A DNA stretch of 64,000 bases, from assembly GCF_000739065.1 (NCBI RefSeq), contig NZ_CP009149.1, positions 1,178,001 through 1,242,000 on the forward strand. Reading direction: 5' to 3'. A program made the position numbers and the translations under genes. The DNA is from Methanocaldococcus bathoardescens. GTDB taxonomy: Archaea > AGJL01 > Methanococci > Methanococcales > Methanocaldococcaceae. The notes below the pieces were generated by a model. The model saw nothing but the letters and a program-made list of their open reading frames with translations. It did not search any database and was not told the origin of the DNA. Of the stretch, positions 1 to 64,000 are shown piece after piece. Each line of letters begins with the position of its first letter. Position 1 is the stretch's first letter.

Positions 1-319
1 TAACTGCAAATGATTTACTCCCATCAATGTCAGGATAGTCTTTATTTTTTATAAACTCTTTAAATGAGTTAATAAAGTCATTTGTAATCTCATCTATCAA
101 ATTTATATCTTTCTCTTCTAAATTGTATCTGAATATTATCCTATGCCCCTCATCTATATATCCACTTCTTTTAACAACATCTTTAGCTGGACTATCTTCA
201 GTTATAACGTATCTTTTTAACCTCTCAACACTTCCATTATAGTTAAAAATTTCCAATAATGCCATTAATTCTCCAAATGGAATTTCTTCATGCTCTCCAT
301 TTAAAACATATCCAATCAT
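1..319 (-). CDS. trmG10: tRNA (guanine(10)-N2)-dimethyltransferase, N-terminal part (runs off the window)
   Basis: Only the first 106 codons lie in the window; the gene continues beyond base 1. Reading from the ATG at 319 the protein begins MIGYVLNGEHEEIPFGELMA, which I recognise as the N-terminal (ferredoxin-like/THUMP side) start of archaeal Trm-G10/TRMT11 enzymes, which methylate N2 of G10 in tRNA. A GAGG ribosome binding site lies just upstream. The catalytic SAM domain with its NPPY-type motif would be outside the window, so the assignment rests on the N-terminus only. Confidence 0.7.
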   Translation of the reverse strand, partial: MIGYVLNGEHEEIPFGELMALLEIFNYNGSVERLKRYVITEDSPAKDVVKRSGYIDEGHRIIFRYNLEEKDINLIDEITNDFINSFKEFIKNKDYPDIDGSKSFAV

Positions 320-347
320 AATTATCCCTCAAAAATATTTTTTAGTT

Positions 348-1709
348 TTAATTTATTTTAGAATATTTGATTAATGTTTTTACTGTTAAAATTCCAAACA
401 AAAATGCAAACATTCCTGCCGTGAAATCACCAATCACTAAACCACCATATATTCCAAACATCCCTAATCCTAAAATTACTGCAAATATGTAAGCATAGAA
501 TATGTGGCATATTAAAGACCTAAATATGGCTATTATCAATGATTTTTCCCCTTTACCAATTCCTTGGAACATTGCGGATGTTGTTAAAATAAATGGTGTG
601 AATAATAAATATAATGGAACTATTCTTAAAGCTCCAACAAGTTCTTCATGAATTCCCATAGAAACTTTAGTGTAAGTAAATAAGTAAGCCAACATTGGAG
701 CTAAAAGCATTATTAAAGCAACTATAATAATTTCCATTAAAACCCCAATTTTTATTGTGTAAAAATAAGCTGTTTTTAATTTTTCAAAACTCTTTGCTCC
801 GTAAGTAGCTCCTATAACTGATGTTGCTCCACTTGCCAAACCTAACATTGGAATAAAACCAAACTCAGTTATCCTTAAAGCTCCAGTATAGACAGCTAAA
901 CCTCTACTATCCCCAACCATCATAATTATTGAAGTCATTATAAAAAATGATACTGCAACAGTAATCTCTATAAATGTTGATGGAATGCCAACTCCAATTA
1001 AATCAGTAATAATCTTTAAATCAGGTTTAAATTTTGATAATTTAACAGTAACATAACATGATTTTTTTATAAACAGTTCATAAGCTAAAATTAAGAGAGA
1101 TACAACTATAGCTATTAACGTTGCATAACTTGCCCCACTTATCCCTAAGTTTAATAAGTAGATGAATATTGGGTCTAAGATGATGTTTGTTAAAGTTCCT
1201 AAAACACTTGCTATCATAACTATCTTTGTATTCCCCTCCCCCCTAAATATTCCATACAACGCATCGCAGATTGTAAATATAACAGTTCCTAAAACCAGTA
1301 TTTTAGAATACTCTATAGCAAGATTTTTACATAATCCGTAAGTTCCCATTAAGCTAAATAGCGTATCAAGATTTGGATATACAGCTATAATATACAAAAT
1401 TCCAGCAATCAATGCCAATATAATTGCATGATTTGCAACTTTATCAGCTTCTTCTTTATTTTTTGCTCCAACTCTCCTTGCTATTCCGGAGCTAATCCCA
1501 ATACTCAAACCCCAACTGACAGCATATAAGCTGATTAATATTGGAAAACTCGCTCCCACAGCAGCTAATGCATCTGCCCCTAATCCAGAAACCCAGATAC
1601 TATCAACTAAGCTGTAAATTGATTCAATAAATGTGGCAACAATTATAGGTTTTGATACTTCAATTACTGCTTTTTTTGGGTCATCCAACAATATTTCAAC
1701 ATTTTTCAT
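348..1709 (-). CDS. MATE family multidrug/Na+ exporter
   Basis: A 453-residue integral membrane protein with about twelve hydrophobic segments in two similar halves, matching the usual MATE length. The N-terminal half carries the characteristic stretch [20 protein letters not shown] near residues 35-55, which is the helix 1-2 region of MATE transporters. Such proteins export organic cations or drugs against Na+ or H+. It starts at ATG 1709 behind a GGTGAT ribosome binding site and is divergent from tsr3. The substrate cannot be read from sequence. Confidence 0.85.
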
Positions 1710-1793
1710 CGTCTATCACCACAATAACAGTAAAAAATAAATACTACTTATACAACTTAATTTTCTTTACCATTTCACAAAATTGTGATAACA

Positions 1794-2303
1794 ATGCCGA
1801 AGCTTTTCATATATCATGCAAATCAGTGCAATCCAAAAAAATGCACATCCTTAAAAATGGCTAAGATGAATAAAGCCATTTTGTTAAAAAACCCTTATAA
1901 AGTTCCAAAAAACTCAATAATTCTAAATCCTTACGCTGAAAAAGCTTTGTCTCCAGAAGATAAAAAGATAGTGAAAAAATTTGGCATAACGGCTCTTGAT
2001 TGCTCATGGAAAGAAGCAGAGTTAATGTTTAAAAAATTTAAATTTAAAAATCAAAGGTCTCTACCGTTTTTAATTGCTTGCAATCCAATAAATTATGGTA
2101 AACCATGTATGCTTTCAACATTAGAAGCTTTTATCGCCGCTTTATATATAACTAACTTTAAGGATGAGGCATTGGATTTAACTGGTTGTTTCAAATGGGC
2201 AGAAACATTTATAAATGTTAATAATGAATTATTAGAGAGATACTCAAATGCTAAAAATTCAATGGAAGTTGTAGAGATTCAACAGGAGTTTTTGCAGAGA
2301 TGA
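1794..2303 (+). CDS. tsr3: 16S rRNA aminocarboxypropyltransferase Tsr3
   Basis: A 169-residue DUF367/Tsr3 protein. Family motifs seen are LDCSW (near residue 64), the RSLPFLIACNPINYG stretch, the LSTLEAFIAALYI helix, and FKWAETFINVN near the end. Tsr3 transfers the aminocarboxypropyl group of SAM to the hypermodified pseudouridine of small-subunit rRNA. I place the start at ATG 1794, not the in-frame GTG at 1785, because GTGAT at 1785-1789 is the ribosome binding site. The 3' end takes part in an inverted repeat with downstream sequence (see the repeat at 2281-2377). Confidence 0.85.
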   Translation: MPKLFIYHANQCNPKKCTSLKMAKMNKAILLKNPYKVPKNSIILNPYAEKALSPEDKKIVKKFGITALDCSWKEAELMFKKFKFKNQRSLPFLIACNPINYGKPCMLSTLEAFIAALYITNFKDEALDLTGCFKWAETFINVNNELLERYSNAKNSMEVVEIQQEFLQR

Positions 2304-2377
2304 ATTTATATTGAAATTATTTATGCCAAAGGCATAAAAATTCTAAATAAATAATATTAATTGCAAAAACTCCTGTT
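2281..2377. repeat. 16-bp inverted repeat spanning the tsr3 stop codon
   Basis: AACAGGAGTTTTTGCA at 2281-2296, inside the last codons of tsr3, is perfectly repeated in inverse orientation at 2362-2377. The 65-base interval contains a smaller palindrome, TTATGCC/GGCATAA, around 2330. The folded RNA would sequester the last codons of tsr3. It may act as a 3' stabiliser or terminator, or be a relic of an inverted duplication of the gene end. Confidence 0.7.
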
Positions 2378-2454
2378 CAAAAAACATACCTTAATCAAAA
2401 GTTTTAATAGTGGTAAAGTTATTAAAATTATCAAAAATCTTATTAGGTGATAAA

Positions 2455-2598
2455 ATGCCATTTGAAGAAGCAATGAAAAGGTTATTTATGAAAAAGATTT
2501 GTATGAGATGTAATGCAAGAAACCCTTGGAGAGCTACAAAATGTAGAAAATGTGGATACAAAGGTTTAAGACCAAAAGCAAAAGAACCGAGAGGATAA
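2455..2598 (+). CDS. rpl40e: 50S ribosomal protein L40e
   Basis: A 47-residue zinc-ribbon ribosomal protein beginning [11 protein letters not shown]. The four zinc ligands are in CMRC and CRKC, followed by the basic tail [14 protein letters not shown], which is the full archaeal L40e. The start is ATG 2455 with GGTGAT six bases upstream; the in-frame upstream extension has no ribosome binding site and reads through the intergenic region. Palindromes and a short direct repeat lie immediately downstream. Confidence 0.95.
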
Positions 2599-2714
2599 AC
2601 GAGTTATTTTATATTCCATAGGGGGCTTCGCCCCCTATTGGTATACCCCCATTATTAATTTTTAAGATACTAAATATGACAAAATCCTATGGAAAATAAA
2701 ATGAGTTATTTTAT
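2595..2714. repeat. Palindromic element after rpl40e with a flanking short direct repeat
   Basis: ATAAACGAGTTATTTTAT at 2595-2612 (it includes the L40e stop) recurs as ATAAAATGAGTTATTTTAT at 2696-2714, with one gap and one mismatch. Between the copies sits a GC-rich hairpin at 2618-2638 (9-bp arms ATAGGGGGC/GCCCCCTAT, TTC loop), followed by TGGTATACC, and a 9-bp inverted pair TTCCATAGG (2614-2622)/CCTATGGAA (2686-2694). The hairpin plus TGGTATACC is the reverse complement of the second module found after hypE, cbiX and the M50 gene. Confidence 0.65.
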
Positions 2715-2745
2715 TTTCTTTTTTATATTTACCTAAGATTTAATT

Positions 2746-3390
2746 TTAAGAGAACATGATTTTAGCTATTTTAAATGTTATAGTCCCTTCAACAATTCCA
2801 GCAACTATAAATAGGATTATAGAGAGAACAAGTAACTTTAAAGACTCTTTTATATAATGTAAAACCTCTCTTTTAGTCCTAAATTTGATATTTGTGAGGA
2901 AATTCACTAATCCTATGTTAAATAAAATCCCACTTGATGCTGAAAGTATTAAAGCAGGAATTTCAATAATTCCATGCGGTAAAACTAAATAAATAAAACT
3001 TTCAGCACCAAATTTGTAGAGCACATATGATAAAATATAGGAATTTACTACAATAACAAATAGTGAGAAAATCCCAATAATATAGTTTAAAATACAGACA
3101 GTTAAGTTATTTTTCCAAATAGCCAATATTATTGTTGAACTATCCTCATTTAACGTGATTTTTAGATTTTCAACATGTTTTTGAAAGTTTTGAAAGACCA
3201 TATCTCCTAAATACGAGAAATATTTTACATTAATCACCAAAATATATGAAATTGCTAAAGATAAGATAAAAACCAAACTAACAAATAAAACAACTTTTCT
3301 ATTCTTTATAGGGCTTTTTATAATCTCTTTTAAATCAAATATCTCTTCCAATGCATCCATTAAGACCATCATTAAATAAGCATCTCTCAT
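2746..3390 (-). CDS. SpoIIM-like (DUF95) integral membrane protein
   Basis: A 214-residue membrane protein with about five hydrophobic helices. The stretch YLVLPHGIIEIPALILSASS near residues 133-152 is the hallmark PHG-x-E-x-P motif of the stage II sporulation protein M/DUF95 family, which is widespread in non-sporulating archaea. The role in archaea is unknown. It begins two bases after the HMG-CoA reductase stop codon, so the two are almost certainly cotranscribed. Confidence 0.75.
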   Translation of the reverse strand: MRDAYLMMVLMDALEEIFDLKEIIKSPIKNRKVVLFVSLVFILSLAISYILVINVKYFSYLGDMVFQNFQKHVENLKITLNEDSSTIILAIWKNNLTVCILNYIIGIFSLFVIVVNSYILSYVLYKFGAESFIYLVLPHGIIEIPALILSASSGILFNIGLVNFLTNIKFRTKREVLHYIKESLKLLVLSIILFIVAGIVEGTITFKIAKIMFS

Positions 3391-3392
3391 AA

Positions 3393-4610
3393 TTATCTAC
3401 CGAGTTCTTGATGAGCTTTTCCTAAATGACCAGCAGCTAAAGCTCCTAATAGAGATAGCTCTCCAGCCAACACAGCCCCTCCGACAATCTCAGCAAATTT
3501 TAAAGCTTTATTATCTCCATAACACCCAAGCATCTCTAAGCACTCTTTTTGTGTCTCAACCCTTGTTCCTCCTCCAACAGTCCCAATTGGAACATCTGGA
3601 AGTGTAACTGAAAAGTATAGTCCGTTATCTTCAACTTCTGCCATTGTTATTCCTAAACTACCTTCAACTATTTGTGCCTCATCCTGTCCAGTAGCTAAGA
3701 ATATAGCTCCAATAATATTTGCATAGTGAGCATTGAATCCCATACTGTTGCTTATTGCTGAACCTATATAATTCTTTAACCTATTTACCTCAGCAATTGC
3801 TTCAGATGTTGTTTTCAAATATTTATTAACCTCCTTCTCTGTTAAAAATACCTCTGCTACAATAGATTTACCTCTTCCATTAATTAAATTCATTCCACTT
3901 GGTTTTTTATCTACACAGGCATTCCCACTAACAGCAACTGTTTTAACAAATACTCCTTCCTTTTTTAACTCCTCCTCTATAAAGTTGCATGCCTTTTCTG
4001 TGGCAATTGTAACCATGTTCATGCCCATAGCATCTCCAGTTTTAAATACAAATCTTGGATATAAGTTTCTTCCAACGATTAAAATTGGTTCTATCCTTAT
4101 TAATTTCCCATGCCTTGTTGTTGATTCAGCAACTTCCTTTATCTTTTCAAAGTTTTCTTTAATCCAATCTCTAACTTTTATTGCATCTACAACACTCTTT
4201 GTTTTTAAGCAGGGAGCTCTTGTCATCTTATCATCTATAACCCTAACAGTTGCCCCCCCACATTTTGTTATTATTGAGCAACCTCTATTAACTGAAGCTA
4301 CTAAAGCTCCTTCAGTTGTAGCCAATGGGATGTAAAACTCTCCCTTTGCATATTCTCCATTAATCTTTAAAGGCCCAGCAAAACCTAATGGAATTTGTAT
4401 AGCTCCAATCATATTCTCTATATTCTTTTTCATAGCCATTTCTTCATCTATTGAGTAATTGCAGATATGCTTAAACTCTATTCCAACCTTCTTTTCAATA
4501 AATTTTCTTCTAATTTCAGTGGCAATTTTTGAGCCAAACATCTTATCCAATTGATATGGCTTTAACTCTCCATTTAGCATCTTTTCAATAATATCATTAT
4601 AGTTATTCAT
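3393..4610 (-). CDS. hmgA: 3-hydroxy-3-methylglutaryl-CoA reductase
   Basis: A 405-residue class I HMG-CoA reductase that makes mevalonate for archaeal isoprenoid lipids with NADPH. Motifs seen in order are ENMIGAIQIPLGFAGPL (substrate loop), ATTEGALVAS (catalytic Glu), DAMGMNM (NADPH site), KKPSGMN (catalytic Lys), GQDEAQ (catalytic Asp) and the C-terminal AAGHLGKAHQ (catalytic His). The start at ATG 4610 follows GGTGATAAA; the longer reading frame to 4637 has no ribosome binding site. It is upstream of and adjacent to the SpoIIM-like gene and downstream of the HisA-like gene, all on one strand. Confidence 0.95.
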   Translation of the reverse strand: MNNYNDIIEKMLNGELKPYQLDKMFGSKIATEIRRKFIEKKVGIEFKHICNYSIDEEMAMKKNIENMIGAIQIPLGFAGPLKINGEYAKGEFYIPLATTEGALVASVNRGCSIITKCGGATVRVIDDKMTRAPCLKTKSVVDAIKVRDWIKENFEKIKEVAESTTRHGKLIRIEPILIVGRNLYPRFVFKTGDAMGMNMVTIATEKACNFIEEELKKEGVFVKTVAVSGNACVDKKPSGMNLINGRGKSIVAEVFLTEKEVNKYLKTTSEAIAEVNRLKNYIGSAISNSMGFNAHYANIIGAIFLATGQDEAQIVEGSLGITMAEVEDNGLYFSVTLPDVPIGTVGGGTRVETQKECLEMLGCYGDNKALKFAEIVGGAVLAGELSLLGALAAGHLGKAHQELGR

Positions 4611-4626
4611 TTTATCACCAAAAAAT

Positions 4627-5307
4627 TTATTTTCCAAATCTATTAATAATCTCCTCTAAATCTAAAATCCCTTTATGTATTGCTGTTGCTATCAAAACTC
4701 CATCAACTCCCAAATTATAGCATAGCTCTAAATCTTCCATCCCCTTAATTCCACCACCAACATATACTGGATTATTTGTTTTATCTAAAACATATTTTAT
4801 AAGCTCTACATTAATACCTCTTTGAGTTCCAACTGAAGAAATATCTAAGATTATTAGTGGAGTATCTTCTCTAACATATGACAGTATCTCATCTAAGTTA
4901 TAGTTTAAAAGCTTTCCATTTTTGAAATCTAAGCTAACAACTATATCTTTTTCTTTAATTAACTCAATTTCCTTTAATGTCTCTGTTGCCACTATTGCCC
5001 TATCTTTTTTATTTAAAAATTTTTTAATATTTTCCAAGTCCTCTCTTTTTTTTATCCCAATATCTACAATTTTATTTACAAAATCTATCTCTTTTATAAT
5101 TTCAAAATTATTTCCATTTCCGATTATAGCATTTAAATCAGCTATGTAAATAGTTTCAGCTCCTCTTTCTTTGTAAGCCATTGCTACATCAATTGGATTT
5201 GATGATTTGCAGATAACTGATTTTAGTGGTTTATATTCATCTCTGTTTCCACTCTTTCCATGCACAGCTATCTTGTCTTTTAAATCAATAACTGGAATTA
5301 TTTGCAT
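4627..5307 (-). CDS. HisA-related TIM-barrel protein (COG1411 type)
   Basis: A 226-residue beta/alpha barrel that begins MQIIPVIDLKDKIAVHGKSG, like HisA. It also has YIADLNAI after strand 2, VSLDFKNG, and the phosphate-binding VYVGGGIKGMEDL near residue 180. It is clearly a paralogue of phosphoribosylformimino-AICAR ribotide isomerase but lacks parts of the standard HisA active site. Its substrate is not established to my knowledge. It starts at ATG 5307 with GGTGAG upstream and precedes hmgA. Confidence 0.75.
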   Translation of the reverse strand: MQIIPVIDLKDKIAVHGKSGNRDEYKPLKSVICKSSNPIDVAMAYKERGAETIYIADLNAIIGNGNNFEIIKEIDFVNKIVDIGIKKREDLENIKKFLNKKDRAIVATETLKEIELIKEKDIVVSLDFKNGKLLNYNLDEILSYVREDTPLIILDISSVGTQRGINVELIKYVLDKTNNPVYVGGGIKGMEDLELCYNLGVDGVLIATAIHKGILDLEEIINRFGK

Positions 5308-5386
5308 CTTCTCACCAAAATTATTTAATGGAAAAATTTAAATTGATAATATTAAAATTATTAATCATAATCAAATTGGTGGGAGA

Positions 5387-5875
5387 ATGGATATTGGTAT
5401 TGTAATTCTTGTTGCGTCAATATTTATTTTTGGATTAATATTTGTGTATTGTTTAGAGATGCTACTTAATAAAATGATTGGGATTGACAAAAGCTTTAAA
5501 GACCTATTCAACTACAAAAACATTAAAAGAGATGATGTAATTGTAACATTGGTTAGCTTAGCTACAACAATGCTCCTTATTAAACTACTTAACCTTAAAT
5601 TTAATATTATGGTTTTTCTCATAGTTTTTGTTGTTATTCGTGTTATTGCTAATGTCCTTTTTGAAATCATTGTCCATAAAAAATTGTTATCTATTAAAAT
5701 CTCAAAAACTACATTGACATTGGATATTTTGACACTATTTGTATTTTTATATTTGTATTTTGTCCCTAAGTTATTGAGTTATTTTGGAATACCAAACCAA
5801 ATAATTGCATTTGTCTTAGTTCCAATTGTAATTGTTGTACTGTTGCTCTTCATTGCTATGTTTGTAGATTTCTAA
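5387..5875 (+). CDS. Hypothetical membrane protein
   Basis: I do not recognise this 162-residue protein. It has about five hydrophobic segments and a short basic stretch (KNIKRDD) after residue 45; no catalytic motif is visible. A good GGTGGGAGA ribosome binding site supports ATG 5387. Its stop codon overlaps the stop of the frameshifted gene converging on it from the other strand. Confidence 0.6.
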   Translation: MDIGIVILVASIFIFGLIFVYCLEMLLNKMIGIDKSFKDLFNYKNIKRDDVIVTLVSLATTMLLIKLLNLKFNIMVFLIVFVVIRVIANVLFEIIVHKKLLSIKISKTTLTLDILTLFVFLYLYFVPKLLSYFGIPNQIIAFVLVPIVIVVLLLFIAMFVDF

Positions 5876-6235
5876 ACATTTATTGCTACAATTATGTAGA
5901 TGAGTTCAATAACTGCTACTATTGACACCAATACACTAATTATAAGCATTAATTTTATAAATGCAGATGCGAATTTAAATCGATTAAACATTTCGTAGGT
6001 TTTACGAAATATCAAATGCCTAATAAGTATGGGTAGTAATATCAACATAAATATTAGAGTATTTAGCAGAAAAAGAGATTCATTAGCAGTAATTATTTTA
6101 GATAAATAATTTCCAAAAAATTGAAAAAGAAATTATCAGCATTAAGAAAATGTTATCCATCATATTCCAATTTTTATCAGTGTATAGGTATTTTATGCTT
6201 TTATACACTTTTTTCATAGTTGATACAAAGCTCAT
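5872..6235 (-). pseudogene. Frameshifted small membrane protein gene
   Basis: This stretch encodes one membrane protein broken by a single frameshift. From ATG 6235 (GGAGG ribosome binding site) it reads MSFVSTMKKVYKSIKYLY and then hydrophobic LMLIISFSIF, ending shortly after at a stop. If one base is removed from the run of six T (minus strand; A-run at 6115-6120) the frame continues GNYLSKIITANESLFLLN and through two more hydrophobic segments to a stop at 5872, about 120 residues in all. It is either a real recent pseudogene or a homopolymer sequencing error. Function unknown. Confidence 0.6.
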
Positions 6236-6263
6236 TCTCATCCTCCAATAAAAAATTCTTAAA

Positions 6264-8045
6264 TCAATATCTAACCTCTAAAACTCCTCTATCCCATTCT
6301 AAATAATGCCCTTTCTCTCCAACCTTGGCCAAATTTATTATTGGAACTATTGCAGGTGTAGGGCTAATTCCCATTCTCTTCTGGAAATCTGTTTGCTCTT
6401 GGAAAGTCCCACTATTAACCATAACAACTCCTCTATAAATCCCATAACCATTAATGTGTATATGTCCAGTGTGTAAGATATCAATATCTCTATCTATAAC
6501 TAAGTAATCTTTATGTTCTGGGGCTATTGGACACCTTCCTCCATAAGTTGGACAGAGTAATCTTCTTTTTATCAACTCTCTCATAATAGTTACTGGATTT
6601 TCATAGTTTGCAGTCCTTATTTGTCCGACTAAGTCGTCAAAGCTTCTACCGTGATATAACAAAGTATCAAAGCCGTGTATATTGAGAACACACGGATTTC
6701 CAACGAAGTAAATATTATCTCTATTAAATAACTTTGTTATTTTATCTGGCAATTTTGGTTGAGGTTCTGCTGGTCTAACGGCATCGTGGTTTCCTGGTGA
6801 GATGATTATACTTATGTGCTCTGGAATTTGCTCTAAATACATTGCTATCTCTTTATACTGCTCAATAACATCTATTTCATACAAATCCTCTTCTTGCCCA
6901 GGATAAACACCAACTCCATCAACCAAATCTCCAGCAATGCAGATGTATTTTAATCTGCTAACAACTTTTTCTTCTAATTCATTATCAACATCTCCATTTA
7001 AAAATCTAACAAATTTCTCAAACTCTTTATGTAGAAACTCTTTACTTCCAACGTGAATATCTGATAAAAATGCCATGTATATTTCTTCATCAATTCTTCT
7101 TGGTTCTTTTGGTGGAAATACTGGTCGTATAATTTCATCAACGTATATTGAGCTTCCAGATTTGCTAACAACTCCAATAGCTCCAATAACTTCATCCAAT
7201 AAAATATCATCTGGTAACTGCCCAGTATCAATCTTTTCTTTTGGTAAAATTAATGTTAATTCATCCTCAGTATCTTCAATTCTAACTATTAAACTCCCAT
7301 TTCTTGCAGTATCAACATCACTAACAATTCCTACAACAAAAATATCCTTCTGCCCTTTCATCTTTTTTATATCTTTTAGAGGATAACCTTTTCTTTGAGC
7401 CTTTCTTTCAATAAATATTTTTAATCTTTCAAATCTGTCTCTAAAGTATTTAACAAAGTCCTCAATAGTTCCAGTGCATGTAGATTTTCCAGAAACATCT
7501 GAATCGTCATAAATCTCTATTATAGCGTCTATATCCTTAGCTATCCACTTTATTCTGCTACTTACACTTTCTCTTATTTTTGTTATGTTTTCATATCTTT
7601 TAGCTCTCTCAGCATTAAAATCTTCTTTTTTCTCTTCTTTGGAAATTAGTTGTTTTAATTTTTCTTCAACATCTTCATCAGATTTTTTTATAAATTGTTC
7701 CTTTTGTTCTTTTTTTATAAATTCTATTTTTTCTACTTCTTCTTTAATTTTTTCTTCAATTTCTTCTTCTCCTTCTTCAGGTTCTTCTACTTTTTCTTCT
7801 TCTCCGGTGTAGTAAAATATGAAGTCAAAATCCTTATATTCATATATTATTTCATTCAAATCTTTTTGTAAAAAAATTTCTAAGAACTTCTCATCCAACA
7901 AAATAAAGGCATCGTTGTATTTTTTAAATTCTCCAATTTTTTCAATTAAATTGCTAATTTCACTTTCATTAAAATTTTTCAACTTTTCATAAACAGTTGG
8001 TGATAATAAAACTTCTAAATCTAAAAATTTATTTATTATTTCCAT
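6264..8045 (-). CDS. polB: DNA polymerase D small subunit (DP1, exonuclease)
   Basis: A 593-residue small subunit of the euryarchaeal replicative polymerase D. A charged, low-complexity Glu/Lys region (about 80-150) precedes the OB fold, followed by a calcineurin-like phosphoesterase domain carrying the 3'-5' exonuclease: SDIHVGS, GDLVDGVG, SPGNHDA, LLYHGRS and HTGHIHINGYG. These supply the two-metal ligands. GGAGGATAGAA upstream of ATG 8045 sets the start, inside the end of priL (17-base overlap), so primase and polymerase subunits are translationally linked. Confidence 0.95.
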   Translation of the reverse strand: MEIINKFLDLEVLLSPTVYEKLKNFNESEISNLIEKIGEFKKYNDAFILLDEKFLEIFLQKDLNEIIYEYKDFDFIFYYTGEEEKVEEPEEGEEEIEEKIKEEVEKIEFIKKEQKEQFIKKSDEDVEEKLKQLISKEEKKEDFNAERAKRYENITKIRESVSSRIKWIAKDIDAIIEIYDDSDVSGKSTCTGTIEDFVKYFRDRFERLKIFIERKAQRKGYPLKDIKKMKGQKDIFVVGIVSDVDTARNGSLIVRIEDTEDELTLILPKEKIDTGQLPDDILLDEVIGAIGVVSKSGSSIYVDEIIRPVFPPKEPRRIDEEIYMAFLSDIHVGSKEFLHKEFEKFVRFLNGDVDNELEEKVVSRLKYICIAGDLVDGVGVYPGQEEDLYEIDVIEQYKEIAMYLEQIPEHISIIISPGNHDAVRPAEPQPKLPDKITKLFNRDNIYFVGNPCVLNIHGFDTLLYHGRSFDDLVGQIRTANYENPVTIMRELIKRRLLCPTYGGRCPIAPEHKDYLVIDRDIDILHTGHIHINGYGIYRGVVMVNSGTFQEQTDFQKRMGISPTPAIVPIINLAKVGEKGHYLEWDRGVLEVRY

Positions 8046-9123
8046 TTCTATCCTCCTTTTTCATCTTCTTAAATCTCTCCTTTTTTAGATGTCTATTTAT
8101 ATTATAGCAGAGATAATCTAAAGGATGAATGATAAATTTCTTTTTACAAATCTCATCTGGTTTGCAGTAATAACTTAATCCTTTCCCTCCATCAGATTGC
8201 CAGTTTTTGCAGTATTCACAATGAGTTATATGGTCAGCTACTTTATAGCCAATATTGTGGCTGATGTAGTATCTCGTCTTCTTCTCATCAAAATCTTCCA
8301 CGTTCTTAAACATCTCAATTATCTCATCAATAAATCTCTCAATTTCCTCCTCAGAAGCTATATCGGTAGCGGGGATATTAACCAACTCTCCCTTATCGTT
8401 TAAAGGTCTTAAATTAGGATTAAATTTAGCACAAAACCAATATACAACAAAACTCCTTCTTGCATAATGAGAAGGGGAACCACCACTTAAAATGTCGTTT
8501 AAAATTCCTCTAATACACGGTGGATGCCATTCTAACGGGATGTTTCCTTTATAGTTTAATGCTTTGATTCCTTCAATTTGTTCATACTTAACTTTATCTT
8601 TTAGGTAGTTGTTAATCTCATTTAATAAATCTTTTATTATATCTTCGTCTGGTAATTTTGCCTGCTTTGCCATGTCTCCAAGTTTTTTTAACTCTACTCT
8701 AATAAATTCTCTTGCGTAAATTTCTTTAACTTCAGTTACATCCACATAACCATTTTCTAAATCTAATCTCTCTAAGTGTAAATCATTATTTCTTGATTTT
8801 GAAGCAGTTTTTATAAACTCCCAAACAGAAATTTTGTTTGGAAGATTTTTTAACACGTCAAATTTTTTCATTTCAGCATAATTTTTTACAAATGCATTGA
8901 AATATGGTGTATGAGATAAGAGGATAATTAGAAGATAATCAATTAAAGAATCTAACTTATCCCTCTCTAAGTTCTCAAATCTTAAAAAATTCCTCAAATC
9001 CAGCTCATATTCATTACTTCCTTCAAAGATATATTTTAATTTAGATAATATTAGCAGCTCATAATCTTTCAAAGCTTTTAAAAAATCAATATCCTTAAAT
9101 TCATCCAAATATTCTAAAAGCAT
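8029..9123 (-). CDS. priL: DNA primase large subunit PriL
   Basis: A 364-residue archaeal primase large subunit, the regulatory partner of PriS that carries a 4Fe-4S cluster. The C-terminal domain shows HPPCIRGILNDILSGG, SHYARRSFVVYWFCAKF and the cysteines of THCEYCKNW and YYCKPDEICKK. The start is taken at ATG 9123, because GTGAT just upstream acts as the ribosome binding site rather than the GTG start. It follows the mscS-like gene with a few bases of overlap and runs into polB. Confidence 0.9.
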   Translation of the reverse strand: MLLEYLDEFKDIDFLKALKDYELLILSKLKYIFEGSNEYELDLRNFLRFENLERDKLDSLIDYLLIILLSHTPYFNAFVKNYAEMKKFDVLKNLPNKISVWEFIKTASKSRNNDLHLERLDLENGYVDVTEVKEIYAREFIRVELKKLGDMAKQAKLPDEDIIKDLLNEINNYLKDKVKYEQIEGIKALNYKGNIPLEWHPPCIRGILNDILSGGSPSHYARRSFVVYWFCAKFNPNLRPLNDKGELVNIPATDIASEEEIERFIDEIIEMFKNVEDFDEKKTRYYISHNIGYKVADHITHCEYCKNWQSDGGKGLSYYCKPDEICKKKFIIHPLDYLCYNINRHLKKERFKKMKKEDRNGNNK

Positions 9124-9128
9124 AGCAA

Positions 9129-10103
9129 TCACGTGTTTTTAAAGTTGTTTTCTGATTCAATAATAGCTTTGATGTGTGGATAAGCTAATTTTACATCATT
9201 TTCTTTTTCAATTTTCTGTAGAATTTTTCTATAAATTTCACTTTTTACTTTAGCCTTTTCATAGGTATTTACTAAATAAACCGCTTTTACATAGATAGAA
9301 CTTCTGGTTATTCCAACTCTCATTAATGGTTCATCACATAGGCTTTTTGATATTAAATATTTTCTCTTTGACCATCTTTCAGCCAATTTTTTCATTAAAT
9401 CTCCAACAACTTCACTAACTGAAGAAAAAACAATCTCTTCAGCTTTCTTTATATTGCTATTATATGTAAAATGTATAACAATATAATCCCAAATATATGG
9501 TGTTCCTTTTGTGAAATTGATTATAGATGTTGTGAATATATAGGAATTTGGTATAACTAAAACCCTTCCAGTAGAATCTAATGTGTCTAAGGTTAATTCA
9601 CTTAAGTAGATGTGCTGAGTATCTATATCAAATACATCTCCAGCTCCAACATTTTTAATATAAATCCTATCCCCAATTTTTATTGTTCTTGTGTATAGGA
9701 TGATAATCCACCCAGCAAAGTTTAAAATTGGTTTTTGTAAAGCGTAAGTTATAGCCGCCCCAATTAAACCAACTGAAACAACTAATGATGATACATTTTG
9801 ATAGAGAACACCAAAAATCATCAAAGCAACACAAACATAGACAAGATATTTAAAAATATAGTTTAGAGTTAGATATTCTCCAGCCTTCTCTTCCCTTTCC
9901 CTTGCATATTTTCTAAATATCTCGGATGCAATATCCACAATAATAAGCCCAGATAAAATAATAATAGCAATAATCATTATTTGATTTTGATATTTGGTAA
10001 ATAGCCCTATATATGTCTCTAAATTAAAAACTGATATAAGGCTGTGCAGTAAAAATATTAATAATACTACTTTTATTCCTAATTTTAACTTGCTGTTAAT
10101 CAT
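9129..10103 (-). CDS. MscS-family mechanosensitive channel
   Basis: A 324-residue protein with four N-terminal hydrophobic helices. The MscS pore helix and beta domain follow: [20 protein letters not shown], then [11 protein letters not shown], and a C-terminal alpha/beta domain. It should release solutes on osmotic downshock. Euryarchaea carry several MscS paralogues, and this one has no extra domain. It sits directly upstream of priL with overlapping ends and is divergent from the amidohydrolase. Confidence 0.85.
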
Positions 10104-10127
10104 AAATAAACCTCAACGGTGATTCTT

Positions 10128-11255
10128 TTGTTATTAAAAAGCCAATTTTTATATGGGGAAGATTTTGAGCTAAGAAAAGGGACTTTAGTTATTGAAGAAG
10201 GAATAATTAAAGGTTTTACAAATGAATATAATGAGAGAGAAGTTTTTGAGTTTAAAGGGCTTGTTATTCCCCCACTTATAAATGCCCACACTCATATTGC
10301 TGATAATAGTATAAAGGATATAGGGATTAATAAAACTTTGGATGAGTTAGTGAAACCACCAAATGGGCTAAAACATAGATATTTAGCTGAGTGTAGTGAT
10401 GATATATTGGTTGAAGGAATGAAACTTGGTTTAGAAGATATGAGAGAACATGGAATAAAGTATTTTTGTGATTTTAGAGAAAATGGGGTTAGGGGGATTA
10501 ATTTATTAAAAACTGCTTTAAAATGCTACGATTATCCAAAGGCAATAATCTTAGGAAGACCTACAAAAGTTGATAAAGATGAGATTGAAGAAGTTTTAAA
10601 AAACTCTAATGGTTTGGGGTTAAGTGGGGCTAATGAGTTTGAGGATGATGAGCTAAAACTAATTTTTAGAATTTTTAAGAGATTTAAAGAAAAAGATGAT
10701 AAGAAATTATTTGCTATACATGCAGCTGAGCATAAAGGGGCTGTAGAATATAGTTTAAACAAATATGGTATGACAGAAGTTGAGAGATTGGTAGATTTAG
10801 GAATAAAACCAGATTTTATTGTTCATGGAACTCATCTCACAAATAATGATTTAGAGCTACTAAAAGAAAACAATATTCCAGTTGTTGCATGTGTTAGGGC
10901 TAATCTATCATTTAATGTAGGTATGCCAAAATTAAATGAGCTCAATGATAATTTATTGGTTGGGATTGGGACAGATAACTTTATGGCAAACTCTCCATCA
11001 ATATTTAAAGAAATGGACTTCATTTATAAGCTCTATCACATAGAGCCAAAGGATATTTTAAGAATGGCAACAATAAACAATGCAAAGATATTAAAGCTTG
11101 AGAATGTTGGTTTGATAGATGAGGGCTTTAAGGCTGTATTCACCTTCATAAAACCAACAAATGCTATATTATTTTCTAAGAATATTATTGCTTCAGTTGT
11201 TACAAGATGTGAGAAAGGGGATGTTGTAGATTTTAGTTTTTGTATAAATTTATAG
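10128..11255 (+). CDS. Amidohydrolase (chlorohydrolase/cytosine deaminase-like)
   Basis: A 375-residue metal-dependent hydrolase of the COG0402 superfamily. Metal-binding positions are visible in [20 protein letters not shown] and GTDNFM. The natural substrate is unknown; related archaeal enzymes deaminate purine or pyrimidine derivatives. I choose the TTG at 10128 as start because GGTGAT (10118-10123) is correctly spaced for it; the in-frame GTG at 10119 is part of that ribosome binding site. It converges with hisB, overlapping it by six bases. Confidence 0.8.
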
Positions 11256-11828
11256 CTTTACTTCTCCTTTAGTGCTTATAATTCCTTTTCTCTCATCAAT
11301 TTTTGTAGCTAAATCTAAAGCAACGCCAAATGCCTTAAATAATGCCTCTGCCTTGTGATGTTCATTTTTTCCAATTACTTCATAGTGTATATTTAGCATT
11401 CCATAGCTTGCTACTGATTCAAAAAAGTGATTTATGTTTTCAGTTGCTAAATCTCCGATATATTCTCTCTCTGGTTTATAATTTCCTACACAATAACTTC
11501 TCCCACTTAAATCAATAGCTACTGTAGCTCTTGCATCATCCATTGGAATTATTGCCCATCCAAACCTAAAAATATTCCTTTTTTCAATCTGGTTTAGAGC
11601 TAAACCTAAGCAAATTCCAACATCTTCAACAGTGTGGTGGTCATCAATCTCCAAATCTCCTCTTGCCTTAACAATCAAATCAAAACATCCATGTTTAGCA
11701 AAAGATGCCAATAAATGGTCAAAAAATGGAATTCCAGTATCTATTTTATATTTTCCAGTACCATCGATGTTTATTTTTAAATAAACATTTGTTTCTTTTG
11801 TTTCTCTCATTACTTCAAAAACTCTCAT
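11250..11828 (-). CDS. hisB: Imidazoleglycerol-phosphate dehydratase
   Basis: A 192-residue HisB of the stand-alone dehydratase type, performing the sixth step of histidine synthesis. Two internal half repeats carry the metal-binding motifs [10 protein letters not shown] and [13 protein letters not shown], and [13 protein letters not shown] lies near residue 35. The length fits archaeal enzymes. GGTGGGAAT precedes the ATG. It lies alone, downstream of fibrillarin on the same strand, with no other his gene in the window. Confidence 0.95.
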
Positions 11829-11882
11829 ATTCCCACCAGACGTTTTTACTAAAAAATAATTTAAATTTATCTTAAAAAAGAT

Positions 11883-12572
11883 TTATCCTTCCCAAATACC
11901 AATGAACATAATATGGTCTTTTTCAAATGGCTCAATATCTACTTCATCAACTATTTTAAATCCTCCTCTCTCTAAAATTTCTTTTTGTTCTTTAAATATT
12001 TCTTTTGGGTCTTTTGTAACATCTATACTCCTTGCCTTTATTGCTATCATTCCATATCCGCCTTTCTTTAAAAACCATTTAGCATTTTTAATTAATATCT
12101 CCGCCTGATTTGGCTGAGCAACATCCTCATAGATAACATCTACCTTCTCAACAATATTTGCATATTCTTGAGGTTTATTTGCATCTCCTAAAATTGGGAT
12201 TATGTTTTCTCTCTCAGCACAGGCATCTAAAAGCTCCCTCATAATTCTTGGTGCATACTCTATGGCATATACAATGCCTTTATCAGCAATATCTGCAACG
12301 TGAGATGGTGTTGTTCCAGCTGAAGCTCCTAAGTATAAGATTTTTGAATCTCTCTTTATTGGCATAACCTTTAAACCTTTAATTATCGCAGCTGCCAACT
12401 TACTTTTATTTGGATTCCAAATTCTATACTCTTCATCTCCAATCTTTATTATTTTTTCGTCATAGACCTTTTTTCCTTTAACTATGGATTTTGTTGCTAT
12501 TCTTTTTAAACCATCTCCTAAATCAACTTCATAGATGTTTTCAAAAATCTCTTTGATTCTTATATCTTCCAT
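11883..12572 (-). CDS. flpA: Fibrillarin-like 2'-O-methyltransferase (box C/D RNP)
   Basis: A 229-residue fibrillarin, the catalytic subunit of archaeal box C/D sRNPs that methylates ribose in rRNA and tRNA. The SAM fold begins ILYLGASAGTTPSHV; GIVYAIEYAPR and VDVIYEDVAQPNQA follow, and the catalytic Lys is in MIAIKARSID. GGTGAAAAA upstream of ATG 12572 sets the start. Its partner nop5 lies 1.3 kb upstream on the same strand but is separated by three oppositely oriented membrane genes. Confidence 0.95.
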   Translation of the reverse strand: MEDIRIKEIFENIYEVDLGDGLKRIATKSIVKGKKVYDEKIIKIGDEEYRIWNPNKSKLAAAIIKGLKVMPIKRDSKILYLGASAGTTPSHVADIADKGIVYAIEYAPRIMRELLDACAERENIIPILGDANKPQEYANIVEKVDVIYEDVAQPNQAEILIKNAKWFLKKGGYGMIAIKARSIDVTKDPKEIFKEQKEILERGGFKIVDEVDIEPFEKDHIMFIGIWEG

Positions 12573-12754
12573 TTTTTCACCAAATATAATAAATCTATAA
12601 TGCAATATAAATAAAATTTGGATACATAGTCAATACAACATAATTAATGTTTTTAATGTTTTTATAACATTTAGAAACCTGGATTTTTTACTATAATACG
12701 TTAAGAAATGTAAGTTATTTGTTAATTGGTTATAAACTTATTTTGGTGAGTAGG

Positions 12755-13279
12755 ATGGATTTTTATTTATATATTGGAATTGTTTTATTAATACAGAGTA
12801 TTATCATGTTAAATATTATGAAAAAAGATGCAAAACCAAAATCAAAAATCTTAAAATTAACAAAAATCCATTATATTAATTTGTTATATGGGAAGAAAGG
12901 AGAGTTTGATAAGAAGGCAATGCCTATATTCCTTGGATTGATAGTTATTGGTTTAGTGGTATTTGACATTTTGTTGTATTGGATTTATGGCAGTTCAATT
13001 TCAATATCTTCAATAATTGCAGAGATTTTTATTGTTCTGTCGATGACTATTATGTGGAAAGCATACAATAAAGAGATTACTGTCTATTTATGTGAAGACG
13101 GAATCTATTATCAAAATATATTTATAAGTTGGGATAAATTTAAAGAAACAAAAAATGAAAATGGATTTATTAAGCTTATTGGAAAAGGAAAAATCTTTTC
13201 ACAAAGAATTTATTTAAAATATGAAAATGAGATTGAAAACATCATTAAATCTCAAATAGAAAAATTTAGAGAAGAGTAA
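12755..13279 (+). CDS. Membrane protein with PH-like C-terminal domain (paralogue A)
   Basis: A 174-residue protein with an N-terminal helix, a second pair of hydrophobic helices around residues 60-110, and a beta-rich C-terminal part with the pattern DGIYYQNIFISWDKF, IKLIGKG and IYLKYENEIENII. That layout resembles DUF5673/bacterial PH-like domains. The next gene encodes a paralogue. The start is ATG 12755 after GGTGAG. Function unknown. The three genes 12755-13851 form one plus-strand unit between flpA and nop5. Confidence 0.6.
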   Translation: MDFYLYIGIVLLIQSIIMLNIMKKDAKPKSKILKLTKIHYINLLYGKKGEFDKKAMPIFLGLIVIGLVVFDILLYWIYGSSISISSIIAEIFIVLSMTIMWKAYNKEITVYLCEDGIYYQNIFISWDKFKETKNENGFIKLIGKGKIFSQRIYLKYENEIENIIKSQIEKFREE

Positions 13280-13285
13280 GATAAT

Positions 13286-13738
13286 ATGAGTTTTTTAGCA
13301 TATATTTTAGCATTAACCTTAATCTATCTTATTGGATTGATTATCTTTGGATTTTGGGATTTTATAAAATTTTTATCCGATAATAAAGGGAAATTATTAA
13401 AAAGCTTAAAAATGAACTTATGGGAATTTAAATTTGGGAAAAGCTTTTTATTTATTCCAAATTTTATTATGGAAATTTTAGCATTTGAAGAGTTTGCACT
13501 TTTTAATATTTTTGACTCTTTAATTAATACTAAAATTAATATTTATGAGAAGGAGGTTGGATGCGGATTTTCATTTTATAAATGGGGAGAATTTAAAGAC
13601 TATAAAATAGAAGATGGCTATATAAGATTAATTAGCAAATTTCCGCTAATAATTAGACTGATATTTGTGAGAGATGTTTATTTGAAGTATGACAAAGAAC
13701 TTGAGAATATAATAAAAAAGCATCTAAAACAAAAATAG
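13286..13738 (+). CDS. Membrane protein with PH-like C-terminal domain (paralogue B)
   Basis: A 150-residue paralogue of the preceding gene. Its C-terminus, YKWGEFKDYKIEDGYIRLI then VYLKYDKELENIIKKH, aligns with SWDKFKETKNENGFIKLI and IYLKYENEIENIIKSQ of its neighbour. The N-terminal region is hydrophobic with fewer helices. It starts six bases after the previous stop without a strong ribosome binding site, suggesting translational coupling. Function unknown; the tandem pair probably arose by duplication. Confidence 0.6.
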   Translation: MSFLAYILALTLIYLIGLIIFGFWDFIKFLSDNKGKLLKSLKMNLWEFKFGKSFLFIPNFIMEILAFEEFALFNIFDSLINTKINIYEKEVGCGFSFYKWGEFKDYKIEDGYIRLISKFPLIIRLIFVRDVYLKYDKELENIIKKHLKQK

Positions 13739-13746
13739 GAGGAATT

Positions 13747-13851
13747 ATGGACAAAATCTGGATTATATCAACTACTATAGTGGTTGTAGATGCATTACTG
13801 TATTTTTTGTATGTTCATTATCGTGAAAAAAATAAAAAGCGTAAAAAGTAA
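13747..13851 (+). CDS. 34-residue single-pass membrane microprotein
   Basis: A short open frame with a strong GGAGG five bases before ATG 13747. It encodes one hydrophobic helix (WIISTTIVVVDALLYFLYV) followed by a highly basic tail (REKNKKRKK), so the tail should face the cytoplasm. It begins eight bases after the stop of the second paralogue and ends one base before the nop5 stop on the other strand. The ribosome binding site, spacing and orientation support a real gene. Function unknown. Confidence 0.6.
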   Translation: MDKIWIISTTIVVVDALLYFLYVHYREKNKKRKK

Positions 13852-15096
13852 TTATTTCCTACTCTTTGTTTTTCCTATAACTTTTCTTTCCATTTTGCCT
13901 TTTTTGTCTTTTTTCTTATCTTTCTTTTTCTTAGGTTTTTCTTTCTTACCTTTCTTTTCTTTTTTCTTTGCTTTAGGTTTTTCTTTCTTCTTTTTCTTTC
14001 TGGGTTTTGGATACTTCCTTTTAATCTCTTCAACTCTCTTATTTAACTTTTCTAAGAGTTCATCTGCTATGTAATCTCCAGCATAATCAGCCCTTGCAGC
14101 TATAGCTAATTTGCAAGCTAAAGCTCTTGCTATCTTCCCTCTTTGCCAATGTGGGGAACCTTGAATTAAAGGATGATTATAAATTATACCATGTTTTGGC
14201 GGTTCAGCTCCAGTCCTCAAGTGAGCGAATAAAGCTTTCTCAGCTCCTAAAACTTGTATTGTTGAAGCAGGCATCTTAGATAATTTTTCCAACCCTCCAG
14301 CTAAACCTATTAATCTCGCTCCTAAGGAAACACCAGCGAGTTTTGTGATATTTGGGGCCTCTTCATTCATCAATTTCTCTAAATAGTTATATAGCTCTTT
14401 CCTCTTTTCATATAGGTGACTTATTTCCTCAGCAAATTTAACAATAGCGTTCAAATCATAATCTTCCAACTCTCCTCCCATTGAATTTTTTGCCGCTTCA
14501 GCAATTTTTCCAGCTAATTTTGATGGTAGTATCTTTTTTAACTGACTCTTTGTAAAGTTTTCTCTCTTTTTTAAATTTGTTACTAAGTTGGCATAAACTT
14601 CATGTTTATTAACTAAGTGGTCTAACTCTGGGAAGTAGAGGGAATACCACTCTCTCAATCTCTCAGATAATAAGTTTAGAGTTTTATCCAAATCAGATAT
14701 TGCTTCTGCAACTTGGATAATGATTTTATCCTTTTGCTGAGCATAACTCTTTATAACTTTTTTTGTTAATTCAGTACTCCAAAAATGCATCTTCTTTCTA
14801 AATTCATCATAGTTATTGAAGTATCCCAATTCTTTTCCAACTTCAAATAAGTTGTTTCTTAAAAACTCTCCTATATTAAATGGCTCAACACTAAGGGTTT
14901 CTAATTTAACTTCATCTCCCCATTCTTCTTTCAACTCATCTGCTATTTTATTTGGCTGAGTTTTTAATTTAAACATTATATCTGGAATTTCTTCCTCATT
15001 AAACAATTTTTTATATTCTATGTCATCTAAGCTATTAACTATTCTATCATCTTTAACTCCAAAAGCTCCATAAGGTGTGAAAGCAACATAAATCAA
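13852..15096 (-). CDS. nop5: Nop5/Nop56-like box C/D RNP scaffold protein
   Basis: A 414-residue Nop5 that bridges fibrillarin and L7Ae on box C/D guide RNAs. The Nop domain is recognisable in the coiled-coil middle and in GVSLGARLIGLAGGLEKLSK, then VLGAEKALFAHLRTG and HGIIYNHPLIQGSP. A lysine-rich tail of about 50 residues (KKKKKEKPKAKKK type) ends the protein. The start is the TTG at 15096, properly spaced behind GGAGGG; the upstream in-frame ATG at 15135 has no such site. Confidence 0.92.
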   Translation of the reverse strand: MIYVAFTPYGAFGVKDDRIVNSLDDIEYKKLFNEEEIPDIMFKLKTQPNKIADELKEEWGDEVKLETLSVEPFNIGEFLRNNLFEVGKELGYFNNYDEFRKKMHFWSTELTKKVIKSYAQQKDKIIIQVAEAISDLDKTLNLLSERLREWYSLYFPELDHLVNKHEVYANLVTNLKKRENFTKSQLKKILPSKLAGKIAEAAKNSMGGELEDYDLNAIVKFAEEISHLYEKRKELYNYLEKLMNEEAPNITKLAGVSLGARLIGLAGGLEKLSKMPASTIQVLGAEKALFAHLRTGAEPPKHGIIYNHPLIQGSPHWQRGKIARALACKLAIAARADYAGDYIADELLEKLNKRVEEIKRKYPKPRKKKKKEKPKAKKKEKKGKKEKPKKKKDKKKDKKGKMERKVIGKTKSRK

Positions 15097-15193
15097 AATA
15101 ATCCCTCCATAACTTTTTATATATAAGAACAACATTAAAATTTCATAAATAAATACTTTCCTTATAGAAAAGTTCTGTTTGGATGGGATATTT

Positions 15194-15811
15194 ATGAATG
15201 TTGAAGAGATGGAAAGAAAATTAAAGCCAAAAGGGAAAGTTTCAATAATTGGATGTGGAAGATTGGGGATTAGAGTAGCTTTTAATTTGTTGGAAGTGCA
15301 TAGAGGCGGGGTAGAGAAAGTTTATGTTTTTGATAATGCTAAAATAGAAGAAAATGATATTATCCATAGAAGATTAGGGGGAAAGGTTGGGGAATACAAA
15401 GTAGATTTTATAAAGAGATTTTTTGGAAATAGGGTTGAAGCATTTAAAGAAAATATAACTAAAGACAATCTTCATTTAATTAAGGGGGATGTGGCAATTA
15501 TATGTATAGCTGGCGGGGATACAATTCCAACAACAAAGGCAATCATAAACTACTGTAAAGAAAGGGGTATTAAAACAATAGGAACTAATGGGGTTTTTGG
15601 TATAGAAGAAAAAATAAAGGTTTGTGATGCCAAATATGCAAAAGGTCCAGCTAAATTTTTAAATTTGGACGAAGAGGGACATATAGTTGTAGGAACTGAG
15701 AAATTTATTAGAGATTTTGAGCCAATAACACCATATACATTAGATGAGATTGCTAAGAGGATAGTTATTGAATGTTTAAGAATATTGTGGAAGAAATACT
15801 ATCGAAGTTAA
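15194..15811 (+). CDS. ThiF/E1-like Rossmann-fold protein
   Basis: A 205-residue protein with an NAD/ATP-type Rossmann start (VSIIGCGRLGIRVAFNLL), then VYVFDNAKIEENDIIHRR, which resembles the nucleotide-binding Asp and the N-D-x-x-x-R region of ThiF/MoeB/HesA E1-like enzymes. It lacks the CxxC zinc pairs of full E1 enzymes, so substrate activation is uncertain. The start is ATG 15194 with GGGAT upstream; a TTG at 15179 is possible. It lies just upstream of tRNA-Cys. Function unknown. Confidence 0.6.
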   Translation: MNVEEMERKLKPKGKVSIIGCGRLGIRVAFNLLEVHRGGVEKVYVFDNAKIEENDIIHRRLGGKVGEYKVDFIKRFFGNRVEAFKENITKDNLHLIKGDVAIICIAGGDTIPTTKAIINYCKERGIKTIGTNGVFGIEEKIKVCDAKYAKGPAKFLNLDEEGHIVVGTEKFIRDFEPITPYTLDEIAKRIVIECLRILWKKYYRS

Positions 15812-15821
15812 AACCATAAAA

Positions 15822-15829
15822 TTTATATA
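15822..15829 (+). promoter_or_regulatory. TATA box of tRNA-Cys
   Basis: TTTATATA, about 50 bases before the mature tRNA 5' end and about 25 bases before a TGC (15853-15855) that is a typical start context for stable RNA in Methanocaldococcus. Its position fits an archaeal promoter giving a short 5' leader. Confidence 0.7.
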
Positions 15830-15872
15830 CTACCTCTATATAGTTTATGTATGCAACTCATAGGTTTGGAGA

Positions 15873-15947
15873 GCCGGGGTAGTCTAGGGGCTAGGCAGCG
15901 GACTGCAGATCCGCCTTACGTGGGTTCAAATCCCACCCCCGGCTCCA
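15873..15947 (+). tRNA. tRNA-Cys (anticodon GCA), CCA encoded
   Basis: A complete cloverleaf: acceptor GCCGGGG pairs with CCCCGGC, the anticodon arm GCGGA/TCCGC encloses loop CTGCAGA (anticodon GCA), and the T arm GTGGG/CCCAC encloses TTCAAAT. The discriminator is T, as in tRNA-Cys, and CCA is encoded at 15945-15947. Sequence from the T loop to beyond the CCA is imperfectly repeated 153 bases downstream (see the next entry). Confidence 0.95.
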
Positions 15948-16103
15948 TTTGAAACTTTAAGAAAGTTTCATCAAAGCTAACACCTCCTCGCTTACGCTCG
16001 GAGGTGTAAATTAAGAGGCATTGCTTCCGTTAGGAAGCAATGCATCCGTTTTGATGAAACTTTTACTAAAAGTTTCGTTTAGATTTCACCTTCGGCTCCA
16101 TTT
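15924..16103. repeat. Palindromic element after tRNA-Cys flanked by copies of the tRNA 3' end
   Basis: Bases 15924-15950 (T loop to just past the CCA) recur at 16077-16103 with 21 of 27 matches; most differences are C to T in the second copy. The 126 bases between hold four palindromes in a row: 15951-15969 (GAAACTTT/AAAGTTTC), 15980-16007 (ACACCTCC/GGAGGTGT), 16018-16043 (GCATTGCTTCC/GGAAGCAATGC with a GTTA loop) and 16056-16076 (GAAACTTTT/AAAAGTTTC). The second tRNA-end copy begins on the base after the last palindrome, as in the element after rpl39e. From 16104 to the S19e start I see no gene; it holds a TATA-like TTTATATA at 16105-16112. Confidence 0.8.
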
Positions 16104-16350
16104 TTTTATATATGGCTTAGGTTCTCTTTTTTATAGAGTTAAATTTTAAACCTAAAGGTGTATCTATCAATAATAATAAGATATAAATATAACCTAATCA
16201 AATTAATACTAAGCTTGTTTTATTGGTTTAAATTACTCTCTTTGATGTGGAGTTTTATGCTACAAAAATCTAAATCTTAAACACAAAATAAATAAATTGG
16301 AAAGAAAATCAAAATAAATTAATTAAAAAATAATTGAGAGAGGTGCAAAA

Positions 16351-16797
16351 ATGGTAACTGTCTATGATGTTCCAGCTGATAAGTTAATTCAGAAGACAGC
16401 TGAAAAATTAAAAGAGATGAATATTGGAGTTCCAGAGTGGGTTCCTTTTGTTAAGACAGGAGTTAGCAGAGAGAGAAGACCTGAACAAGATGACTGGTGG
16501 TATATAAGGTGTGCATCAATCTTAAGAAAAATCTATATCTATGGACCTGTTGGTGTTTCAAGATTGAGAACTGCTTACGGAGGAAGAAAAAACAGAGGAC
16601 ACGCACCAGAACACTTCTATAAAGGTAGTGGAAACATCATTAGAAAAGCTTTACAAGAATTAGAAAAATTAGGTTTAGTTGAAAAGACACCAGAAGGAAG
16701 AGTTATTACACCAAAAGGAAGAAGCTTCTTAGACAACATTGCTAAAGAGGTTAGGGATGAAATAATTAATGAAATCCCTGCTCTTGCTAAGTACTAA
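16351..16797 (+). CDS. rps19e: 30S ribosomal protein S19e
   Basis: A 148-residue archaeal/eukaryotic-specific small-subunit protein. The winged-helix fold and family motifs [29 protein letters not shown] and [18 protein letters not shown] are clear. GAGAGGTGCAAAA precedes the ATG. It opens a compact cluster with the PDCD5-like gene, a PP-loop gene and rpl39e, with spacings of 11 bases or less and one short overlap, so it is probably an operon. Confidence 0.95.
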
Positions 16798-16808
16798 GGG
16801 GATGCTAA

Positions 16809-17138
16809 ATGGATGTTGAAGAAATTAAAAGAAGAAAGCTTCTTGAATTGCAAAAAAAGCTTGCTGAACAACAACAGCAAGAAGAGGAATTATTAGAGGC
16901 AGAGATGCAAAAAAGAGCATTATTAAGAAAGATATTAACACCCGAAGCAAGAGAGAGATTGGAGAGAATAAGATTAGCGAGACCTGAATTTGCTGAAGCT
17001 GTTGAAATGCAATTAATTCAGTTAGCTCAACTTGGTAGATTGCCTATTCCATTAAAAGATGAGGACTTTAAAGCTTTACTCGAGAGATTACATGCTATGA
17101 CAAAGAGAAAGAGAGACATTAAAATTATTAGAAAGTGA
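16809..17138 (+). CDS. PDCD5-family DNA-binding protein
   Basis: A 109-residue protein of the PDCD5/TFAR19 family. It has a basic helical N-terminus (IKRRKLLELQKKLAEQQQQ), a three-helix core (LTPEARERLERIRLARPEFAEAVE) and the end RLHAMTKRKRDIKIIRK. Archaeal members are annotated as DNA-binding proteins; the actual role, possibly with chaperonin or ribosome, is unsettled. The position directly after S19e is conserved in archaea as far as I recall, and it shares the operon. Confidence 0.88.
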   Translation: MDVEEIKRRKLLELQKKLAEQQQQEEELLEAEMQKRALLRKILTPEARERLERIRLARPEFAEAVEMQLIQLAQLGRLPIPLKDEDFKALLERLHAMTKRKRDIKIIRK

Positions 17139-17143
17139 AACTT

Positions 17144-17737
17144 ATGGATGTTCATGTTCTCTTTAGTGGAGGGAAAGATAGTTCCCTCTCTGCAGTGATA
17201 TTAAAAAAACTTGGTTATGAACCTCATTTAATAACTATAAATTTTGGTGTTATTCCTTCTTATAAATTGGCTGAAGAAACAGCTAAAATTTTAGGATTTA
17301 AGCATAAAGTTATAACTCTTGATAGAAAAATTGTTGAAAAAGCTGCTGATATGATTATTGAACATAAATATCCTGGCCCTGCAATACAATATGTTCATAA
17401 AACTGTCTTAGAAATTTTGGCTGATGAATATAAAGTATTAGCGGATGGGACAAGAAGAGATGATAGAGTCCCAAAGCTTAGCTATTCAGAAATCCAAAGC
17501 TTAGAGATGAGGAAAAATATCCAATATATAACCCCGTTAATGGGCTTTGGTTATAAAACTTTAAGATATTTAGCAAGTGAATTTTTTATATTAGAAGAAA
17601 TAAAAAGTGGAACTAAGTTGAGCTCTGACTATGAGGCAGAGATTAGGCATATATTGAAGGAGAGAGGAGAAAGCCCTGAAAAATATTTCCCTGAACATAA
17701 ACAAACAAGGGTTGTTGCTCTTAAAAAGAAAATTTAG
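17144..17737 (+). CDS. PP-loop ATPase (adenine nucleotide alpha hydrolase-like)
   Basis: A 197-residue protein with an N-terminal PP-loop, [13 protein letters not shown], as in tRNA-thiolation enzymes, GMP synthase and asparagine synthase. [18 protein letters not shown] is the second conserved patch. It is shorter than tRNA sulfurtransferases and has no obvious zinc or THUMP domain. The start is ATG 17144, with the GTGA that overlaps the previous stop as ribosome binding site. The substrate is unknown; the S19e/L39e operon suggests RNA or translation. Confidence 0.75.
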
Positions 17738-17745
17738 GTGAGATG

Positions 17746-17901
17746 ATGGGAAGTAACAAGCCATTAGGAAAGAAGTTAAGATTGGCTAAAGCATTAAAGC
17801 AGAATAGAAGAGTTCCATTGTTTGTTATTGTTAAAACACGAGGGAGAGTTAGATTCCATCCAAAAATGAGATACTGGAGAAGAAAGAAATTGAAAGCTTA
17901 A
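17746..17901 (+). CDS. rpl39e: 50S ribosomal protein L39e
   Basis: A 51-residue highly basic protein: [20 protein letters not shown], then [17 protein letters not shown] and the end YWRRKKLKA, the archaeal L39e. GGTGAG lies five bases upstream. The last 23 bases of the gene are duplicated 98 bases downstream, flanking a palindromic element. Confidence 0.95.
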
Positions 17902-17999
17902 GTGAATGGACATTAATTAGGGCTGAAAGCCCTAACTTAATGGACGAGTTTTGATGAAACTTTTACTAAAAGTTTCGAAGGAAGAAATTGAAGGCTTAA
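17879..17999. repeat. Palindromic element after rpl39e flanked by copies of the gene end
   Basis: The last 23 bases of rpl39e (17879-17901, including the stop) recur at 17977-17999 with 21 of 23 matches. Between them are a long palindrome at about 17910-17943 (CATTAATTAGGGCT against AGCCCTAACTTAATG) and, at 17949-17976, a 28-base unit (TTTTGATGAAAC to CTAAAAGTTTC) identical to 16049-16076 after tRNA-Cys. In both places the second gene-end copy starts on the very next base. The second copy also provides the stop codon of the converging UPF0146 gene. Confidence 0.8.
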
Positions 18000-18409
18000 A
18001 TTTGTTTTTCTTTTATATAAAACACTTCCTCTTTATAGTTTTTTAGTTTCAGTTCTTTTATGGGCATTTCATTTAAAAGAGGTCTTATAATTAAATTGGC
18101 ATTAATCTCTTTTGACAAATCTAAAATATACGGCTGTAAATCTCTCGGAGGTCTTATAGAATATATTAAATTAACATCTTTATATAAATCTATATTTGGA
18201 TTAAATAAATCATCCTTATAAGCCTTTAATCCAAACAATTTGGCTTTTTCAACTGCTCTTTCATTAATATCAATGACTATCAAATCAAAATATCTGCTTA
18301 ACTCTTTTGCAACATCAAATTTAAATCCAATCCCAACTTCAGCTATTTTTTTGCAGTTATTTTCTTCTGCAAAGTTTTTTATGAACTCAACTATCACTGC
18401 TGTATTCAT
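17996..18409 (-). CDS. UPF0146 family protein (Rossmann-like)
   Basis: A 137-residue protein with a truncated SAM-methyltransferase-like fold: KKIAEVGIGFKFDVAKEL, DLIVIDINERAVEKAK and LIYSIRPPRDLQPYI. The RPP motif is typical of UPF0146. No catalytic activity is known. The start is ATG 18409 with GTGGA upstream; an in-frame ATG at 18439 is less likely. Its final codons lie next to, and its stop lies within, the duplicated rpl39e tail, so that duplication also shaped this gene's end. Confidence 0.75.
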   Translation of the reverse strand: MNTAVIVEFIKNFAEENNCKKIAEVGIGFKFDVAKELSRYFDLIVIDINERAVEKAKLFGLKAYKDDLFNPNIDLYKDVNLIYSIRPPRDLQPYILDLSKEINANLIIRPLLNEMPIKELKLKNYKEEVFYIKEKQI

Positions 18410-18514
18410 TTTTCCACATCTTTGAAATTTTAGAAACATTTAAATATAAATAAATAATAAAAAATTCTGTCCAATTTGGACTTTACTTTACATTATTAAA
18501 CTGGGAGGGGAATT

Positions 18515-19507
18515 ATGAACTATAAATACCTAATACTTTCTTTATTTTTAATAGTTGGGGTTTTCTTTTCAGGATGCACACAGCAGATGACTGCAGATGA
18601 GATAGCAAAGAAAATGCAAGAAAAATATGAAGCTATCAACACTATGGAAGGAAATTTGGTAATGACATTAAATGTAAATGGAAAGATAGAGACGATACAA
18701 TATAAATATTCCTTTAAAAAACCAAATAAATACTATATGGAGAATGATGATGTTTTAATAGTTTCTGATGGAAAGATAATGTATCTTTATGATAAGAAGA
18801 GCAACAAATATATGAAAACAGAGATTAGTGGAGAAAATCCATACAACCCAGATTATGGAAAGTTTATTAAGGAAATGTTGAATGAATATGACGTCAAATA
18901 CTTAGGAGAAGAAAACTATGATAATAAAAAGTGCTATGTTTTAGAATTAACATCTAAAAAAGACCCAACAATTAAAATTAAAATGTATGTTGATGAAGAT
19001 TACTGGCAACCTCTCAAAATAGAAACAAAAGATATGATTATTGAATATAAAAATGTTAAGTTTGATGTAGATATTCCAGACAGCAAATTTACCTTTACTC
19101 CACCAGAAGGAGCGGAGTTAATAAGTTCTGGAAAAATAGCAACCTCAACCAATATAGATGAGATTCAAAAAGAAGTTAATTTTAAAATATTAATCCCAAA
19201 ATACACTGCAGGGCTTAAATTACAAAAGGCTAATTTAGCAAAACAAAATGTCGATGGAGAAGAATTTGAAATGGTTAGCTTAGTTTATGGAGAAAGCGGG
19301 GATTTAATAATAATGGAAATGAAAGATATAGGAAATCAGATGGATGTTGGCAATAAAATTACATTAAATAATGGTGTTAATGCTGCAATCTATGAGAGTA
19401 ATGGATATACAGCATTAACATTCTCTTACAATGGAGTTAGAGTAAGTATAATGAGCAAATTAAGTAAAGATGAGTTAATAAAAATAGCAAATTCTATGAT
19501 TGAATAA
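18515..19507 (+). CDS. Secreted lipoprotein, LolA/outer-membrane-lipoprotein-sorting-like
   Basis: A 330-residue protein with a signal peptide ending in the lipobox FFSGC (Cys21), so it is probably lipid-anchored outside the cell. Residues about 30-200 form a beta-sheet domain like LolA/DUF4367 proteins (YKYSFKKPNKYYME, LIVSDGKIMYLYD, KMYVDEDYWQPLKIE). A second domain of about 110 residues follows. GGGAGGGGAATT is a strong ribosome binding site. Such proteins are common in methanogens; the ligand is unknown. Confidence 0.7.
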   Translation: MNYKYLILSLFLIVGVFFSGCTQQMTADEIAKKMQEKYEAINTMEGNLVMTLNVNGKIETIQYKYSFKKPNKYYMENDDVLIVSDGKIMYLYDKKSNKYMKTEISGENPYNPDYGKFIKEMLNEYDVKYLGEENYDNKKCYVLELTSKKDPTIKIKMYVDEDYWQPLKIETKDMIIEYKNVKFDVDIPDSKFTFTPPEGAELISSGKIATSTNIDEIQKEVNFKILIPKYTAGLKLQKANLAKQNVDGEEFEMVSLVYGESGDLIIMEMKDIGNQMDVGNKITLNNGVNAAIYESNGYTALTFSYNGVRVSIMSKLSKDELIKIANSMIE

Positions 19508-19511
19508 AAAT

Positions 19512-20273
19512 TTATTTTTTATTTTTAATTATTTTCTCAGCAATTTCTTCAACTTTTTTATAAACTTCGTTATCTTCTGGAAGATTCCACAATGGAATGC
19601 CTTTTAAATCATACTCAGCAATTTCTTTATCATAAGGAAGTTTCCCAATCAAATTTAAACCAAGTTCTTTTGCATAATTTTCAATTAGCTCTTCATGCTC
19701 TGGCTTAACCTTATTTGCAACAACATAAATATCCTTAAACTTAACTTCTAACTCATTAGCTAATTTTTTTATTCTCTTTGCAGTTCCTAAACCTCTTTTT
19801 GATGCATCAGTTATAACAACCATCACATCTACATTTTGAGTAGTTCTTCTGCTGAGATGTTCTAAACCTGCCTCAGTATCTATAACAACAAATTCGTAAT
19901 CTTTTGATAGGTTATCAATAATCTGCCTTAGCCAATTATTTACACTACAATAACAACCACTACCTTCAGGTCTTCCCATAACCAATAAATCATAATATTT
20001 TGTTTCAACTAAAATTTCAAAAATCTTGCTTCTTAAATAATCTAATTTTGTCATTCCTGCTGGAATCTCATCCTTTTCAACTAACTTTTTTAACTCTTCC
20101 CTAATATCCCCTACTGTTTTTTCTACTTCAACACCTAAAGTTTCAGGTAAATTTGAGTCAGGGTCTGCATCAACAACTAAGATACTGTTTGTTTTTTTAG
20201 ATAATGCTTTAATTAATAAGGTTGTAAATGCTGTTTTCCCAACTCCGCCTTTCCCGCTTACAGCAATAATCAT
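19512..20273 (-). CDS. CooC-like MinD-family ATPase (nickel/CODH maturation)
   Basis: A 253-residue deviant-Walker ATPase. It begins MIIAVSGKGGVGKTAFTTLL, has DADPDSNLPETLGV (switch I), and carries GSGCYCSVNNWLR with the CxC pair that binds nickel in CooC dimers, then VVIDTEAGLEHLSRR. CooC inserts nickel into carbon monoxide dehydrogenase; in a methanogen this would serve acetyl-CoA synthase/CODH. The start is ATG 20273, with GTGGTGG upstream. It converges with the lipoprotein gene, four bases apart. Confidence 0.82.
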   Translation of the reverse strand: MIIAVSGKGGVGKTAFTTLLIKALSKKTNSILVVDADPDSNLPETLGVEVEKTVGDIREELKKLVEKDEIPAGMTKLDYLRSKIFEILVETKYYDLLVMGRPEGSGCYCSVNNWLRQIIDNLSKDYEFVVIDTEAGLEHLSRRTTQNVDVMVVITDASKRGLGTAKRIKKLANELEVKFKDIYVVANKVKPEHEELIENYAKELGLNLIGKLPYDKEIAEYDLKGIPLWNLPEDNEVYKKVEEIAEKIIKNKK

Positions 20274-20375
20274 TTTATGCCACCACAATAAAATATTTGA
20301 TTTAGTTGTTTATCCATTTTTCTTAGTATTAATAATTAATAACTATTATCTTCAACGTTTATAAATGGTGATGCT

Positions 20376-21500
20376 ATGTTATCAAAAAGACTTTTAAATT
20401 TTGAATCATTTGAAGTTATGGATATTTTGGCATTAGCCCAAAATTTAGAAAATGAAGGAAAAAAAGTTATACACTTAGAGATAGGAGAGCCGGATTTTAA
20501 CACACCAAAGCCAATTGTTGATGAAGGAATTAAAGCTTTAAAGGAGGGGAATACACATTATACAGACAGTAGAGGGATTTTAGAGTTAAGAGAGAAGATT
20601 GGTGAATTATATAAGGATAAATACAAAGCAGATGTAAATCCAGATAATATAATCATTACTGGAGGTAGTTCTTTAGGTTTATTTTTTGCTTTATCTTCAA
20701 TAATTGATGAAGGGGATGAGGTTTTAATTCAAAACCCTTCATATCCATGCTATAAAAATTTTATTAGGTTTTTGGGAGCTGAGCCAGTGTTTTGTGATTT
20801 CACAGTTGAGAGTTTAGAGAAAGCTTTATCTGATAAAACTAAAGCTATAATTATTAACTCTCCTTCGAATCCATTGGGAGAAGTTATAGACAAAGAGGTT
20901 TATGAGTTTGCCTATGAAAACATCCCCTATATAATCTCTGATGAAATCTACAACGGCTTAGTTTATGAAGGAAAATGCTATTCAGCAATTGAATTTGATG
21001 AAAATTTGGAAAAGACCATTTTAGTTAATGGATTTTCTAAGTTGTATGCGATGACTGGATGGAGAATTGGGTATGTTATATCCAATGAGAATATAATAGA
21101 TGCTATATTAAAATTACAGCAAAATTTATTTATCTCTGCCCCAACTATATCTCAATATGCAGCGTTAAAAGCATTTGAAAAAGAAACTGAAAAAGAAATA
21201 AATAATATGATAAAAGAATTTGATAGAAGGAGGAAATTAGTTTTAAAATACGTCAAAGATTTTGGATGGGAAGTTAATAACCCAATTGGAGCTTATTATG
21301 TATTTCCAAACATTGGAAAAGATGGGAGAGAGTTTGCTTACAAATTATTGAAAGAAAAATATGTTGCTCTAACCCCTGGAATTGGTTTTGGAAGTAAAGG
21401 AAAGAATCATATAAGGATTAGCTACGCTAATTCTTACGAAAACATTAAAGAGGGTTTAGAGAGAATTAAAGAATTTTTAGACGAAAATAATGATAACTAA
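20376..21500 (+). CDS. Class I/II PLP aminotransferase (AspB-like)
   Basis: A 374-residue fold-type I aminotransferase. Conserved points are EIGEPDFNTPKPIV, the NPSYPCY loop, NSPSNPLG, YIISDEIYNGLVYEG and the Schiff-base lysine in NGFSKLYAMTGWRIGY (about residue 224). The C-terminal Arg lies in HIRISYANS. The substrate could be aspartate, an aromatic or a branched 2-oxo acid and cannot be decided from sequence. GGTGATGCT precedes the ATG. Confidence 0.88.
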   Translation: MLSKRLLNFESFEVMDILALAQNLENEGKKVIHLEIGEPDFNTPKPIVDEGIKALKEGNTHYTDSRGILELREKIGELYKDKYKADVNPDNIIITGGSSLGLFFALSSIIDEGDEVLIQNPSYPCYKNFIRFLGAEPVFCDFTVESLEKALSDKTKAIIINSPSNPLGEVIDKEVYEFAYENIPYIISDEIYNGLVYEGKCYSAIEFDENLEKTILVNGFSKLYAMTGWRIGYVISNENIIDAILKLQQNLFISAPTISQYAALKAFEKETEKEINNMIKEFDRRRKLVLKYVKDFGWEVNNPIGAYYVFPNIGKDGREFAYKLLKEKYVALTPGIGFGSKGKNHIRISYANSYENIKEGLERIKEFLDENNDN

Positions 21501-21580
21501 AACTTTATGCACTATTGATATTAAATATTAAAAATAACATAAAATAATAAACTAAAAAAGAAACACCCGCGGTGATGAGT

Positions 21581-24505
21581 ATGAGGGATATTTTAAAGAG
21601 AGTTTCTGATGTAGTTTGGGAATTGCCTAAAGATTATAAAGAGTGCATGAGAGTTCCTGGAAGAATATATTTAAGTGAAGTTCTTTTAGATGAGTTAGAG
21701 CCAGAGGTTTTAGAACAAATAGCCAATGTTGCATGTCTTCCTGGGATTTATAAATACTCTATTGCAATGCCAGATGTGCATTACGGTTACGGTTTCTGCC
21801 TTCATCCAGATGCAAAGGTTTTAACTGAACATGGTTTCTATTATAGAATAAAGAATTATGAGAGCTTAAAGGATGAGAGAGTTAATGTCTTCAATACAGA
21901 AGATAAAAAAATAGAGGCAAGTGATGTTAAAAAGTTCTTTAAATTAAAACCATACTGCAAAATCTATAAAATTAAAACAAAGCTCGGATATGAGACAATA
22001 GCAACAGAAGACCATCCATTCTATACTCCTTATGGCATGGTTGAGCTTAAAAACTTAAAAGTAGGAGATAGATTAGCTATCTATCCGTTTGAAGGAGTTG
22101 AGTATGAAGAGCCATCAAATGAGATTATTATAGATGAAAATGATGTAATTAAATGTATGGAAAAGCTAAATCTAAGCAAAAATAGTAAAGAAATCATCTT
22201 AAGAAAACTAAAAGAAAGAGATTTAATTCCATTAACCTACAATCACAAAAAGTTGCCTTACTTATTGAAAATTATGGGTTTTGTCTTTGGAGATGGTTCA
22301 ATGAACTTTATTGGAAAGAGAGGAGATGGAATTATACACTTCTCTTCAAAACACTCAGAGGATTTAGAGAGAATTAGAGAGGATATTAAAAAGATTGGCT
22401 ATACCCCTTCAAGAGTTTATAAAAGAGAAAATGATTGCTACTTCTTCTATGTAAATGCATCAAGTTTGGTTGTTTTGCTATATGCATTAGGAGTTCCAAT
22501 AGGAAACAAAACATTAAATAAATATAGCTTCCCAGAGTGGATATTCAACTGCAAATTGTGGCAGAAGAGATTGTTCTTAGCGTCATTCTTTGGAGCTGAA
22601 TTAAGAAAGCCATATCCAAGAAAGGATAGGAAAGCTTTATTTACATTTCCAACATTAGAAATGGCTAAAAATATAAAGATTAAGGAAGATGCATTAAAAT
22701 TCTTGGAGAATATTGTTAAGTTATTGAATGAGTTTGGTGTAGAGGCAACAATTACAAAGAGAAACTCAATTCACAAAAGAAATGATGGAATTGAGACAGT
22801 TAGATATGTTTTAACAATAATTGGCACTTCTAAGAACTTAATAAACTTATGGGCTAAGATTGGTTATGAATACAACAGAGAGAGGCAAGAACTTGGATGC
22901 TATGCAGTGGCATTTTTAAAGTATAGGGAGAGGGAGATAAATAGAAGAAAGGCACTTGCTGAAAAGGTAAAAGAGTTATTTAATGAAGGTAAAAAGCCAT
23001 CAGAGATTATAAGATTGCTAAATGTAAGTAAAGAGGATAAAAGATTTGTTAAAGATATCTGGAGCAAGTTAAAGAATGGAAAGGAGATTAAAGAGATAAG
23101 AGTTCCTTTAAACTTCCCAAGCTATGAAGAATTTATTAAAGAAAGAAAGGTAGGAGATGGATTAATTTGGGATGAGATTGAAAGTATAGAAGAAGTTGAT
23201 GATGTAGATGAGGTCTATGACTTCACCATAAATCACAAAGACCACAACTTTATAGCTGACAGCTTCTTAGTTTCAAACTGTATCGGTGGAGTAGCGGCTT
23301 TTGACCAAAAAGAAGGAGTTATAAGCCCTGGAGGAGTAGGATTTGATATCAACTGTGGAGTTAGGCTTATAAGAACAAATTTAACAAAAGATGAAGTAGA
23401 ACCAAAAATAAAAGAGCTCGTAAAAACACTATTTAAAAATGTCCCATCAGGTTTAGGAAGTAAAGGAATTTTAAAGTTCAGCAAAAGTGTTATGGATGAT
23501 GTTTTAGAAGAAGGAGTTAGATGGGCTGTTAAAGAGGGCTATGGATGGAAGGAAGATTTAGAGTTTATTGAAGAGCATGGATGCTTAAAAGATGCAGATG
23601 CATCTTATGTATCAGATAAAGCAAAAGAGAGAGGAAAGGTTCAATTAGGAAGTTTAGGAAGTGGGAATCACTTCTTAGAGGTTCAGTATGTTGAAAAGGT
23701 ATTTGATGAGGAAGCTGCTGAAATATATGGAATTGAAGAGAATCAAGTAGTTGTTATGGTTCACACAGGTTCAAGAGGTTTAGGGCATCAAATCTGCACT
23801 GATTATTTAAGAACTATGGAAAAAGCAGCTAAGAATTATGGAATAAAATTGCCAGATAGACAGTTAGCATGTGCCCCATTTGAATCAGAAGAGGGGCAGA
23901 GTTACTTTAAAGCGATGTGTTGTGGAGCAAACTATGCATGGGCAAATAGGCAGATGATTACACACTGGGTTAGAGAGAGTTTTGAGGAAGTATTTAAGAT
24001 ACATGCTGAGGATTTAGAGATGAGTATAGTTTATGATGTAGCCCACAACATTGCTAAAAAAGAAGAACACATAATAGATGGAAGAAAGGTAAAAGTTGTT
24101 GTTCATAGAAAAGGAGCTACAAGAGCATTTCCACCAAAACATGAGCAAATACCAAAAGAATATAGAGATGTTGGACAACCAGTTATTATTCCAGGAGATA
24201 TGGGAACAGCTTCCTATTTAATGAGAGGGACAGAGATTGCTATGAAAGAGACATTTGGTTCAACTGCACATGGGGCTGGGAGAAAACTTAGCAGAGCTAA
24301 AGCTTTAAAGTTATGGAAAGGTAAGGAAATACAAAGAAAATTAGCTGAGATGGGAATTGTTGCTTTAAGTGATTCAAAGGCAGTTATGGCAGAGGAAGCA
24401 CCAGAAGCATATAAGAATATTGATTTAGTTGCAGATACTTGCCACAAAGCAGGAATATCTTTAAAAGTAGCAAGAATGAGACCATTAGGGGTTATTAAAG
24501 GATAA
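21581..24505 (+). CDS. rtcB: tRNA-splicing ligase RtcB, interrupted by an intein
   Basis: A 974-residue precursor: a 480-residue RtcB plus a 494-residue intein. RtcB joins 2',3'-cyclic phosphate and 5'-OH RNA ends with GTP and Mn2+, closing split tRNA exons. Metal and guanylylation motifs after the intein are [54 protein letters not shown] and the final HGAGRKLSR. The start is ATG 21581 behind GGTGAT; the GTG at 21572 overlaps that site. The intein sits in the metal-site loop [13 protein letters not shown]. Confidence 0.95.
21797..23278 (+). other. RtcB intein with LAGLIDADG endonuclease domain
   Basis: Residues 73-566 of the precursor. Splicing block A starts at Cys73 ([14 protein letters not shown]), block B is [13 protein letters not shown], and block F/G ends [13 protein letters not shown] before Cys567. 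The central homing endonuclease shows two LAGLIDADG-type helices, [12 protein letters not shown] (near 232) and [12 protein letters not shown] (near 331), each with an acidic residue; a helix-turn-helix-like region follows near 450-505 ([15 protein letters not shown]). The penultimate residue is Ser instead of the usual His. Confidence 0.92.
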
Positions 24506-24659
24506 ATCGTTCTATTTATTTCTATTTATTTTTTAGGTGTAAGTTTTAAATATGACTAATAATTATTTTAGCATAACATCATTATGGATTTTTGTTTTTG
24601 CTTTTTTATTAATTTATTGAGCAATGATATTATTTTTTAAATCTTAAAAAGGTGAAACT

Positions 24660-25487
24660 ATGGATAATAACTTAGAAATTAAAGATTTGGAAAAAATAGC
24701 AAAAAAGGTTAGATATAATATTGTAAAAATGGTTGGTTTAGCAAAGTCGGGGCATCCAGGTGGAAGTTTATCAGCAACTGATATCATTGTAGCCTTATAT
24801 TTCAAACTAATGAACTACGACCCAAAAAACCCATATAAAAAAGATAGAGATAGGTTTGTTTTAAGTAAAGGGCATGCAGCTCCAGCATTATATGCTGTTT
24901 TAGCTGAGTTAGGAATAATAGAGGAAGAAGAATTATGGAAATTGAGAAGATTAGAAGGAAAGTTGCAAGGACACCCATCAATGGATACACCAGGAGTTGA
25001 GATTTGCACCGGTTCATTAGGACAAGGATTTTCAGCAGCAGTAGGAATGGCTTTAGGATGTAAGTTAGATAAGTTAAATAACTATGTTTATGTATTGTTA
25101 GGAGATGGGGAGTGTCAAGAAGGTATAGTTTGGGAAGCAGCAATGGCAGCAGCCCACTATAAATTAGATAACTTAATTGCATTTGTTGATAGAAATAAAT
25201 TACAGATTGATGGATGCACAGAGGATGTTATGAGTTTAGGAGATATAAAAGCTAAATTTGAGGCATTTGGATGGGACGTTTTTGAAATAGATGGACATAA
25301 CTTTGAAGAAATTATAAAAACAGTTGAAAAAGCCAAAAATTTAAAAAATGGTAAGCCAAAGATGATTATTGCTTATACAATTAAAGGTAAAGGCGTTTCA
25401 TTTATGGAAAACAACGTTGCATTCCATGGAAAAGCTCCAAATGAAGAGCAGTTAAAGCAGGCATTGGAAGAGCTAAAATATGAATAA
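24660..25487 (+). CDS. Transketolase, N-terminal (TPP-binding) subunit
   Basis: A 275-residue first half of a split transketolase. It contains [43 protein letters not shown] and the TPP motif [13 protein letters not shown] ending in DRNKLQIDG. With its C-terminal partner it moves two-carbon units among sugar phosphates, giving erythrose-4-phosphate and pentoses. GGTGAAACT precedes the ATG. The partner lies two genes on, with a pentose epimerase between them. Confidence 0.92.
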
Positions 25488-25510
25488 AATTTTATTTTTT
25501 GGTGATTTGA

Positions 25511-26179
25511 ATGATTAAAATTGGGGCTTCAATACTATCAGCTGATTTTGGACATTTAAAGGAGGAGATTAAAAAAGCTGAGGAAGCAGGAGTTGATTTC
25601 TTTCACGTTGATATGATGGATGGGCATTTTGTCCCAAATATAAGTATGGGGATTGGGATTGCAAAGCATGTTAAAAAATTAACTGAACTTCCAGTGGAAG
25701 TTCATTTGATGGTAGAAAATGTTGATTTATTTATTAATGAATTTGAGGAGATGGATTACATAACATTCCACATAGAAGCTGTGAAATTCCCATTTAGAAT
25801 TATAAATAAGATTAAAAGTATTGGAGCTAAGCCTATTGTGGCTTTAAATCCAGCAACTCCTTTGGATGTAATAGAGTATATCTTAGATGAGGTTTATGGA
25901 GTTTTAGTTATGACTGTTGAACCTGGTTTTTCTGGACAGAAGTTTATTCCAGTCATGACAAAAAAGATTAGGAAGTTAAAGAGCATGATTGTTGAAAATG
26001 GCTATGATACAAAAATCTTTGTTGATGGAGGTATAAATGTTGAAACAGCTCCATTAGCAGTGAAAGCTGGGGCGGATGTTTTAGTTGCTGCATCTGCAAT
26101 ATTTGGAAAAGATGATGTTAAAACAGCTGTTAAAAACTTAAGAGAAGCAGCTTTAAAAGCTTTAAATGAGAAAAAATAA
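25511..26179 (+). CDS. rpe: Ribulose-phosphate 3-epimerase
   Basis: A 222-residue TIM barrel: GASILSADFGHL, FFHVDMMDGHFVPNISMG (metal and catalytic residues), EVHLMVEN, VMTVEPGFSGQKFI and FVDGGIN, all typical of Rpe. It interconverts ribulose- and xylulose-5-phosphate and so supplies the transketolase donor. It sits between the two transketolase subunit genes with gaps of about 20 bases, evidence for one non-oxidative pentose phosphate operon. Confidence 0.93.
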   Translation: MIKIGASILSADFGHLKEEIKKAEEAGVDFFHVDMMDGHFVPNISMGIGIAKHVKKLTELPVEVHLMVENVDLFINEFEEMDYITFHIEAVKFPFRIINKIKSIGAKPIVALNPATPLDVIEYILDEVYGVLVMTVEPGFSGQKFIPVMTKKIRKLKSMIVENGYDTKIFVDGGINVETAPLAVKAGADVLVAASAIFGKDDVKTAVKNLREAALKALNEKK

Positions 26180-26197
26180 TTATTTAGGTGAAAAATC

Positions 26198-27148
26198 ATG
26201 GTTAAACTGACCGGAGTTTATAAAGGGATGAGAAAGGGTTATGGAGAGACATTAATAGAGTTAGGTAAAAAATATGAAAATTTGGTAGTTTTGGATGCTG
26301 ATTTATCAGGCTCTACACAAACAGCCATGTTTGCTAAAGAATTCCCAGACAGATTTTTTAATGCAGGAGTTGCAGAGCAGAACATGATTGGAATGGCAGC
26401 AGGTTTAGCAACAACTGACAAAATTGTCTTTGCTTCATCATTCTCAATGTTTGCTTCTGGAAGAGCATGGGAAATAATAAGGAACTTAGTGGCATATCCA
26501 AAGTTAAATGTTAAAATTGTTGCAACACATGCAGGAATTACTGTTGGAGAGGATGGAGCTTCCCATCAAATGTGTGAAGACATAGCTATAATGAGAGCAA
26601 TTCCAAATATGGTTGTTATTGCTCCAACTGATTATTACCACACAAAAAATGTTATTAGAGTTATAGCTGATTATAAAGGCCCAGTTTATGTAAGAATGCC
26701 AAGAAGAGATACAGAGATAATTTATGAAAATGAGGAGGAAGCAACATTTGAGATTGGAAAAGGAAAGGTTTTAGTTGAAGGAGATGATTTAACTATTATA
26801 GCAACTGGAGAGGAAGTGCCAGAAGCTTTAAGAGCTGCAGAGATTTTAAAAGAAAATGGTATATCAGCTGAGATTGTGGAGATGGCTACAATAAAACCAA
26901 TAGATGAAGAAATAATTAAAAAATCAAAAGATTTTGTTGTTACTGTTGAAGACCACAACATTATTGGCGGTTTAGGAGGGGCAGTTGCTGAGGTAATAGC
27001 TTCAAACGGTTTAAATAAAAAACTCTTAAGAATAGGAATTAATGATGTATTTGGAAGAAGTGGAAAGGCAGATGAGCTTTTAAAATACTATGGATTAGAT
27101 GGAGAAAGCATAGCTAAGAGAATCATGGAAGAAATGAAAAAAGAGTAA
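26198..27148 (+). CDS. Transketolase, C-terminal (pyrimidine-binding) subunit
   Basis: A 316-residue second half of split transketolase. It carries the catalytic Glu in FFNAGVAEQNMIGMAAGLA, THAGITVGEDGASHQ, APTDYYHTKN, YVRMPRRDTEIIYE, and a C-terminal domain with EDHNIIGGLGGAVAEV. It pairs with the N-terminal subunit encoded upstream. GGTGAAAAATC is the ribosome binding site. There is no sign of fusion to the N-terminal half. Confidence 0.92.
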   Translation: MVKLTGVYKGMRKGYGETLIELGKKYENLVVLDADLSGSTQTAMFAKEFPDRFFNAGVAEQNMIGMAAGLATTDKIVFASSFSMFASGRAWEIIRNLVAYPKLNVKIVATHAGITVGEDGASHQMCEDIAIMRAIPNMVVIAPTDYYHTKNVIRVIADYKGPVYVRMPRRDTEIIYENEEEATFEIGKGKVLVEGDDLTIIATGEEVPEALRAAEILKENGISAEIVEMATIKPIDEEIIKKSKDFVVTVEDHNIIGGLGGAVAEVIASNGLNKKLLRIGINDVFGRSGKADELLKYYGLDGESIAKRIMEEMKKE

Positions 27149-27200
27149 ATCTATTTTTTAAATTTTAAATATTTCAAATAATTTTTTTTATGTTGGGATT

Positions 27201-28163
27201 ATGAAGCTTAGATTTATTGAATGTCATATACCTAAGCATTTATTTATGGGAATTGATGAAATAAGAGAGTGGGATGGAGTTATTTGGGCTAATGTTAAAA
27301 CAAATGGGACAATTTCAACTATACAAATTTTAACGACATTAAAAGATAGTGAGAAAATTGTTGATAAACTTAAAGAGAGATATGGTGGAGCAAATTATAG
27401 AGTTGTTGTATTTGAACCAACTATGACATATCCACCAATTGAAGAGGAGGAAGAGAAAGAAGAACCAGAAAGACTAATTAGGGAAGAGCTATATAACATA
27501 GCCTCAGATATTGCAAATCTAACCAAGGAGAATATATTAATGCTTATATTATCAACAATTGTTGCCATAGCAGGAATTTATAAGAATGATGTTGCTTTAT
27601 TGATTGCTTCAATGATTATAGCCCCTTTATTAGGGCCGAATATCTCTCTATCTTTATCAATTACAGTAGCAGATTATAAGTTGGCATTAAAAAGTATAAA
27701 GACAATAATAACTGAATTGGTTTTTGTTATAGTTTTATCAATGATTGCTGGTCATTATTTGCCTATATCTTTAGATAATCCACAAATACATTCAAGAATT
27801 ACCTTAGATTTTTGGAATGTTATTATTGCTTTATCAGCAGGGATTGCTGGAAGTTTATCAACAATATCAAACATTTCATCTACTGTTGTTGGCGTTATGA
27901 TAGCTATTGCCTTACTTCCTCCATTGGCTGTGTTTGGTTTGCTAATAGGGGCTGGTTATGTTGAGCAAAGTTTTTCAGCATTAATTTTATTTTTAATAAA
28001 TATGATAGCAATAAATTTATCTGCCATTGTTATATTCTCAGCTTATGGGATTTCACCATATAGATGGTGGGAAAAAGAGAAGGCAAAAAAATATACGTTA
28101 TATGCAATTTTATTATGGATTGTATTATTTATAGCAGTGTTTGTGCTAATTTTTTATCACTAA
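27201..28163 (+). CDS. DUF389 membrane protein
   Basis: A 320-residue protein with a soluble N-terminal alpha/beta part of about 95 residues, an acidic linker (EEEEEKEEPE), and five to six helices. The sequence LIASMIIAPLLGPNISLSLS is the signature of DUF389 proteins, and SAGIAGSLSTISNISSTVVGVMIAIALLPPLAVFG follows. The family is widespread in archaea and bacteria with no established function. The start has only a weak GGGAT upstream. Confidence 0.78.
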   Translation: MKLRFIECHIPKHLFMGIDEIREWDGVIWANVKTNGTISTIQILTTLKDSEKIVDKLKERYGGANYRVVVFEPTMTYPPIEEEEEKEEPERLIREELYNIASDIANLTKENILMLILSTIVAIAGIYKNDVALLIASMIIAPLLGPNISLSLSITVADYKLALKSIKTIITELVFVIVLSMIAGHYLPISLDNPQIHSRITLDFWNVIIALSAGIAGSLSTISNISSTVVGVMIAIALLPPLAVFGLLIGAGYVEQSFSALILFLINMIAINLSAIVIFSAYGISPYRWWEKEKAKKYTLYAILLWIVLFIAVFVLIFYH

Positions 28164-28241
28164 CTTAAAAATATATAGTTGAAAAATCTATATTCGATAA
28201 CAGGTTTTATTAAATAACTATAATCTACGGAGGGATAGTTT

Positions 28242-29234
28242 ATGAAAAAAGGAACTGATTTGTTAAAGAAAGGATTTGCTAAGATGGTTAAGCATGGAGT
28301 TGTAATGGATGTTACTAATGTAGAGCAGGCACAGATTGCTGAAGAAGCAGGAGCTGTTGCAGTTATGGCTTTGGAAAGAGTTCCTGCTGATATTAGGGCA
28401 GCCGGTGGAGTTGCGAGAATGTCAGACCCAGCTTTAATTGAGGAGATAATGGATGCTGTCTCAATTCCAGTCATGGCTAAATGTAGAATTGGGCATACAA
28501 CAGAGGCGTTAGTTTTAGAGGCTATTGGAGTAGATATGATTGATGAGAGTGAAGTTTTAACTCAAGCAGACCCATTCTTCCACATATATAAGAAGAAGTT
28601 TAAAGTTCCATTTGTTTGTGGAGCAAGAAACTTAGGAGAGGCAGTTAGAAGAATCTGGGAAGGAGCAGCTATGATAAGAACAAAAGGAGAGGCAGGAACT
28701 GGAAATATAGTTGAGGCAGTTAGACACATGAGATTGATGAACGAAGCTATAGCTCAATTGCAGAGAATGACTGATGAAGAAATTTATGGGGTTGCTAAAT
28801 TCTATGCTAACAGATATGCGGAATTAGCTAAAACTGTTAGAGAAGGAATGGGATTGCCAGCAACTGTTTTAGAAAATGAGCCAATCTATGAGGGCTTTAC
28901 ATTAGCTGAGATTGTTGATGGATTGTATAAAGTTTTATTAGAAGTTAAAAAATTAGGAAGATTGCCAGTAGTTAATTTTGCAGCTGGAGGGGTTGCAACA
29001 CCAGCAGATGCAGCTTTAATGATGCAACTCGGCTCTGATGGAGTATTTGTTGGTTCAGGAATATTTAAATCAGAAAATCCATTAGAAAGAGCGAGAGCAA
29101 TTGTTGAGGCTACTTATAATTATGATAAGCCAGATGTTGTTGCAGAAGTTAGCAAGAATTTAGGAGAGGCAATGAAAGGGATAGATATAACTCAAATAAG
29201 CGAAGCTGAAAAGATGCAATACAGAGGAGATTAA
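28242..29234 (+). CDS. pdxS: Pyridoxal 5'-phosphate synthase subunit PdxS
   Basis: A 330-residue barrel that makes PLP from ribose-5-phosphate, glyceraldehyde-3-phosphate and ammonia. The two catalytic lysines are in [10 protein letters not shown] and [32 protein letters not shown] and [12 protein letters not shown] are the phosphate-binding end. The insertion near residues 180-220 fits methanogen PdxS. The glutaminase PdxT is not in the window. CGGAGGGATAGTTT gives a strong ribosome binding site. Its ribose-5-phosphate could come from the transketolase/Rpe operon upstream. Confidence 0.95.
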
Positions 29235-29363
29235 ATTTGGTTATTTATCTTTTATTTTCTTTTTTGCTTTATTTTTATTTTTTATTTGTTTAAATTCAAT
29301 TGGAGAGCTATAAAATATATATCAAAATATTTAAGTATTCAACAAAAGTTATAGAGTGGGATT

Positions 29364-30371
29364 ATGAAAATCACACGAATGCATGGAGCTGGAGGAAAGG
29401 TAATGCAGGAGCTTATAAAAAATATCATTTTAAAAAATTTGGAGATAACATCAGTTAATGGAGGAATTGGTTTAGAGAGTTTAGATGACTCAGCAACTAT
29501 CCCTATAGGAGATAAGGAGATTGTTTTTACTGTTGATGGACACACAGTTAAACCAATATTTTTCCCAGGTGGAGATATAGGTAGATTGGCAGTTAGTGGA
29601 ACTGTAAATGATTTAGCAGTTATGGGAGCTAAGCCATTAGCTCTATCTCTATCTTTAATAATTCCAGAAGGTTTTAACTTAGAGGATTTGGAAAAAATAG
29701 TTAAATCAATAAACGAAACTTCTAAAGAGGCTGAGGTAGCTATAATAACAGGAGATACAAAGGTATCTGATGGTGTTGATGATATTATCATCTCAACTGC
29801 TGGAATAGGGATTGTTGATAGAGGAAAAGCAATAAGGGATTGTAATGTTCAGGAGGGAGATGCAATAATAGTCTCTGGAAATATAGGAGAACATGGATTA
29901 GCTATTTTATTATCGAGAGAGGGATTCGATTTTGAAACAAACATAAAATCTGATGTAGCTCCAATAAATAAATTGATTGAAAAAGTATTGAATGAAGGTA
30001 TTCAAATAAATGCCATGAAAGACCCTACAAGAGGAGGTTTGGCAGATGCATTAAATGAGATGGCTGAAAAGAGCAATGTAGGAATAACTATCTTTGAGGA
30101 TAAAATCCCAATAAGTGATGAAGTTCAGTCAATTTGTGATATCCTTGGCTTAGACCCTTTAACTATAGCAAATGAAGGTAAGGTTGTAATGGCAGTTAAA
30201 AAGGAAGACGCTGAAAGATGCTTAGAGATTTTGAGAGAACATCCATTAGGAAAGAATGCAGAGCTTATTGGCTATGCTACAAAAGAACATAAAGGAGTTG
30301 TGATGGAAACAATTGTTGGTAGGAGAATTGTTGATATGCCGATTGGTGACCCAATACCGAGAGTGTGTTAA
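29364..30371 (+). CDS. hypE: Hydrogenase maturation protein HypE
   Basis: A 335-residue AIR-synthase-like enzyme that dehydrates the carbamoyl group on its own C-terminal cysteine to thiocyanate, the cyanide donor of NiFe hydrogenases. It starts MKITRMHGAGGKVMQELI, has FTVDGHTVKPIFFPGGDIG, and ends in the essential PRVC. The last 42 bases, encoding the catalytic tail and stop, are duplicated downstream around a palindromic element. The HypF partner is not in the window. Confidence 0.95.
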   Translation: MKITRMHGAGGKVMQELIKNIILKNLEITSVNGGIGLESLDDSATIPIGDKEIVFTVDGHTVKPIFFPGGDIGRLAVSGTVNDLAVMGAKPLALSLSLIIPEGFNLEDLEKIVKSINETSKEAEVAIITGDTKVSDGVDDIIISTAGIGIVDRGKAIRDCNVQEGDAIIVSGNIGEHGLAILLSREGFDFETNIKSDVAPINKLIEKVLNEGIQINAMKDPTRGGLADALNEMAEKSNVGITIFEDKIPISDEVQSICDILGLDPLTIANEGKVVMAVKKEDAERCLEILREHPLGKNAELIGYATKEHKGVVMETIVGRRIVDMPIGDPIPRVC

Positions 30372-30486
30372 ATAAGAGGCATCACCGAGCGAAGCGAGGT
30401 GATGCATCCTTGGGTATAGCAATAGGGCGGTAGCCCTATGCTACGTTGATATGCCGATTGGTGACCCTATACCAAGAGTGTGTTAA
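30330..30486. repeat. Palindromic element after hypE flanked by 42-bp copies of the gene end
   Basis: Bases 30330-30371 recur at 30445-30486 with 40 of 42 matches; the second copy still encodes VDMPIGDPIPRVC and a stop, out of context. The 73-base interval has two palindromes: module 1 at about 30375-30409 (GAGGCATCACC to GGTGATGCATCC) and module 2 at about 30412-30444 (AATAGGGC/GCCCTAT). Module order and orientation relative to the gene match the elements after cbiX and the M50 gene. Confidence 0.88.
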
Positions 30487-30518
30487 TCTTTATTAATTTT
30501 CCTTATTTTGGTGAAATA

Positions 30519-31694
30519 ATGAAAATCATTGGAAAAATTGGAAAAGGTAAAGTAGAAGTTGATGAAAAGGCAAAGTTCTCAATACTTTTAGATAGTGTTG
30601 CTAAAAAAGCTGATATTGCTGAGGGAAAGAGGGCTGTAGAGGATATAATTAGAGTTATTTATAGACATCAGCCAATATCAACAAAAAAGATTGGTCAAAA
30701 AACTAGATTGCCTTTACCAATCATTGCTAAGGTAAGAACTATCTTAGAGAGAGAAAAAATGTTAAAGAGAACTGAAAGAGGGGCTGAGCTAACAGATTTA
30801 GGTAAAGAATTTGCTGAAAACTTTTTGAAATTGAAGTATAAAAAATCTCTTACCTGCAAAACTTGTAATGGTAGAGGAATAGTTTTAGATGAATTTTTTG
30901 AAGATATTTTAAATAAGGTTAGAGTTTGGGCTAAAAAAAGACCATTGGTAGATACAACCATAGACCAATCCTTTGCAACACCAGAAACATCAACTTATAG
31001 AGCTGCTTTAATGTATGAAAGAGGGGATTTAGAGGGAAAGAGAATTTTATTTGTTGGGGATGATGACCTAACTTCTTTACCAACCGCTCTAACAAACATG
31101 GCTGAAGAGATAGTAGTTATAGATATAGATGAGAGGATTTTAAAACTTATAGAAAAATTTTCACAAAAAGAAAATGTTAAAATTAAGACGATTAAGCATG
31201 ATTTAAGAAACCCATTACCAGAAGATTTAAAAGAGAGATTTGATGTTATCTCAACAGACCCGCCATATACTGTTAATGGTTTAAAGTTATTTTTATCGAG
31301 AGGAATAGAGGCTTTAGGAAAAGAAGGGATTGCTTATCTTTCTTATTCTCACAAACCAATAGATGAATGGCTCTCTATTCAAAAAGCAATTACTGATATG
31401 GGTTTTGTTATTTCAGAGCTGATTCCAAATTTTAATTATTATGAAGGTAGTGAGATAATTGCAAACACAACATTTATAGCGAGATTAGTTGGGAAAAATT
31501 TGAAGATAAATATTGGAGACACTGAGAAAATATATACTGGTTTAGTTAAGCCAGTTATAAGATATTATAAATGTCTAAAATGCGGAAAGGTTCATAAAGT
31601 TGGAGAAGAGGTTAAGAAAGTTGAGGATTTAGTTTGTGAATGTGGAGGGAAGAAATTTAAAATGATTAAGAGGGAAAAGTTGAAAAATGAATAA
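30519..31694 (+). CDS. bpsA: N4-bis(aminopropyl)spermidine synthase (BpsA) family protein
   Basis: A 391-residue DUF43/BpsA-type protein. It has an N-terminal winged helix (QPISTKKIGQKTRLP), a zinc-like CKTCNGRG, then an aminopropyltransferase fold with RILFVGDDDLTSLPTAL and STDPPYTVNGL. Two C-terminal pairs, CLKCGKVH and CECGGKKF, add a zinc ribbon. BpsA makes branched polyamines that stabilise nucleic acids in hyperthermophiles. The C-terminal ribbon is an extra feature, and a methyltransferase-like paralogue cannot be excluded. The start is ATG 30519 after GGTGAAATA. Confidence 0.72.
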   Translation: MKIIGKIGKGKVEVDEKAKFSILLDSVAKKADIAEGKRAVEDIIRVIYRHQPISTKKIGQKTRLPLPIIAKVRTILEREKMLKRTERGAELTDLGKEFAENFLKLKYKKSLTCKTCNGRGIVLDEFFEDILNKVRVWAKKRPLVDTTIDQSFATPETSTYRAALMYERGDLEGKRILFVGDDDLTSLPTALTNMAEEIVVIDIDERILKLIEKFSQKENVKIKTIKHDLRNPLPEDLKERFDVISTDPPYTVNGLKLFLSRGIEALGKEGIAYLSYSHKPIDEWLSIQKAITDMGFVISELIPNFNYYEGSEIIANTTFIARLVGKNLKINIGDTEKIYTGLVKPVIRYYKCLKCGKVHKVGEEVKKVEDLVCECGGKKFKMIKREKLKNE

Positions 31695-31705
31695 TTAAAA
31701 TATTT

Positions 31706-32722
31706 TTAATCATAAATTAAATCTAAGTTATACTTCTCTGCTAATTCTAATGCCTTCTCTATCTCATCATAAGTTAATCTTCTGTTTATATCAGGATCTT
31801 CCTTAGCTTTATATTCTGGGCGATATTGAAACATGACATTAACTACAGCGTTATCTAAATTTTTTGAGATGAACTCAAATATTTTATCTGTGCAACAATC
31901 TAAGTGGTTTGGCATTACTAAATGCCTTATTATAACTTCTTCATCTTTTATAAGCAAGTGATTTCTTCCAACTATATCAAAATAGTTTTTGACTTTTGAT
32001 AATCTTTTCCCACATTCATTATTTCCAAATTTAAAGTCAGTTAAATATACATCGACAATACCTTTTAATAAATACATTCCTTCAACGGTTAGATACATAT
32101 TTGAATTCCAAACTACTGGAATATTTCTATTTAAATAACTTAGAGTTTTTAAAATACTTAATAAATGTGGGGTTGGGTCTCCACCAACAAAATTGACGTT
32201 TTTTGAATAATTTCTTCTATATTCTATAATTTTAGCCATCTCTTTTGGATTGTATGGGATGCAGTTATTTGGAATTGTTTCATCAAAATAAACTTGAGAT
32301 ATATCCCAATTTTGGCAGAAAACACATTTAAAATTACAGCCACAGAAGAAAATTGTATGTGATGGAACTAAAACTCTCTCTTCTCCAAGATGCAAAAATT
32401 CCGATGAGTAATAGCTTTCTTTTATTCTACAAAACCCTCTTTCAAACTCTCTATTTACATAACATCTATGCTCACAAAAATGGCAATTTCTAAATATTCT
32501 CTTAGCAATCTCTACTTTTAAGTCCAATAGATTTGGTTTCATATACTCTAAATTATCAAAATCAAAATCATCAAAATCTACTTTTTTCAAAATCTTGTTA
32601 TGGATTTTCCATAATTCATTTATTTCCAATCCATCAAATTCTTCAACTTCTATACACTTAGCTATTATAAACTTTGCTGGGACTAAATCTTTTGAAACAG
32701 CTAAATATCTCTCAAGTTTCAT
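31706..32722 (-). CDS. Radical SAM protein (PflA/PflX-like)
   Basis: A 338-residue radical SAM enzyme. The cluster motif CX3CX2C appears as CNFKCVFCQNW, and VNFVGGDPTPHL follows for SAM binding. An N-terminal cysteine set, CHFCEHRCYVNR and GFCRI, precedes it, as in the COG1313 PflX-like group. The substrate or glycyl-radical partner is unknown. The gene converges on bpsA (11 bases between stops) and follows rps8e on its strand. Confidence 0.8.
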   Translation of the reverse strand: MKLERYLAVSKDLVPAKFIIAKCIEVEEFDGLEINELWKIHNKILKKVDFDDFDFDNLEYMKPNLLDLKVEIAKRIFRNCHFCEHRCYVNREFERGFCRIKESYYSSEFLHLGEERVLVPSHTIFFCGCNFKCVFCQNWDISQVYFDETIPNNCIPYNPKEMAKIIEYRRNYSKNVNFVGGDPTPHLLSILKTLSYLNRNIPVVWNSNMYLTVEGMYLLKGIVDVYLTDFKFGNNECGKRLSKVKNYFDIVGRNHLLIKDEEVIIRHLVMPNHLDCCTDKIFEFISKNLDNAVVNVMFQYRPEYKAKEDPDINRRLTYDEIEKALELAEKYNLDLIYD

Positions 32723-32798
32723 AATTTCACAGCTTATAATTAATTTAAATAGATAAATTATGTAAGGTATAAAAAATTAAAATATAAGCTTGAAAAAT

Positions 32799-33188
32799 TT
32801 ACTCCTTAATTAATATTGCATTAACAGTTCCATCTTGCCCTGGTCTTGATGTAACTTTTGCCAATCCAAGTTCTGTTTCGATAATTGCTCCTTTTGTTAT
32901 AACGTTTCTTCTAACGTAGTGGATGTTTGCTTTGTTTTCTCTAACTGTTATTATTTTAACTTTCTTACAAACCCCTGTTTCTGGGTCTAATACATTAGCA
33001 AATCCTGTTCTAACAACTTTAACCTTTAAGTTTCCTCCTCTTGTTCTAACCTTTTTTATTCTAAATGCCTCTTCTGCTACGTGTGTTTCTATTGGTTCTC
33101 TACCCATTTCATATTTTCTCTTTTTTCTTGCTGGTCTATATAATCCACCTGTTGGTTTTCTTCTACTTCTTCCTTGCCATACACTCAT
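32799..33188 (-). CDS. rps8e: 30S ribosomal protein S8e
   Basis: A 129-residue archaeal S8e, a beta-barrel small-subunit protein without bacterial counterpart. It begins [20 protein letters not shown], followed by [21 protein letters not shown] and [34 protein letters not shown] is the ribosome binding site. It is a single gene, with a divergent transporter upstream. Confidence 0.95.
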
Positions 33189-33329
33189 ATTAACACCTGT
33201 AATAATTGTTTTTAATATTTTTCAACTGGATTTCTTTCTTATTATTTTATTATTCTTGGTCTTTGGATTATTTATCCTAAATACCCTTATAGTTTTATAA
33301 TTTTTACTTTAAGTTTTGTTTTGTAAAAG

Positions 33330-33355
33330 AGACACGGGTCAGGCCATGCGAGTCT
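33330..33355 (+). other. GC-rich hairpin in the rps8e/transporter intergenic region
   Basis: The stretch AGACACGGGTCAGG followed by CCATGCGAGTCT is far richer in G and C than the surrounding intergenic DNA. It can fold as AGAC/GTCT, CG/CG and GG/CC around a small loop. In AT-rich hyperthermophiles such islands often mark structured RNA. No known RNA family was recognised; a 12-base resemblance to a conserved archaeal 16S rRNA segment (GCCATGCGAGTC) could be chance. Confidence 0.35.
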
Positions 33356-33461
33356 ATGAATAATGAATAAACATACAAGAGATATAAAAACTTAACTATT
33401 AACATTAATAAGTTATTATGCTATAAACTAAAGGAAATTTAAATTTGGTGGGGGAGGGATA

Positions 33462-34760
33462 ATGAGATTATCCAAGGAATTTATAGGATTGGGAATAATT
33501 ATAGCCTCTCTTATTTTTGGTGCAACATTACCAGATATTTACAAAGGTATTGTTATATTAGTAGTTGCTGGATGTTTATGGTTTTTTGAATTACTACCTC
33601 TTCCAGTTACGTCCTTAGTAATCCCAATAATGGCAGTGTTTTTAGGAATTTTTAATTTAAAAGAAGCTTTAACATACTTTGCCCATCCAATAATATTTTT
33701 ATTCTTAGGAGGGTTTATGCTTGCACAGGCATTAAAAAATCATAATTTAGATAAATTTATTGCCTATAAGCTACTAAATTATGGAAAGGATTTTAAAACT
33801 ACATGCTTTTTAATGTTTCTATCGGCATATTTTTTGTCGATGTGGATTAGTAATACATCTGCCACATTAATTTTATTACCCATAGCTCTTGGACTATTAC
33901 ATAAAAAAACTGATAAGTTGAGGGATTTTTTATTGTTAGGGGTTGCTTACTCTGCCTCTATAGGTGGGATAGCAACAATTATTGGCTCCCCACCAAATGC
34001 AATAGCAAGTAGTTATTTAGATTATGGGTTTTTTAGCTGGTTTAAAGTTGGGTTTCCAATAAGCGTATTATTATTTTTAATCTCTACTTTAACATTATAT
34101 ATTTATTTCAAAAACTGGATTCCAAAAGAAGATATTGCTATTCAGGCAAGAGTAGAACTGAGCAAAGATGCTTATAAATTATTGGCTATATTTTTATTGA
34201 TAGCTTTACTTTGGATAATTAGTGATTATTTAAGTGAAATTTTTAGCATTAAATATTTTGATTCAGTTATTGCCATATTCGCCATAATATTATTGTTTGT
34301 ATTTAATTTAGTTAAAGTTAATGATTTCAAGAAGATAGATTGGGGAACTTTAATTTTATTTGGTGGAGCTTTATGTTTAGGAGGAATTATTGTTAAAAGT
34401 GGGGCTAATACATTTTTATCTGAAAAACTTATAGCTATATTAGGCAATTTAAGCCCAATTGTGGTTTTATTTGCAGTAATTACAATAACAATAATTCTAA
34501 CCAATTTTATAAGCAACACTGGACTGACTGGAATATTGGTCCCAATACTATTTGGAGCGTCTTTAGGAATTCCAAAAGAGATTTTAATATTGGCTATTGG
34601 TATATCAGCATCATGTTCATTTATCTTACCTGTTGGAACACCACCTAATGCTATTGTATATGGTGAAGGTGTCAAAAAAGAAGAGATGATGAAAATTGGG
34701 ACGATTTTGTCAATACTCTCTGCAACTGTAATAACTTTATACTTCTCTCTTTATATGTGA
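33462..34760 (+). CDS. DASS-family sodium/anion (dicarboxylate or sulfate) symporter
   Basis: A 432-residue transporter with about eleven helices and the inverted-repeat signature of the divalent anion:sodium symporters: ISNTSATLILLPIALG with GSPPNAIASSY in the first half, and FISNTGLTGILVPILFG with GTPPNAIVYGEG in the second. These hairpins bind sodium and a carboxylate or sulfate. The substrate cannot be told. GGTGGGGGAGGGATA is the ribosome binding site. The leader contains the hairpin at 33330-33355. Confidence 0.88.
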   Translation: MRLSKEFIGLGIIIASLIFGATLPDIYKGIVILVVAGCLWFFELLPLPVTSLVIPIMAVFLGIFNLKEALTYFAHPIIFLFLGGFMLAQALKNHNLDKFIAYKLLNYGKDFKTTCFLMFLSAYFLSMWISNTSATLILLPIALGLLHKKTDKLRDFLLLGVAYSASIGGIATIIGSPPNAIASSYLDYGFFSWFKVGFPISVLLFLISTLTLYIYFKNWIPKEDIAIQARVELSKDAYKLLAIFLLIALLWIISDYLSEIFSIKYFDSVIAIFAIILLFVFNLVKVNDFKKIDWGTLILFGGALCLGGIIVKSGANTFLSEKLIAILGNLSPIVVLFAVITITIILTNFISNTGLTGILVPILFGASLGIPKEILILAIGISASCSFILPVGTPPNAIVYGEGVKKEEMMKIGTILSILSATVITLYFSLYM

Positions 34761-34774
34761 ATAGAAATAATATA

Positions 34775-35629
34775 TTATTTTCCTGAATAGTAGGAAAATA
34801 TTTTATTATATAGTTCAACAGCTTTCTCTAAATCCCCCATTTTTTCATATGCTATCGCTTTGCCAAGCTGAGCCTCCAAATGATAAGGATTCTTTTCTAA
34901 AATTTTGTCAAATACTTCAATGGCTTTTTTAAACTCTTTTAATCTCAAATGGACAAGACCTAAAATAAACAAAGCCCGTATATCATCAGGTCTTATATCA
35001 AGTGCTTTTTTTAATGTCACCATCGCCGCTGAAAGTTTATCTAATGATAGTAAAATTTGAGATTTCAGTATAAGTGCAGATAAAAAATTGGGTTTTATTT
35101 CCAAAGCTTTATTTAGGCATTCTAAAGCCTCTTCAAGTTTTCCTAAGTTATATAAAATTGAGGCTTTCCCATAAAGGGCTGTTATGTTTGGAGCAATTTC
35201 TAATACTTTGTTGTAACATTCTAATGCATCTTCATATTTTCCAAGATTTCTAAGAATTTCTGCTTTTCTAACCAATGCTGGGACTAAAAATGGGGTAGTT
35301 TTTAAAATTTCATTATATTCTTTTAAACTTTCATTATTCATGTTTAGATGTTCATAAACATAAGCTTTCGAATATTTCACAAAGGTATTATTAAGATCTG
35401 ATTTCAAAGCGTCGTCTAATAATTTTAATGCATTTTCAAAGTCACCAGTCATACTTAGCAAAAGCCCTTTTAGAAAATTAACAATATGGTGATTTGGAGA
35501 CAGTTTTAACATATCCATCAATTTTTCTATATACTCATCAATTTTGTTTAATGACTTAGGTGTTAGTTCAGGATTATTTTTCTGCTTTTTTAGATTATTC
35601 ATATCCTTTCCATTTTCAGATTTACTCAT
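34775..35629 (-). CDS. TPR repeat protein
   Basis: A 284-residue soluble protein consisting of about seven tetratricopeptide repeats from residue 38 on, each showing the A/G-x3-LG-x-A-x2-L/CY-x8-P pattern (for example NLGKYEDALECYNKVLEIAP and NLGKLEEALECLNKALEIKP). A charged, Asn-rich stretch precedes them. It is presumably a protein-interaction scaffold, with no enzymatic domain. It converges with the transporter and has a GGGGGG-type ribosome binding site. Confidence 0.8.
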   Translation of the reverse strand: MSKSENGKDMNNLKKQKNNPELTPKSLNKIDEYIEKLMDMLKLSPNHHIVNFLKGLLLSMTGDFENALKLLDDALKSDLNNTFVKYSKAYVYEHLNMNNESLKEYNEILKTTPFLVPALVRKAEILRNLGKYEDALECYNKVLEIAPNITALYGKASILYNLGKLEEALECLNKALEIKPNFLSALILKSQILLSLDKLSAAMVTLKKALDIRPDDIRALFILGLVHLRLKEFKKAIEVFDKILEKNPYHLEAQLGKAIAYEKMGDLEKAVELYNKIFSYYSGK

Positions 35630-35768
35630 GAAACGTCCCCCCCTGTAAATTTTTATAAAACTGTAAATTCAATTCTTAGATTGTTTAATCTAAATGCGTA
35701 TTCTTACCATTATATATTTATCTATGTTCAATTATATAAAACTTAAGTTTTATTTAACTAAACATTGA

Positions 35769-36455
<687 letters not shown>

Positions 36456-36471
36456 TCATAATGTGAGAGCC

Positions 36472-37551
36472 ATGCTTCCAAACAAAAGAGCATTGGAAAT
36501 TATTAGAAAGTATATGAAAATCTACAATGGGAGAAATGAAGAAGATATTAAAGAGAGATTAATTAAAGAGTTAAAGGAAGAAAATGTCTTAGTAGAAACT
36601 GAAGACGGAACTTATACATTAAAAGCAGAAGATGAAGAGGAAATGATGCATTCAAAGGTTGGGGCTTTAAAGGAAGCGATTTATAAGTTTGCTAAACCAT
36701 CAAAAATTGAAAATTTAAAAAACCCGAGAGTTTTAGATTTGTGTAGTGGTATGGGGTACAATGCTATAGCTGCTTTGCATTATAATAAAAATGCAAAGAT
36801 AGATATGGTTGAGATTTGCGAAGAAGTTTTATTTTTAACTTTATTTTTAGATATTCCATATAAAGAGCATGAGATTATAAAAGATAAGGTTAGAGAGTAT
36901 TTTTTAAACAAAATTGGCATTGAATATAAGTCAGATTATGATAATATCAATTTATATGTTGGAGATGCGAGAAAATTTATAATAAAGAGTGATAAAAAAT
37001 ACAATGTGGTTTTTCACGATGCATTTTCACCAAAAAGAGACCCCACTCTCTACACCTATGATTTTTTGAAAGAAATTTATAAAAGAATGGAAGATAATGG
37101 AGTTTTGATATCTTACTCTTCAGCAATTCCTTTTAGAAGTGCTTTGGTTGATTGTGGTTTTGTAATTTCAGAAAATGAGAGTGTTGGGAGAAAAAGAGGG
37201 ATAACCTTAGCTTACAAAAACCCAAATTTTAAACCAAATAGAATTAATGAGGTTGATGAGAGAGTTATAGCTTTATCAGTTATAGCTCTACCTTATAGGG
37301 ATGAAACATTAAGCTTAACTAAAGATAAAATAATAGAGAATAGGGAAGAGAGAAGAAAAAAATTAAAAGAAAAATTAATTAAAATAGAAAAATACCTATC
37401 AACAAAACAGATAAAAAAAGGAAATATTCCAGAAGAGGTTTTAAAAATTCAAAAAGAAGATTTGAACTCATCAGAGATAATTAAAAAGATGAGGTTGAAA
37501 TTTTTCTCGAATATAGGCGATAAAATATTTATTGAGATGTTCAAATTTTAA
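36472..37551 (+). CDS. MnmC-like SAM-dependent methyltransferase (DUF752)
   Basis: A 359-residue protein with a SAM fold: NPRVLDLCSGMGYNAIAAL, DMVEICEEVLFL, LYVGDARKFI, and VVFHDAFSPKRDPTLYTYDF, the last typical of the MnmC N-terminal/DUF752 family that methylates aminomethyl-thiouridine in tRNA. The oxidase half of bacterial MnmC is absent. A charged helical tail of about 100 residues follows. The start is ATG 36472 behind GTGAG. A cluster of seven palindromes follows the stop codon. Confidence 0.72.
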   Translation: MLPNKRALEIIRKYMKIYNGRNEEDIKERLIKELKEENVLVETEDGTYTLKAEDEEEMMHSKVGALKEAIYKFAKPSKIENLKNPRVLDLCSGMGYNAIAALHYNKNAKIDMVEICEEVLFLTLFLDIPYKEHEIIKDKVREYFLNKIGIEYKSDYDNINLYVGDARKFIIKSDKKYNVVFHDAFSPKRDPTLYTYDFLKEIYKRMEDNGVLISYSSAIPFRSALVDCGFVISENESVGRKRGITLAYKNPNFKPNRINEVDERVIALSVIALPYRDETLSLTKDKIIENREERRKKLKEKLIKIEKYLSTKQIKKGNIPEEVLKIQKEDLNSSEIIKKMRLKFFSNIGDKIFIEMFKF

Positions 37552-37735
37552 TTTTGATGAAACAGAAAGCTCTGCTTTCTGGCTACAAATCCGTAGGATT
37601 TGTTCAATCGAAGCGTTAGCTTCGGGTTATAAAAACTCTTATGAGTTTTTATTTAACCAAAGCGTTAGCTTTGGGCAATGAAAACCGTTAGGTTTTCATC
37701 TAACTTTTTCTAAAAGTTTCATGCAAACCTTTTTA
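37537..37735. repeat. Cluster of seven palindromes with an outer stem, after the MnmC-like gene
   Basis: Consecutive perfect or near-perfect hairpins lie at 37563-37581, 37585-37603, 37609-37624, 37629-37652, 37657-37674, 37678-37699 and 37702-37718. Three have CG..TTA-type GTTA loops. An outer pair encloses them: TTTGATGAAAC (37553-37563) and GTTTCATGCAAA (37716-37727). The left arm and the CTAAAAGTTTC right end resemble the elements after tRNA-Cys and rpl39e. The gene end ATGTTCAAATTTTAA (37537-37551) is weakly echoed by ATGCAAACCTTTTTA (37721-37735). Confidence 0.8.
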
Positions 37736-37821
37736 TACTATAAGCTCATAGTTGTTGAGGATGCTAAAATCTCTTTTTAGCATCTTTAAAAATTACTAAA
37801 TTTTATTAGGAAGTGGAATAT

Positions 37822-38910
37822 ATGAATTTTAATGAATTAAATTTATCAGATAGTATCCTAAATGCCATTAAGAATAAAGGTTTTGAAAAGCCAACAGACA
37901 TACAGATGAAGGTTATTCCGTTATTTTTAAATGATGAATGTAATATTGTAGCTCAAGCAAGGACTGGAAGTGGGAAGACAGCATCATTTGCAATTCCATT
38001 AATTGAGCTTGTCAATGAAAACAATGGAATAGAGGCAATTATTCTAACCCCAACAAGAGAATTGGCTATACAAGTGGCTGATGAAATAGAGTCATTAAAA
38101 GGTAACAAAAATTTAAAGATAGCTAAAATTTATGGTGGAAAAGCTATTTATCCACAAATTAAAGCTTTAAAGAGAGCAAATATAGTTGTTGGAACCCCAG
38201 GAAGAATTTTAGACCACATAAATAGAGGCACTTTAAATTTAGAAAATGTTAAATACTTTATATTGGATGAAGCTGATGAAATGCTCAATATGGGATTTGT
38301 TGAGGATGTTGAAAAGATTTTAAACGCCTGTAATGGAGATAAAAGGATTCTGTTGTTCTCTGCAACCATGCCAAAGGAGATATTAAATTTGGCTAAAAAG
38401 TATATGGGAGATTATAACTTTGTAAAAGCTAAGATAAATGCAAATATTGAGCAGAGTTATGTTGAAGTTAATGAAAATGAGAGATTTGAAATCTTATGTA
38501 GAATTTTAAAAAATAAGGAATTTTATGGATTAGTTTTTTGTAAAACTAAGAGAGATACTAAAGAATTGGCAAATATGTTGAGAGATATTGGATTTAAAGC
38601 TGGTGCAATTCATGGAGATTTAAATCAATCTCAAAGAGAGAAAGTTATAAGGCTATTCAAACAAAAGAGAATTAAAATTTTAATTGCCACTGATGTTATG
38701 AGTAGAGGAATAGATGTTAATGATTTAGGTTATGTAATTAACTACCATCTTCCACAAAATCCTGAATCTTATATGCATAGGATTGGAAGAACTGGAAGAG
38801 CTGGAAAAAAAGGAAAGGCAATATCAATTATCAATAGAAAAGAATATAAGAAATTGAAATATATAGAGAGAGCAATGAAATTGAAAATTAGAAAATTAAA
38901 AATTAAATAA
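37822..38910 (+). CDS. DEAD-box RNA helicase
   Basis: A 362-residue minimal DEAD-box protein comprising just the two RecA domains, like the structurally studied M. jannaschii homologue. The Q motif and AQARTGSGKT (I), PTRELA (Ia), TPGR (Ib), DEAD (II), SAT (III), ATDVMSRGIDV (V) and HRIGRTGR (VI) are all intact. It should remodel RNA with ATP. GTGGA before ATG 37822 is the ribosome binding site. No accessory C-terminal domain is present. Confidence 0.95.
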   Translation: MNFNELNLSDSILNAIKNKGFEKPTDIQMKVIPLFLNDECNIVAQARTGSGKTASFAIPLIELVNENNGIEAIILTPTRELAIQVADEIESLKGNKNLKIAKIYGGKAIYPQIKALKRANIVVGTPGRILDHINRGTLNLENVKYFILDEADEMLNMGFVEDVEKILNACNGDKRILLFSATMPKEILNLAKKYMGDYNFVKAKINANIEQSYVEVNENERFEILCRILKNKEFYGLVFCKTKRDTKELANMLRDIGFKAGAIHGDLNQSQREKVIRLFKQKRIKILIATDVMSRGIDVNDLGYVINYHLPQNPESYMHRIGRTGRAGKKGKAISIINRKEYKKLKYIERAMKLKIRKLKIK

Positions 38911-39116
38911 TAAAACATTAAAAAACTTTATTATTTATTATTATTTTTAATTAATTATTTTAGCTATTTTTATGTCCATAAGAACATACATATGTACATA
39001 TAGAAGCATGTGCAAAAAATTCATAAATATTTTAATACCATAACATAAAATACAGAGCTAAGAGGAGTTTTGTTTTGCATGTATTTTTATATTGTTTATA
39101 TTTTTTGGTGATATTT

Positions 39117-39338
39117 ATGAAAAATGATGAAAAAATTTTAGAGGACCTAAAAATCATTAACAGTAAAGCAAAATTTATTGGTATTAAAATTCTTATGATA
39201 AGACACATTATCGAGTCACATATTGATGATAGAAAATTAATATATAAAATATTAGAATCTACAAAAAACACTGAGTTATATGGATTAATTTTGACGGCAT
39301 GTCCAAAATTAGAAAAAATTATTGAAAAATCAAATTAA
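39117..39338 (+). CDS. Small hypothetical protein (73 aa)
   Basis: A 73-residue charged, helical protein starting [20 protein letters not shown], with GGTGATATTT upstream of ATG 39117. The longer frame from 39075 would add hydrophobic residues without a ribosome binding site. The C-terminal half looks like one or two HEAT-like helical pairs ([27 protein letters not shown]). I do not recognise a family. It converges with the AMP phosphorylase gene; overlapping palindromes lie about 120 bases upstream. Confidence 0.55.
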
Positions 39339-39339
39339 T

Positions 39340-40851
39340 TTAGAATCTTGAAATTTTTTGAAGCAGCATGCCTTCAACTTTAACTGGATATACTATTCTC
39401 GCTAATTTAACAGCTGATTTTAACCTCTCTTCAGAGTCAGAATATATTGTGTATAAAACATCCCCTCTTTCAACCTTGTTTCCAACTTTTACGTTTAGGT
39501 AGACACCAGCTTTTTTATCATTTGGAGCTCCTGCTTCTTTGGCGATTTTTGTTATTCCAATATTTGATATTCTTGTAACATACCCGTCAATAGGTGAATG
39601 GATATCTGCCTTATATTTTCCAACTTCAATCTCATCAGAGCTAACTTCTTTTCCTCCCTGTGCTACAATAATTTCCATAAATTTGTCATGAGCTTTTCCT
39701 CTTGCTAATAAATCTTCAGCTAAGTATTTTCCTTCTCCAGTAGGGGCTACGCCACCCATCTCTAATAAAATTCCTGCAAGTGATATAGATTTTTCTACTA
39801 AACTTGTTGGAGCTTGCTTATAATCTTCTAAAGCTAATAATGCCTCTTTTGCTTCTAAAGCTGGACCAATAGCTCTACCAATTGGCTGTCCTCCATAGGT
39901 AATTGCACATTCAGTAGCTATCCTTAATCTATCACTTAATTCAATAAAATTCCTTGCTAAACTTGAAGCTTCTTTTATAGATTTAACTTTTGCCCCATAT
40001 CCCGTTGGAATGTCAATCAATAGTTTATTAACACCCATAGCTAATTTTTTTGCCATAACACTTGACAATAATAACGGCTCTGGGTCTATGCCAAGAGGTC
40101 TTTCAACGTTTATTGTTATATCATCTGCTGGAGCTAAGTCCAAAGCCCCTCCCCATACCATACAGCCATTAGTTTCTTTAACAACTCTCTTTATCTCTTC
40201 AATAGTTAAATCTACTCTTGTTAAAACTTCAACAACATCCGCTGTTCCTGCCGCTGAAGTTATTGCCCTTGAAGAAGTTTTTGGGATTTTTAACCCAGCA
40301 GAGGCGACTATTGGCACTACTAATAAAGCGTATTTATTTCCTGGAACTCCTCCAATTGAATGCACATCAAATATATGCCCCTCCCAATTGACCATTTCCC
40401 CAGTCTCAGCCATTCTAATAGTCATTGCTTCAATCTCATCCATGTCCATTCCATTTATATAAAGAGATGTGACAAAAGCAGATATCTCAATATTTGTTAG
40501 CTTCCCATCAACCATCTCATCTATAATTGCAAAAATTTCCTCTTTTCTTAATTTATTTCCATCCATCTTTTTTCTTATATATGGAAGAGATTTTGGTTTT
40601 TCAGCATGTTTTATTGTTACTGTATCCCCTTCTTTAACACCTAACTCTTTAACTAACTTTTGTGGCAATCCAATTTCTCCTCTATTTATTAATGTGGTTG
40701 AAGAATACAAAACTCCAATAACCTCTTTTCCTTTAAATTCAACAACTACTCTATCTTGAGGGAAATACTGAGAGTTTTTTAAATCTTCAGAATTAATTAA
40801 AACTAAATTTTCCAAGTCAATGTCTAAAACTCTAACTTTTAGAAATAACAT
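39340..40851 (-). CDS. deoA: AMP phosphorylase
   Basis: A 503-residue archaeal AMP phosphorylase of the thymidine phosphorylase superfamily. It has an N-terminal extension of about 85 residues not found in bacterial DeoA, then KLTNIEISAFVTSLYINGMD, DVHSIGGVPGNKYALLVVPI, KTSSRAITSAAGTADVVEVL and ADIHSPIDGYVTRI. It releases adenine from AMP to give ribose-1,5-bisphosphate, feeding archaeal type III RuBisCO. RuBisCO and the isomerase are not in the window. GGTGATTTAA is the ribosome binding site. Confidence 0.92.
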   Translation of the reverse strand: MLFLKVRVLDIDLENLVLINSEDLKNSQYFPQDRVVVEFKGKEVIGVLYSSTTLINRGEIGLPQKLVKELGVKEGDTVTIKHAEKPKSLPYIRKKMDGNKLRKEEIFAIIDEMVDGKLTNIEISAFVTSLYINGMDMDEIEAMTIRMAETGEMVNWEGHIFDVHSIGGVPGNKYALLVVPIVASAGLKIPKTSSRAITSAAGTADVVEVLTRVDLTIEEIKRVVKETNGCMVWGGALDLAPADDITINVERPLGIDPEPLLLSSVMAKKLAMGVNKLLIDIPTGYGAKVKSIKEASSLARNFIELSDRLRIATECAITYGGQPIGRAIGPALEAKEALLALEDYKQAPTSLVEKSISLAGILLEMGGVAPTGEGKYLAEDLLARGKAHDKFMEIIVAQGGKEVSSDEIEVGKYKADIHSPIDGYVTRISNIGITKIAKEAGAPNDKKAGVYLNVKVGNKVERGDVLYTIYSDSEERLKSAVKLARIVYPVKVEGMLLQKISRF

Positions 40852-40955
40852 TTAAATCACCATCTACCCCCACTATTTTTTAATAATTTAATTTTTATAT
40901 TCTCAACTTTATATATCTTCTTAATCTTAATATCACTTTTACTATTGGTGAAAAC

Positions 40956-42149
40956 ATGAAGCTAATAAGAAAATTAATGTCCTTAAAAAATGCTGAAAAA
41001 ATTGTGTATGAGCACTTATATAAGTATTTAAGCGAAAATAAAAAAATTAAAGAAATTAATATTATTGAGGCGTTAAATAAAATATCTGCTGAAGATATTA
41101 AATCCCCAATAGATTTGCCATATTTTAATAAAGCTGCAATGGATGGATATGCTGTTAAAGCAGAAGACACTTTTGGAGCATCTGAAACAAACCCGATAAT
41201 ATTAAATCTCGTTGAAACGGATGAGATATTTTCAGGAGAGGCGAAGAAAATATTTACTGGAGATGAATTGCCAAAAAATGCAGACGCTGTGGTTATGAAA
41301 GAATTTTGCAATGAAGTTGATGATTTTGTTGAAATCTATAAGGGAGTTCATCCAAATGAAAATGTTTCAAGAATTGGAGAAGATGTTAAAAAAGGGGATG
41401 TGGTTTTAAAAAAAGGAGATGTTATTAATCCTTATCACCTAAATATGCTTGCATCTTTAGGAATTAAAAAAATTAAGGTTTATGATTTAAGTTTTGGAAT
41501 AATCCCTACAGGGGATGAACTTATCAGCTTGGATGAGATTAACAATATTGAAAAAGATATTAACAAACTAAAAGGAAAAATTATAAATTCTAATTCATAT
41601 ATGCTATATGGTTTAGTAAAAAATCTTGGATTTGATGCAAAAATTTATGATGCTGTTGAAGATAATAAAGAAAAGTTAAAAAAAGCCATTAAAACAGCTC
41701 TAAATGAAAATGATGCTGTGTTAATAACTGGAGGGACTTCTGTAAGTGAGAGAGATATAACCATTGAAACAGTTAAAGAAATGGGAGATGTTATAGTTCA
41801 TGGGGTAAATATAAGACCTGGAAAACCTTTTGGATTTGGAATAGTTGATGATAAACTTATCTTTATGCTATCTGGTTATCCTGTAGCATCAGCTGTCCAA
41901 TTTGAACTATTTATCCAAAGATTTTTCATGAAAAGGAAAAAAATCAAAATACCTTTAAAAAGAAACATAGCTTCTGAACTTGGTAGAGTTGATTTTGTTA
42001 GGGTTAGAGTAGATAAAGAGGTTGAACCCATAAGAATAACTGGAAGTGGTGTTATTTCCTCATTGATAAAAAGTGATGGCTATATTTTAATTCCAGAGAA
42101 TGTTGAGGGCTATGAAAAAGGAGAGCTTGTAGATGTGTATTTATTATAA
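40956..42149 (+). CDS. moeA: Molybdopterin molybdenumtransferase MoeA
   Basis: A 397-residue MoeA that inserts molybdate or tungstate into molybdopterin. It has SPIDLPYFNKAAMDGYAVKAED (domain I-II), GDELPKNADAVV, FGIIPTGDELI, INSNSYMLYGLVKNLG and ITGGTSVSERDITIE, with the C-terminal domain GVNIRPGKPFGFG. In methanogens it serves formylmethanofuran and formate dehydrogenases. GGTGAAAAC precedes ATG. Followed on the same strand by the DUF354 gene. Confidence 0.92.
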   Translation: MKLIRKLMSLKNAEKIVYEHLYKYLSENKKIKEINIIEALNKISAEDIKSPIDLPYFNKAAMDGYAVKAEDTFGASETNPIILNLVETDEIFSGEAKKIFTGDELPKNADAVVMKEFCNEVDDFVEIYKGVHPNENVSRIGEDVKKGDVVLKKGDVINPYHLNMLASLGIKKIKVYDLSFGIIPTGDELISLDEINNIEKDINKLKGKIINSNSYMLYGLVKNLGFDAKIYDAVEDNKEKLKKAIKTALNENDAVLITGGTSVSERDITIETVKEMGDVIVHGVNIRPGKPFGFGIVDDKLIFMLSGYPVASAVQFELFIQRFFMKRKKIKIPLKRNIASELGRVDFVRVRVDKEVEPIRITGSGVISSLIKSDGYILIPENVEGYEKGELVDVYLL

Positions 42150-42216
42150 GTTAAGCAAAATTAAAAGATGAAAAAACTTCTGTAGAGTTAATGTAGTATT
42201 TATTGGGGTGATTGTT

Positions 42217-43236
42217 TTGGATGTATGGATTGATTTAACAAACGCTCCTCATGTGCATTATTTTTGCCAACTAATAAAAAAATTTGAAAAGGAAGGGATT
42301 GAGTATTTATTAACTTTTAGAGACTCGAAAAATTTGGCTAAATTAGTAGAAATTTACAATTTTGTTGGAAAATGCATAGGAAAGCATGGAAACACATTGA
42401 AAGATAAATTAATTTTTTATGCTGAGAGAGTTATTGGCTTAGCTGAGCTAATATCCAATATAAAGCCAAAAGTAGCCATAGCTAAACACTCTGTTGAACT
42501 GCCAAGAGTTGCTTTTGGTTTAAACATTCCAATAATTTTTGTTGTAGATAATGAACATGCTGAAGCTCAAAATAAATTAACTCTCCCATTGGCAGATGAG
42601 ATTATTAAACCTATAGCAACAGATGAAAATAAGCTTAGGGATTTTGGAGGAAGAAATTTTATAAATTTTGATGGAACTTGTGAAGTGGCAAATGTAAATT
42701 CTCGGCTAAAGGGCTATTATCCAATAGATAATGAAATTTTAAAAAAATTGGGAATTTTAAATAATAATCCAACAATAGTTATGAGACCTTGCCCAAACTC
42801 TTCCTATTGTAATGGACATAAAGATATACTGCCAAAAATTATCAAAGAACTTCAAAAAAGAATTGATTGTAATATAGTTGTGTTTCCAAGAGATGAAAAT
42901 CAAAAAGAAATATATAGGGAGCTTAATGTTATTGTTCCAAAAGAAACAATAGATGCTCTCTCTTTATTATATAATGCCGATTTTATGATTGGTGCTGGAG
43001 GAACAATGAATAGGGAGAGTGCTATTCTTGGAGTTCCTACAATATCTTGTTATCCTCAGGAATTACTTGGAGTTGATAAATATCTAATTGAAAAAAATAG
43101 AATGATTCATACAAATGATATTAAGGAAATAATAAGCTATGTTGAAGATAACTTAGGAAAGAAACTTGGAGTTATTCAATTAGAAGACCCAACTGATTTG
43201 ATGCTTGAAAGAGTTTGTAATTATTTAAAAAAATAA
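42217..43236 (+). CDS. DUF354 protein (glycosyltransferase-like GT-B fold)
   Basis: A 339-residue protein starting LDVWIDLTNAPHVHYFCQLI, the hallmark of DUF354. The C-terminal half has IVMRPCPNSSYCNGH and DFMIGAGGTMNRESAILGVPTISC, resembling nucleotide-sugar binding in GT-B enzymes such as UDP-GlcNAc epimerase. No activity is established. The start is the TTG at 42217, because GGGGTGAT is correctly placed; the GTG at 42208 is part of that site. Confidence 0.78.
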   Translation: MDVWIDLTNAPHVHYFCQLIKKFEKEGIEYLLTFRDSKNLAKLVEIYNFVGKCIGKHGNTLKDKLIFYAERVIGLAELISNIKPKVAIAKHSVELPRVAFGLNIPIIFVVDNEHAEAQNKLTLPLADEIIKPIATDENKLRDFGGRNFINFDGTCEVANVNSRLKGYYPIDNEILKKLGILNNNPTIVMRPCPNSSYCNGHKDILPKIIKELQKRIDCNIVVFPRDENQKEIYRELNVIVPKETIDALSLLYNADFMIGAGGTMNRESAILGVPTISCYPQELLGVDKYLIEKNRMIHTNDIKEIISYVEDNLGKKLGVIQLEDPTDLMLERVCNYLKK

Positions 43237-43244
43237 GATAGATA

Positions 43245-44117
43245 TTATTTCTTTGGAAATCTTCTATACAAACAATTTGGATAATTTGTGCATCCTAAAA
43301 ACTCTCCCTTTCTTGTTCTAACTACTCTCAACTTAGCTCCACACCATGGGCAGGTGTTATCATCTATCTTTGACATTATATCCAATATAGCAGGATTTTT
43401 GTTGCATAATCTCTCTTTATTGCAAATTATTTTATTGTTTATGGTATCAACATACACAATGAAGTTTTTAAATAGATGAGAGTTTTCTAAGTCAATTATA
43501 ACTTTGCCATTTTCAATTCTTATTCCCGGAGTTATTTGCATATTTGTTTTTATTGGAAGCAAATAGTAACCTTGTCCAGAATATTCTAAAATTCCCATAT
43601 TGTATTTTATTCTCCCAATTAACCAATTGTAATCTCTATTAGCAATGAATCTTATTGTTTCTTCTATATTATCAAACATATTTTTCTCTTTTATGTTGTC
43701 AAGAACTTCTCTAATGAATTCATCTTCTTCATAACCTTTAGTGAGCATTTCTATAGCTTTTTCAATAAATTCTGTCTTATCAAATTTTATTAATAAGAGA
43801 AGCCCATTAAATGCATTTGCAACAACATATTTTTCTTTTTCAATAATATCTCTTCTATCAAAAATATAATAAATCCTTGCAAAAACTTGTTTTTGCCCTT
43901 TTGGTGAAACCACCTTTTTAATTTCAAACTCTTTGTTGTATGAATTTGTTATTCCATAATAAAAAACAGGCATTTTAGCATTTTCAAGTCCTATTATTGA
44001 AATAAATCCTTCTGGAACTTTCCAATTTTGTTCATAAGTTTCAGAATTTAGTTTTGTAGCATTAAAATGTAAATCTTTTGATAAAATTTTAAATAACTCA
44101 TTTAAAGTCTCTTCCAT
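43245..44117 (-). CDS. Protein with C-terminal topoisomerase-type zinc finger
   Basis: A 290-residue protein. The last 45 residues form a zf-C4 topoisomerase-type finger (CPWCGAKLRVVRTRKG then FLGCTNYPNCLYRR), which binds single-stranded nucleic acid in topoisomerase I. The first 230 residues are an alpha/beta region I do not recognise; the segment ITPGIRIENGKVIIDLENSHL looks beta-rich. It is not a nuclease by visible motif. GGGGGGATAGT upstream supports the start. Confidence 0.6.
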   Translation of the reverse strand: MEETLNELFKILSKDLHFNATKLNSETYEQNWKVPEGFISIIGLENAKMPVFYYGITNSYNKEFEIKKVVSPKGQKQVFARIYYIFDRRDIIEKEKYVVANAFNGLLLLIKFDKTEFIEKAIEMLTKGYEEDEFIREVLDNIKEKNMFDNIEETIRFIANRDYNWLIGRIKYNMGILEYSGQGYYLLPIKTNMQITPGIRIENGKVIIDLENSHLFKNFIVYVDTINNKIICNKERLCNKNPAILDIMSKIDDNTCPWCGAKLRVVRTRKGEFLGCTNYPNCLYRRFPKK

Positions 44118-44179
44118 ACTATCCCCCCGTAAAATTTAAATTGTTAAACTAATATATATTAAATAATTAAAGTTATCAA

Positions 44180-45637
44180 TTAGACATTTGGTTTTGGTAA
44201 TGACTCATTTTCCGTCTCAACAACTATCAACAATGGCTTGTTCTTTTTTAGATAATTCTTAATTTCTGAGCTAATATCATCAGCTTTTTCAATGTAACAG
44301 TTATCTATTCCAAAGGCATCAGCTATTTTGTTAAAGTTAGGGTTTTTTATTCTACAAAACTCAGCTAAATTATTATTTTTCATCACAATCATTAAGATTT
44401 TTAAATCATATTCAGAAACAACTTGAAGTTCCTCTATATTCATCAAAAATCCGCCATCCCCACTAATTAATACAACCTCTCTATCGATGTTAAAATCAAT
44501 AGTCCCAAATTTAACTCCAATGGATGCAGGCAAACCAAAGCCCATAGTTCCAAATGAATGTGAGGAAATAATATTTCTTGGAATAATGCAATTCTTTAAT
44601 AAACATGTAAATACAGTATGTTTGCCCGCATCTGTAACTATTACAGCATCTTCTGGAATATTTTCAATAATTTCATTAATTTTGTTTGAATAATCACCAG
44701 AAGGTGAAAATTTGTTATTATTTTTAGTTATCCAATTGTTATTTTCTATGCTTAAATTTTCAAAAAATTCTTTTAACTCTTTGATATTTTTTAGTTTCAG
44801 ATTTATATTTAAGGTTTTACTTAAAAGCTTTTCCCTAACACTTTCAACATAGGTATTGTAAGAGAGTGAAGAACCAATATTTATTATCTTATCTGCCTCT
44901 AATAAAGATTTTAAATCTCCTCTTCTACCAACTAAACCAATACAGTTATCTGCTTTTTCATTAATAACTCCTCTTGCTGGAAATGTTGTGGCTATAGGAC
45001 AATTTATTTTTTGCAGAATTTTTGATATTTTTAGCATCTCTTTATAACTTAAAGTTCCAAATATGCCCTGTCCAATTAAAAATAGTGGTTTTTTGGCAGT
45101 TATCTCTTTTATATCATTTAAGGTATCTTCATTATCGCCCTTATTTATATCTATATATGCATTTGTATTTATATCTTTTGCCTCCTCTTTGTATAAATCT
45201 GCTGGAATATTTAGCTGAACTGGCTTTTTATTAGTTAAGCAGTCATTAAATGCATTAGCAACATAATTTATCTCTGCTTTATCAACAAAATATCCTTTAT
45301 AAAAGTTTAAAAAGTCCATATTTATTTCTTGGAAGTAATTTTTGCCAATATATTTTCTCTGACATCTTCCAGTAATTGCCAATACAGATGAGTTATCTTT
45401 ATATGCGTTAGCTATTGGTGTTGTTAAATTTGTGCTTCCAGGTCCTGCTGTTACTAAACAAACTCCTATATAGTTGGTTATTCTTGCATAGCCATCAGCC
45501 ATGAAGCCAGCTCCTCTCTCATCCCTAACCATAATATTTTTTATACTGCTATTTTCAATCTCATTATACAACGGTAATATCTGCTCTCCAGGATAGGAAA
45601 ATATAGTTTTTACATTTTTCTCTAAAAAATCTATCAT
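44180..45637 (-). CDS. Thiamine-diphosphate-dependent enzyme (acetolactate synthase-like)
   Basis: A 485-residue three-domain TPP enzyme. The catalytic Glu is in RDERGAGFMADGYARITN, the central domain has KKPLFLIGQGIFGTLSY, and the TPP motif is GDGGFLMNIEELQVVSE with LMIVMKNNN. It resembles acetolactate synthase large subunit but is shorter, and the residues that bind FAD are not obvious. A decarboxylase for another 2-oxo acid is possible. The only ribosome binding site (GGTGAG, 45659-45664) is 22 bases before this ATG; a start near 45655 using ATT is possible. Confidence 0.8.
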   Translation of the reverse strand: MIDFLEKNVKTIFSYPGEQILPLYNEIENSSIKNIMVRDERGAGFMADGYARITNYIGVCLVTAGPGSTNLTTPIANAYKDNSSVLAITGRCQRKYIGKNYFQEINMDFLNFYKGYFVDKAEINYVANAFNDCLTNKKPVQLNIPADLYKEEAKDINTNAYIDINKGDNEDTLNDIKEITAKKPLFLIGQGIFGTLSYKEMLKISKILQKINCPIATTFPARGVINEKADNCIGLVGRRGDLKSLLEADKIINIGSSLSYNTYVESVREKLLSKTLNINLKLKNIKELKEFFENLSIENNNWITKNNNKFSPSGDYSNKINEIIENIPEDAVIVTDAGKHTVFTCLLKNCIIPRNIISSHSFGTMGFGLPASIGVKFGTIDFNIDREVVLISGDGGFLMNIEELQVVSEYDLKILMIVMKNNNLAEFCRIKNPNFNKIADAFGIDNCYIEKADDISSEIKNYLKKNKPLLIVVETENESLPKPNV

Positions 45638-45676
45638 AGCTTCTAAGAATTTAATAATCTCACCTTTGGTGATATT

Positions 45677-46378
45677 GTGGATAAGAGAATTTTAGTTAGA
45701 TTGGCAATCTATCCTATTGCTTATATTATGTGGGGGGGATTGATGTGGTATTCTCAAATTATAGAGCCAATTGATGCAACTAATTTGTTATTAAAATTTC
45801 CCTTATGCAGTAAGGAATTTTATTTATTTCTGCAGTCATTACCAAGTATTGTTATTGAGTTTTTTAGAATTATTTATCTATATGGCTTTTCTTTTATGAT
45901 TGTTGGAGGTATTGCTTATTATTTATTTATAAAGAAGGATTTTTTAAAGAGTGATATTATTTTAGTTGATTTAGCTTTAGGTTGGCTATTTGCAGGTTTG
46001 ATATATACTATTGTTGTTGTTCAATCACCATTTCAAGTGGGTGTTGCTAAAGATTTAATAAATATGCATTATTTTTGGATATTTACAAAACCAACTTATG
46101 AAATTCCTTCATTACATACAGCATATTCTTTTTTATTGGCACTACATTTTAAAGACGAAAAACCCTTAAACTATATTTACTTTGCTTTGGCAATATTAAT
46201 CCCAATCTCAACTTTAATTATGGGAATGCACTGGATTGTTGATGTTATTACAGGAATTTTGTATGGTTATGTTATATATAAATTCCCTAAAACTATTCAT
46301 TTAAAGATTAACAAAGCATTAGATTTTTTAGCTGGGCATATAAAGCCATGTATTTCATGTGGAAAGTGTAAAAATTAA
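45677..46378 (+). CDS. PAP2-family membrane phosphatase
   Basis: A 233-residue protein with about six helices and the PAP2 signature in its C-terminal half: EIPSLHTAYSFLLAL (motif 2) and MGMHWIVDVITGILYGY (motif 3). It is related to PAP2/inositolphosphotransferase-like enzymes acting on lipid phosphates at the membrane. The end CISCGKCKN is cysteine-rich and unusual for the family. The start is GTG 45677, close behind GGTGAT. It shares a 39-base divergent start region with the TPP enzyme. Confidence 0.78.
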   Translation: MDKRILVRLAIYPIAYIMWGGLMWYSQIIEPIDATNLLLKFPLCSKEFYLFLQSLPSIVIEFFRIIYLYGFSFMIVGGIAYYLFIKKDFLKSDIILVDLALGWLFAGLIYTIVVVQSPFQVGVAKDLINMHYFWIFTKPTYEIPSLHTAYSFLLALHFKDEKPLNYIYFALAILIPISTLIMGMHWIVDVITGILYGYVIYKFPKTIHLKINKALDFLAGHIKPCISCGKCKN

Positions 46379-46392
46379 TGAAAGGGATGATT

Positions 46393-46926
46393 ATGAAAAG
46401 TACATCAAAAAACAAAACAAATAAAATAAATTTTGATGTTTATTTGGATGGAATAGCGTATCATTGCATAAAATGTGGATTCTGCTGTGATGCTCCAACA
46501 GTTACAAAAAAGGATTTAGCAAAAATAGCAGGATATCTAAAAATTCCACTTGCTGAAGTTTTTAAAAAATATGTTGGATTTTTTAATGGATATATTGGTG
46601 AGCTTAAAGAAGTTGGGGGGAAATGTATATTTTTGGATAAAAAAACCAAAAAATGTAAAATTTATGATGCCAGGCCTTTAATATGTAGGCTTAGGCCATA
46701 TTCAGTGCAACTTAGAGATGGGAAGTTAACATTAACCTATGATATATGGTTTTTAAGGCATTGTAGAGGACTTTATTTGGGAGATGATAAAGTTGAAGAT
46801 GAATATTTCAAATATGCTGAGCTTGTTTTGAAGTATTTGGGATTTGAGGAAAGTGTTGATGAAGAAGAGTTTAAAAAGGCTAAAGAGAGGTTATTGGAAG
46901 AATCTCTAAAATATAGAAAAAAATGA
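46393..46926 (+). CDS. YkgJ/CxxCxxxCC family metal-cluster protein
   Basis: A 177-residue protein with YHCIKCGFCCDAPTV near the N-terminus (CxxCxxxCC variant), then GGKCIFLDKKTKKCKIYDARPLICRLRPY, which is the second cysteine group of UPF0153/YkgJ proteins that bind zinc or an Fe-S cluster. Function is not defined. The start at ATG 46393 follows GGGATGATT; the ATG at 46378 overlaps the PAP2 stop and would add MKGMI. It is cotranscribed with the PAP2 gene. Confidence 0.78.
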   Translation: MKSTSKNKTNKINFDVYLDGIAYHCIKCGFCCDAPTVTKKDLAKIAGYLKIPLAEVFKKYVGFFNGYIGELKEVGGKCIFLDKKTKKCKIYDARPLICRLRPYSVQLRDGKLTLTYDIWFLRHCRGLYLGDDKVEDEYFKYAELVLKYLGFEESVDEEEFKKAKERLLEESLKYRKK

Positions 46927-47069
46927 GATTAGTTTGTTTTTATTTATAGTTGTGTAAGAATATAAAAATATTTGCACATCCATAAGTATTTATACTACTT
47001 TTGACAAGGTTATTGTTGAGCAAGACGCGATGAAATATCTAAATACTACTTTGAAATTTGGTGAATTAA

Positions 47070-47303
47070 ATGTTTAATAATAAAGGAAGAAGAAATGTAA
47101 GAAATAATGAAATTAGAAGAAATGTTCCAGTTAAAGAAGGTGAAACCTACACTGTTACAATTGAAGATATGGGTAGAGGCGGAGACGGAATAGCAAGAGT
47201 TGAGGGATTCGTTGTCTTCGTCCCTGAAACACAGAAAGGAGATACCGTAGATGTAAAAATAACAGCTGTAAAAAGTAAGTTTGCATTCGCAGAAAAAATT
47301 TAA
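47070..47303 (+). CDS. TRAM-domain small RNA-binding protein
   Basis: A 77-residue protein: a basic N-terminus ([12 protein letters not shown]) followed by a complete TRAM domain ([54 protein letters not shown]). Stand-alone TRAM proteins in methanogens are thought to be RNA chaperones like bacterial cold-shock proteins. GGTGAATTAA precedes the ATG, and the roughly 90-base leader includes a GC-rich patch (GAGCAAGACGCGATG at about 47018). Confidence 0.88.
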
Positions 47304-47312
47304 AAACCATTT

Positions 47313-47333
47313 AAGGTTTAGCTAAACCTTTTT
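47313..47333. terminator. Bidirectional hairpin terminator
   Basis: Perfect palindrome AAGGTTTAGCTAAACCTT at 47313-47330 followed by more T, between two converging genes (TRAM stop at 47303, GXGXG protein stop at 47368). It could terminate both transcripts. Confidence 0.55.
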
Positions 47334-47367
47334 ATTACTTTTTTACTTTTAAAATAATTTAAAGAAT

Positions 47368-48324
47368 TTATACAAATTTGTAGAACTTTCCTGTGTAGCC
47401 AAGACTTTTTAAAAATTCAATGTCTTCTTTATTCAATTCATATTTTTTTGTTGGAGGGATTTCCTTTCCATCCCTTGCATATATAATTCCACCTTTCTTT
47501 TTAGCTCCTAAATATTTTCCAGCATTTCCATCAACGACTATTATTCCTTTTTTCATTTCAAAACCAGTAAAGTCATTAGTATTTCCGTTAATTATAACAG
47601 TTCCTCCATTTAAAACAGCTCCGGTATTTTTTCCAGCGTTCCCATTAACAATAACTTTTCCCTTTTTCATTAAAATTCCAGTGGATAAATCAACATCTCC
47701 ATTAACTATAATTGTTTTATCTTCATTTAATCTTGCTCCAATAGTGTCTCTTTTTATTTTATCATTAATCTCCAAAACTCCTTTATTTTTATCAAATTTA
47801 TTTGGCTTTAAGAGCTTTTCATCTCTGTATCTATATTCAACAAACTCTGTTATGGATATGAATTTTCTATAGCCCTTAATATCACTCTCAACTTCAATAA
47901 CATTTCCCATTGGCTCTTTTATCTTATTTTTTTCATTAATATAAACGGTTCCAGACAACATGCTTATTCCAAATCTTGTATCAACATCACCATCTACTAT
48001 AACTGTTCCTACTTTTATTCTTCCCCCACTTCCACCAAAATATTTTAAATCAACACCCATTGAAGAGCAAAATCTCTTTCCAACATTTCCTTTTATATAA
48101 ACTATCCCGCCATTTTTCAAATGCTCTACAAGGGTTTTGAAGGAAATGTTTTCTTTTATTTTAGTTTCTGGATTAAAATTACTTTGCCATATAAAGTTGT
48201 AAGTGAAGTCACATAAACAATCTACTGGTTTATTTAATTCCAATGTTAAAATTTTATCTTTATTCTCATCTAAGAATTCATCCAATTTCTTTTTATTGGA
48301 TTTTTTAAAGATATTGAATAGCAT
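47368..48324 (-). CDS. GXGXG (FwdC/glutamate synthase alpha-like) beta-helix protein
   Basis: A 318-residue protein whose middle and end consist of repeated beta-helix turns: [100 protein letters not shown]. This GXGXG pattern occurs in formylmethanofuran dehydrogenase subunit C and the glutamate synthase C-terminal domain. It lacks catalytic partners here; role unknown. The start is ATG 48324 with GGTGGGG upstream. Confidence 0.75.
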
Positions 48325-48458
48325 AAACCCCACCAAAATTTTATTTGTTCAATTTTATTTTTTGTTTTAAATTGTTATTTAAGGTTTTTATATTTGTAAA
48401 TTTAAATTTATAAATATAAGATTCAAAAATAAAAAAATAAAAAAGAGAAAAAATTAAT

Positions 48459-48701
48459 TTATTCTTCTTTTAATAATCCAGCAGCATCTAAAGCTAATTT
48501 AACCTCTTCTGTTGAAGCTCCTTTTGGAATATCAACTTTTTTCTCTGTTGGTTCTAAGTGTTTTATGTTGCATCTTCTTCTCTTAACTAATCCATCAACT
48601 ATAACGAAGTTTTTATCTAAGATATCTACGATAACACAAACTTTTCCTGCTTCTCTTCCTGCTGTTTTTATACAAACTCTTCCTACTTCAATAGCTGGCA
48701 T
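48459..48701 (-). CDS. rpl14e: 50S ribosomal protein L14e
   Basis: An 80-residue archaeal L14e with an SH3-like KOW fold: [20 protein letters not shown], then [15 protein letters not shown] and [26 protein letters not shown] is the ribosome binding site. It lies downstream of cmk and rpl34e on one strand, a conserved archaeal arrangement as I recall. Confidence 0.95.
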
Positions 48702-48722
48702 TTACCTCACCTCATTTTTGTT

Positions 48723-48820
48723 GTTGTGACTCTCGCGAATCACAACTCATCCTCCAATGAGGGAGGTTTAATATTGCCTACCTCTTTAAATTATCAATGG
48801 CAGAGGAGACAATATTAAAC
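48723..48820. repeat. Palindromes between cmk and rpl14e
   Basis: A hairpin with 7-bp arms GTTGTGA/TCACAAC lies at 48723-48746, and a second, CCTCC/GGAGG, at about 48751-48766. GTTTAATATTG (48766-48776), just outside the cmk stop, is the inverse of CAATATTAAAC (48810-48820) inside the cmk coding end. This is similar to the arrangement at tsr3. The stems could stabilise or process the cmk-rpl14e mRNA. Confidence 0.5.
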
Positions 48821-49314
48821 ACTCCCTCCACATCCCATTTTGAAGTGTCAATAACCAAATCGTAAATGGATAAGTCATCTAAATCTATATTATAAATTTC
48901 TTTATATCTTTTTTTCTCACTTGCTTCTCTTTCAACCATCTTTTTTAAAGCAATTTCTTTATCTACACTTTCTCTTTTACTTATTCTTTCAGCTCTAACT
49001 TCAAGGGGGGCTTTAAACCAGATTGTTAAATCTGGCTTAATTCCATTTTTTAAAAGCATCCAGGCGGCTAATCTACCTTCTAACACAACATTTCCTTGCT
49101 TTGCTATCTCTACTTGCCTTCTATCTATCTCTTCATCGACTTCTTTATGCTGTTCTGCATACTTGCTGAATTCCTGTAAATCCATCCCCATCTCTTTTGC
49201 CATCTCTCTAAATATGAATCCTGCACATACGTGTCTTAAGTTATATTTCTCTGCTATCATCTTTGCAATTGTTGTAGTCCCTGTCCCTGGTAGCCCCCCA
49301 ATGGTGATTATCAT
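48778..49314 (-). CDS. cmk: Cytidylate kinase (archaeal type)
   Basis: A 178-residue kinase converting CMP/dCMP to the diphosphate. P-loop [20 protein letters not shown]-binding region [29 protein letters not shown] and the lid [13 protein letters not shown] are visible. It is shorter than bacterial Cmk, as typical in archaea. GGGTGAATAG precedes the ATG. It sits between rpl34e and rpl14e. Confidence 0.93.
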
Positions 49315-49378
49315 CTATTCACCCATCCAAAATGGATTAACCATTATGCAATCTTTTGTTATATAAACTTTATTGAAA

Positions 49379-49651
49379 TTACTTCAAGTTCCTTGCTTTT
49401 TGAATCATTAATCTCTTTAAGCATCTTGGGCATAAGTAGCCTCCATAAGGTCTCTCAGGTCTTCTCTGTGATTTTGGTAATTTTCTAATCTCAACAGGTC
49501 TTCCTCTTGGAACTCCGTGTAATTCAGCTCCACATACAGCACATTTTGCCTTGTTTGGTTTTCTTCTCTTATAATGGATAACGATTCTTCCTCCTGGGGT
49601 TCTTCTGTATATCCTTCTATATGACCTTGACCTGTATCTTGGTGCTGGCAT
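49379..49651 (-). CDS. rpl34e: 50S ribosomal protein L34e
   Basis: A 90-residue basic protein: [20 protein letters not shown], a zinc ribbon with [16 protein letters not shown] and CPRCLKRLM, and the end IQKARNLK. It is a typical archaeal L34e. GGTGAGCTAAAC precedes the ATG. First gene of the rpl34e-cmk-rpl14e cluster. Confidence 0.95.
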
Positions 49652-49817
49652 GTTTAGCTCACCTTTTAATATTGAATTTTGATAGTATTAGAATTAGCTG
49701 TTTTATTATTAACAAAAAATCGTAGTATATTTTTAAATGTTTTTTAATTTGCCATTAAAAATTTAATATCATTATACCATAAGAATTACTATTTAAAACT
49801 TTTGGTTGGTGAGCTTT

Positions 49818-50726
49818 ATGTTGAAAACAAAAATCTGTGGAATAGAGTTCAAAAACCCTGTTTTTTTAGCAAGCGGGATAATGGGAGAGACAGGAAGTGC
49901 ATTAAAAAGAATTGCCAAAGGAGGAGCTGGAGCTGTAACAACAAAATCTATAGGGTTGGAGCCGAATCCTGGACATAAAAATCCAACTATTGTAGAGGTT
50001 TATGGGGGCTTTTTAAATGCTATGGGGCTACCAAATCCTGGAGTTGATGAGTATTTAGAAGAAATAAAGAAGGTTAGAGATGAATTAAATAGAATGAATG
50101 TTAAAATTATTGGCTCAGTTTATGGAAAGAATGAGGAGGAGTTTGCTGAAGTAGCTAAAAAGATGGAGAAATATGTTGATATTATAGAGCTCAACATCTC
50201 TTGCCCTCATGCTAAAGGATATGGAGCTACAATAGGACAAAATCCAGATTTATCTTATAATGTTTGTAGGGCAGTTAAAAAGACAGTTAATATCCCAGTT
50301 TTTGCTAAATTAACACCAAATGTTACAAATATTGTTGAAATAGCCCAAGCAGTAGTAGATGCTGGAGTAGACGGACTTGTGGCTATAAATACAGTTAGGG
50401 GAATGGCTATAGATATTAAAGCAAAAAAGCCAATTTTGGGAAATAAATTTGGTGGTTTAAGTGGGAGAGCAATAAAGCCAATAGGTATAAAAGTTGTTTG
50501 GGATTTGTATGAGAATTTTGATGTACCAATCATTGGTGTTGGAGGAATAATGACTGGAGAGGATGCTATTGAATATATGATGGCTGGAGCTTCAGCTGTT
50601 CAAATAGGAAGTGGAGTTTATTATAGAGGATATGATATATTCAAAAAAGTTTGTGATGAGATAATAAACTTTCTAAAAGAGGAAAACTTAACATTGGAAG
50701 AGATTATTGGAATAGCTCATGAATAA
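49818..50726 (+). CDS. pyrD: Dihydroorotate dehydrogenase (class 1B)
   Basis: A 302-residue FMN barrel oxidising dihydroorotate to orotate in pyrimidine synthesis. FKNPVFLASGIMGETGS, FLNAMGLPNPGV, the active-site cysteine in IIELNISCPHAKGYG, FAKLTPNVTNI, and VGGIMTGEDAIEYMMAGASAVQIGS are all present. Class 1B enzymes pair with PyrK, which is not in the window. The start is ATG 49818 after GGTGAG, not the in-frame TTG at 49806. Confidence 0.95.
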   Translation: MLKTKICGIEFKNPVFLASGIMGETGSALKRIAKGGAGAVTTKSIGLEPNPGHKNPTIVEVYGGFLNAMGLPNPGVDEYLEEIKKVRDELNRMNVKIIGSVYGKNEEEFAEVAKKMEKYVDIIELNISCPHAKGYGATIGQNPDLSYNVCRAVKKTVNIPVFAKLTPNVTNIVEIAQAVVDAGVDGLVAINTVRGMAIDIKAKKPILGNKFGGLSGRAIKPIGIKVVWDLYENFDVPIIGVGGIMTGEDAIEYMMAGASAVQIGSGVYYRGYDIFKKVCDEIINFLKEENLTLEEIIGIAHE

Positions 50727-50744
50727 ATTTTTAATTTTTTATTT

Positions 50745-51329
50745 TTATTCTTCTTTTTCTTCAAATTCTTCTATACACTCATCACATAAGTATCTTCCTT
50801 GATACAATCTGACTCTCCCTTGATAGCCACAGTTTTCACATAACCCATTTATATACTCTTCCCTAAATTCATCAGTATCTAATGAAATAACTTCTCTCTC
50901 TTCTGGTTTTATTGATGCATATTCTGCAACTATCTCTAACAACTCTGGAGAAACTTTAACTATATCACTTTGGGTAACTATTCCCACTAATTCTCCGTCT
51001 TTTACAACTGGCAATCTTTTAATTCCATGAGTTGCCATTATCTTTGCAGCTTCAGTAATTGAAGCATTTTGAGGGATTGTAATTATCTTTTTACTCATCA
51101 CTTCCTCAGCCAATACATCCTTTGGCTTTAAATTTTTTGAAACTACCCTTTTTACAATATCTCTCTCTGTTACAATACCAACTGGTTTATTGTTTTCTAC
51201 AATAACAACAGCACCTATATTCTTTTCTGTCATTATATTGGCTATGTCATAGATTGACATATCTTTTGTAGCTGTAATTACAGGAAAACTCATAACCTCT
51301 GAAACAGGAATATCACATGCGATTTTCAT
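50745..51329 (-). CDS. CBS-domain pair protein with C-terminal zinc ribbon
   Basis: A 194-residue protein with two CBS motifs: PVITATKDMSIYDIANIMTE with GIVTERDIVKRV, and KIITIPQNASITEAAKIMAT with GIVTQSDIVKV. A short C-terminal ribbon (CENCGYQGRVRLYQGRYLC, then DEC) is added. CBS pairs bind adenosine ligands; the ribbon suggests nucleic acid or protein contact. The start is ATG 51329 after GGTGGGG. It converges with pyrD. Confidence 0.85.
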   Translation of the reverse strand: MKIACDIPVSEVMSFPVITATKDMSIYDIANIMTEKNIGAVVIVENNKPVGIVTERDIVKRVVSKNLKPKDVLAEEVMSKKIITIPQNASITEAAKIMATHGIKRLPVVKDGELVGIVTQSDIVKVSPELLEIVAEYASIKPEEREVISLDTDEFREEYINGLCENCGYQGRVRLYQGRYLCDECIEEFEEKEE

Positions 51330-51368
51330 ACTCCCCACCCATAAACCTATCTAACAAATAACTCAATA

Positions 51369-51935
51369 TTATAATTTATATACTTTATTATATTCTTTTA
51401 GATATTCCAAAATTTCTTTATGAATCTCATTTATTGACTTTTTTGTTGTATCAATAACTATAAAGTTGTATTCTTCAGCCAACTCTAAATATTTGTTTTG
51501 CACCTTCTCTAAAAAATCCTTTTTTTCAAATATGTCTTTTGTTTTAACTCTTTTTAATGCTGTCTCAATATCAACAATTAGCAAAAAAACAACATCTGGT
51601 TTTAAAGCATACCTATTTATTGATTTTATAAAGTCTTCATCAACTCCTGCAATGCTTTGATATGCTATTGAAGAATACAAATACCTATCACAAACAACAT
51701 CTCTTCTTTTTAGCTCTTCTTTTATTAATTTAGTGTGCTCTACTCTATCAGCTGCAAATAATAAAGCTAAGGTTTTATCATCTACTTTTATTTTTCCAGA
51801 TAATATTTCTCTTATTAACTTCCCTACCGAACTGTTTGATGGCTCACAAGTCCAAAATGCATTTAATTTTTTGGCTAAAAGTCCTGACTGAGTTGTTTTC
51901 CCACTACCATCTATACCTTCAAACACAATAAACAT
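51369..51935 (-). CDS. tmk: Thymidylate kinase
   Basis: A 188-residue kinase for dTMP. The P-loop FIVFEGIDGSGKTTQSGLLA, DRYLYSSIAYQ (the DR[YF] motif) and VVFLLIVDIETALKR are present. GGTGAGCGAG is the ribosome binding site for ATG 51935; the longer reading frame to 52019 overlaps the divergent gene and has no support. From memory the M. jannaschii homologue is not beside pyrD/CBS, so a rearrangement may lie between 51330 and 51369. Confidence 0.93.
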   Translation of the reverse strand: MFIVFEGIDGSGKTTQSGLLAKKLNAFWTCEPSNSSVGKLIREILSGKIKVDDKTLALLFAADRVEHTKLIKEELKRRDVVCDRYLYSSIAYQSIAGVDEDFIKSINRYALKPDVVFLLIVDIETALKRVKTKDIFEKKDFLEKVQNKYLELAEEYNFIVIDTTKKSINEIHKEILEYLKEYNKVYKL

Positions 51936-52010
51936 CTCGCTCACCAAAATGTATAAATAAGATTTATCATTATTAATCATTACAAATACCTTTATAAATT
52001 GGTGATGTTT

Positions 52011-52280
52011 ATGGAACAATTTATTGGGATTGTCAAGGATATTCTTGTTTTTATTGCTTCATTTGGTATTTTATTAGCTTCTTATAGGTTATGGATAGAG
52101 AAAGATAGAAAAAACATCATTTATGCAAGAATCCATATCTTAGGAGTTATTGACTGTGCATGCTTTTTAATTTTTATAGCTTTGGGAGAACCTCTTTTAG
52201 CATTTGTTTATTTAATTTTAGCTCCATTCTTAGCTCATGCAATTGCAAATGCTGCATATAATGATAAGTTGTCTGAATAA
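52011..52280 (+). CDS. MnhG/EhbB-like small antiporter or hydrogenase membrane subunit
   Basis: An 89-residue protein with three helices and the MnhG/PhaG pattern: SFGILLASYRLWIEKDRKNIIYARIHILGVIDCACFLIF, then GEPLLAFVYLILAPFLAHAIANAAY. In methanogens such proteins are subunits of energy-converting hydrogenases or monovalent-cation antiporters, and the other subunits are often scattered. It is isolated here. The start is ATG 52011 behind GGTGAT. Confidence 0.75.
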   Translation: MEQFIGIVKDILVFIASFGILLASYRLWIEKDRKNIIYARIHILGVIDCACFLIFIALGEPLLAFVYLILAPFLAHAIANAAYNDKLSE

Positions 52281-52311
52281 ATAAAAATTAATAGTGATAA
52301 TGGGAAAATAG

Positions 52312-53541
52312 TTAAAACTCTCTTTCAGTTGAAAACTCAAACTCTTCTTCTCCAAACAATTTTCTAACCATCCAGTCAGCATCAAACTCAATTAAATCTG
52401 AGTATCTTTGCCCAACCCCTAAATATAGAATTGGTTTTCCAATTGCATAACCTATTGAAAGAGCTGCCCCTCCTTTAGCATCGGCATCTACTTTTGTTAA
52501 GATAATTCCATCGATATTTACTGCATTGTTGAATTCCTCTGCTTGATATACAGCATCATTCCCAGTTAAAGCATCTCCAACAAATATAACCAAATCTGGC
52601 TTTGTTACTCTAACCACTTTTTTAATTTCTTCCATTAAGTTGGTGTTTGTTGCCTGTCTTCCTGCTGTATCAGCCAAAACAACATCAATTCCTCTTGCTT
52701 TAGCATGCTGTATAGCATCGTAAATAACTGCCGCAGAATCAGCTCCCTGCTTATGCTTAATAACTTTAACTCCAACATTTTTAGCATGCTGTTCTAATTG
52801 CTCAATAGCTCCAGCTCTGAAAGTGTCTCCTGCAGCTAATACAACACTATATCCCTTTTGCTTTAATTTATATGCTAATTTAGCTATGGTCGTGGTTTTT
52901 CCAGTTCCATTGATTCCAACAAATACAATAACTGTTGGTTTTCCTTCTGCCTTATTCTTTTTGATTATCTCTTCAATATCAATTTTTTCCTGGGATAGGA
53001 TATTTTTTATAGCATTTTTTACAGCATTTATTGTAATTTCCTCTACATTATCATTGGGGGATATTTTTCTTCCAACTAATTCGTTTTTGATATTCTCAAT
53101 TAACTTTTCTACGACTTCTAATGCAACATCTGCCTCTAAAAGCTCTATTTCTAACTCTTCTAACACATCTTCTATATCTTCCTCTAAGATGACAACTTCT
53201 TTTTTAAGAACTTTCTTAATAGCCCTTGTTAAACCAAATCTATCAAAGAAACTTATTTTTTTCTTTTCTGTTTCTTCTTTAATTTCTTTAACTTCTTCTT
53301 TATCTTCTTCTACTTTTTTAGGAATTTCTGTTTTTACAATTTCAGTTTTTTTAATTTCTGGTTCTGTTTTTTCTTTTTTTATTTCTTCTTTTTTAGATTC
53401 TCTTCTAAATAAATTTGTTAGAGAAATTTTTGGTTTTTCTTTCTTTTCTTCTTTAACTTCTTCAGCTTCTCCTTTATTGTAGATTTTTTCAGTAATTTTT
53501 GATGCTGTTTTCAAAAGTTTTTCTTTTAATTTTCCAAACAT
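52312..53541 (-). CDS. ftsY: Signal recognition particle receptor FtsY
   Basis: A 409-residue SRP GTPase. A highly charged Lys/Glu-rich A domain of about 105 residues precedes the N domain ([20 protein letters not shown]), then G motifs [16 protein letters not shown] (G1), [26 protein letters not shown] (G3) and [16 protein letters not shown] (G4). It docks ribosome-SRP complexes at the membrane. The start is ATG 53541 after GGAGGG; the upstream ATG at 53577 lacks a site. Confidence 0.95.
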
Positions 53542-53672
53542 TAGTAATCCCTCCATAACAATATACGAAATAAACATTTTTTGTTAATCTGGATTTTTAA
53601 TATTAAATCTTATATAAACCTAGTTACAAAATATTAATATATTTTTTTATTGATTTATTTTTAGGTGGAAAT

Positions 53673-54302
53673 ATGGAATGTATTTTAAAACGAGAAAAGA
53701 TTAAAGAATTAATTAAAAATGGTAAGATAGATAATGCCTTACAAATCATTGAAGAAGACCCTTCATCATTAGAGGAAATATATAGTTTTTTACATTGTAA
53801 TGATAATCAGTTGAAGATTAACTGTTTAGCAGTTTTAAGAAATTTGTATCTAAAAGGGAAAATACAAATAACTACATTAATTGAACGTTTAGAAAATGTA
53901 TTTTCAGAAAACGATAAAGAGATAATTTCAGACGCTTTCTTATTTTTTAAAGAAATTTCTGAAGTATATGAAGAAGAGATATTGAAAATGGAAGAGTTAA
54001 AATCTAAAAAAGAAGATGATTGTAATAATGAAGAGGATAGAAATGACCTACCCAACACGAAACGAGATAAAATAATAATATTTGATATTTTGAAAGTAAT
54101 AGAAAAAAATGAAGAACTAAAAAAGACACAAATAATGTATGCTGCAAATTTAGATTGGAAAACATTTAATAGGTATATTACTTATTTATTAAATAATAAA
54201 TTTATTAAAAAAACAGATGGGACTTATATATTAACACCTAAAGGTAAGTTATTGTTAGGGAAAATTAGAGAAGTATTTGAACTAATTTATCCAGATAAAT
54301 AA
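53673..54302 (+). CDS. Helical-repeat/winged-helix regulator (HTH_45 type)
   Basis: A 209-residue two-domain protein. Residues 1-115 are helical and HEAT-like (NALQIIEEDPSSLEEIYSFL, then LKINCLAVLRNLYLKGKIQI). After a charged linker, residues 128-205 form a winged helix of the Sso10a/HTH_45 type (KTQIMYAANLDWKTFNRYIT, LNNKFIKKTDGTYILTPKGK). The same two domains recur as separate genes at 56281 and 56595, so this is probably the regulator of the envelope genes that follow. GGTGGAAAT is the ribosome binding site. Confidence 0.65.
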   Translation: MECILKREKIKELIKNGKIDNALQIIEEDPSSLEEIYSFLHCNDNQLKINCLAVLRNLYLKGKIQITTLIERLENVFSENDKEIISDAFLFFKEISEVYEEEILKMEELKSKKEDDCNNEEDRNDLPNTKRDKIIIFDILKVIEKNEELKKTQIMYAANLDWKTFNRYITYLLNNKFIKKTDGTYILTPKGKLLLGKIREVFELIYPDK

Positions 54303-54405
54303 ATGTATAGTTGGATACATTATTTGTATCTTTTTTTACTTTTTGTGGAAAATTTAAAATTTATGGATAAAACCCATGTTTTTTCTATATGCTTTACGTT
54401 CATAA

Positions 54406-54433
54406 ACTATATTAACAAAATACACAATATAGT
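54406..54433. promoter_or_regulatory. Inverted repeat, candidate operator or promoter of the envelope gene
   Basis: ACTATATT (54406-54413) and AATATAGT (54426-54433) are perfect inverted 8-mers separated by 12 bases, 160 bases before the secreted protein gene and just after the winged-helix gene. A G-rich run, GTGGGGAGGGGTGG (54446-54459), follows and looks like ribosome binding sites with no sizeable frame behind them. The rest of 54303-54593 is AT-rich leader with no gene that I can see. Confidence 0.45.
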
Positions 54434-54593
54434 ATAATCACAAATGTGGGGAGGGGTGGTAAAAGAGTAGAATTCAACAATACACATACTAAATTGCTAA
54501 ATCTACTTGATTAGTTTAATTAGTAGGGCTTTAAAATATTAAGTATAATTTTTAGTTGATGCAATATTTTCAATTATAACGGGGTGTTTAAAA

Positions 54594-55649
54594 ATGAAAA
54601 ATGCTAAAAGATATGTACTGTCTTTGTTACTCTCTATAATCATGGGAGTTGCGGTAATGGGCTCTGCATTTGCTCATTCAGGTTATGGAACAGGATATAC
54701 CGAAGGGTATAATACCTGTGTAACTGTATGTAATTACCCTCCTGAAATTGACTGCAATAGTTACGAACTTAAAATAACAACTCTACAAGGATGGAAAGTA
54801 TATGAATACAAGAATACAACCGGAGTAACTCCTAAGCTTCTAAGAAGTGATGCTTTAATGGCTTATGCATACACTGGAGAGGGAGTAACTTTCTATATAA
54901 ATGTTAGCGACCCTAACGGAGTGCAAGATTTACAAGCAATGGGTGCTGGAGTAGATTTCTTATTAGTTCCACAGGGAGGAAATCCTAAAAATCCAACATA
55001 CACAATCCCAGCAGGATTTGACCCATCAACAACTACTTCAACAGGCGCAACATTCTACGCACAATGGACAGTCCCTGCAGGAGCATACGGATGCTTCGAT
55101 GTCTATGTTAAAGCAAGAGACGGAAAACATGGACATGGACATGGAAAATGCACGAGACCGGTATTAAAGGGTAAAATATTCTTAAACCCAATGGTTGGAA
55201 TAGAGATTACAAAAGATAACGATAGATTTGAACCAAAAAATAACGATGGAAATGCAAATTATGCTCAATTTACTGGATTATGTTTCGGTAAGACAACTCC
55301 AGGAGCTACTAATGTCTCTGCAAAAGAGAATGTTGTAACAATCCACAATATCGACCCAGACAATGTAGGAACTCAGATGGCAGTATTCGTTTCAGCAACC
55401 TCAATGACACAGTCAAAAGGAACTGGAATAATTCCAGCAGAAAATATTAAAGCACATGTTATAAAGGCAAACAACGTAGCACAGAGCTACAGTGTTCACT
55501 TACAAAACAATGCCAGAGTATTATTATGGCAACCACTCAAACCATGCGACACAAATGCTTTAGAGGTTAATTTCACACTCGATGTCCCAACACCATTGCC
55601 AAGCGGTCACTACAAAGGTTCAATTGCATTCTATGGACTTGGACTCTAA
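54594..55649 (+). CDS. Secreted two-domain envelope protein
   Basis: A 351-residue protein with a clear signal peptide (LSLLLSIIMGVAVMGSAFA, predicted cut near residue 28) and no C-terminal anchor. The first part contains an Ig-like unit (VTFYINVSDPNGVQDLQ, then YGCFDVYVKARDGKHGHGHG with a His/Gly run). The second has VVTIHNIDPDNVGTQMAVFV and ends LPSGHYKGSIAFYGLGL. Nine cysteines are spread over both parts, excluding the signal peptide. Codons often end in C (ttc, tac, gac), unlike most neighbours, as in highly expressed genes. I do not recognise a family; a surface layer, sheath or pilus component is possible. Confidence 0.6.
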   Translation: MKNAKRYVLSLLLSIIMGVAVMGSAFAHSGYGTGYTEGYNTCVTVCNYPPEIDCNSYELKITTLQGWKVYEYKNTTGVTPKLLRSDALMAYAYTGEGVTFYINVSDPNGVQDLQAMGAGVDFLLVPQGGNPKNPTYTIPAGFDPSTTTSTGATFYAQWTVPAGAYGCFDVYVKARDGKHGHGHGKCTRPVLKGKIFLNPMVGIEITKDNDRFEPKNNDGNANYAQFTGLCFGKTTPGATNVSAKENVVTIHNIDPDNVGTQMAVFVSATSMTQSKGTGIIPAENIKAHVIKANNVAQSYSVHLQNNARVLLWQPLKPCDTNALEVNFTLDVPTPLPSGHYKGSIAFYGLGL

Positions 55650-55700
55650 ATCCCCAAATTTTTAATTTTTTTAAATTTTTAGATATTATGGTGATTACTT

Positions 55701-56237
55701 ATGAAAAATTTTTCTGTAATTTCTGGTTTATTAGCAATTATATTTATTACTTTAGCTATTTCACAAGTTAATGGTTTAAGTGGGGCTATAACTCCACCAA
55801 AAATTGATATTATGGCTAATGCAAGTAATGGATTTCCTCAGGATGTAAATAGTATCATTTATATAAAAAATCCTAATGACTTTCCAGTTAGGGTAGAAAT
55901 CCTTACAACTGGTGATTTAAATAATTCTGAAAAAGTAGAAGTTAAAATTAATGAAAATAACTTCACATTAAAACCAGGAAGAACTGTTAGAGTAAATATT
56001 ACGTTTACTGTAAAAGAAAATGACAAATATGAAGGAAATATTTTAACAAAAATTAGTCCATTGGATTATGGAGATAATAAAGAAGGTGTAAGTCTAAAAG
56101 CGAGTGTAGTTTTACCTACAAAAGTTGCGATAATGGTAGTTGATAGTGAAAATTATATAAAAAAAATGGCAATTACTGCAGTTTTAATTATGAGTATGTT
56201 GGGAATGGGAATCATGCTTATTAGAAAGTATATTTAA
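55701..56237 (+). CDS. Membrane-anchored Ig-like envelope protein
   Basis: A 178-residue protein with a signal peptide (SGLLAIIFITLAISQVNG), a beta-sandwich domain with the pattern of pilus-chaperone-like/COG1470 Ig domains (NSIIYIKNPNDFPVRVEI, FTLKPGRTVRVNITFTV), and a C-terminal helix (MAITAVLIMSMLGMGIMLI) ending RKYI. The domain should be outside, with a short cytoplasmic tail. It is 51 bases after the secreted protein gene and could anchor or chaperone that protein. GGTGATTACTT is the ribosome binding site. Confidence 0.6.
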   Translation: MKNFSVISGLLAIIFITLAISQVNGLSGAITPPKIDIMANASNGFPQDVNSIIYIKNPNDFPVRVEILTTGDLNNSEKVEVKINENNFTLKPGRTVRVNITFTVKENDKYEGNILTKISPLDYGDNKEGVSLKASVVLPTKVAIMVVDSENYIKKMAITAVLIMSMLGMGIMLIRKYI

Positions 56238-56280
56238 TTTGAATTTCTTTTAAAAGCTATTTGGTGTTTAAAGTGGTAGT

Positions 56281-56571
56281 ATGAAAATTCTTCCAACTCT
56301 TTCAAATAACAAAAATAAAAGATATAAGAGGTCCCCATTTGAAGTGATTTTTGAAATATTGCATACCATTAAAGAGGGGGAGCAAATAAAGACAAGGATT
56401 ATGTATGCTGCAAACTTGGATTGGAGAAATTTCTCAAGATATATGGATTTTTTAATTGATAAGGAGTTTATTAAAAAGAATAAAGATGACAAATTTGAAC
56501 TTACAGAGCTGGGGAAAAAGCTATATTTTTATTTATGTGAGTTGTTTGAGATTATAAACTGTAAACCTTAA
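56281..56571 (+). CDS. Winged-helix protein (HTH_45 type), stand-alone
   Basis: A 96-residue protein matching the C-terminal domain of the 53673 protein: EQIKTRIMYAANLDWRNFSR, YMDFLIDKEFIKKNKDDKFE, LTELGKKLYFYL. It should be a dimeric DNA-binding protein of the Sso10a/HTH_45 group. A basic N-terminus (NNKNKRYKRS) precedes the fold. GTGG upstream of ATG 56281. It follows the anchored envelope gene by 43 bases and precedes a helical-domain gene. Confidence 0.7.
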   Translation: MKILPTLSNNKNKRYKRSPFEVIFEILHTIKEGEQIKTRIMYAANLDWRNFSRYMDFLIDKEFIKKNKDDKFELTELGKKLYFYLCELFEIINCKP

Positions 56572-56594
56572 ATCTCAAATTGTGAGGGATAGAT

Positions 56595-56948
56595 ATGAAA
56601 AAATTTGGAATACTTTTATTTTCAGACATTGTTAAAGAATGCATGAATGGAGATGAATTTGCAAGAGAAATTATTGAAGATTTGCTTAATTTTTTAATAA
56701 AATTACGGATTTGGAGATGGAAATATTTGTTATCACAAAATCAAAAAAATGAAATTCAAATGTCAGAGTTGTTACCACTAATAAAAGAAGAGAAAGAAGA
56801 AATTGACAGATTATTTTCGTTCCTATATAATACAGATATCTCTGTTGAGAATAGAATTGAAATTCTAATGTTATTAAAAGAATTTGTGAAAGAGGAAATT
56901 AAATGGATTTTAATGGATGCTAACCAGGTTAATCTTGTAAGAAAATAA
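56595..56948 (+). CDS. Small helical protein related to the N-terminal domain of the upstream regulator
   Basis: A 117-residue all-helical protein. The segment RLFSFLYNTDISVENRIEIL followed by MLLKEFVKEEI parallels IYSFLHCNDNQLKINCLAVL plus RNLYLKGKI in the 53673 protein, so it looks like the detached helical partner of the 96-residue winged helix. GTGAGGGATAG precedes the ATG. Together, genes 56281 and 56595 resemble a split version of the 53673 protein. Function unknown. Confidence 0.55.
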   Translation: MKKFGILLFSDIVKECMNGDEFAREIIEDLLNFLIKLRIWRWKYLLSQNQKNEIQMSELLPLIKEEKEEIDRLFSFLYNTDISVENRIEILMLLKEFVKEEIKWILMDANQVNLVRK

Positions 56949-57040
56949 TGCTTTTTTACATAAATAATTTTAACAACATTGTAAAATTCTACCATTTTAA
57001 TTATGTAACTATAAATTTAAATTTACAGATTATAGAAAAG

Positions 57041-57073
57041 TTTATATAGAACTTCAAAAACACAATTTATATA
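57041..57073 (+). promoter_or_regulatory. Tandem TATA boxes before hsp20
   Basis: TTTATATAGAA occurs at 57041 and again at 57066, exactly 25 bases apart. Initiation from the first box would fall at or near the second, giving a leader of about 30 bases with the GGTGGGGG ribosome binding site. The second box would give an almost leaderless mRNA. A duplicated core promoter or an overlapping repressor site is plausible. Confidence 0.55.
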
Positions 57074-57100
57074 GAAAACTAAAAGAGAGAGGTGGGGGAC

Positions 57101-57544
57101 ATGTTTGGAAGAGACCCATTTGATTCATTGTTTGAAAGGATGCTTAAAGAGTTTTTCACAACACCAATGACTGGAACCACAATGATTCAAAGCTCAACAG
57201 GAATTCAAATATCTGGAAAAGGATTTATGCCTATCTCAATTATTGAAGGGGATAAGCATATAAAAGTTATTGCATGGTTGCCAGGGGTTAATAAAGAAGA
57301 CATAGTTTTAAATGCAATTGGTGATACATTAGAGATTAGGGCTAAAAGAAGTCCATTAATGATAACTGAAAGTGAAAGAATTATTTACTCAGAAATTCCA
57401 GAGGAAGAAGAGATTTACAGAACAATAAAACTTCCTGCTAATGTTAAAGAGGAGAACGCATCAGCTAAATTTGAGAATGGTGTTTTAAGTGTTACTTTAC
57501 CAAAGGCAGAATCTTCAATTAAGAAAGGTATTAACATTGAATAA
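57101..57544 (+). CDS. hsp20: Small heat shock protein Hsp16.5 (Hsp20 family)
   Basis: A 147-residue small heat shock protein, nearly identical in my recollection to M. jannaschii Hsp16.5, which forms a hollow 24-mer binding unfolded proteins. It has an N-terminal arm [19 protein letters not shown], the alpha-crystallin domain ([18 protein letters not shown], then [15 protein letters not shown]) and the C-terminal I-x-I type tail ending KKGINIE. The start is ATG 57101 behind GGTGGGGGAC. Confidence 0.97.
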
Positions 57545-57609
57545 TTTACTTATTTTATTTTTATATTAAATTACATCTATAGAATCATATATTTAAATTA
57601 GGTGAAGAA

Positions 57610-58239
57610 ATGATAAAGAAAAAGCACTTAGAGATGATATTGGATTCTTTAAAAAGGCATCCAAACCCAAAAGTTGATTTAGAACAATATACAATAGATG
57701 GAAAGTTAGCATCTGACATTTTATTTTTTGCAGTGAATGATTTTTATGGCAATGTTGTTATTGATTTAGGATGTGGAACTGGAAGGTTAGCTATAGGTAG
57801 CAAAATTTTAGGAGCTAAGAGAGTTATTGGTGTAGATATTGATAAAGAAAGTATTGAAACTGCAAAAGAAAATGCTAAAAAGCTGAATGTTGATATAGAT
57901 TTTTATTGCATGGACATTAGGGATGTTGATGATGAATTTTTAAATAACGTGCTTGGAGAGGATAGAAATTTAAAGAAGGTTATTATTCAAAATCCTCCTT
58001 TTGGAGCTCAGAAAAAACACGCTGATAGGATATTTTTAGATAAAGCATTAGAAATTGGGGACATAATTTATACTATCCACAACTACCCAACAAAAGATTT
58101 TGTTATGAAGTATGTTGAAGATAAAGGAGGGAAAATAACTCATATCTATGAAGCGTTTTTTAGAATTCCCGCAATATATGAATTTCATAAGAAGAAGGTT
58201 GTAAATATTCCTGTAGTTGTTTTTAGAATAGAGATATAG
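57610..58239 (+). CDS. METTL5-like RNA/DNA adenine methyltransferase
   Basis: A 209-residue SAM-dependent methyltransferase of the COG2263/METTL5 type. SAM site GNVVIDLGCGTGRLAIGSKI, acidic GVDIDKESIETAK, catalytic IIQNPPFGAQKKHADRIFLD, and the end VFRIEI. Eukaryotic METTL5 makes m6A in 18S rRNA; the archaeal version probably modifies 16S rRNA, but this is inference. GGTGAAGAA is the ribosome binding site. Confidence 0.82.
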   Translation: MIKKKHLEMILDSLKRHPNPKVDLEQYTIDGKLASDILFFAVNDFYGNVVIDLGCGTGRLAIGSKILGAKRVIGVDIDKESIETAKENAKKLNVDIDFYCMDIRDVDDEFLNNVLGEDRNLKKVIIQNPPFGAQKKHADRIFLDKALEIGDIIYTIHNYPTKDFVMKYVEDKGGKITHIYEAFFRIPAIYEFHKKKVVNIPVVVFRIEI

Positions 58240-58481
58240 CATTATATGTTTAAATATTCAATGACATTTATCACGCGGAATGTTCCTTATTTTCAATTTA
58301 AAGCTTTCTAAAAACTTATTTTTCAATTTTAATAATTTTTATCAAATTTCTAAGGTTAGTTATTTTAAAGATTTTATTTACTTGGATTTATTAAATTATA
58401 GAGATTTTTAAGAAATTTTGGATAATTATTTTTAAATTAAAATTTCCCCGATAATTAAGAAGTTTTTAAAAATCCATAAAA

Positions 58482-58643
58482 TTTATATATGGTTAAGATA
58501 AAGAATAACCTTAGATTAAAAACTTCGAGGGTTTATAAATAATAAGGTTAAAATCAGACCGATTCGGTATGGAAACTAACTCCCACCTCCTTTTTTATTT
58601 TTTTAACCACTGTTAAAATCAGACCTCTTGGAGGATGGAAATA
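58482..58643 (+). CRISPR. Two-repeat, one-spacer CRISPR-like remnant with leader-type promoter
   Basis: GTTAAAATCAGACC begins two units: 58548-58577 (30 bp, ending TATGGAAAC) and 58613-58643 (31 bp, ending GATGGAAAT). They enclose one 35-bp spacer (58578-58612). The frame matches the M. jannaschii CRISPR repeat as I remember it. The central stem differs but is kept in each: ACCGA/TCGGT in the first, CCTC/GAGG in the second. TTTATATA at 58482-58489 could drive transcription into the unit. No cas gene is near. The rest of 58240-58547 is AT-rich leader-like DNA with no gene seen. Confidence 0.7.
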
Positions 58644-58667
58644 CTCAACAATAAAAATAAGGAATGA

Positions 58668-59480
58668 CTAATAATAAACCTTACAAACAATTGGATTTTT
58701 TAAGATGGATAAAGCATCATCTAACGTCTCTTTTTTTGAAATACAAAATAAAGTATTTCCTAACATAGATTGAGAAGCTCCAACTGTAAATTTTAAATCT
58801 TCACAGATATCTAAAATTTTTTCATTTATAAGCTCTGTATTTACAGCAAATTTGTATGAGAGATTAACAAAATTTTCCAAAGTGGGATTTTTTAAAAGCT
58901 CATTTAAACATCTCTCTCCATATTCGTTTATCTTTTTAATCCATTCTTCATTTGTTATTATCTCTTTTGTCTCTTTTTTTCCAAAAATTTCAATTATAAT
59001 ATAATAATCATCATTAACAGCGATTTTTTCAACATTTATAGGAAATCCAGGAGCTTTTCTTATAACGAATCCTTTTGTATATTGAGCTATCACATCCCCT
59101 AATCCAGTTCCGCACTCTACTTCACTTATATGAGCTATCTCTACATAATTTTCATTTAAATTTAGTGTTTCATTTAATTTTTTAGCTAATATTAAAGCAC
59201 ACCCTCCAGACATTCCTAATCCACTACCTAAAGGAAAATCAGATGAGAATATTATATCATAATCATCATTATATCCAAATTCTTTATAATATTCAACAAC
59301 CTTTTTAACAACACAAATATCTACCTTTTTATCATTATAAAAAACATCTCCGTTTCCCTTTTTTAGCTCAATATTGACTCCTCTATTTATGGTGATTCCA
59401 GCACCTATAGAACCAGTTTTTAACTTATTAGAGGATTTACAAATTGCAAAAAATCCCGTTATATGCCCTGGAGCAAACAT
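58668..59480 (-). CDS. Pantoate kinase (GHMP family)
   Basis: A 270-residue GHMP kinase. It starts MFAPGHITGFFAI, has FPLGSGLGMSGGCALILAK (ATP loop) and GTGLGDVIAQYTKGFVIRK, with the C-terminal VGASQSMLGNTLFCI. Archaea use pantoate kinase with phosphopantothenate synthetase in place of bacterial PanC/CoaA for coenzyme A synthesis. GGAGGTTGAGTT is the ribosome binding site. Downstream of cbiX and its palindromic element on the same strand. Confidence 0.88.
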   Translation of the reverse strand: MFAPGHITGFFAICKSSNKLKTGSIGAGITINRGVNIELKKGNGDVFYNDKKVDICVVKKVVEYYKEFGYNDDYDIIFSSDFPLGSGLGMSGGCALILAKKLNETLNLNENYVEIAHISEVECGTGLGDVIAQYTKGFVIRKAPGFPINVEKIAVNDDYYIIIEIFGKKETKEIITNEEWIKKINEYGERCLNELLKNPTLENFVNLSYKFAVNTELINEKILDICEDLKFTVGASQSMLGNTLFCISKKETLDDALSILKNPIVCKVYY

Positions 59481-59606
59481 AACTCAACCTCCTTAATTAC
59501 TTAAAAAATAGTTTAAGTTCATGTTTATCAGTTTGTGTAGTTTAAAATAGTTTATAAAATTATTGTTATACAATAAAAAAAGATTTCAAATTTTTAATTT
59601 TCAAAT

Positions 59607-59727
59607 TTATCTTCCAAACGCTCTATACGCTATAGGGCTACTGCCCTATTGGTATACCGGGATGCACTACCTCGCTACGCTCGGCAGTGCCTCTTCTTTA
59701 TTTGTTCTTATCTTCCAAACGCTCTAT
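59607..59727. repeat. Palindromic element after cbiX flanked by 20-bp copies of the gene end
   Basis: The 20 bases at 59708-59727 (end of cbiX including the stop) recur identically at 59607-59626. The 81-base interval carries, in the cbiX direction, module 1 (GAGGCACTGCC to GGTAGTGCATCC) and then module 2 (GGTATACCAATAGGGC against GCCCTAT). The second copy abuts module 2, as after hypE and the M50 gene. Confidence 0.88.
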
Positions 59728-60154
59728 CGATAATTATATCTACAATCCTATCATCAGCACCTATTGGTTCTCTGTAAATAATTTCAACATCTTCTGGAAT
59801 CTCTAACTTTTCATGTTCGTGATGATGGTGATGATGGTGATGGTGCCCATGGCCGTGTTCATGATGATGGTGTTCATGTTCTTCATCATCATTAATTAAC
59901 CCTAACAACCTTGGAATATCTCTTGTTGTATGGATTCCATGAGCTAAGAAAACAGGAACAACAATAATTTTTTTAGCTCCCTGCTCAATTGCTTTTTTAA
60001 CTGCTTGTGGAATTGTAGGTTCATTAAATTCCATTAAACCTATTTCAACAATTGGAAATATATTTTTTTCTTTAACCTTTTCGGCTAATTTTACTAAAAG
60101 CTCTTTACTATATGGTAGTCTACTACCATGCCCTACCAATACCAATGCTTCCAT
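59708..60154 (-). CDS. cbiX: Sirohydrochlorin cobaltochelatase CbiX (short form) with histidine tract
   Basis: A 148-residue CbiXS that inserts cobalt, or nickel for F430 (CfbA role), into sirohydrochlorin. It starts LVLVGHGSRLPYSKELLVKL with the metal-binding His, has VPVFLAHGIHTTRDIPRLLG with the second ligands, and carries a run of about 20 His interspersed with Glu/Gly near residues 92-115, a probable metal-storage loop. It acts as a homodimer. GGTGAGGTT precedes the ATG. Confidence 0.93.
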   Translation of the reverse strand: MEALVLVGHGSRLPYSKELLVKLAEKVKEKNIFPIVEIGLMEFNEPTIPQAVKKAIEQGAKKIIVVPVFLAHGIHTTRDIPRLLGLINDDEEHEHHHHEHGHGHHHHHHHHHEHEKLEIPEDVEIIYREPIGADDRIVDIIIDRAFGR

Positions 60155-60261
60155 AACCTCACCATTATTATTTTACGTGGTAGAGTTCATACTAACTATT
60201 ATATATATTTTTTTCATTTATTTATGAATTTAATTAAAATCAAATTATGGAGGAGTAATGC

Positions 60262-61353
60262 ATGGACACTTCTAAATTCATCTTAATTGTGGCAATAATA
60301 ATTTGGCTAATTTTATATGTTATTAGGGATTCAATAAACTTAAAAACCTATGGAGGAATTTTTGGAATTTTAAGAACTAAATTGGGGTTAAAAACAATTG
60401 AAAAATTAGGAAAGTATAAAATTTGGCAGAAAATAGGAATTATCTCTATACCAATATGTGTAGTACTTGGGTTTATTATGCTTTTCAATATAATAGCTAT
60501 GAGTATAAAGCTGTTATCAGGAACTCTGCCAAAAGAAGCGGCAAAACCAGTAGTGTTTTTGTTTGGAGATGTAATTCCATGGATTCCAGGGATTATAGCT
60601 CTATTAATAGCAATTTCAGTACATGAATTAGCACATGGTATATTTGCAAGGTCTTTTGGAATTAAGGTTAAAAGCTCAGGAATTTTATTATTATTGGGTC
60701 TTCCATTGGGAGCTTTTGTTGAATTAGGAGATGAGTTTAAAAATGCAGAGAAAAAAATTAGAGGAGCTATTGCTTCAGCAGGACCATTAGCAAATTTATT
60801 GATTTTTTTAATATCAATTCCACTACTTTCATTTAGCTACACATTACCAACAGAGTTAAAAATTATTGATGTTAAAGAGCCAGCATCTGAGTTTTTACAA
60901 AAAGGAGATGTTATTTATGAGATTAACGGTAAAAAAATAAATTCATTAGAAGATTTTAGAGAATTTGCCAAAACCATAGAACCAAATAAAGAGTATGAAA
61001 TAAAAGTTTTGAGGGATAATAAAATACTGACGTATAAAATTATTAGCTCTGATGAAGGAAAGATTGGAGTTATGGTTTCACCAACAAAAAATACAGCACT
61101 ATTCATAAATACAATATACTGGACTTATTGGTTTAACTTTTTATTGGCTTTATTTAACTTACTTCCAGCAATGCCTTTAGATGGCTTTCACGTATGGAAT
61201 GCTTTCCCAGAATTATTAAAAGAGAGAAAAAATAGATTTATTGCAAAGATTGGACAGATATTAGAATTGTTTATAAATGAAAAAACTTTGGGCTCAATAA
61301 CCCTTTTGGTTTGGTGGATTATTCTTGGAAGTATATTATATTCGATGTGGTAG
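60262..61353 (+). CDS. Site-2 protease-like M50 membrane metallopeptidase
   Basis: A 363-residue protein with about six helices. The zinc site is HELAH in IAISVHELAHGIFARSFGI (about residue 120), and the second site LLPAMPLDGFHVWNAF gives the conserved Asp. A PDZ-like domain (VKEPASEFLQKGDVIYEING) lies between them, as in S2P/RseP proteases that cleave membrane-bound regulators. The target is unknown. GGAGGAGTAATGC is the ribosome binding site. The gene end is duplicated downstream. Confidence 0.88.
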   Translation: MDTSKFILIVAIIIWLILYVIRDSINLKTYGGIFGILRTKLGLKTIEKLGKYKIWQKIGIISIPICVVLGFIMLFNIIAMSIKLLSGTLPKEAAKPVVFLFGDVIPWIPGIIALLIAISVHELAHGIFARSFGIKVKSSGILLLLGLPLGAFVELGDEFKNAEKKIRGAIASAGPLANLLIFLISIPLLSFSYTLPTELKIIDVKEPASEFLQKGDVIYEINGKKINSLEDFREFAKTIEPNKEYEIKVLRDNKILTYKIISSDEGKIGVMVSPTKNTALFINTIYWTYWFNFLLALFNLLPAMPLDGFHVWNAFPELLKERKNRFIAKIGQILELFINEKTLGSITLLVWWIILGSILYSMW

Positions 61354-61464
61354 GATTTAATTTCTCTTTATTTATGAGGCATTGCCGAGCGTTAGCGAGG
61401 CAATGCATCCTATCCCAATAGGGCGAAGCCCTATGGTTCGGGAAGTATTTTATATTCAATGTGG
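61327..61464. repeat. Palindromic element after the M50 gene flanked by 24-bp copies of the gene end
   Basis: Bases 61327-61350 recur at 61441-61464 with 22 of 24 matches. The 90 bases between hold module 1 (GAGGCATTGCC to GGCAATGCATCC, about 61376-61411) and module 2 (CCAATAGGGC against GCCCTAT, about 61416-61435). The second copy ends in the GTGGTGA that serves as ribosome binding site for marC. Confidence 0.88.
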
Positions 61465-61472
61465 TGAAATAT

Positions 61473-62111
61473 ATGGATATAATCAACTTTTATCTTTATG
61501 GATTTGTTTCCCTTTTTATTACAATAGACCCAATTGGCTTAATTCCAATAGTGCATTCTTTAACATATCCTTATCCAAAAGAGCAAAGAATTAGAATTAT
61601 TAAAAAGGCAATTATCTCATCAACTACAGTTTTGTTGCTATTTGCTTTATTTGGAAATTATATTTTTGGTTATTTTGGGATTACAATAGATGCTTTTAGA
61701 GTGGCTGGAGGGATTTTGCTATTTAAAATAGCTTGGGATATGCTTCATGCAGAAATTCCAAAAACAAAGCATAAACCAGATGAAAGATTAGATATTGAAG
61801 ATATTGACAGTATAGTTTATGTTCCATTGTCTATTCCTTTAATCTCCGGCCCTGGAGCTATAACAACAACTATGATTTTAATTAGCAAAGCCCAAAGTAT
61901 TTTAGATAAAGGGGTTGTTGTTTTATCTATACTATCAGCTATGTTAGTTTCTGGAATCATTTTATCATTAACTGACTTTATAATTAGAAGAGTTAATATA
62001 TATGGAATTAACGCCTTTGTAAGGATTATGGGATTGTTATTGGTGGCAATTTCAGTTCAAATTATATTTATTGGGATAGTTGGGCTATATAATAGCATTA
62101 GTGTTCAATAA
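61473..62111 (+). CDS. MarC-family integral membrane protein
   Basis: A 212-residue six-helix protein of the UPF0056/MarC family. Typical segments are FVSLFITIDPIGLIPIVHSL and VPLSIPLISGPGAITTTMIL, and RIMGLLLVAISVQI. No transport substrate is established. The start is ATG 61473 behind GGTGAAATAT; the GTG codons at 61461-61466 are part of the duplicated M50 tail and the ribosome binding site. Confidence 0.85.
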   Translation: MDIINFYLYGFVSLFITIDPIGLIPIVHSLTYPYPKEQRIRIIKKAIISSTTVLLLFALFGNYIFGYFGITIDAFRVAGGILLFKIAWDMLHAEIPKTKHKPDERLDIEDIDSIVYVPLSIPLISGPGAITTTMILISKAQSILDKGVVVLSILSAMLVSGIILSLTDFIIRRVNIYGINAFVRIMGLLLVAISVQIIFIGIVGLYNSISVQ

Positions 62112-62112
62112 A

Positions 62113-63348
62113 TTATCTCTTTTCTTTATTTTCTAACATTTTCTTTAATTCTTTCATTTTTGGTGGCAATTTTTTCCATCTCCAAAAGCCTCTTAAAATC
62201 TCATCTTCATCATAACCAAATTTTTTCAAAACATTAACCCATTTATTAAACAACTCTGGATAAAGTTCTCTAACTCTTAAAAACTCAGAATTTAATGTAG
62301 CTGGGCACATATAGCAGCCAATTCTTTCAAATCCTTTATCATAAAGCTCATTATAAATAATATCATTTAAGTATATCCAGCTCCAGACATCAGTTCCTTT
62401 CCAATCTAATATTGGGAAAACGTTTATTTGATTTTCAATAAATCCACTTTTTCTCTCATAACTTAATTTTCCTCTCGCAAAGCTTTCATATTTTCTTGAA
62501 CCGTCGATTGTATAAATTCTCTTATATTTCTTTAAATACTCTTTTAACGGCTCTAATTTGCAAACACTATTACACCATCTATAATCTTTGGTAGGTATTC
62601 CTTCTTTATCTAAATATTCCCAGAAATCCTTTCCTTTTAAAACAACTAAATTTAAATCATACTTTTCAGCAAATTTTTTAGCAAATTTAATAGTGTCTTT
62701 AAATTCTAAACCAGTATCTATAAAGATAACTTCCAAATCATCTATAACTTTATTAGATAGCAAAGTAGAGACAGAAGAATCTTTACCACCGCTAAAAGAG
62801 GCGTTTATAGCATAACCTTTATCTTTACATTTTTCATAATACCTTTTTATGATTGATAATGATTTTCTCTCTAATTTTTTAATTCTTTCATGATTTTTTC
62901 TTAAATAATCTTCAATTTTTTCAAATTTAATCTCTTTTTTTAGAGTTAGGTCTTTGATTTTTAATGTTTCTCCTTTTTTAACTGCTACACCAACATAATT
63001 TTTCATTTTTACTCCAACATATTCATTCTCATCAATATTTTTAAGCTCTTCAGGATTTTCAATTAAATCAATTGGGACTTTTTTACCCTTTAACCTTCTT
63101 TTTGTTGGTTTTATTTTAATTTTTGGCTCTTCTATTAAATAATAAGGGGCATAGGGATGAAATTTCCAATCTAAGTCAATTAAATCAAATTCTAATATTC
63201 CAATGCACTCTCCATTAATAAAAACTTTCTTTCTGTAATCTAATCCGCCAATTTTCTTTAAAATTATCGCTAAATCATGAGAGAAATTTTTATTAAGTAG
63301 TTTGTTTAAAATATCTATTTCAAACTTAGAAGCAAATTTATCATCCAT
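62113..63348 (-). CDS. PAPS-reductase/PP-loop family protein
   Basis: A 411-residue protein of the archaeal phosphoadenosine phosphosulfate reductase-like group. After about 180 N-terminal residues with a PUA-like part (VGVKMKNYVGVAVKKGETLK) comes the PP-loop [20 protein letters not shown], then VIFIDTGLEFKDTIKFAKKF, DYRWCNSVCKLEPLK and GCYMCPATLNSEFLRVRELY. The four cysteines may hold a cluster or zinc. A sulfur-transfer or RNA-thiolation role is as likely as sulfate reduction. The promoter appears to lie in the MITE-like element. Confidence 0.78.
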   Translation of the reverse strand: MDDKFASKFEIDILNKLLNKNFSHDLAIILKKIGGLDYRKKVFINGECIGILEFDLIDLDWKFHPYAPYYLIEEPKIKIKPTKRRLKGKKVPIDLIENPEELKNIDENEYVGVKMKNYVGVAVKKGETLKIKDLTLKKEIKFEKIEDYLRKNHERIKKLERKSLSIIKRYYEKCKDKGYAINASFSGGKDSSVSTLLSNKVIDDLEVIFIDTGLEFKDTIKFAKKFAEKYDLNLVVLKGKDFWEYLDKEGIPTKDYRWCNSVCKLEPLKEYLKKYKRIYTIDGSRKYESFARGKLSYERKSGFIENQINVFPILDWKGTDVWSWIYLNDIIYNELYDKGFERIGCYMCPATLNSEFLRVRELYPELFNKWVNVLKKFGYDEDEILRGFWRWKKLPPKMKELKKMLENKEKR

Positions 63349-63365
63349 TTTAATCACCTAAGTTT

Positions 63366-63460
63366 AATAGGACTTTCGCAGTTTATATATTTAATAAAGG
63401 TATTTGGATGCCTTTAGGCATCAGTTCCTTAAAAAATTTTATTTCTGCGAAAGTCCTATT
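63366..63460. mobile_element. MITE-like element with perfect 16-bp terminal inverted repeats
   Basis: A 95-base element bounded by AATAGGACTTTCGCAG (63366-63381) and its exact inverse CTGCGAAAGTCCTATT (63445-63460). An internal hairpin GATGCC/GGCATC lies at 63407-63422. No coding capacity. No clear target duplication directly abuts it. On the minus strand it contains a TATA-like stretch (63383-63392) placed 40 bases before the PAPS-reductase-like start. Confidence 0.72.
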
Positions 63461-63566
63461 TAAATTAATCACAATTAAATATTTTTAATGTTAATGCTTC
63501 AAATAAAAATATTAGGTTAAATTTTTTATTTACAATATAGAAAATCATAAAATTTTCAGTGAAACT

Positions 63567-64000
63567 ATGGAAAATTGGATTGAATTAAAAAAAGGAGCTA
63601 AAGTATTAGAAAAAAACAAAAACAACAAAATTTTGATAGTTACACATATAGATACTGATGGATTAACATCAAGAGCTATTTTGCAAAAATTAGCTGAGAG
63701 ATTAAACTTAGATGCAGATTTTATGTTTTTAAAGCAAATTACCATAGAAACAATAAATGATATTCCATTTGAAGATTATGATTTAATAATTTTTGCTGAC
63801 TTAGGTAGTGGGCAACTAAAGATGATTAAAGAAAAATTGGATGAGCTCAACTTATCAGATAAAAAAAACAAAATTATCATCTTAGACCACCACCAACCTG
63901 AAGAGATAAAGATTCCTGAAACTATTGTTCATATAAACCCACTAACAATAGGAAAAAGTGGAGCTGAGATTTGTGGAGCTGGTGTCTCTTACTTATTTGC
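63567..64000 (+). CDS. DHH-family phosphoesterase (RecJ-like/GAN), N-terminal part
   Basis: The gene runs off the right end; 144 codons are visible. Motif I is [17 protein letters not shown], a DHH-family metal site variant, motif II is IIFADLGSG, and motif III is IILDHHQP with the DHH triad. [20 protein letters not shown] follows. Archaeal RecJ-like proteins act with the GINS/replication machinery or as oligonucleotide exonucleases. GTGA upstream of ATG 63567. Confidence 0.82.

What the first reader, a model, noticed from the sequence alone, without database searches (positions are those of the whole stretch)
15924..61464. Family of modular palindromic elements bounded by duplicated gene 3' ends
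At five places (tRNA-Cys, rpl39e, hypE, cbiX, M50 peptidase) the last 20-42 bases of a gene recur 98-153 bases further on, enclosing palindromes; two weaker cases follow rpl40e and the MnmC-like gene. The modules are shared. Module 1 is GAGGCA...TGCATCC with a stem that differs between copies but stays paired. Module 2 is CCAATAGGGC...GCCCTAT. Module 3 is TTTTGATGAAAC...CTAAAAGTTTC. Modules 1 then 2 occur in the same order and orientation after hypE, cbiX and the M50 gene; modules 1 then 3 occur after tRNA-Cys. The second gene-end copy always begins right at the element's end. This implies insertion that duplicates 20-42 bp spanning the stop, or an element carrying a copied gene end, so the host gene stays intact. 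I know of no described element family with this exact rule.
Basis: seen in the sequence. Interest (0 to 1): 0.85.

Follow-up and report, generated by a model that had tools for sequence, protein, structure and literature searches.

The report
Palindromic elements flanked by duplicated gene ends
Heat-loving Methanocaldococcus archaea carry about 100-base hairpin elements wedged between a working gene end and a second, displaced copy of the same gene end, and the two copies differ almost only by silent changes, which suggests that these tiny elements travel with a spare gene end so that they do not break the gene they land in.

Summary
I collected 104 module-1 elements from 11 Methanocaldococcus genomes. 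Among the 88 not beside CRISPR repeats, 47 have a detectable flank duplication against 2.1% of mismatched controls. (1) Orientation: the copy on the module-1 side is joined to the full gene in about 36 of 36 classifiable cases, for gene 3' ends and gene starts alike; the copy at the module-2/3 end is the displaced one. (2) The copies differ mostly silently: 79 synonymous to 28 nonsynonymous codons; a 'target-site duplication then decay' simulation gives 0.35 synonymous and never reaches the observed 0.74. (3) Homology stops at the stop codon or just past the ribosome-binding site. Relatives without an element have one clean gene end. The same gene ends are reused in several species with different modules, and one locus holds two elements in tandem. 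Plain insertion plus drift is excluded. Best model: a palindromic element travelling with its own copy of a gene end, as in fungal mitochondrial 'mobile C-termini'. Old insertions reshaped by gene conversion and interspecies exchange remain a serious rival. The palindromes are probably the known MJRE repeats; the gene-end rule appears undescribed.

The parts
15924..15950 (+). tRNA-Cys 3' part from the T-loop (GTTC) on: gene-joined copy
15951..16076 (+). composite element: inverted module 3 (15951-15976), module Y palindrome (15980-16007), module 1 (16015-16047), module 3 (16049-16076)
16077..16103 (+). displaced copy of the tRNA-Cys 3' end (GTTTAGATTTCACCTTCGGCTCCATTT)
17878..17901 (+). end of rpl39e, gene-joined copy
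17908..17976 (+). element: module X (17908-17946) and module 3 (17949-17976); with its surroundings 75/75 identical to the element at rpl39e of G003
17977..17999 (+). displaced copy of the rpl39e end, identical to the gene-joined copy of G003
30330..30371 (+). end of hypE (gene 29364-30371), gene-joined copy
30376..30444 (+). element: module 1 (30376-30409) and module 2 (about 30420-30440)
30445..30486 (+). displaced copy of the hypE end; 2 of 42 differ, both silent; followed by the native downstream sequence seen in G006
59708..59727 (-). end of cbiX (gene 59708-60154), gene-joined copy
59631..59693 (-). element: module 1 (59660-59693) and module 2 (59631-59652)
59607..59626 (-). displaced copy of the cbiX end, 20/20
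61327..61352 (+). end of the M50 peptidase gene (60262-61353), gene-joined copy
61376..61436 (+). element: module 1 (61376-61410) and module 2 (61415-61435)
61441..61466 (+). displaced copy of the M50 gene end with the native TGA stop and native junction to the next gene, as in element-free G003
37552..37720 (+). composite palindromes of the same family after the MnmC-like gene; no gene-end copy found
2617..2641 (-). inverted module 2 after rpl40e, between two 12-nt copies of the 3' UTR (2601-2612, 2703-2714)

Best explanation
The palindromic elements (E) are small non-coding mobile DNA whose transferable unit is 'copy of a gene end + short filler + E'. The unit is exchanged at the orthologous gene end of another cell or species, most likely by homologous recombination within the shared gene end. 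One gene-end copy stays joined to the gene and keeps it working; the other is pushed to the far side of E, next to the native downstream DNA. Serial events at one site stack up or swap modules. Shown here: the anatomy, its fixed orientation, the silent-change bias, clean empty sites, reuse of the same gene ends, tandem stacking. Inferred: that the gene-end copy travels with E, that homologous recombination does the joining, and that an enzyme acting in trans (not identified) starts new insertions.
For: Orientation about 36:0, the copy on the module-1 side is always the gene's working end. 86 of 120 differences at third codon positions, 79 synonymous vs 28 nonsynonymous codons; 0 of 1000 drift simulations reach this. 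Level and kind of divergence are those between orthologs of different species: 57 syn/9 nonsyn over 203 codons versus 41/7 over 138. The two copies can have different closest species: in G003 L018 the working copy equals G011 in codons (0 syn), displaced copy 4 from G011, 7 between copies; in G006 L021 the working copy equals G000 (0), 5 between copies. rpl39e element 100% identical between G000 and G003 while gene body is 94%, downstream 91%, and the displaced copy of G000 equals the working copy of G003. Ferredoxin-like locus (L191 family): two element types each come with their own C-terminus (...EAL* or ...EALLP*), and G007 has both in tandem. Homology ends at stop codon or just past the ribosome-binding site. 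Clean empty sites in relatives.
Against: Several sites keep the same right junction across the whole genus with different modules (L191 family; L215 family), which reads as old insertions. Within a species the two copies are often more alike than either is to another species' copy (rpl39e in G006 100%, L186 in G003 and G007 100%), which points to gene conversion or local re-insertion. No enzyme, no free form, and no element on plasmids, phages or viral contigs was found. Copies are short (20-78 nt), so species affinity per locus is weakly resolved. New associations with new genes still need an unexplained founding event.
Confidence: 0.48

Rival explanations
1. Old transposon-like insertions made a long target duplication once. 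Since then the two copies have been kept alike by gene conversion, and the gene-joined copy has been repeatedly replaced by alleles from other species through ordinary homologous recombination, giving silent differences. E itself no longer moves.
For: Right junction conserved genus-wide at L191 and L215 loci; copies within a species often most alike; modules differ at one and the same junction (L200: module 3 in G001, module 2 in G003 and G011); genes next to elements look exchanged between species, e.g. the G013 L026 and L223 genes are 87-92% identical to jannaschii-group genomes while genome-wide bodies give 82%.
Against: Needs conversion limited to the coding part, plus frequent allele import, to reach 74% synonymous; several gene ends carry different junctions in different species (hypE: G000, G003, G011), so insertion recurs. 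An identical element in G000 and G003 at rpl39e implies recent exchange of E.
Confidence: 0.32
2. A Cas1/casposase-like or other integrase inserts E with a long target duplication, using tRNA 3' ends, CRISPR repeats and gene ends as targets.
For: Casposons have target duplications of 1-27 nt and target tRNA 3' ends and the 3' end of the aEF-2 gene (PMC4046053); here displaced tRNA copies begin at the T-loop GTTC and about a dozen elements abut the first base of a CRISPR repeat.
Against: Duplications reach 78 nt and vary; no terminal inverted repeats of casposon type, no Cas1 or polymerase cargo; protein-gene copies diverge silently, not by decay.
Confidence: 0.1
3. Simple MITE-like insertion with a 20-78 bp target-site duplication, after which the displaced copy drifts as dead DNA.
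For: Some pairs are identical (L186 35/35, L221 34/34, L013 20/20) and one displaced copy has decayed with a premature stop (L030).
Against: Synonymous fraction 0.74 versus 0.35 expected, maximum 0.49 in 1000 simulations. In no classifiable module-1 pair does homology run more than 3 nt past the stop codon, even in identical pairs.
Confidence: 0.05

Closest known systems
Mobile C-terminus elements of fungal mitochondria (Allomyces macrogynus atp6; Glomus atp6, atp9, cox2, nad3; PMC3630166)
   Same: A mobile insert brings a foreign C-terminus that becomes the gene's end; the native C-terminus lies displaced downstream; the two copies differ, and in Glomus the native end differs from a relative only synonymously.
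   Different: There the insert encodes a homing endonuclease; here the insert is about 70-250 nt of palindromes with no ORF of that kind, in archaeal chromosomes, at dozens of genes, and also at gene starts, tRNAs and CRISPR repeats.
MJRE palindromic repeats of M. jannaschii (Suyama, Lathe & Bork 2005; cited in PMC2229807 and PMC2996958)
   Same: Same genus, short palindromic dispersed repeats, sometimes read into proteins. Very likely the same sequences.
   Different: I could not read the 2005 paper (not held). Fixed orientation, gene-end duplication and silent divergence are not mentioned in the two citing papers.
Integrative elements whose attP carries a gene 3' end (tRNA T-loop or protein-gene sites; from my own knowledge)
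   Same: Gene end restored by one copy, other copy displaced; tRNA copies start at the T-loop.
   Different: No integrase; each site has a different gene end; elements about 100 nt.
Casposons (PMC4046053)
   Same: Target tRNA 3' ends and a protein gene 3' end without breaking the gene.
   Different: Large, polB/Cas1-encoding, terminal inverted repeats, short perfect target duplications.

Membership tests
MJRE palindromic repeats | Dispersed palindromic repeats in Methanocaldococcus jannaschii | tested here: met
   20 module-1 and 52 module-2 exact copies in G003, a genome whose length (1,664,970) I recall as that of M. jannaschii; stems covary
MJRE palindromic repeats | Published MJRE1-3 consensus sequences | not testable with these tools
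   FEBS Lett 2005 paper not held (tried a wrong DOI; no held paper carries the consensus)
Fungal mitochondrial mobile C-terminus elements | Foreign gene end joined to the gene, native end displaced downstream | tested here: inconclusive
   Two diverged functional-type copies with different species affinities; which one is foreign is not settled at every locus
Fungal mitochondrial mobile C-terminus elements | Homing endonuclease ORF inside the insert | tested here: not met
   Inserts of about 40-270 nt made of palindromes
MITE / insertion with target-site duplication | Identical duplicates at insertion, then neutral decay | tested here: not met
   Silent-change bias and functional homology boundary
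Casposon / Cas1 integration | Terminal inverted repeats, Cas1 and PolB, duplication of 1-27 nt | tested here: not met
   No such genes between the copies; duplications up to 78 nt
Tyrosine-integrase integrative element | Integrase gene in the element | tested here: not met
   No coding capacity in the elements; a trans-acting integrase elsewhere was not sought
REP/RAYT elements | RAYT transposase and GTAG-type REP hairpin | not tested
   No search for RAYT genes was made
Known structured RNA | Rfam match | tested here: not met
   Window scan gives only a tRNA and two CRISPR repeats

The most novel reading that the evidence does not exclude
Methanocaldococcus genomes host non-coding palindromic elements that home between species at orthologous gene ends, each lineage carrying its own replacement gene end (or gene start with ribosome-binding site) and displacing the resident one. 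This would be a gene-sparing mobile element with no gene of its own and a built-in engine for interspecies exchange of protein termini.
Probability: 0.38. Interest if true: 0.85.

Novelty: new variant of a known kind. Interest (0 to 1): 0.66.

Why it matters
It would explain how small palindromic repeats accumulate without breaking genes, and it would be an archaeal chromosomal counterpart of the fungal mitochondrial mobile C-terminus. It also records past interspecies allele exchange in a readable form: two diverged gene ends side by side. It affects annotation (wrong C-termini or N-termini, spurious short ORFs) and gene trees in this genus. The enzyme that starts new insertions in a genus where the element is common is a concrete open question.

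Tried and rejected
Plain target-site duplication with drift: rejected by codon-position counts and simulation. Known structured RNA: no Rfam match. Carriage by plasmids, phages or viral contigs: none found (the first viral scan, used a pattern too loose to be useful). Microhomology at the right junction and a target consensus: none seen by eye. Elements outside the genus: the family search returned only the same 14 genomes; a named scan of 84,980 genomes with one strict module-1 form hit only Methanocaldococcus (that strict form misses most variants and may exclude the window's own and near genomes). Formal proof of which copy is foreign failed: the five jannaschii-group genomes are nearly equidistant (87-89%), so 20-78 nt rarely resolve donors. 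The first null was contaminated by overlapping and homologous pairs and was redone within genomes.
Full report
Setting. The window lies in a single 1,607,556-base contig. The one strict module-1 form I could search in named genomes hit only a Methanocaldococcus MAG, whose contig 105 (29,534 bases) matches G011 contig 105 of the unnamed set. Gene-body identities define a group of five near-equidistant species including the window's genome (G000, G001, G003, G006, G011; 87-89%), a tight group G004/G005/G009/G010 (95-98%) and a pair G007/G013 (95%). From contig lengths I recall G003 as M. jannaschii; this is memory, not a test.

Observation. Scored against all gene ends of the window they stand out, except tRNA-Cys taken alone. 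Of the weaker cases, rpl40e is a repeat of 3' UTR and the MnmC-like gene has only palindromes.

Extent. Module 1 has 16 exact copies in this genome and occurs in 11 of 14 genus genomes; module 2 has 48 copies here and 52 in G003, with reversed controls near zero. The module-1 stem is paired in 97.8% of cells with many two-sided changes. I collected 104 module-1 elements with flanks. Leaving out those beside CRISPR repeats, 47 of 88 have a flank duplication of score 16 or more, against 2.1% of control pairs drawn within genomes.

Rule 1, orientation. The copy on the module-1 side is the one continuous with the full-length gene: 35 left-only, 2 both (the right ORF there is the next gene), 1 right-only. 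By reading its sequence I re-assign that last one, L197, to the left, because its gene-joined copy ends ...IDLNENKIFIEG*. This holds whether the gene points towards the element (3' end) or away from it (gene start plus ribosome-binding site). The displaced copy starts directly at the module-2/3 hairpin or within a few nt. tRNA copies begin at the T-loop GTTC.

Rule 2, silent divergence. In 32 ungapped coding pairs the differences fall 21/13/86 on codon positions 1/2/3; 79 changed codons are synonymous, 28 not. If one copy were under selection and the other dead, 35% of changed codons would be synonymous (maximum 49% in 1000 simulations); observed 74%, bootstrap 63-83%. Over 15 families the copies differ like orthologs of different species. 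Both copies have therefore spent most of their divergence as functional gene ends.

Rule 3, functional boundary. Homology between the copies ends at the stop codon (exactly there in L012, L013, L030, L165, L196, L221), within 3 nt beyond it, or earlier; for gene starts it ends just past the ribosome-binding site. The displaced copy continues into native downstream DNA; the gene-joined copy continues into filler and then the element, often with the element's own TAAGAGG supplying the stop. A fresh target duplication would not stop there.

Comparative sites. Element-free relatives have one clean end: hypE in G006 and G001; the L192 gene in G006, where the stop overlaps the next start exactly as in the displaced copy of G003; the L184 gene in the other group members; M50 in G003; L215 in G005. 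The same gene ends recur as hosts with different elements: hypE (G000 modules 1+2, G003 module 3 with seven silent differences between its copies, G011 another), the L213 gene (G007/G013, G001, G000) and the L215 gene in seven genomes. In the L191 family one element type comes with the ending EAL*, another with EALLP* plus shared filler, and G007 has both in tandem, so that three gene-end copies alternate with two elements. In the L200 family displaced copies are followed by a remnant TTCTAAGAGGC of an older element in G003, i.e. they look like former working ends.

Movement. The rpl39e element is 75/75 identical between G000 and G003 while gene body is 94% and downstream 91%; the displaced copy in G000 equals the working copy in G003. 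In G003 and G006 the working copies of L018 and L021 equal, at synonymous sites, those of G011 and G000, while the displaced copies do not. In L215 of G009 the gene-joined copy matches element-free G005 in its inner part, and the sequence beyond the displaced copy matches G005 over its 3' UTR, while the inner part of the displaced copy is different. That is the pattern expected of a single crossover within the gene end. These cases favour exchange of E together with a gene end.

Counter-evidence. Junctions conserved genus-wide and within-species likeness of the two copies show that many insertions are old and that conversion or re-insertion homogenises them. I cannot separate 'E travels with a gene end' from 'old duplication plus conversion plus allele import' at every locus; I put them at about 0.48 and 0.32.

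Known relatives. What it works like: the mobile C-termini of fungal mitochondria, where an endonuclease-bearing insert supplies a foreign C-terminus and displaces the native one (PMC3630166). It is not a member: no endonuclease. The palindromes are probably MJRE repeats (Suyama et al. 2005, known to me through PMC2229807 and PMC2996958; original not held). Casposons share the habit of gene-sparing 3'-end targets but not the anatomy (PMC4046053).

Verdict. Element family probably known, gene-end rule apparently not described, mechanism partly inferred.

Noticed in passing
L019, L039, L180, L182, L201, L202, L208 (G004/G005): About a dozen elements in the G004/G005/G009/G010 group sit beside CRISPR arrays, with the element's right end abutting the first base of a CRISPR repeat and a shortened terminal repeat on the left.
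   Followed up: partly
L245 / L042 (G007): Tandem stack: gene end, element 1, second gene end, element 2, start of a third gene-end copy at the contig edge.
   Followed up: partly
window 58547-58642: Two adjacent CRISPR-type repeats with different stems (Rfam RF01326 on plus, RF01358 on minus) separated by about 35 nt, with no larger array.
   Followed up: no
L026 and L223 (G013): The Cas4-like gene and the L223 gene of G013 are 87-92% identical to jannaschii-group genes while gene bodies genome-wide give 82%: likely horizontal acquisition.
   Followed up: partly
L002 350-1545 (G000): Composite nested palindromes on both sides of hisA, built from modules 1, 2, 3 and Y nested in each other.
   Followed up: partly
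L395 (G006, after cbiX): A different, larger structured insertion follows cbiX in G006 (AAGGGGTCTATAGTATGTGTGC...), unlike the modules described here.
   Followed up: no
tRNA cases L011, L028, L189, L194, L203, L015: In all displaced tRNA copies GTTC of the T-loop reads GTTT, which suggests that the last bases of the element's right end overlap the junction.
   Followed up: no
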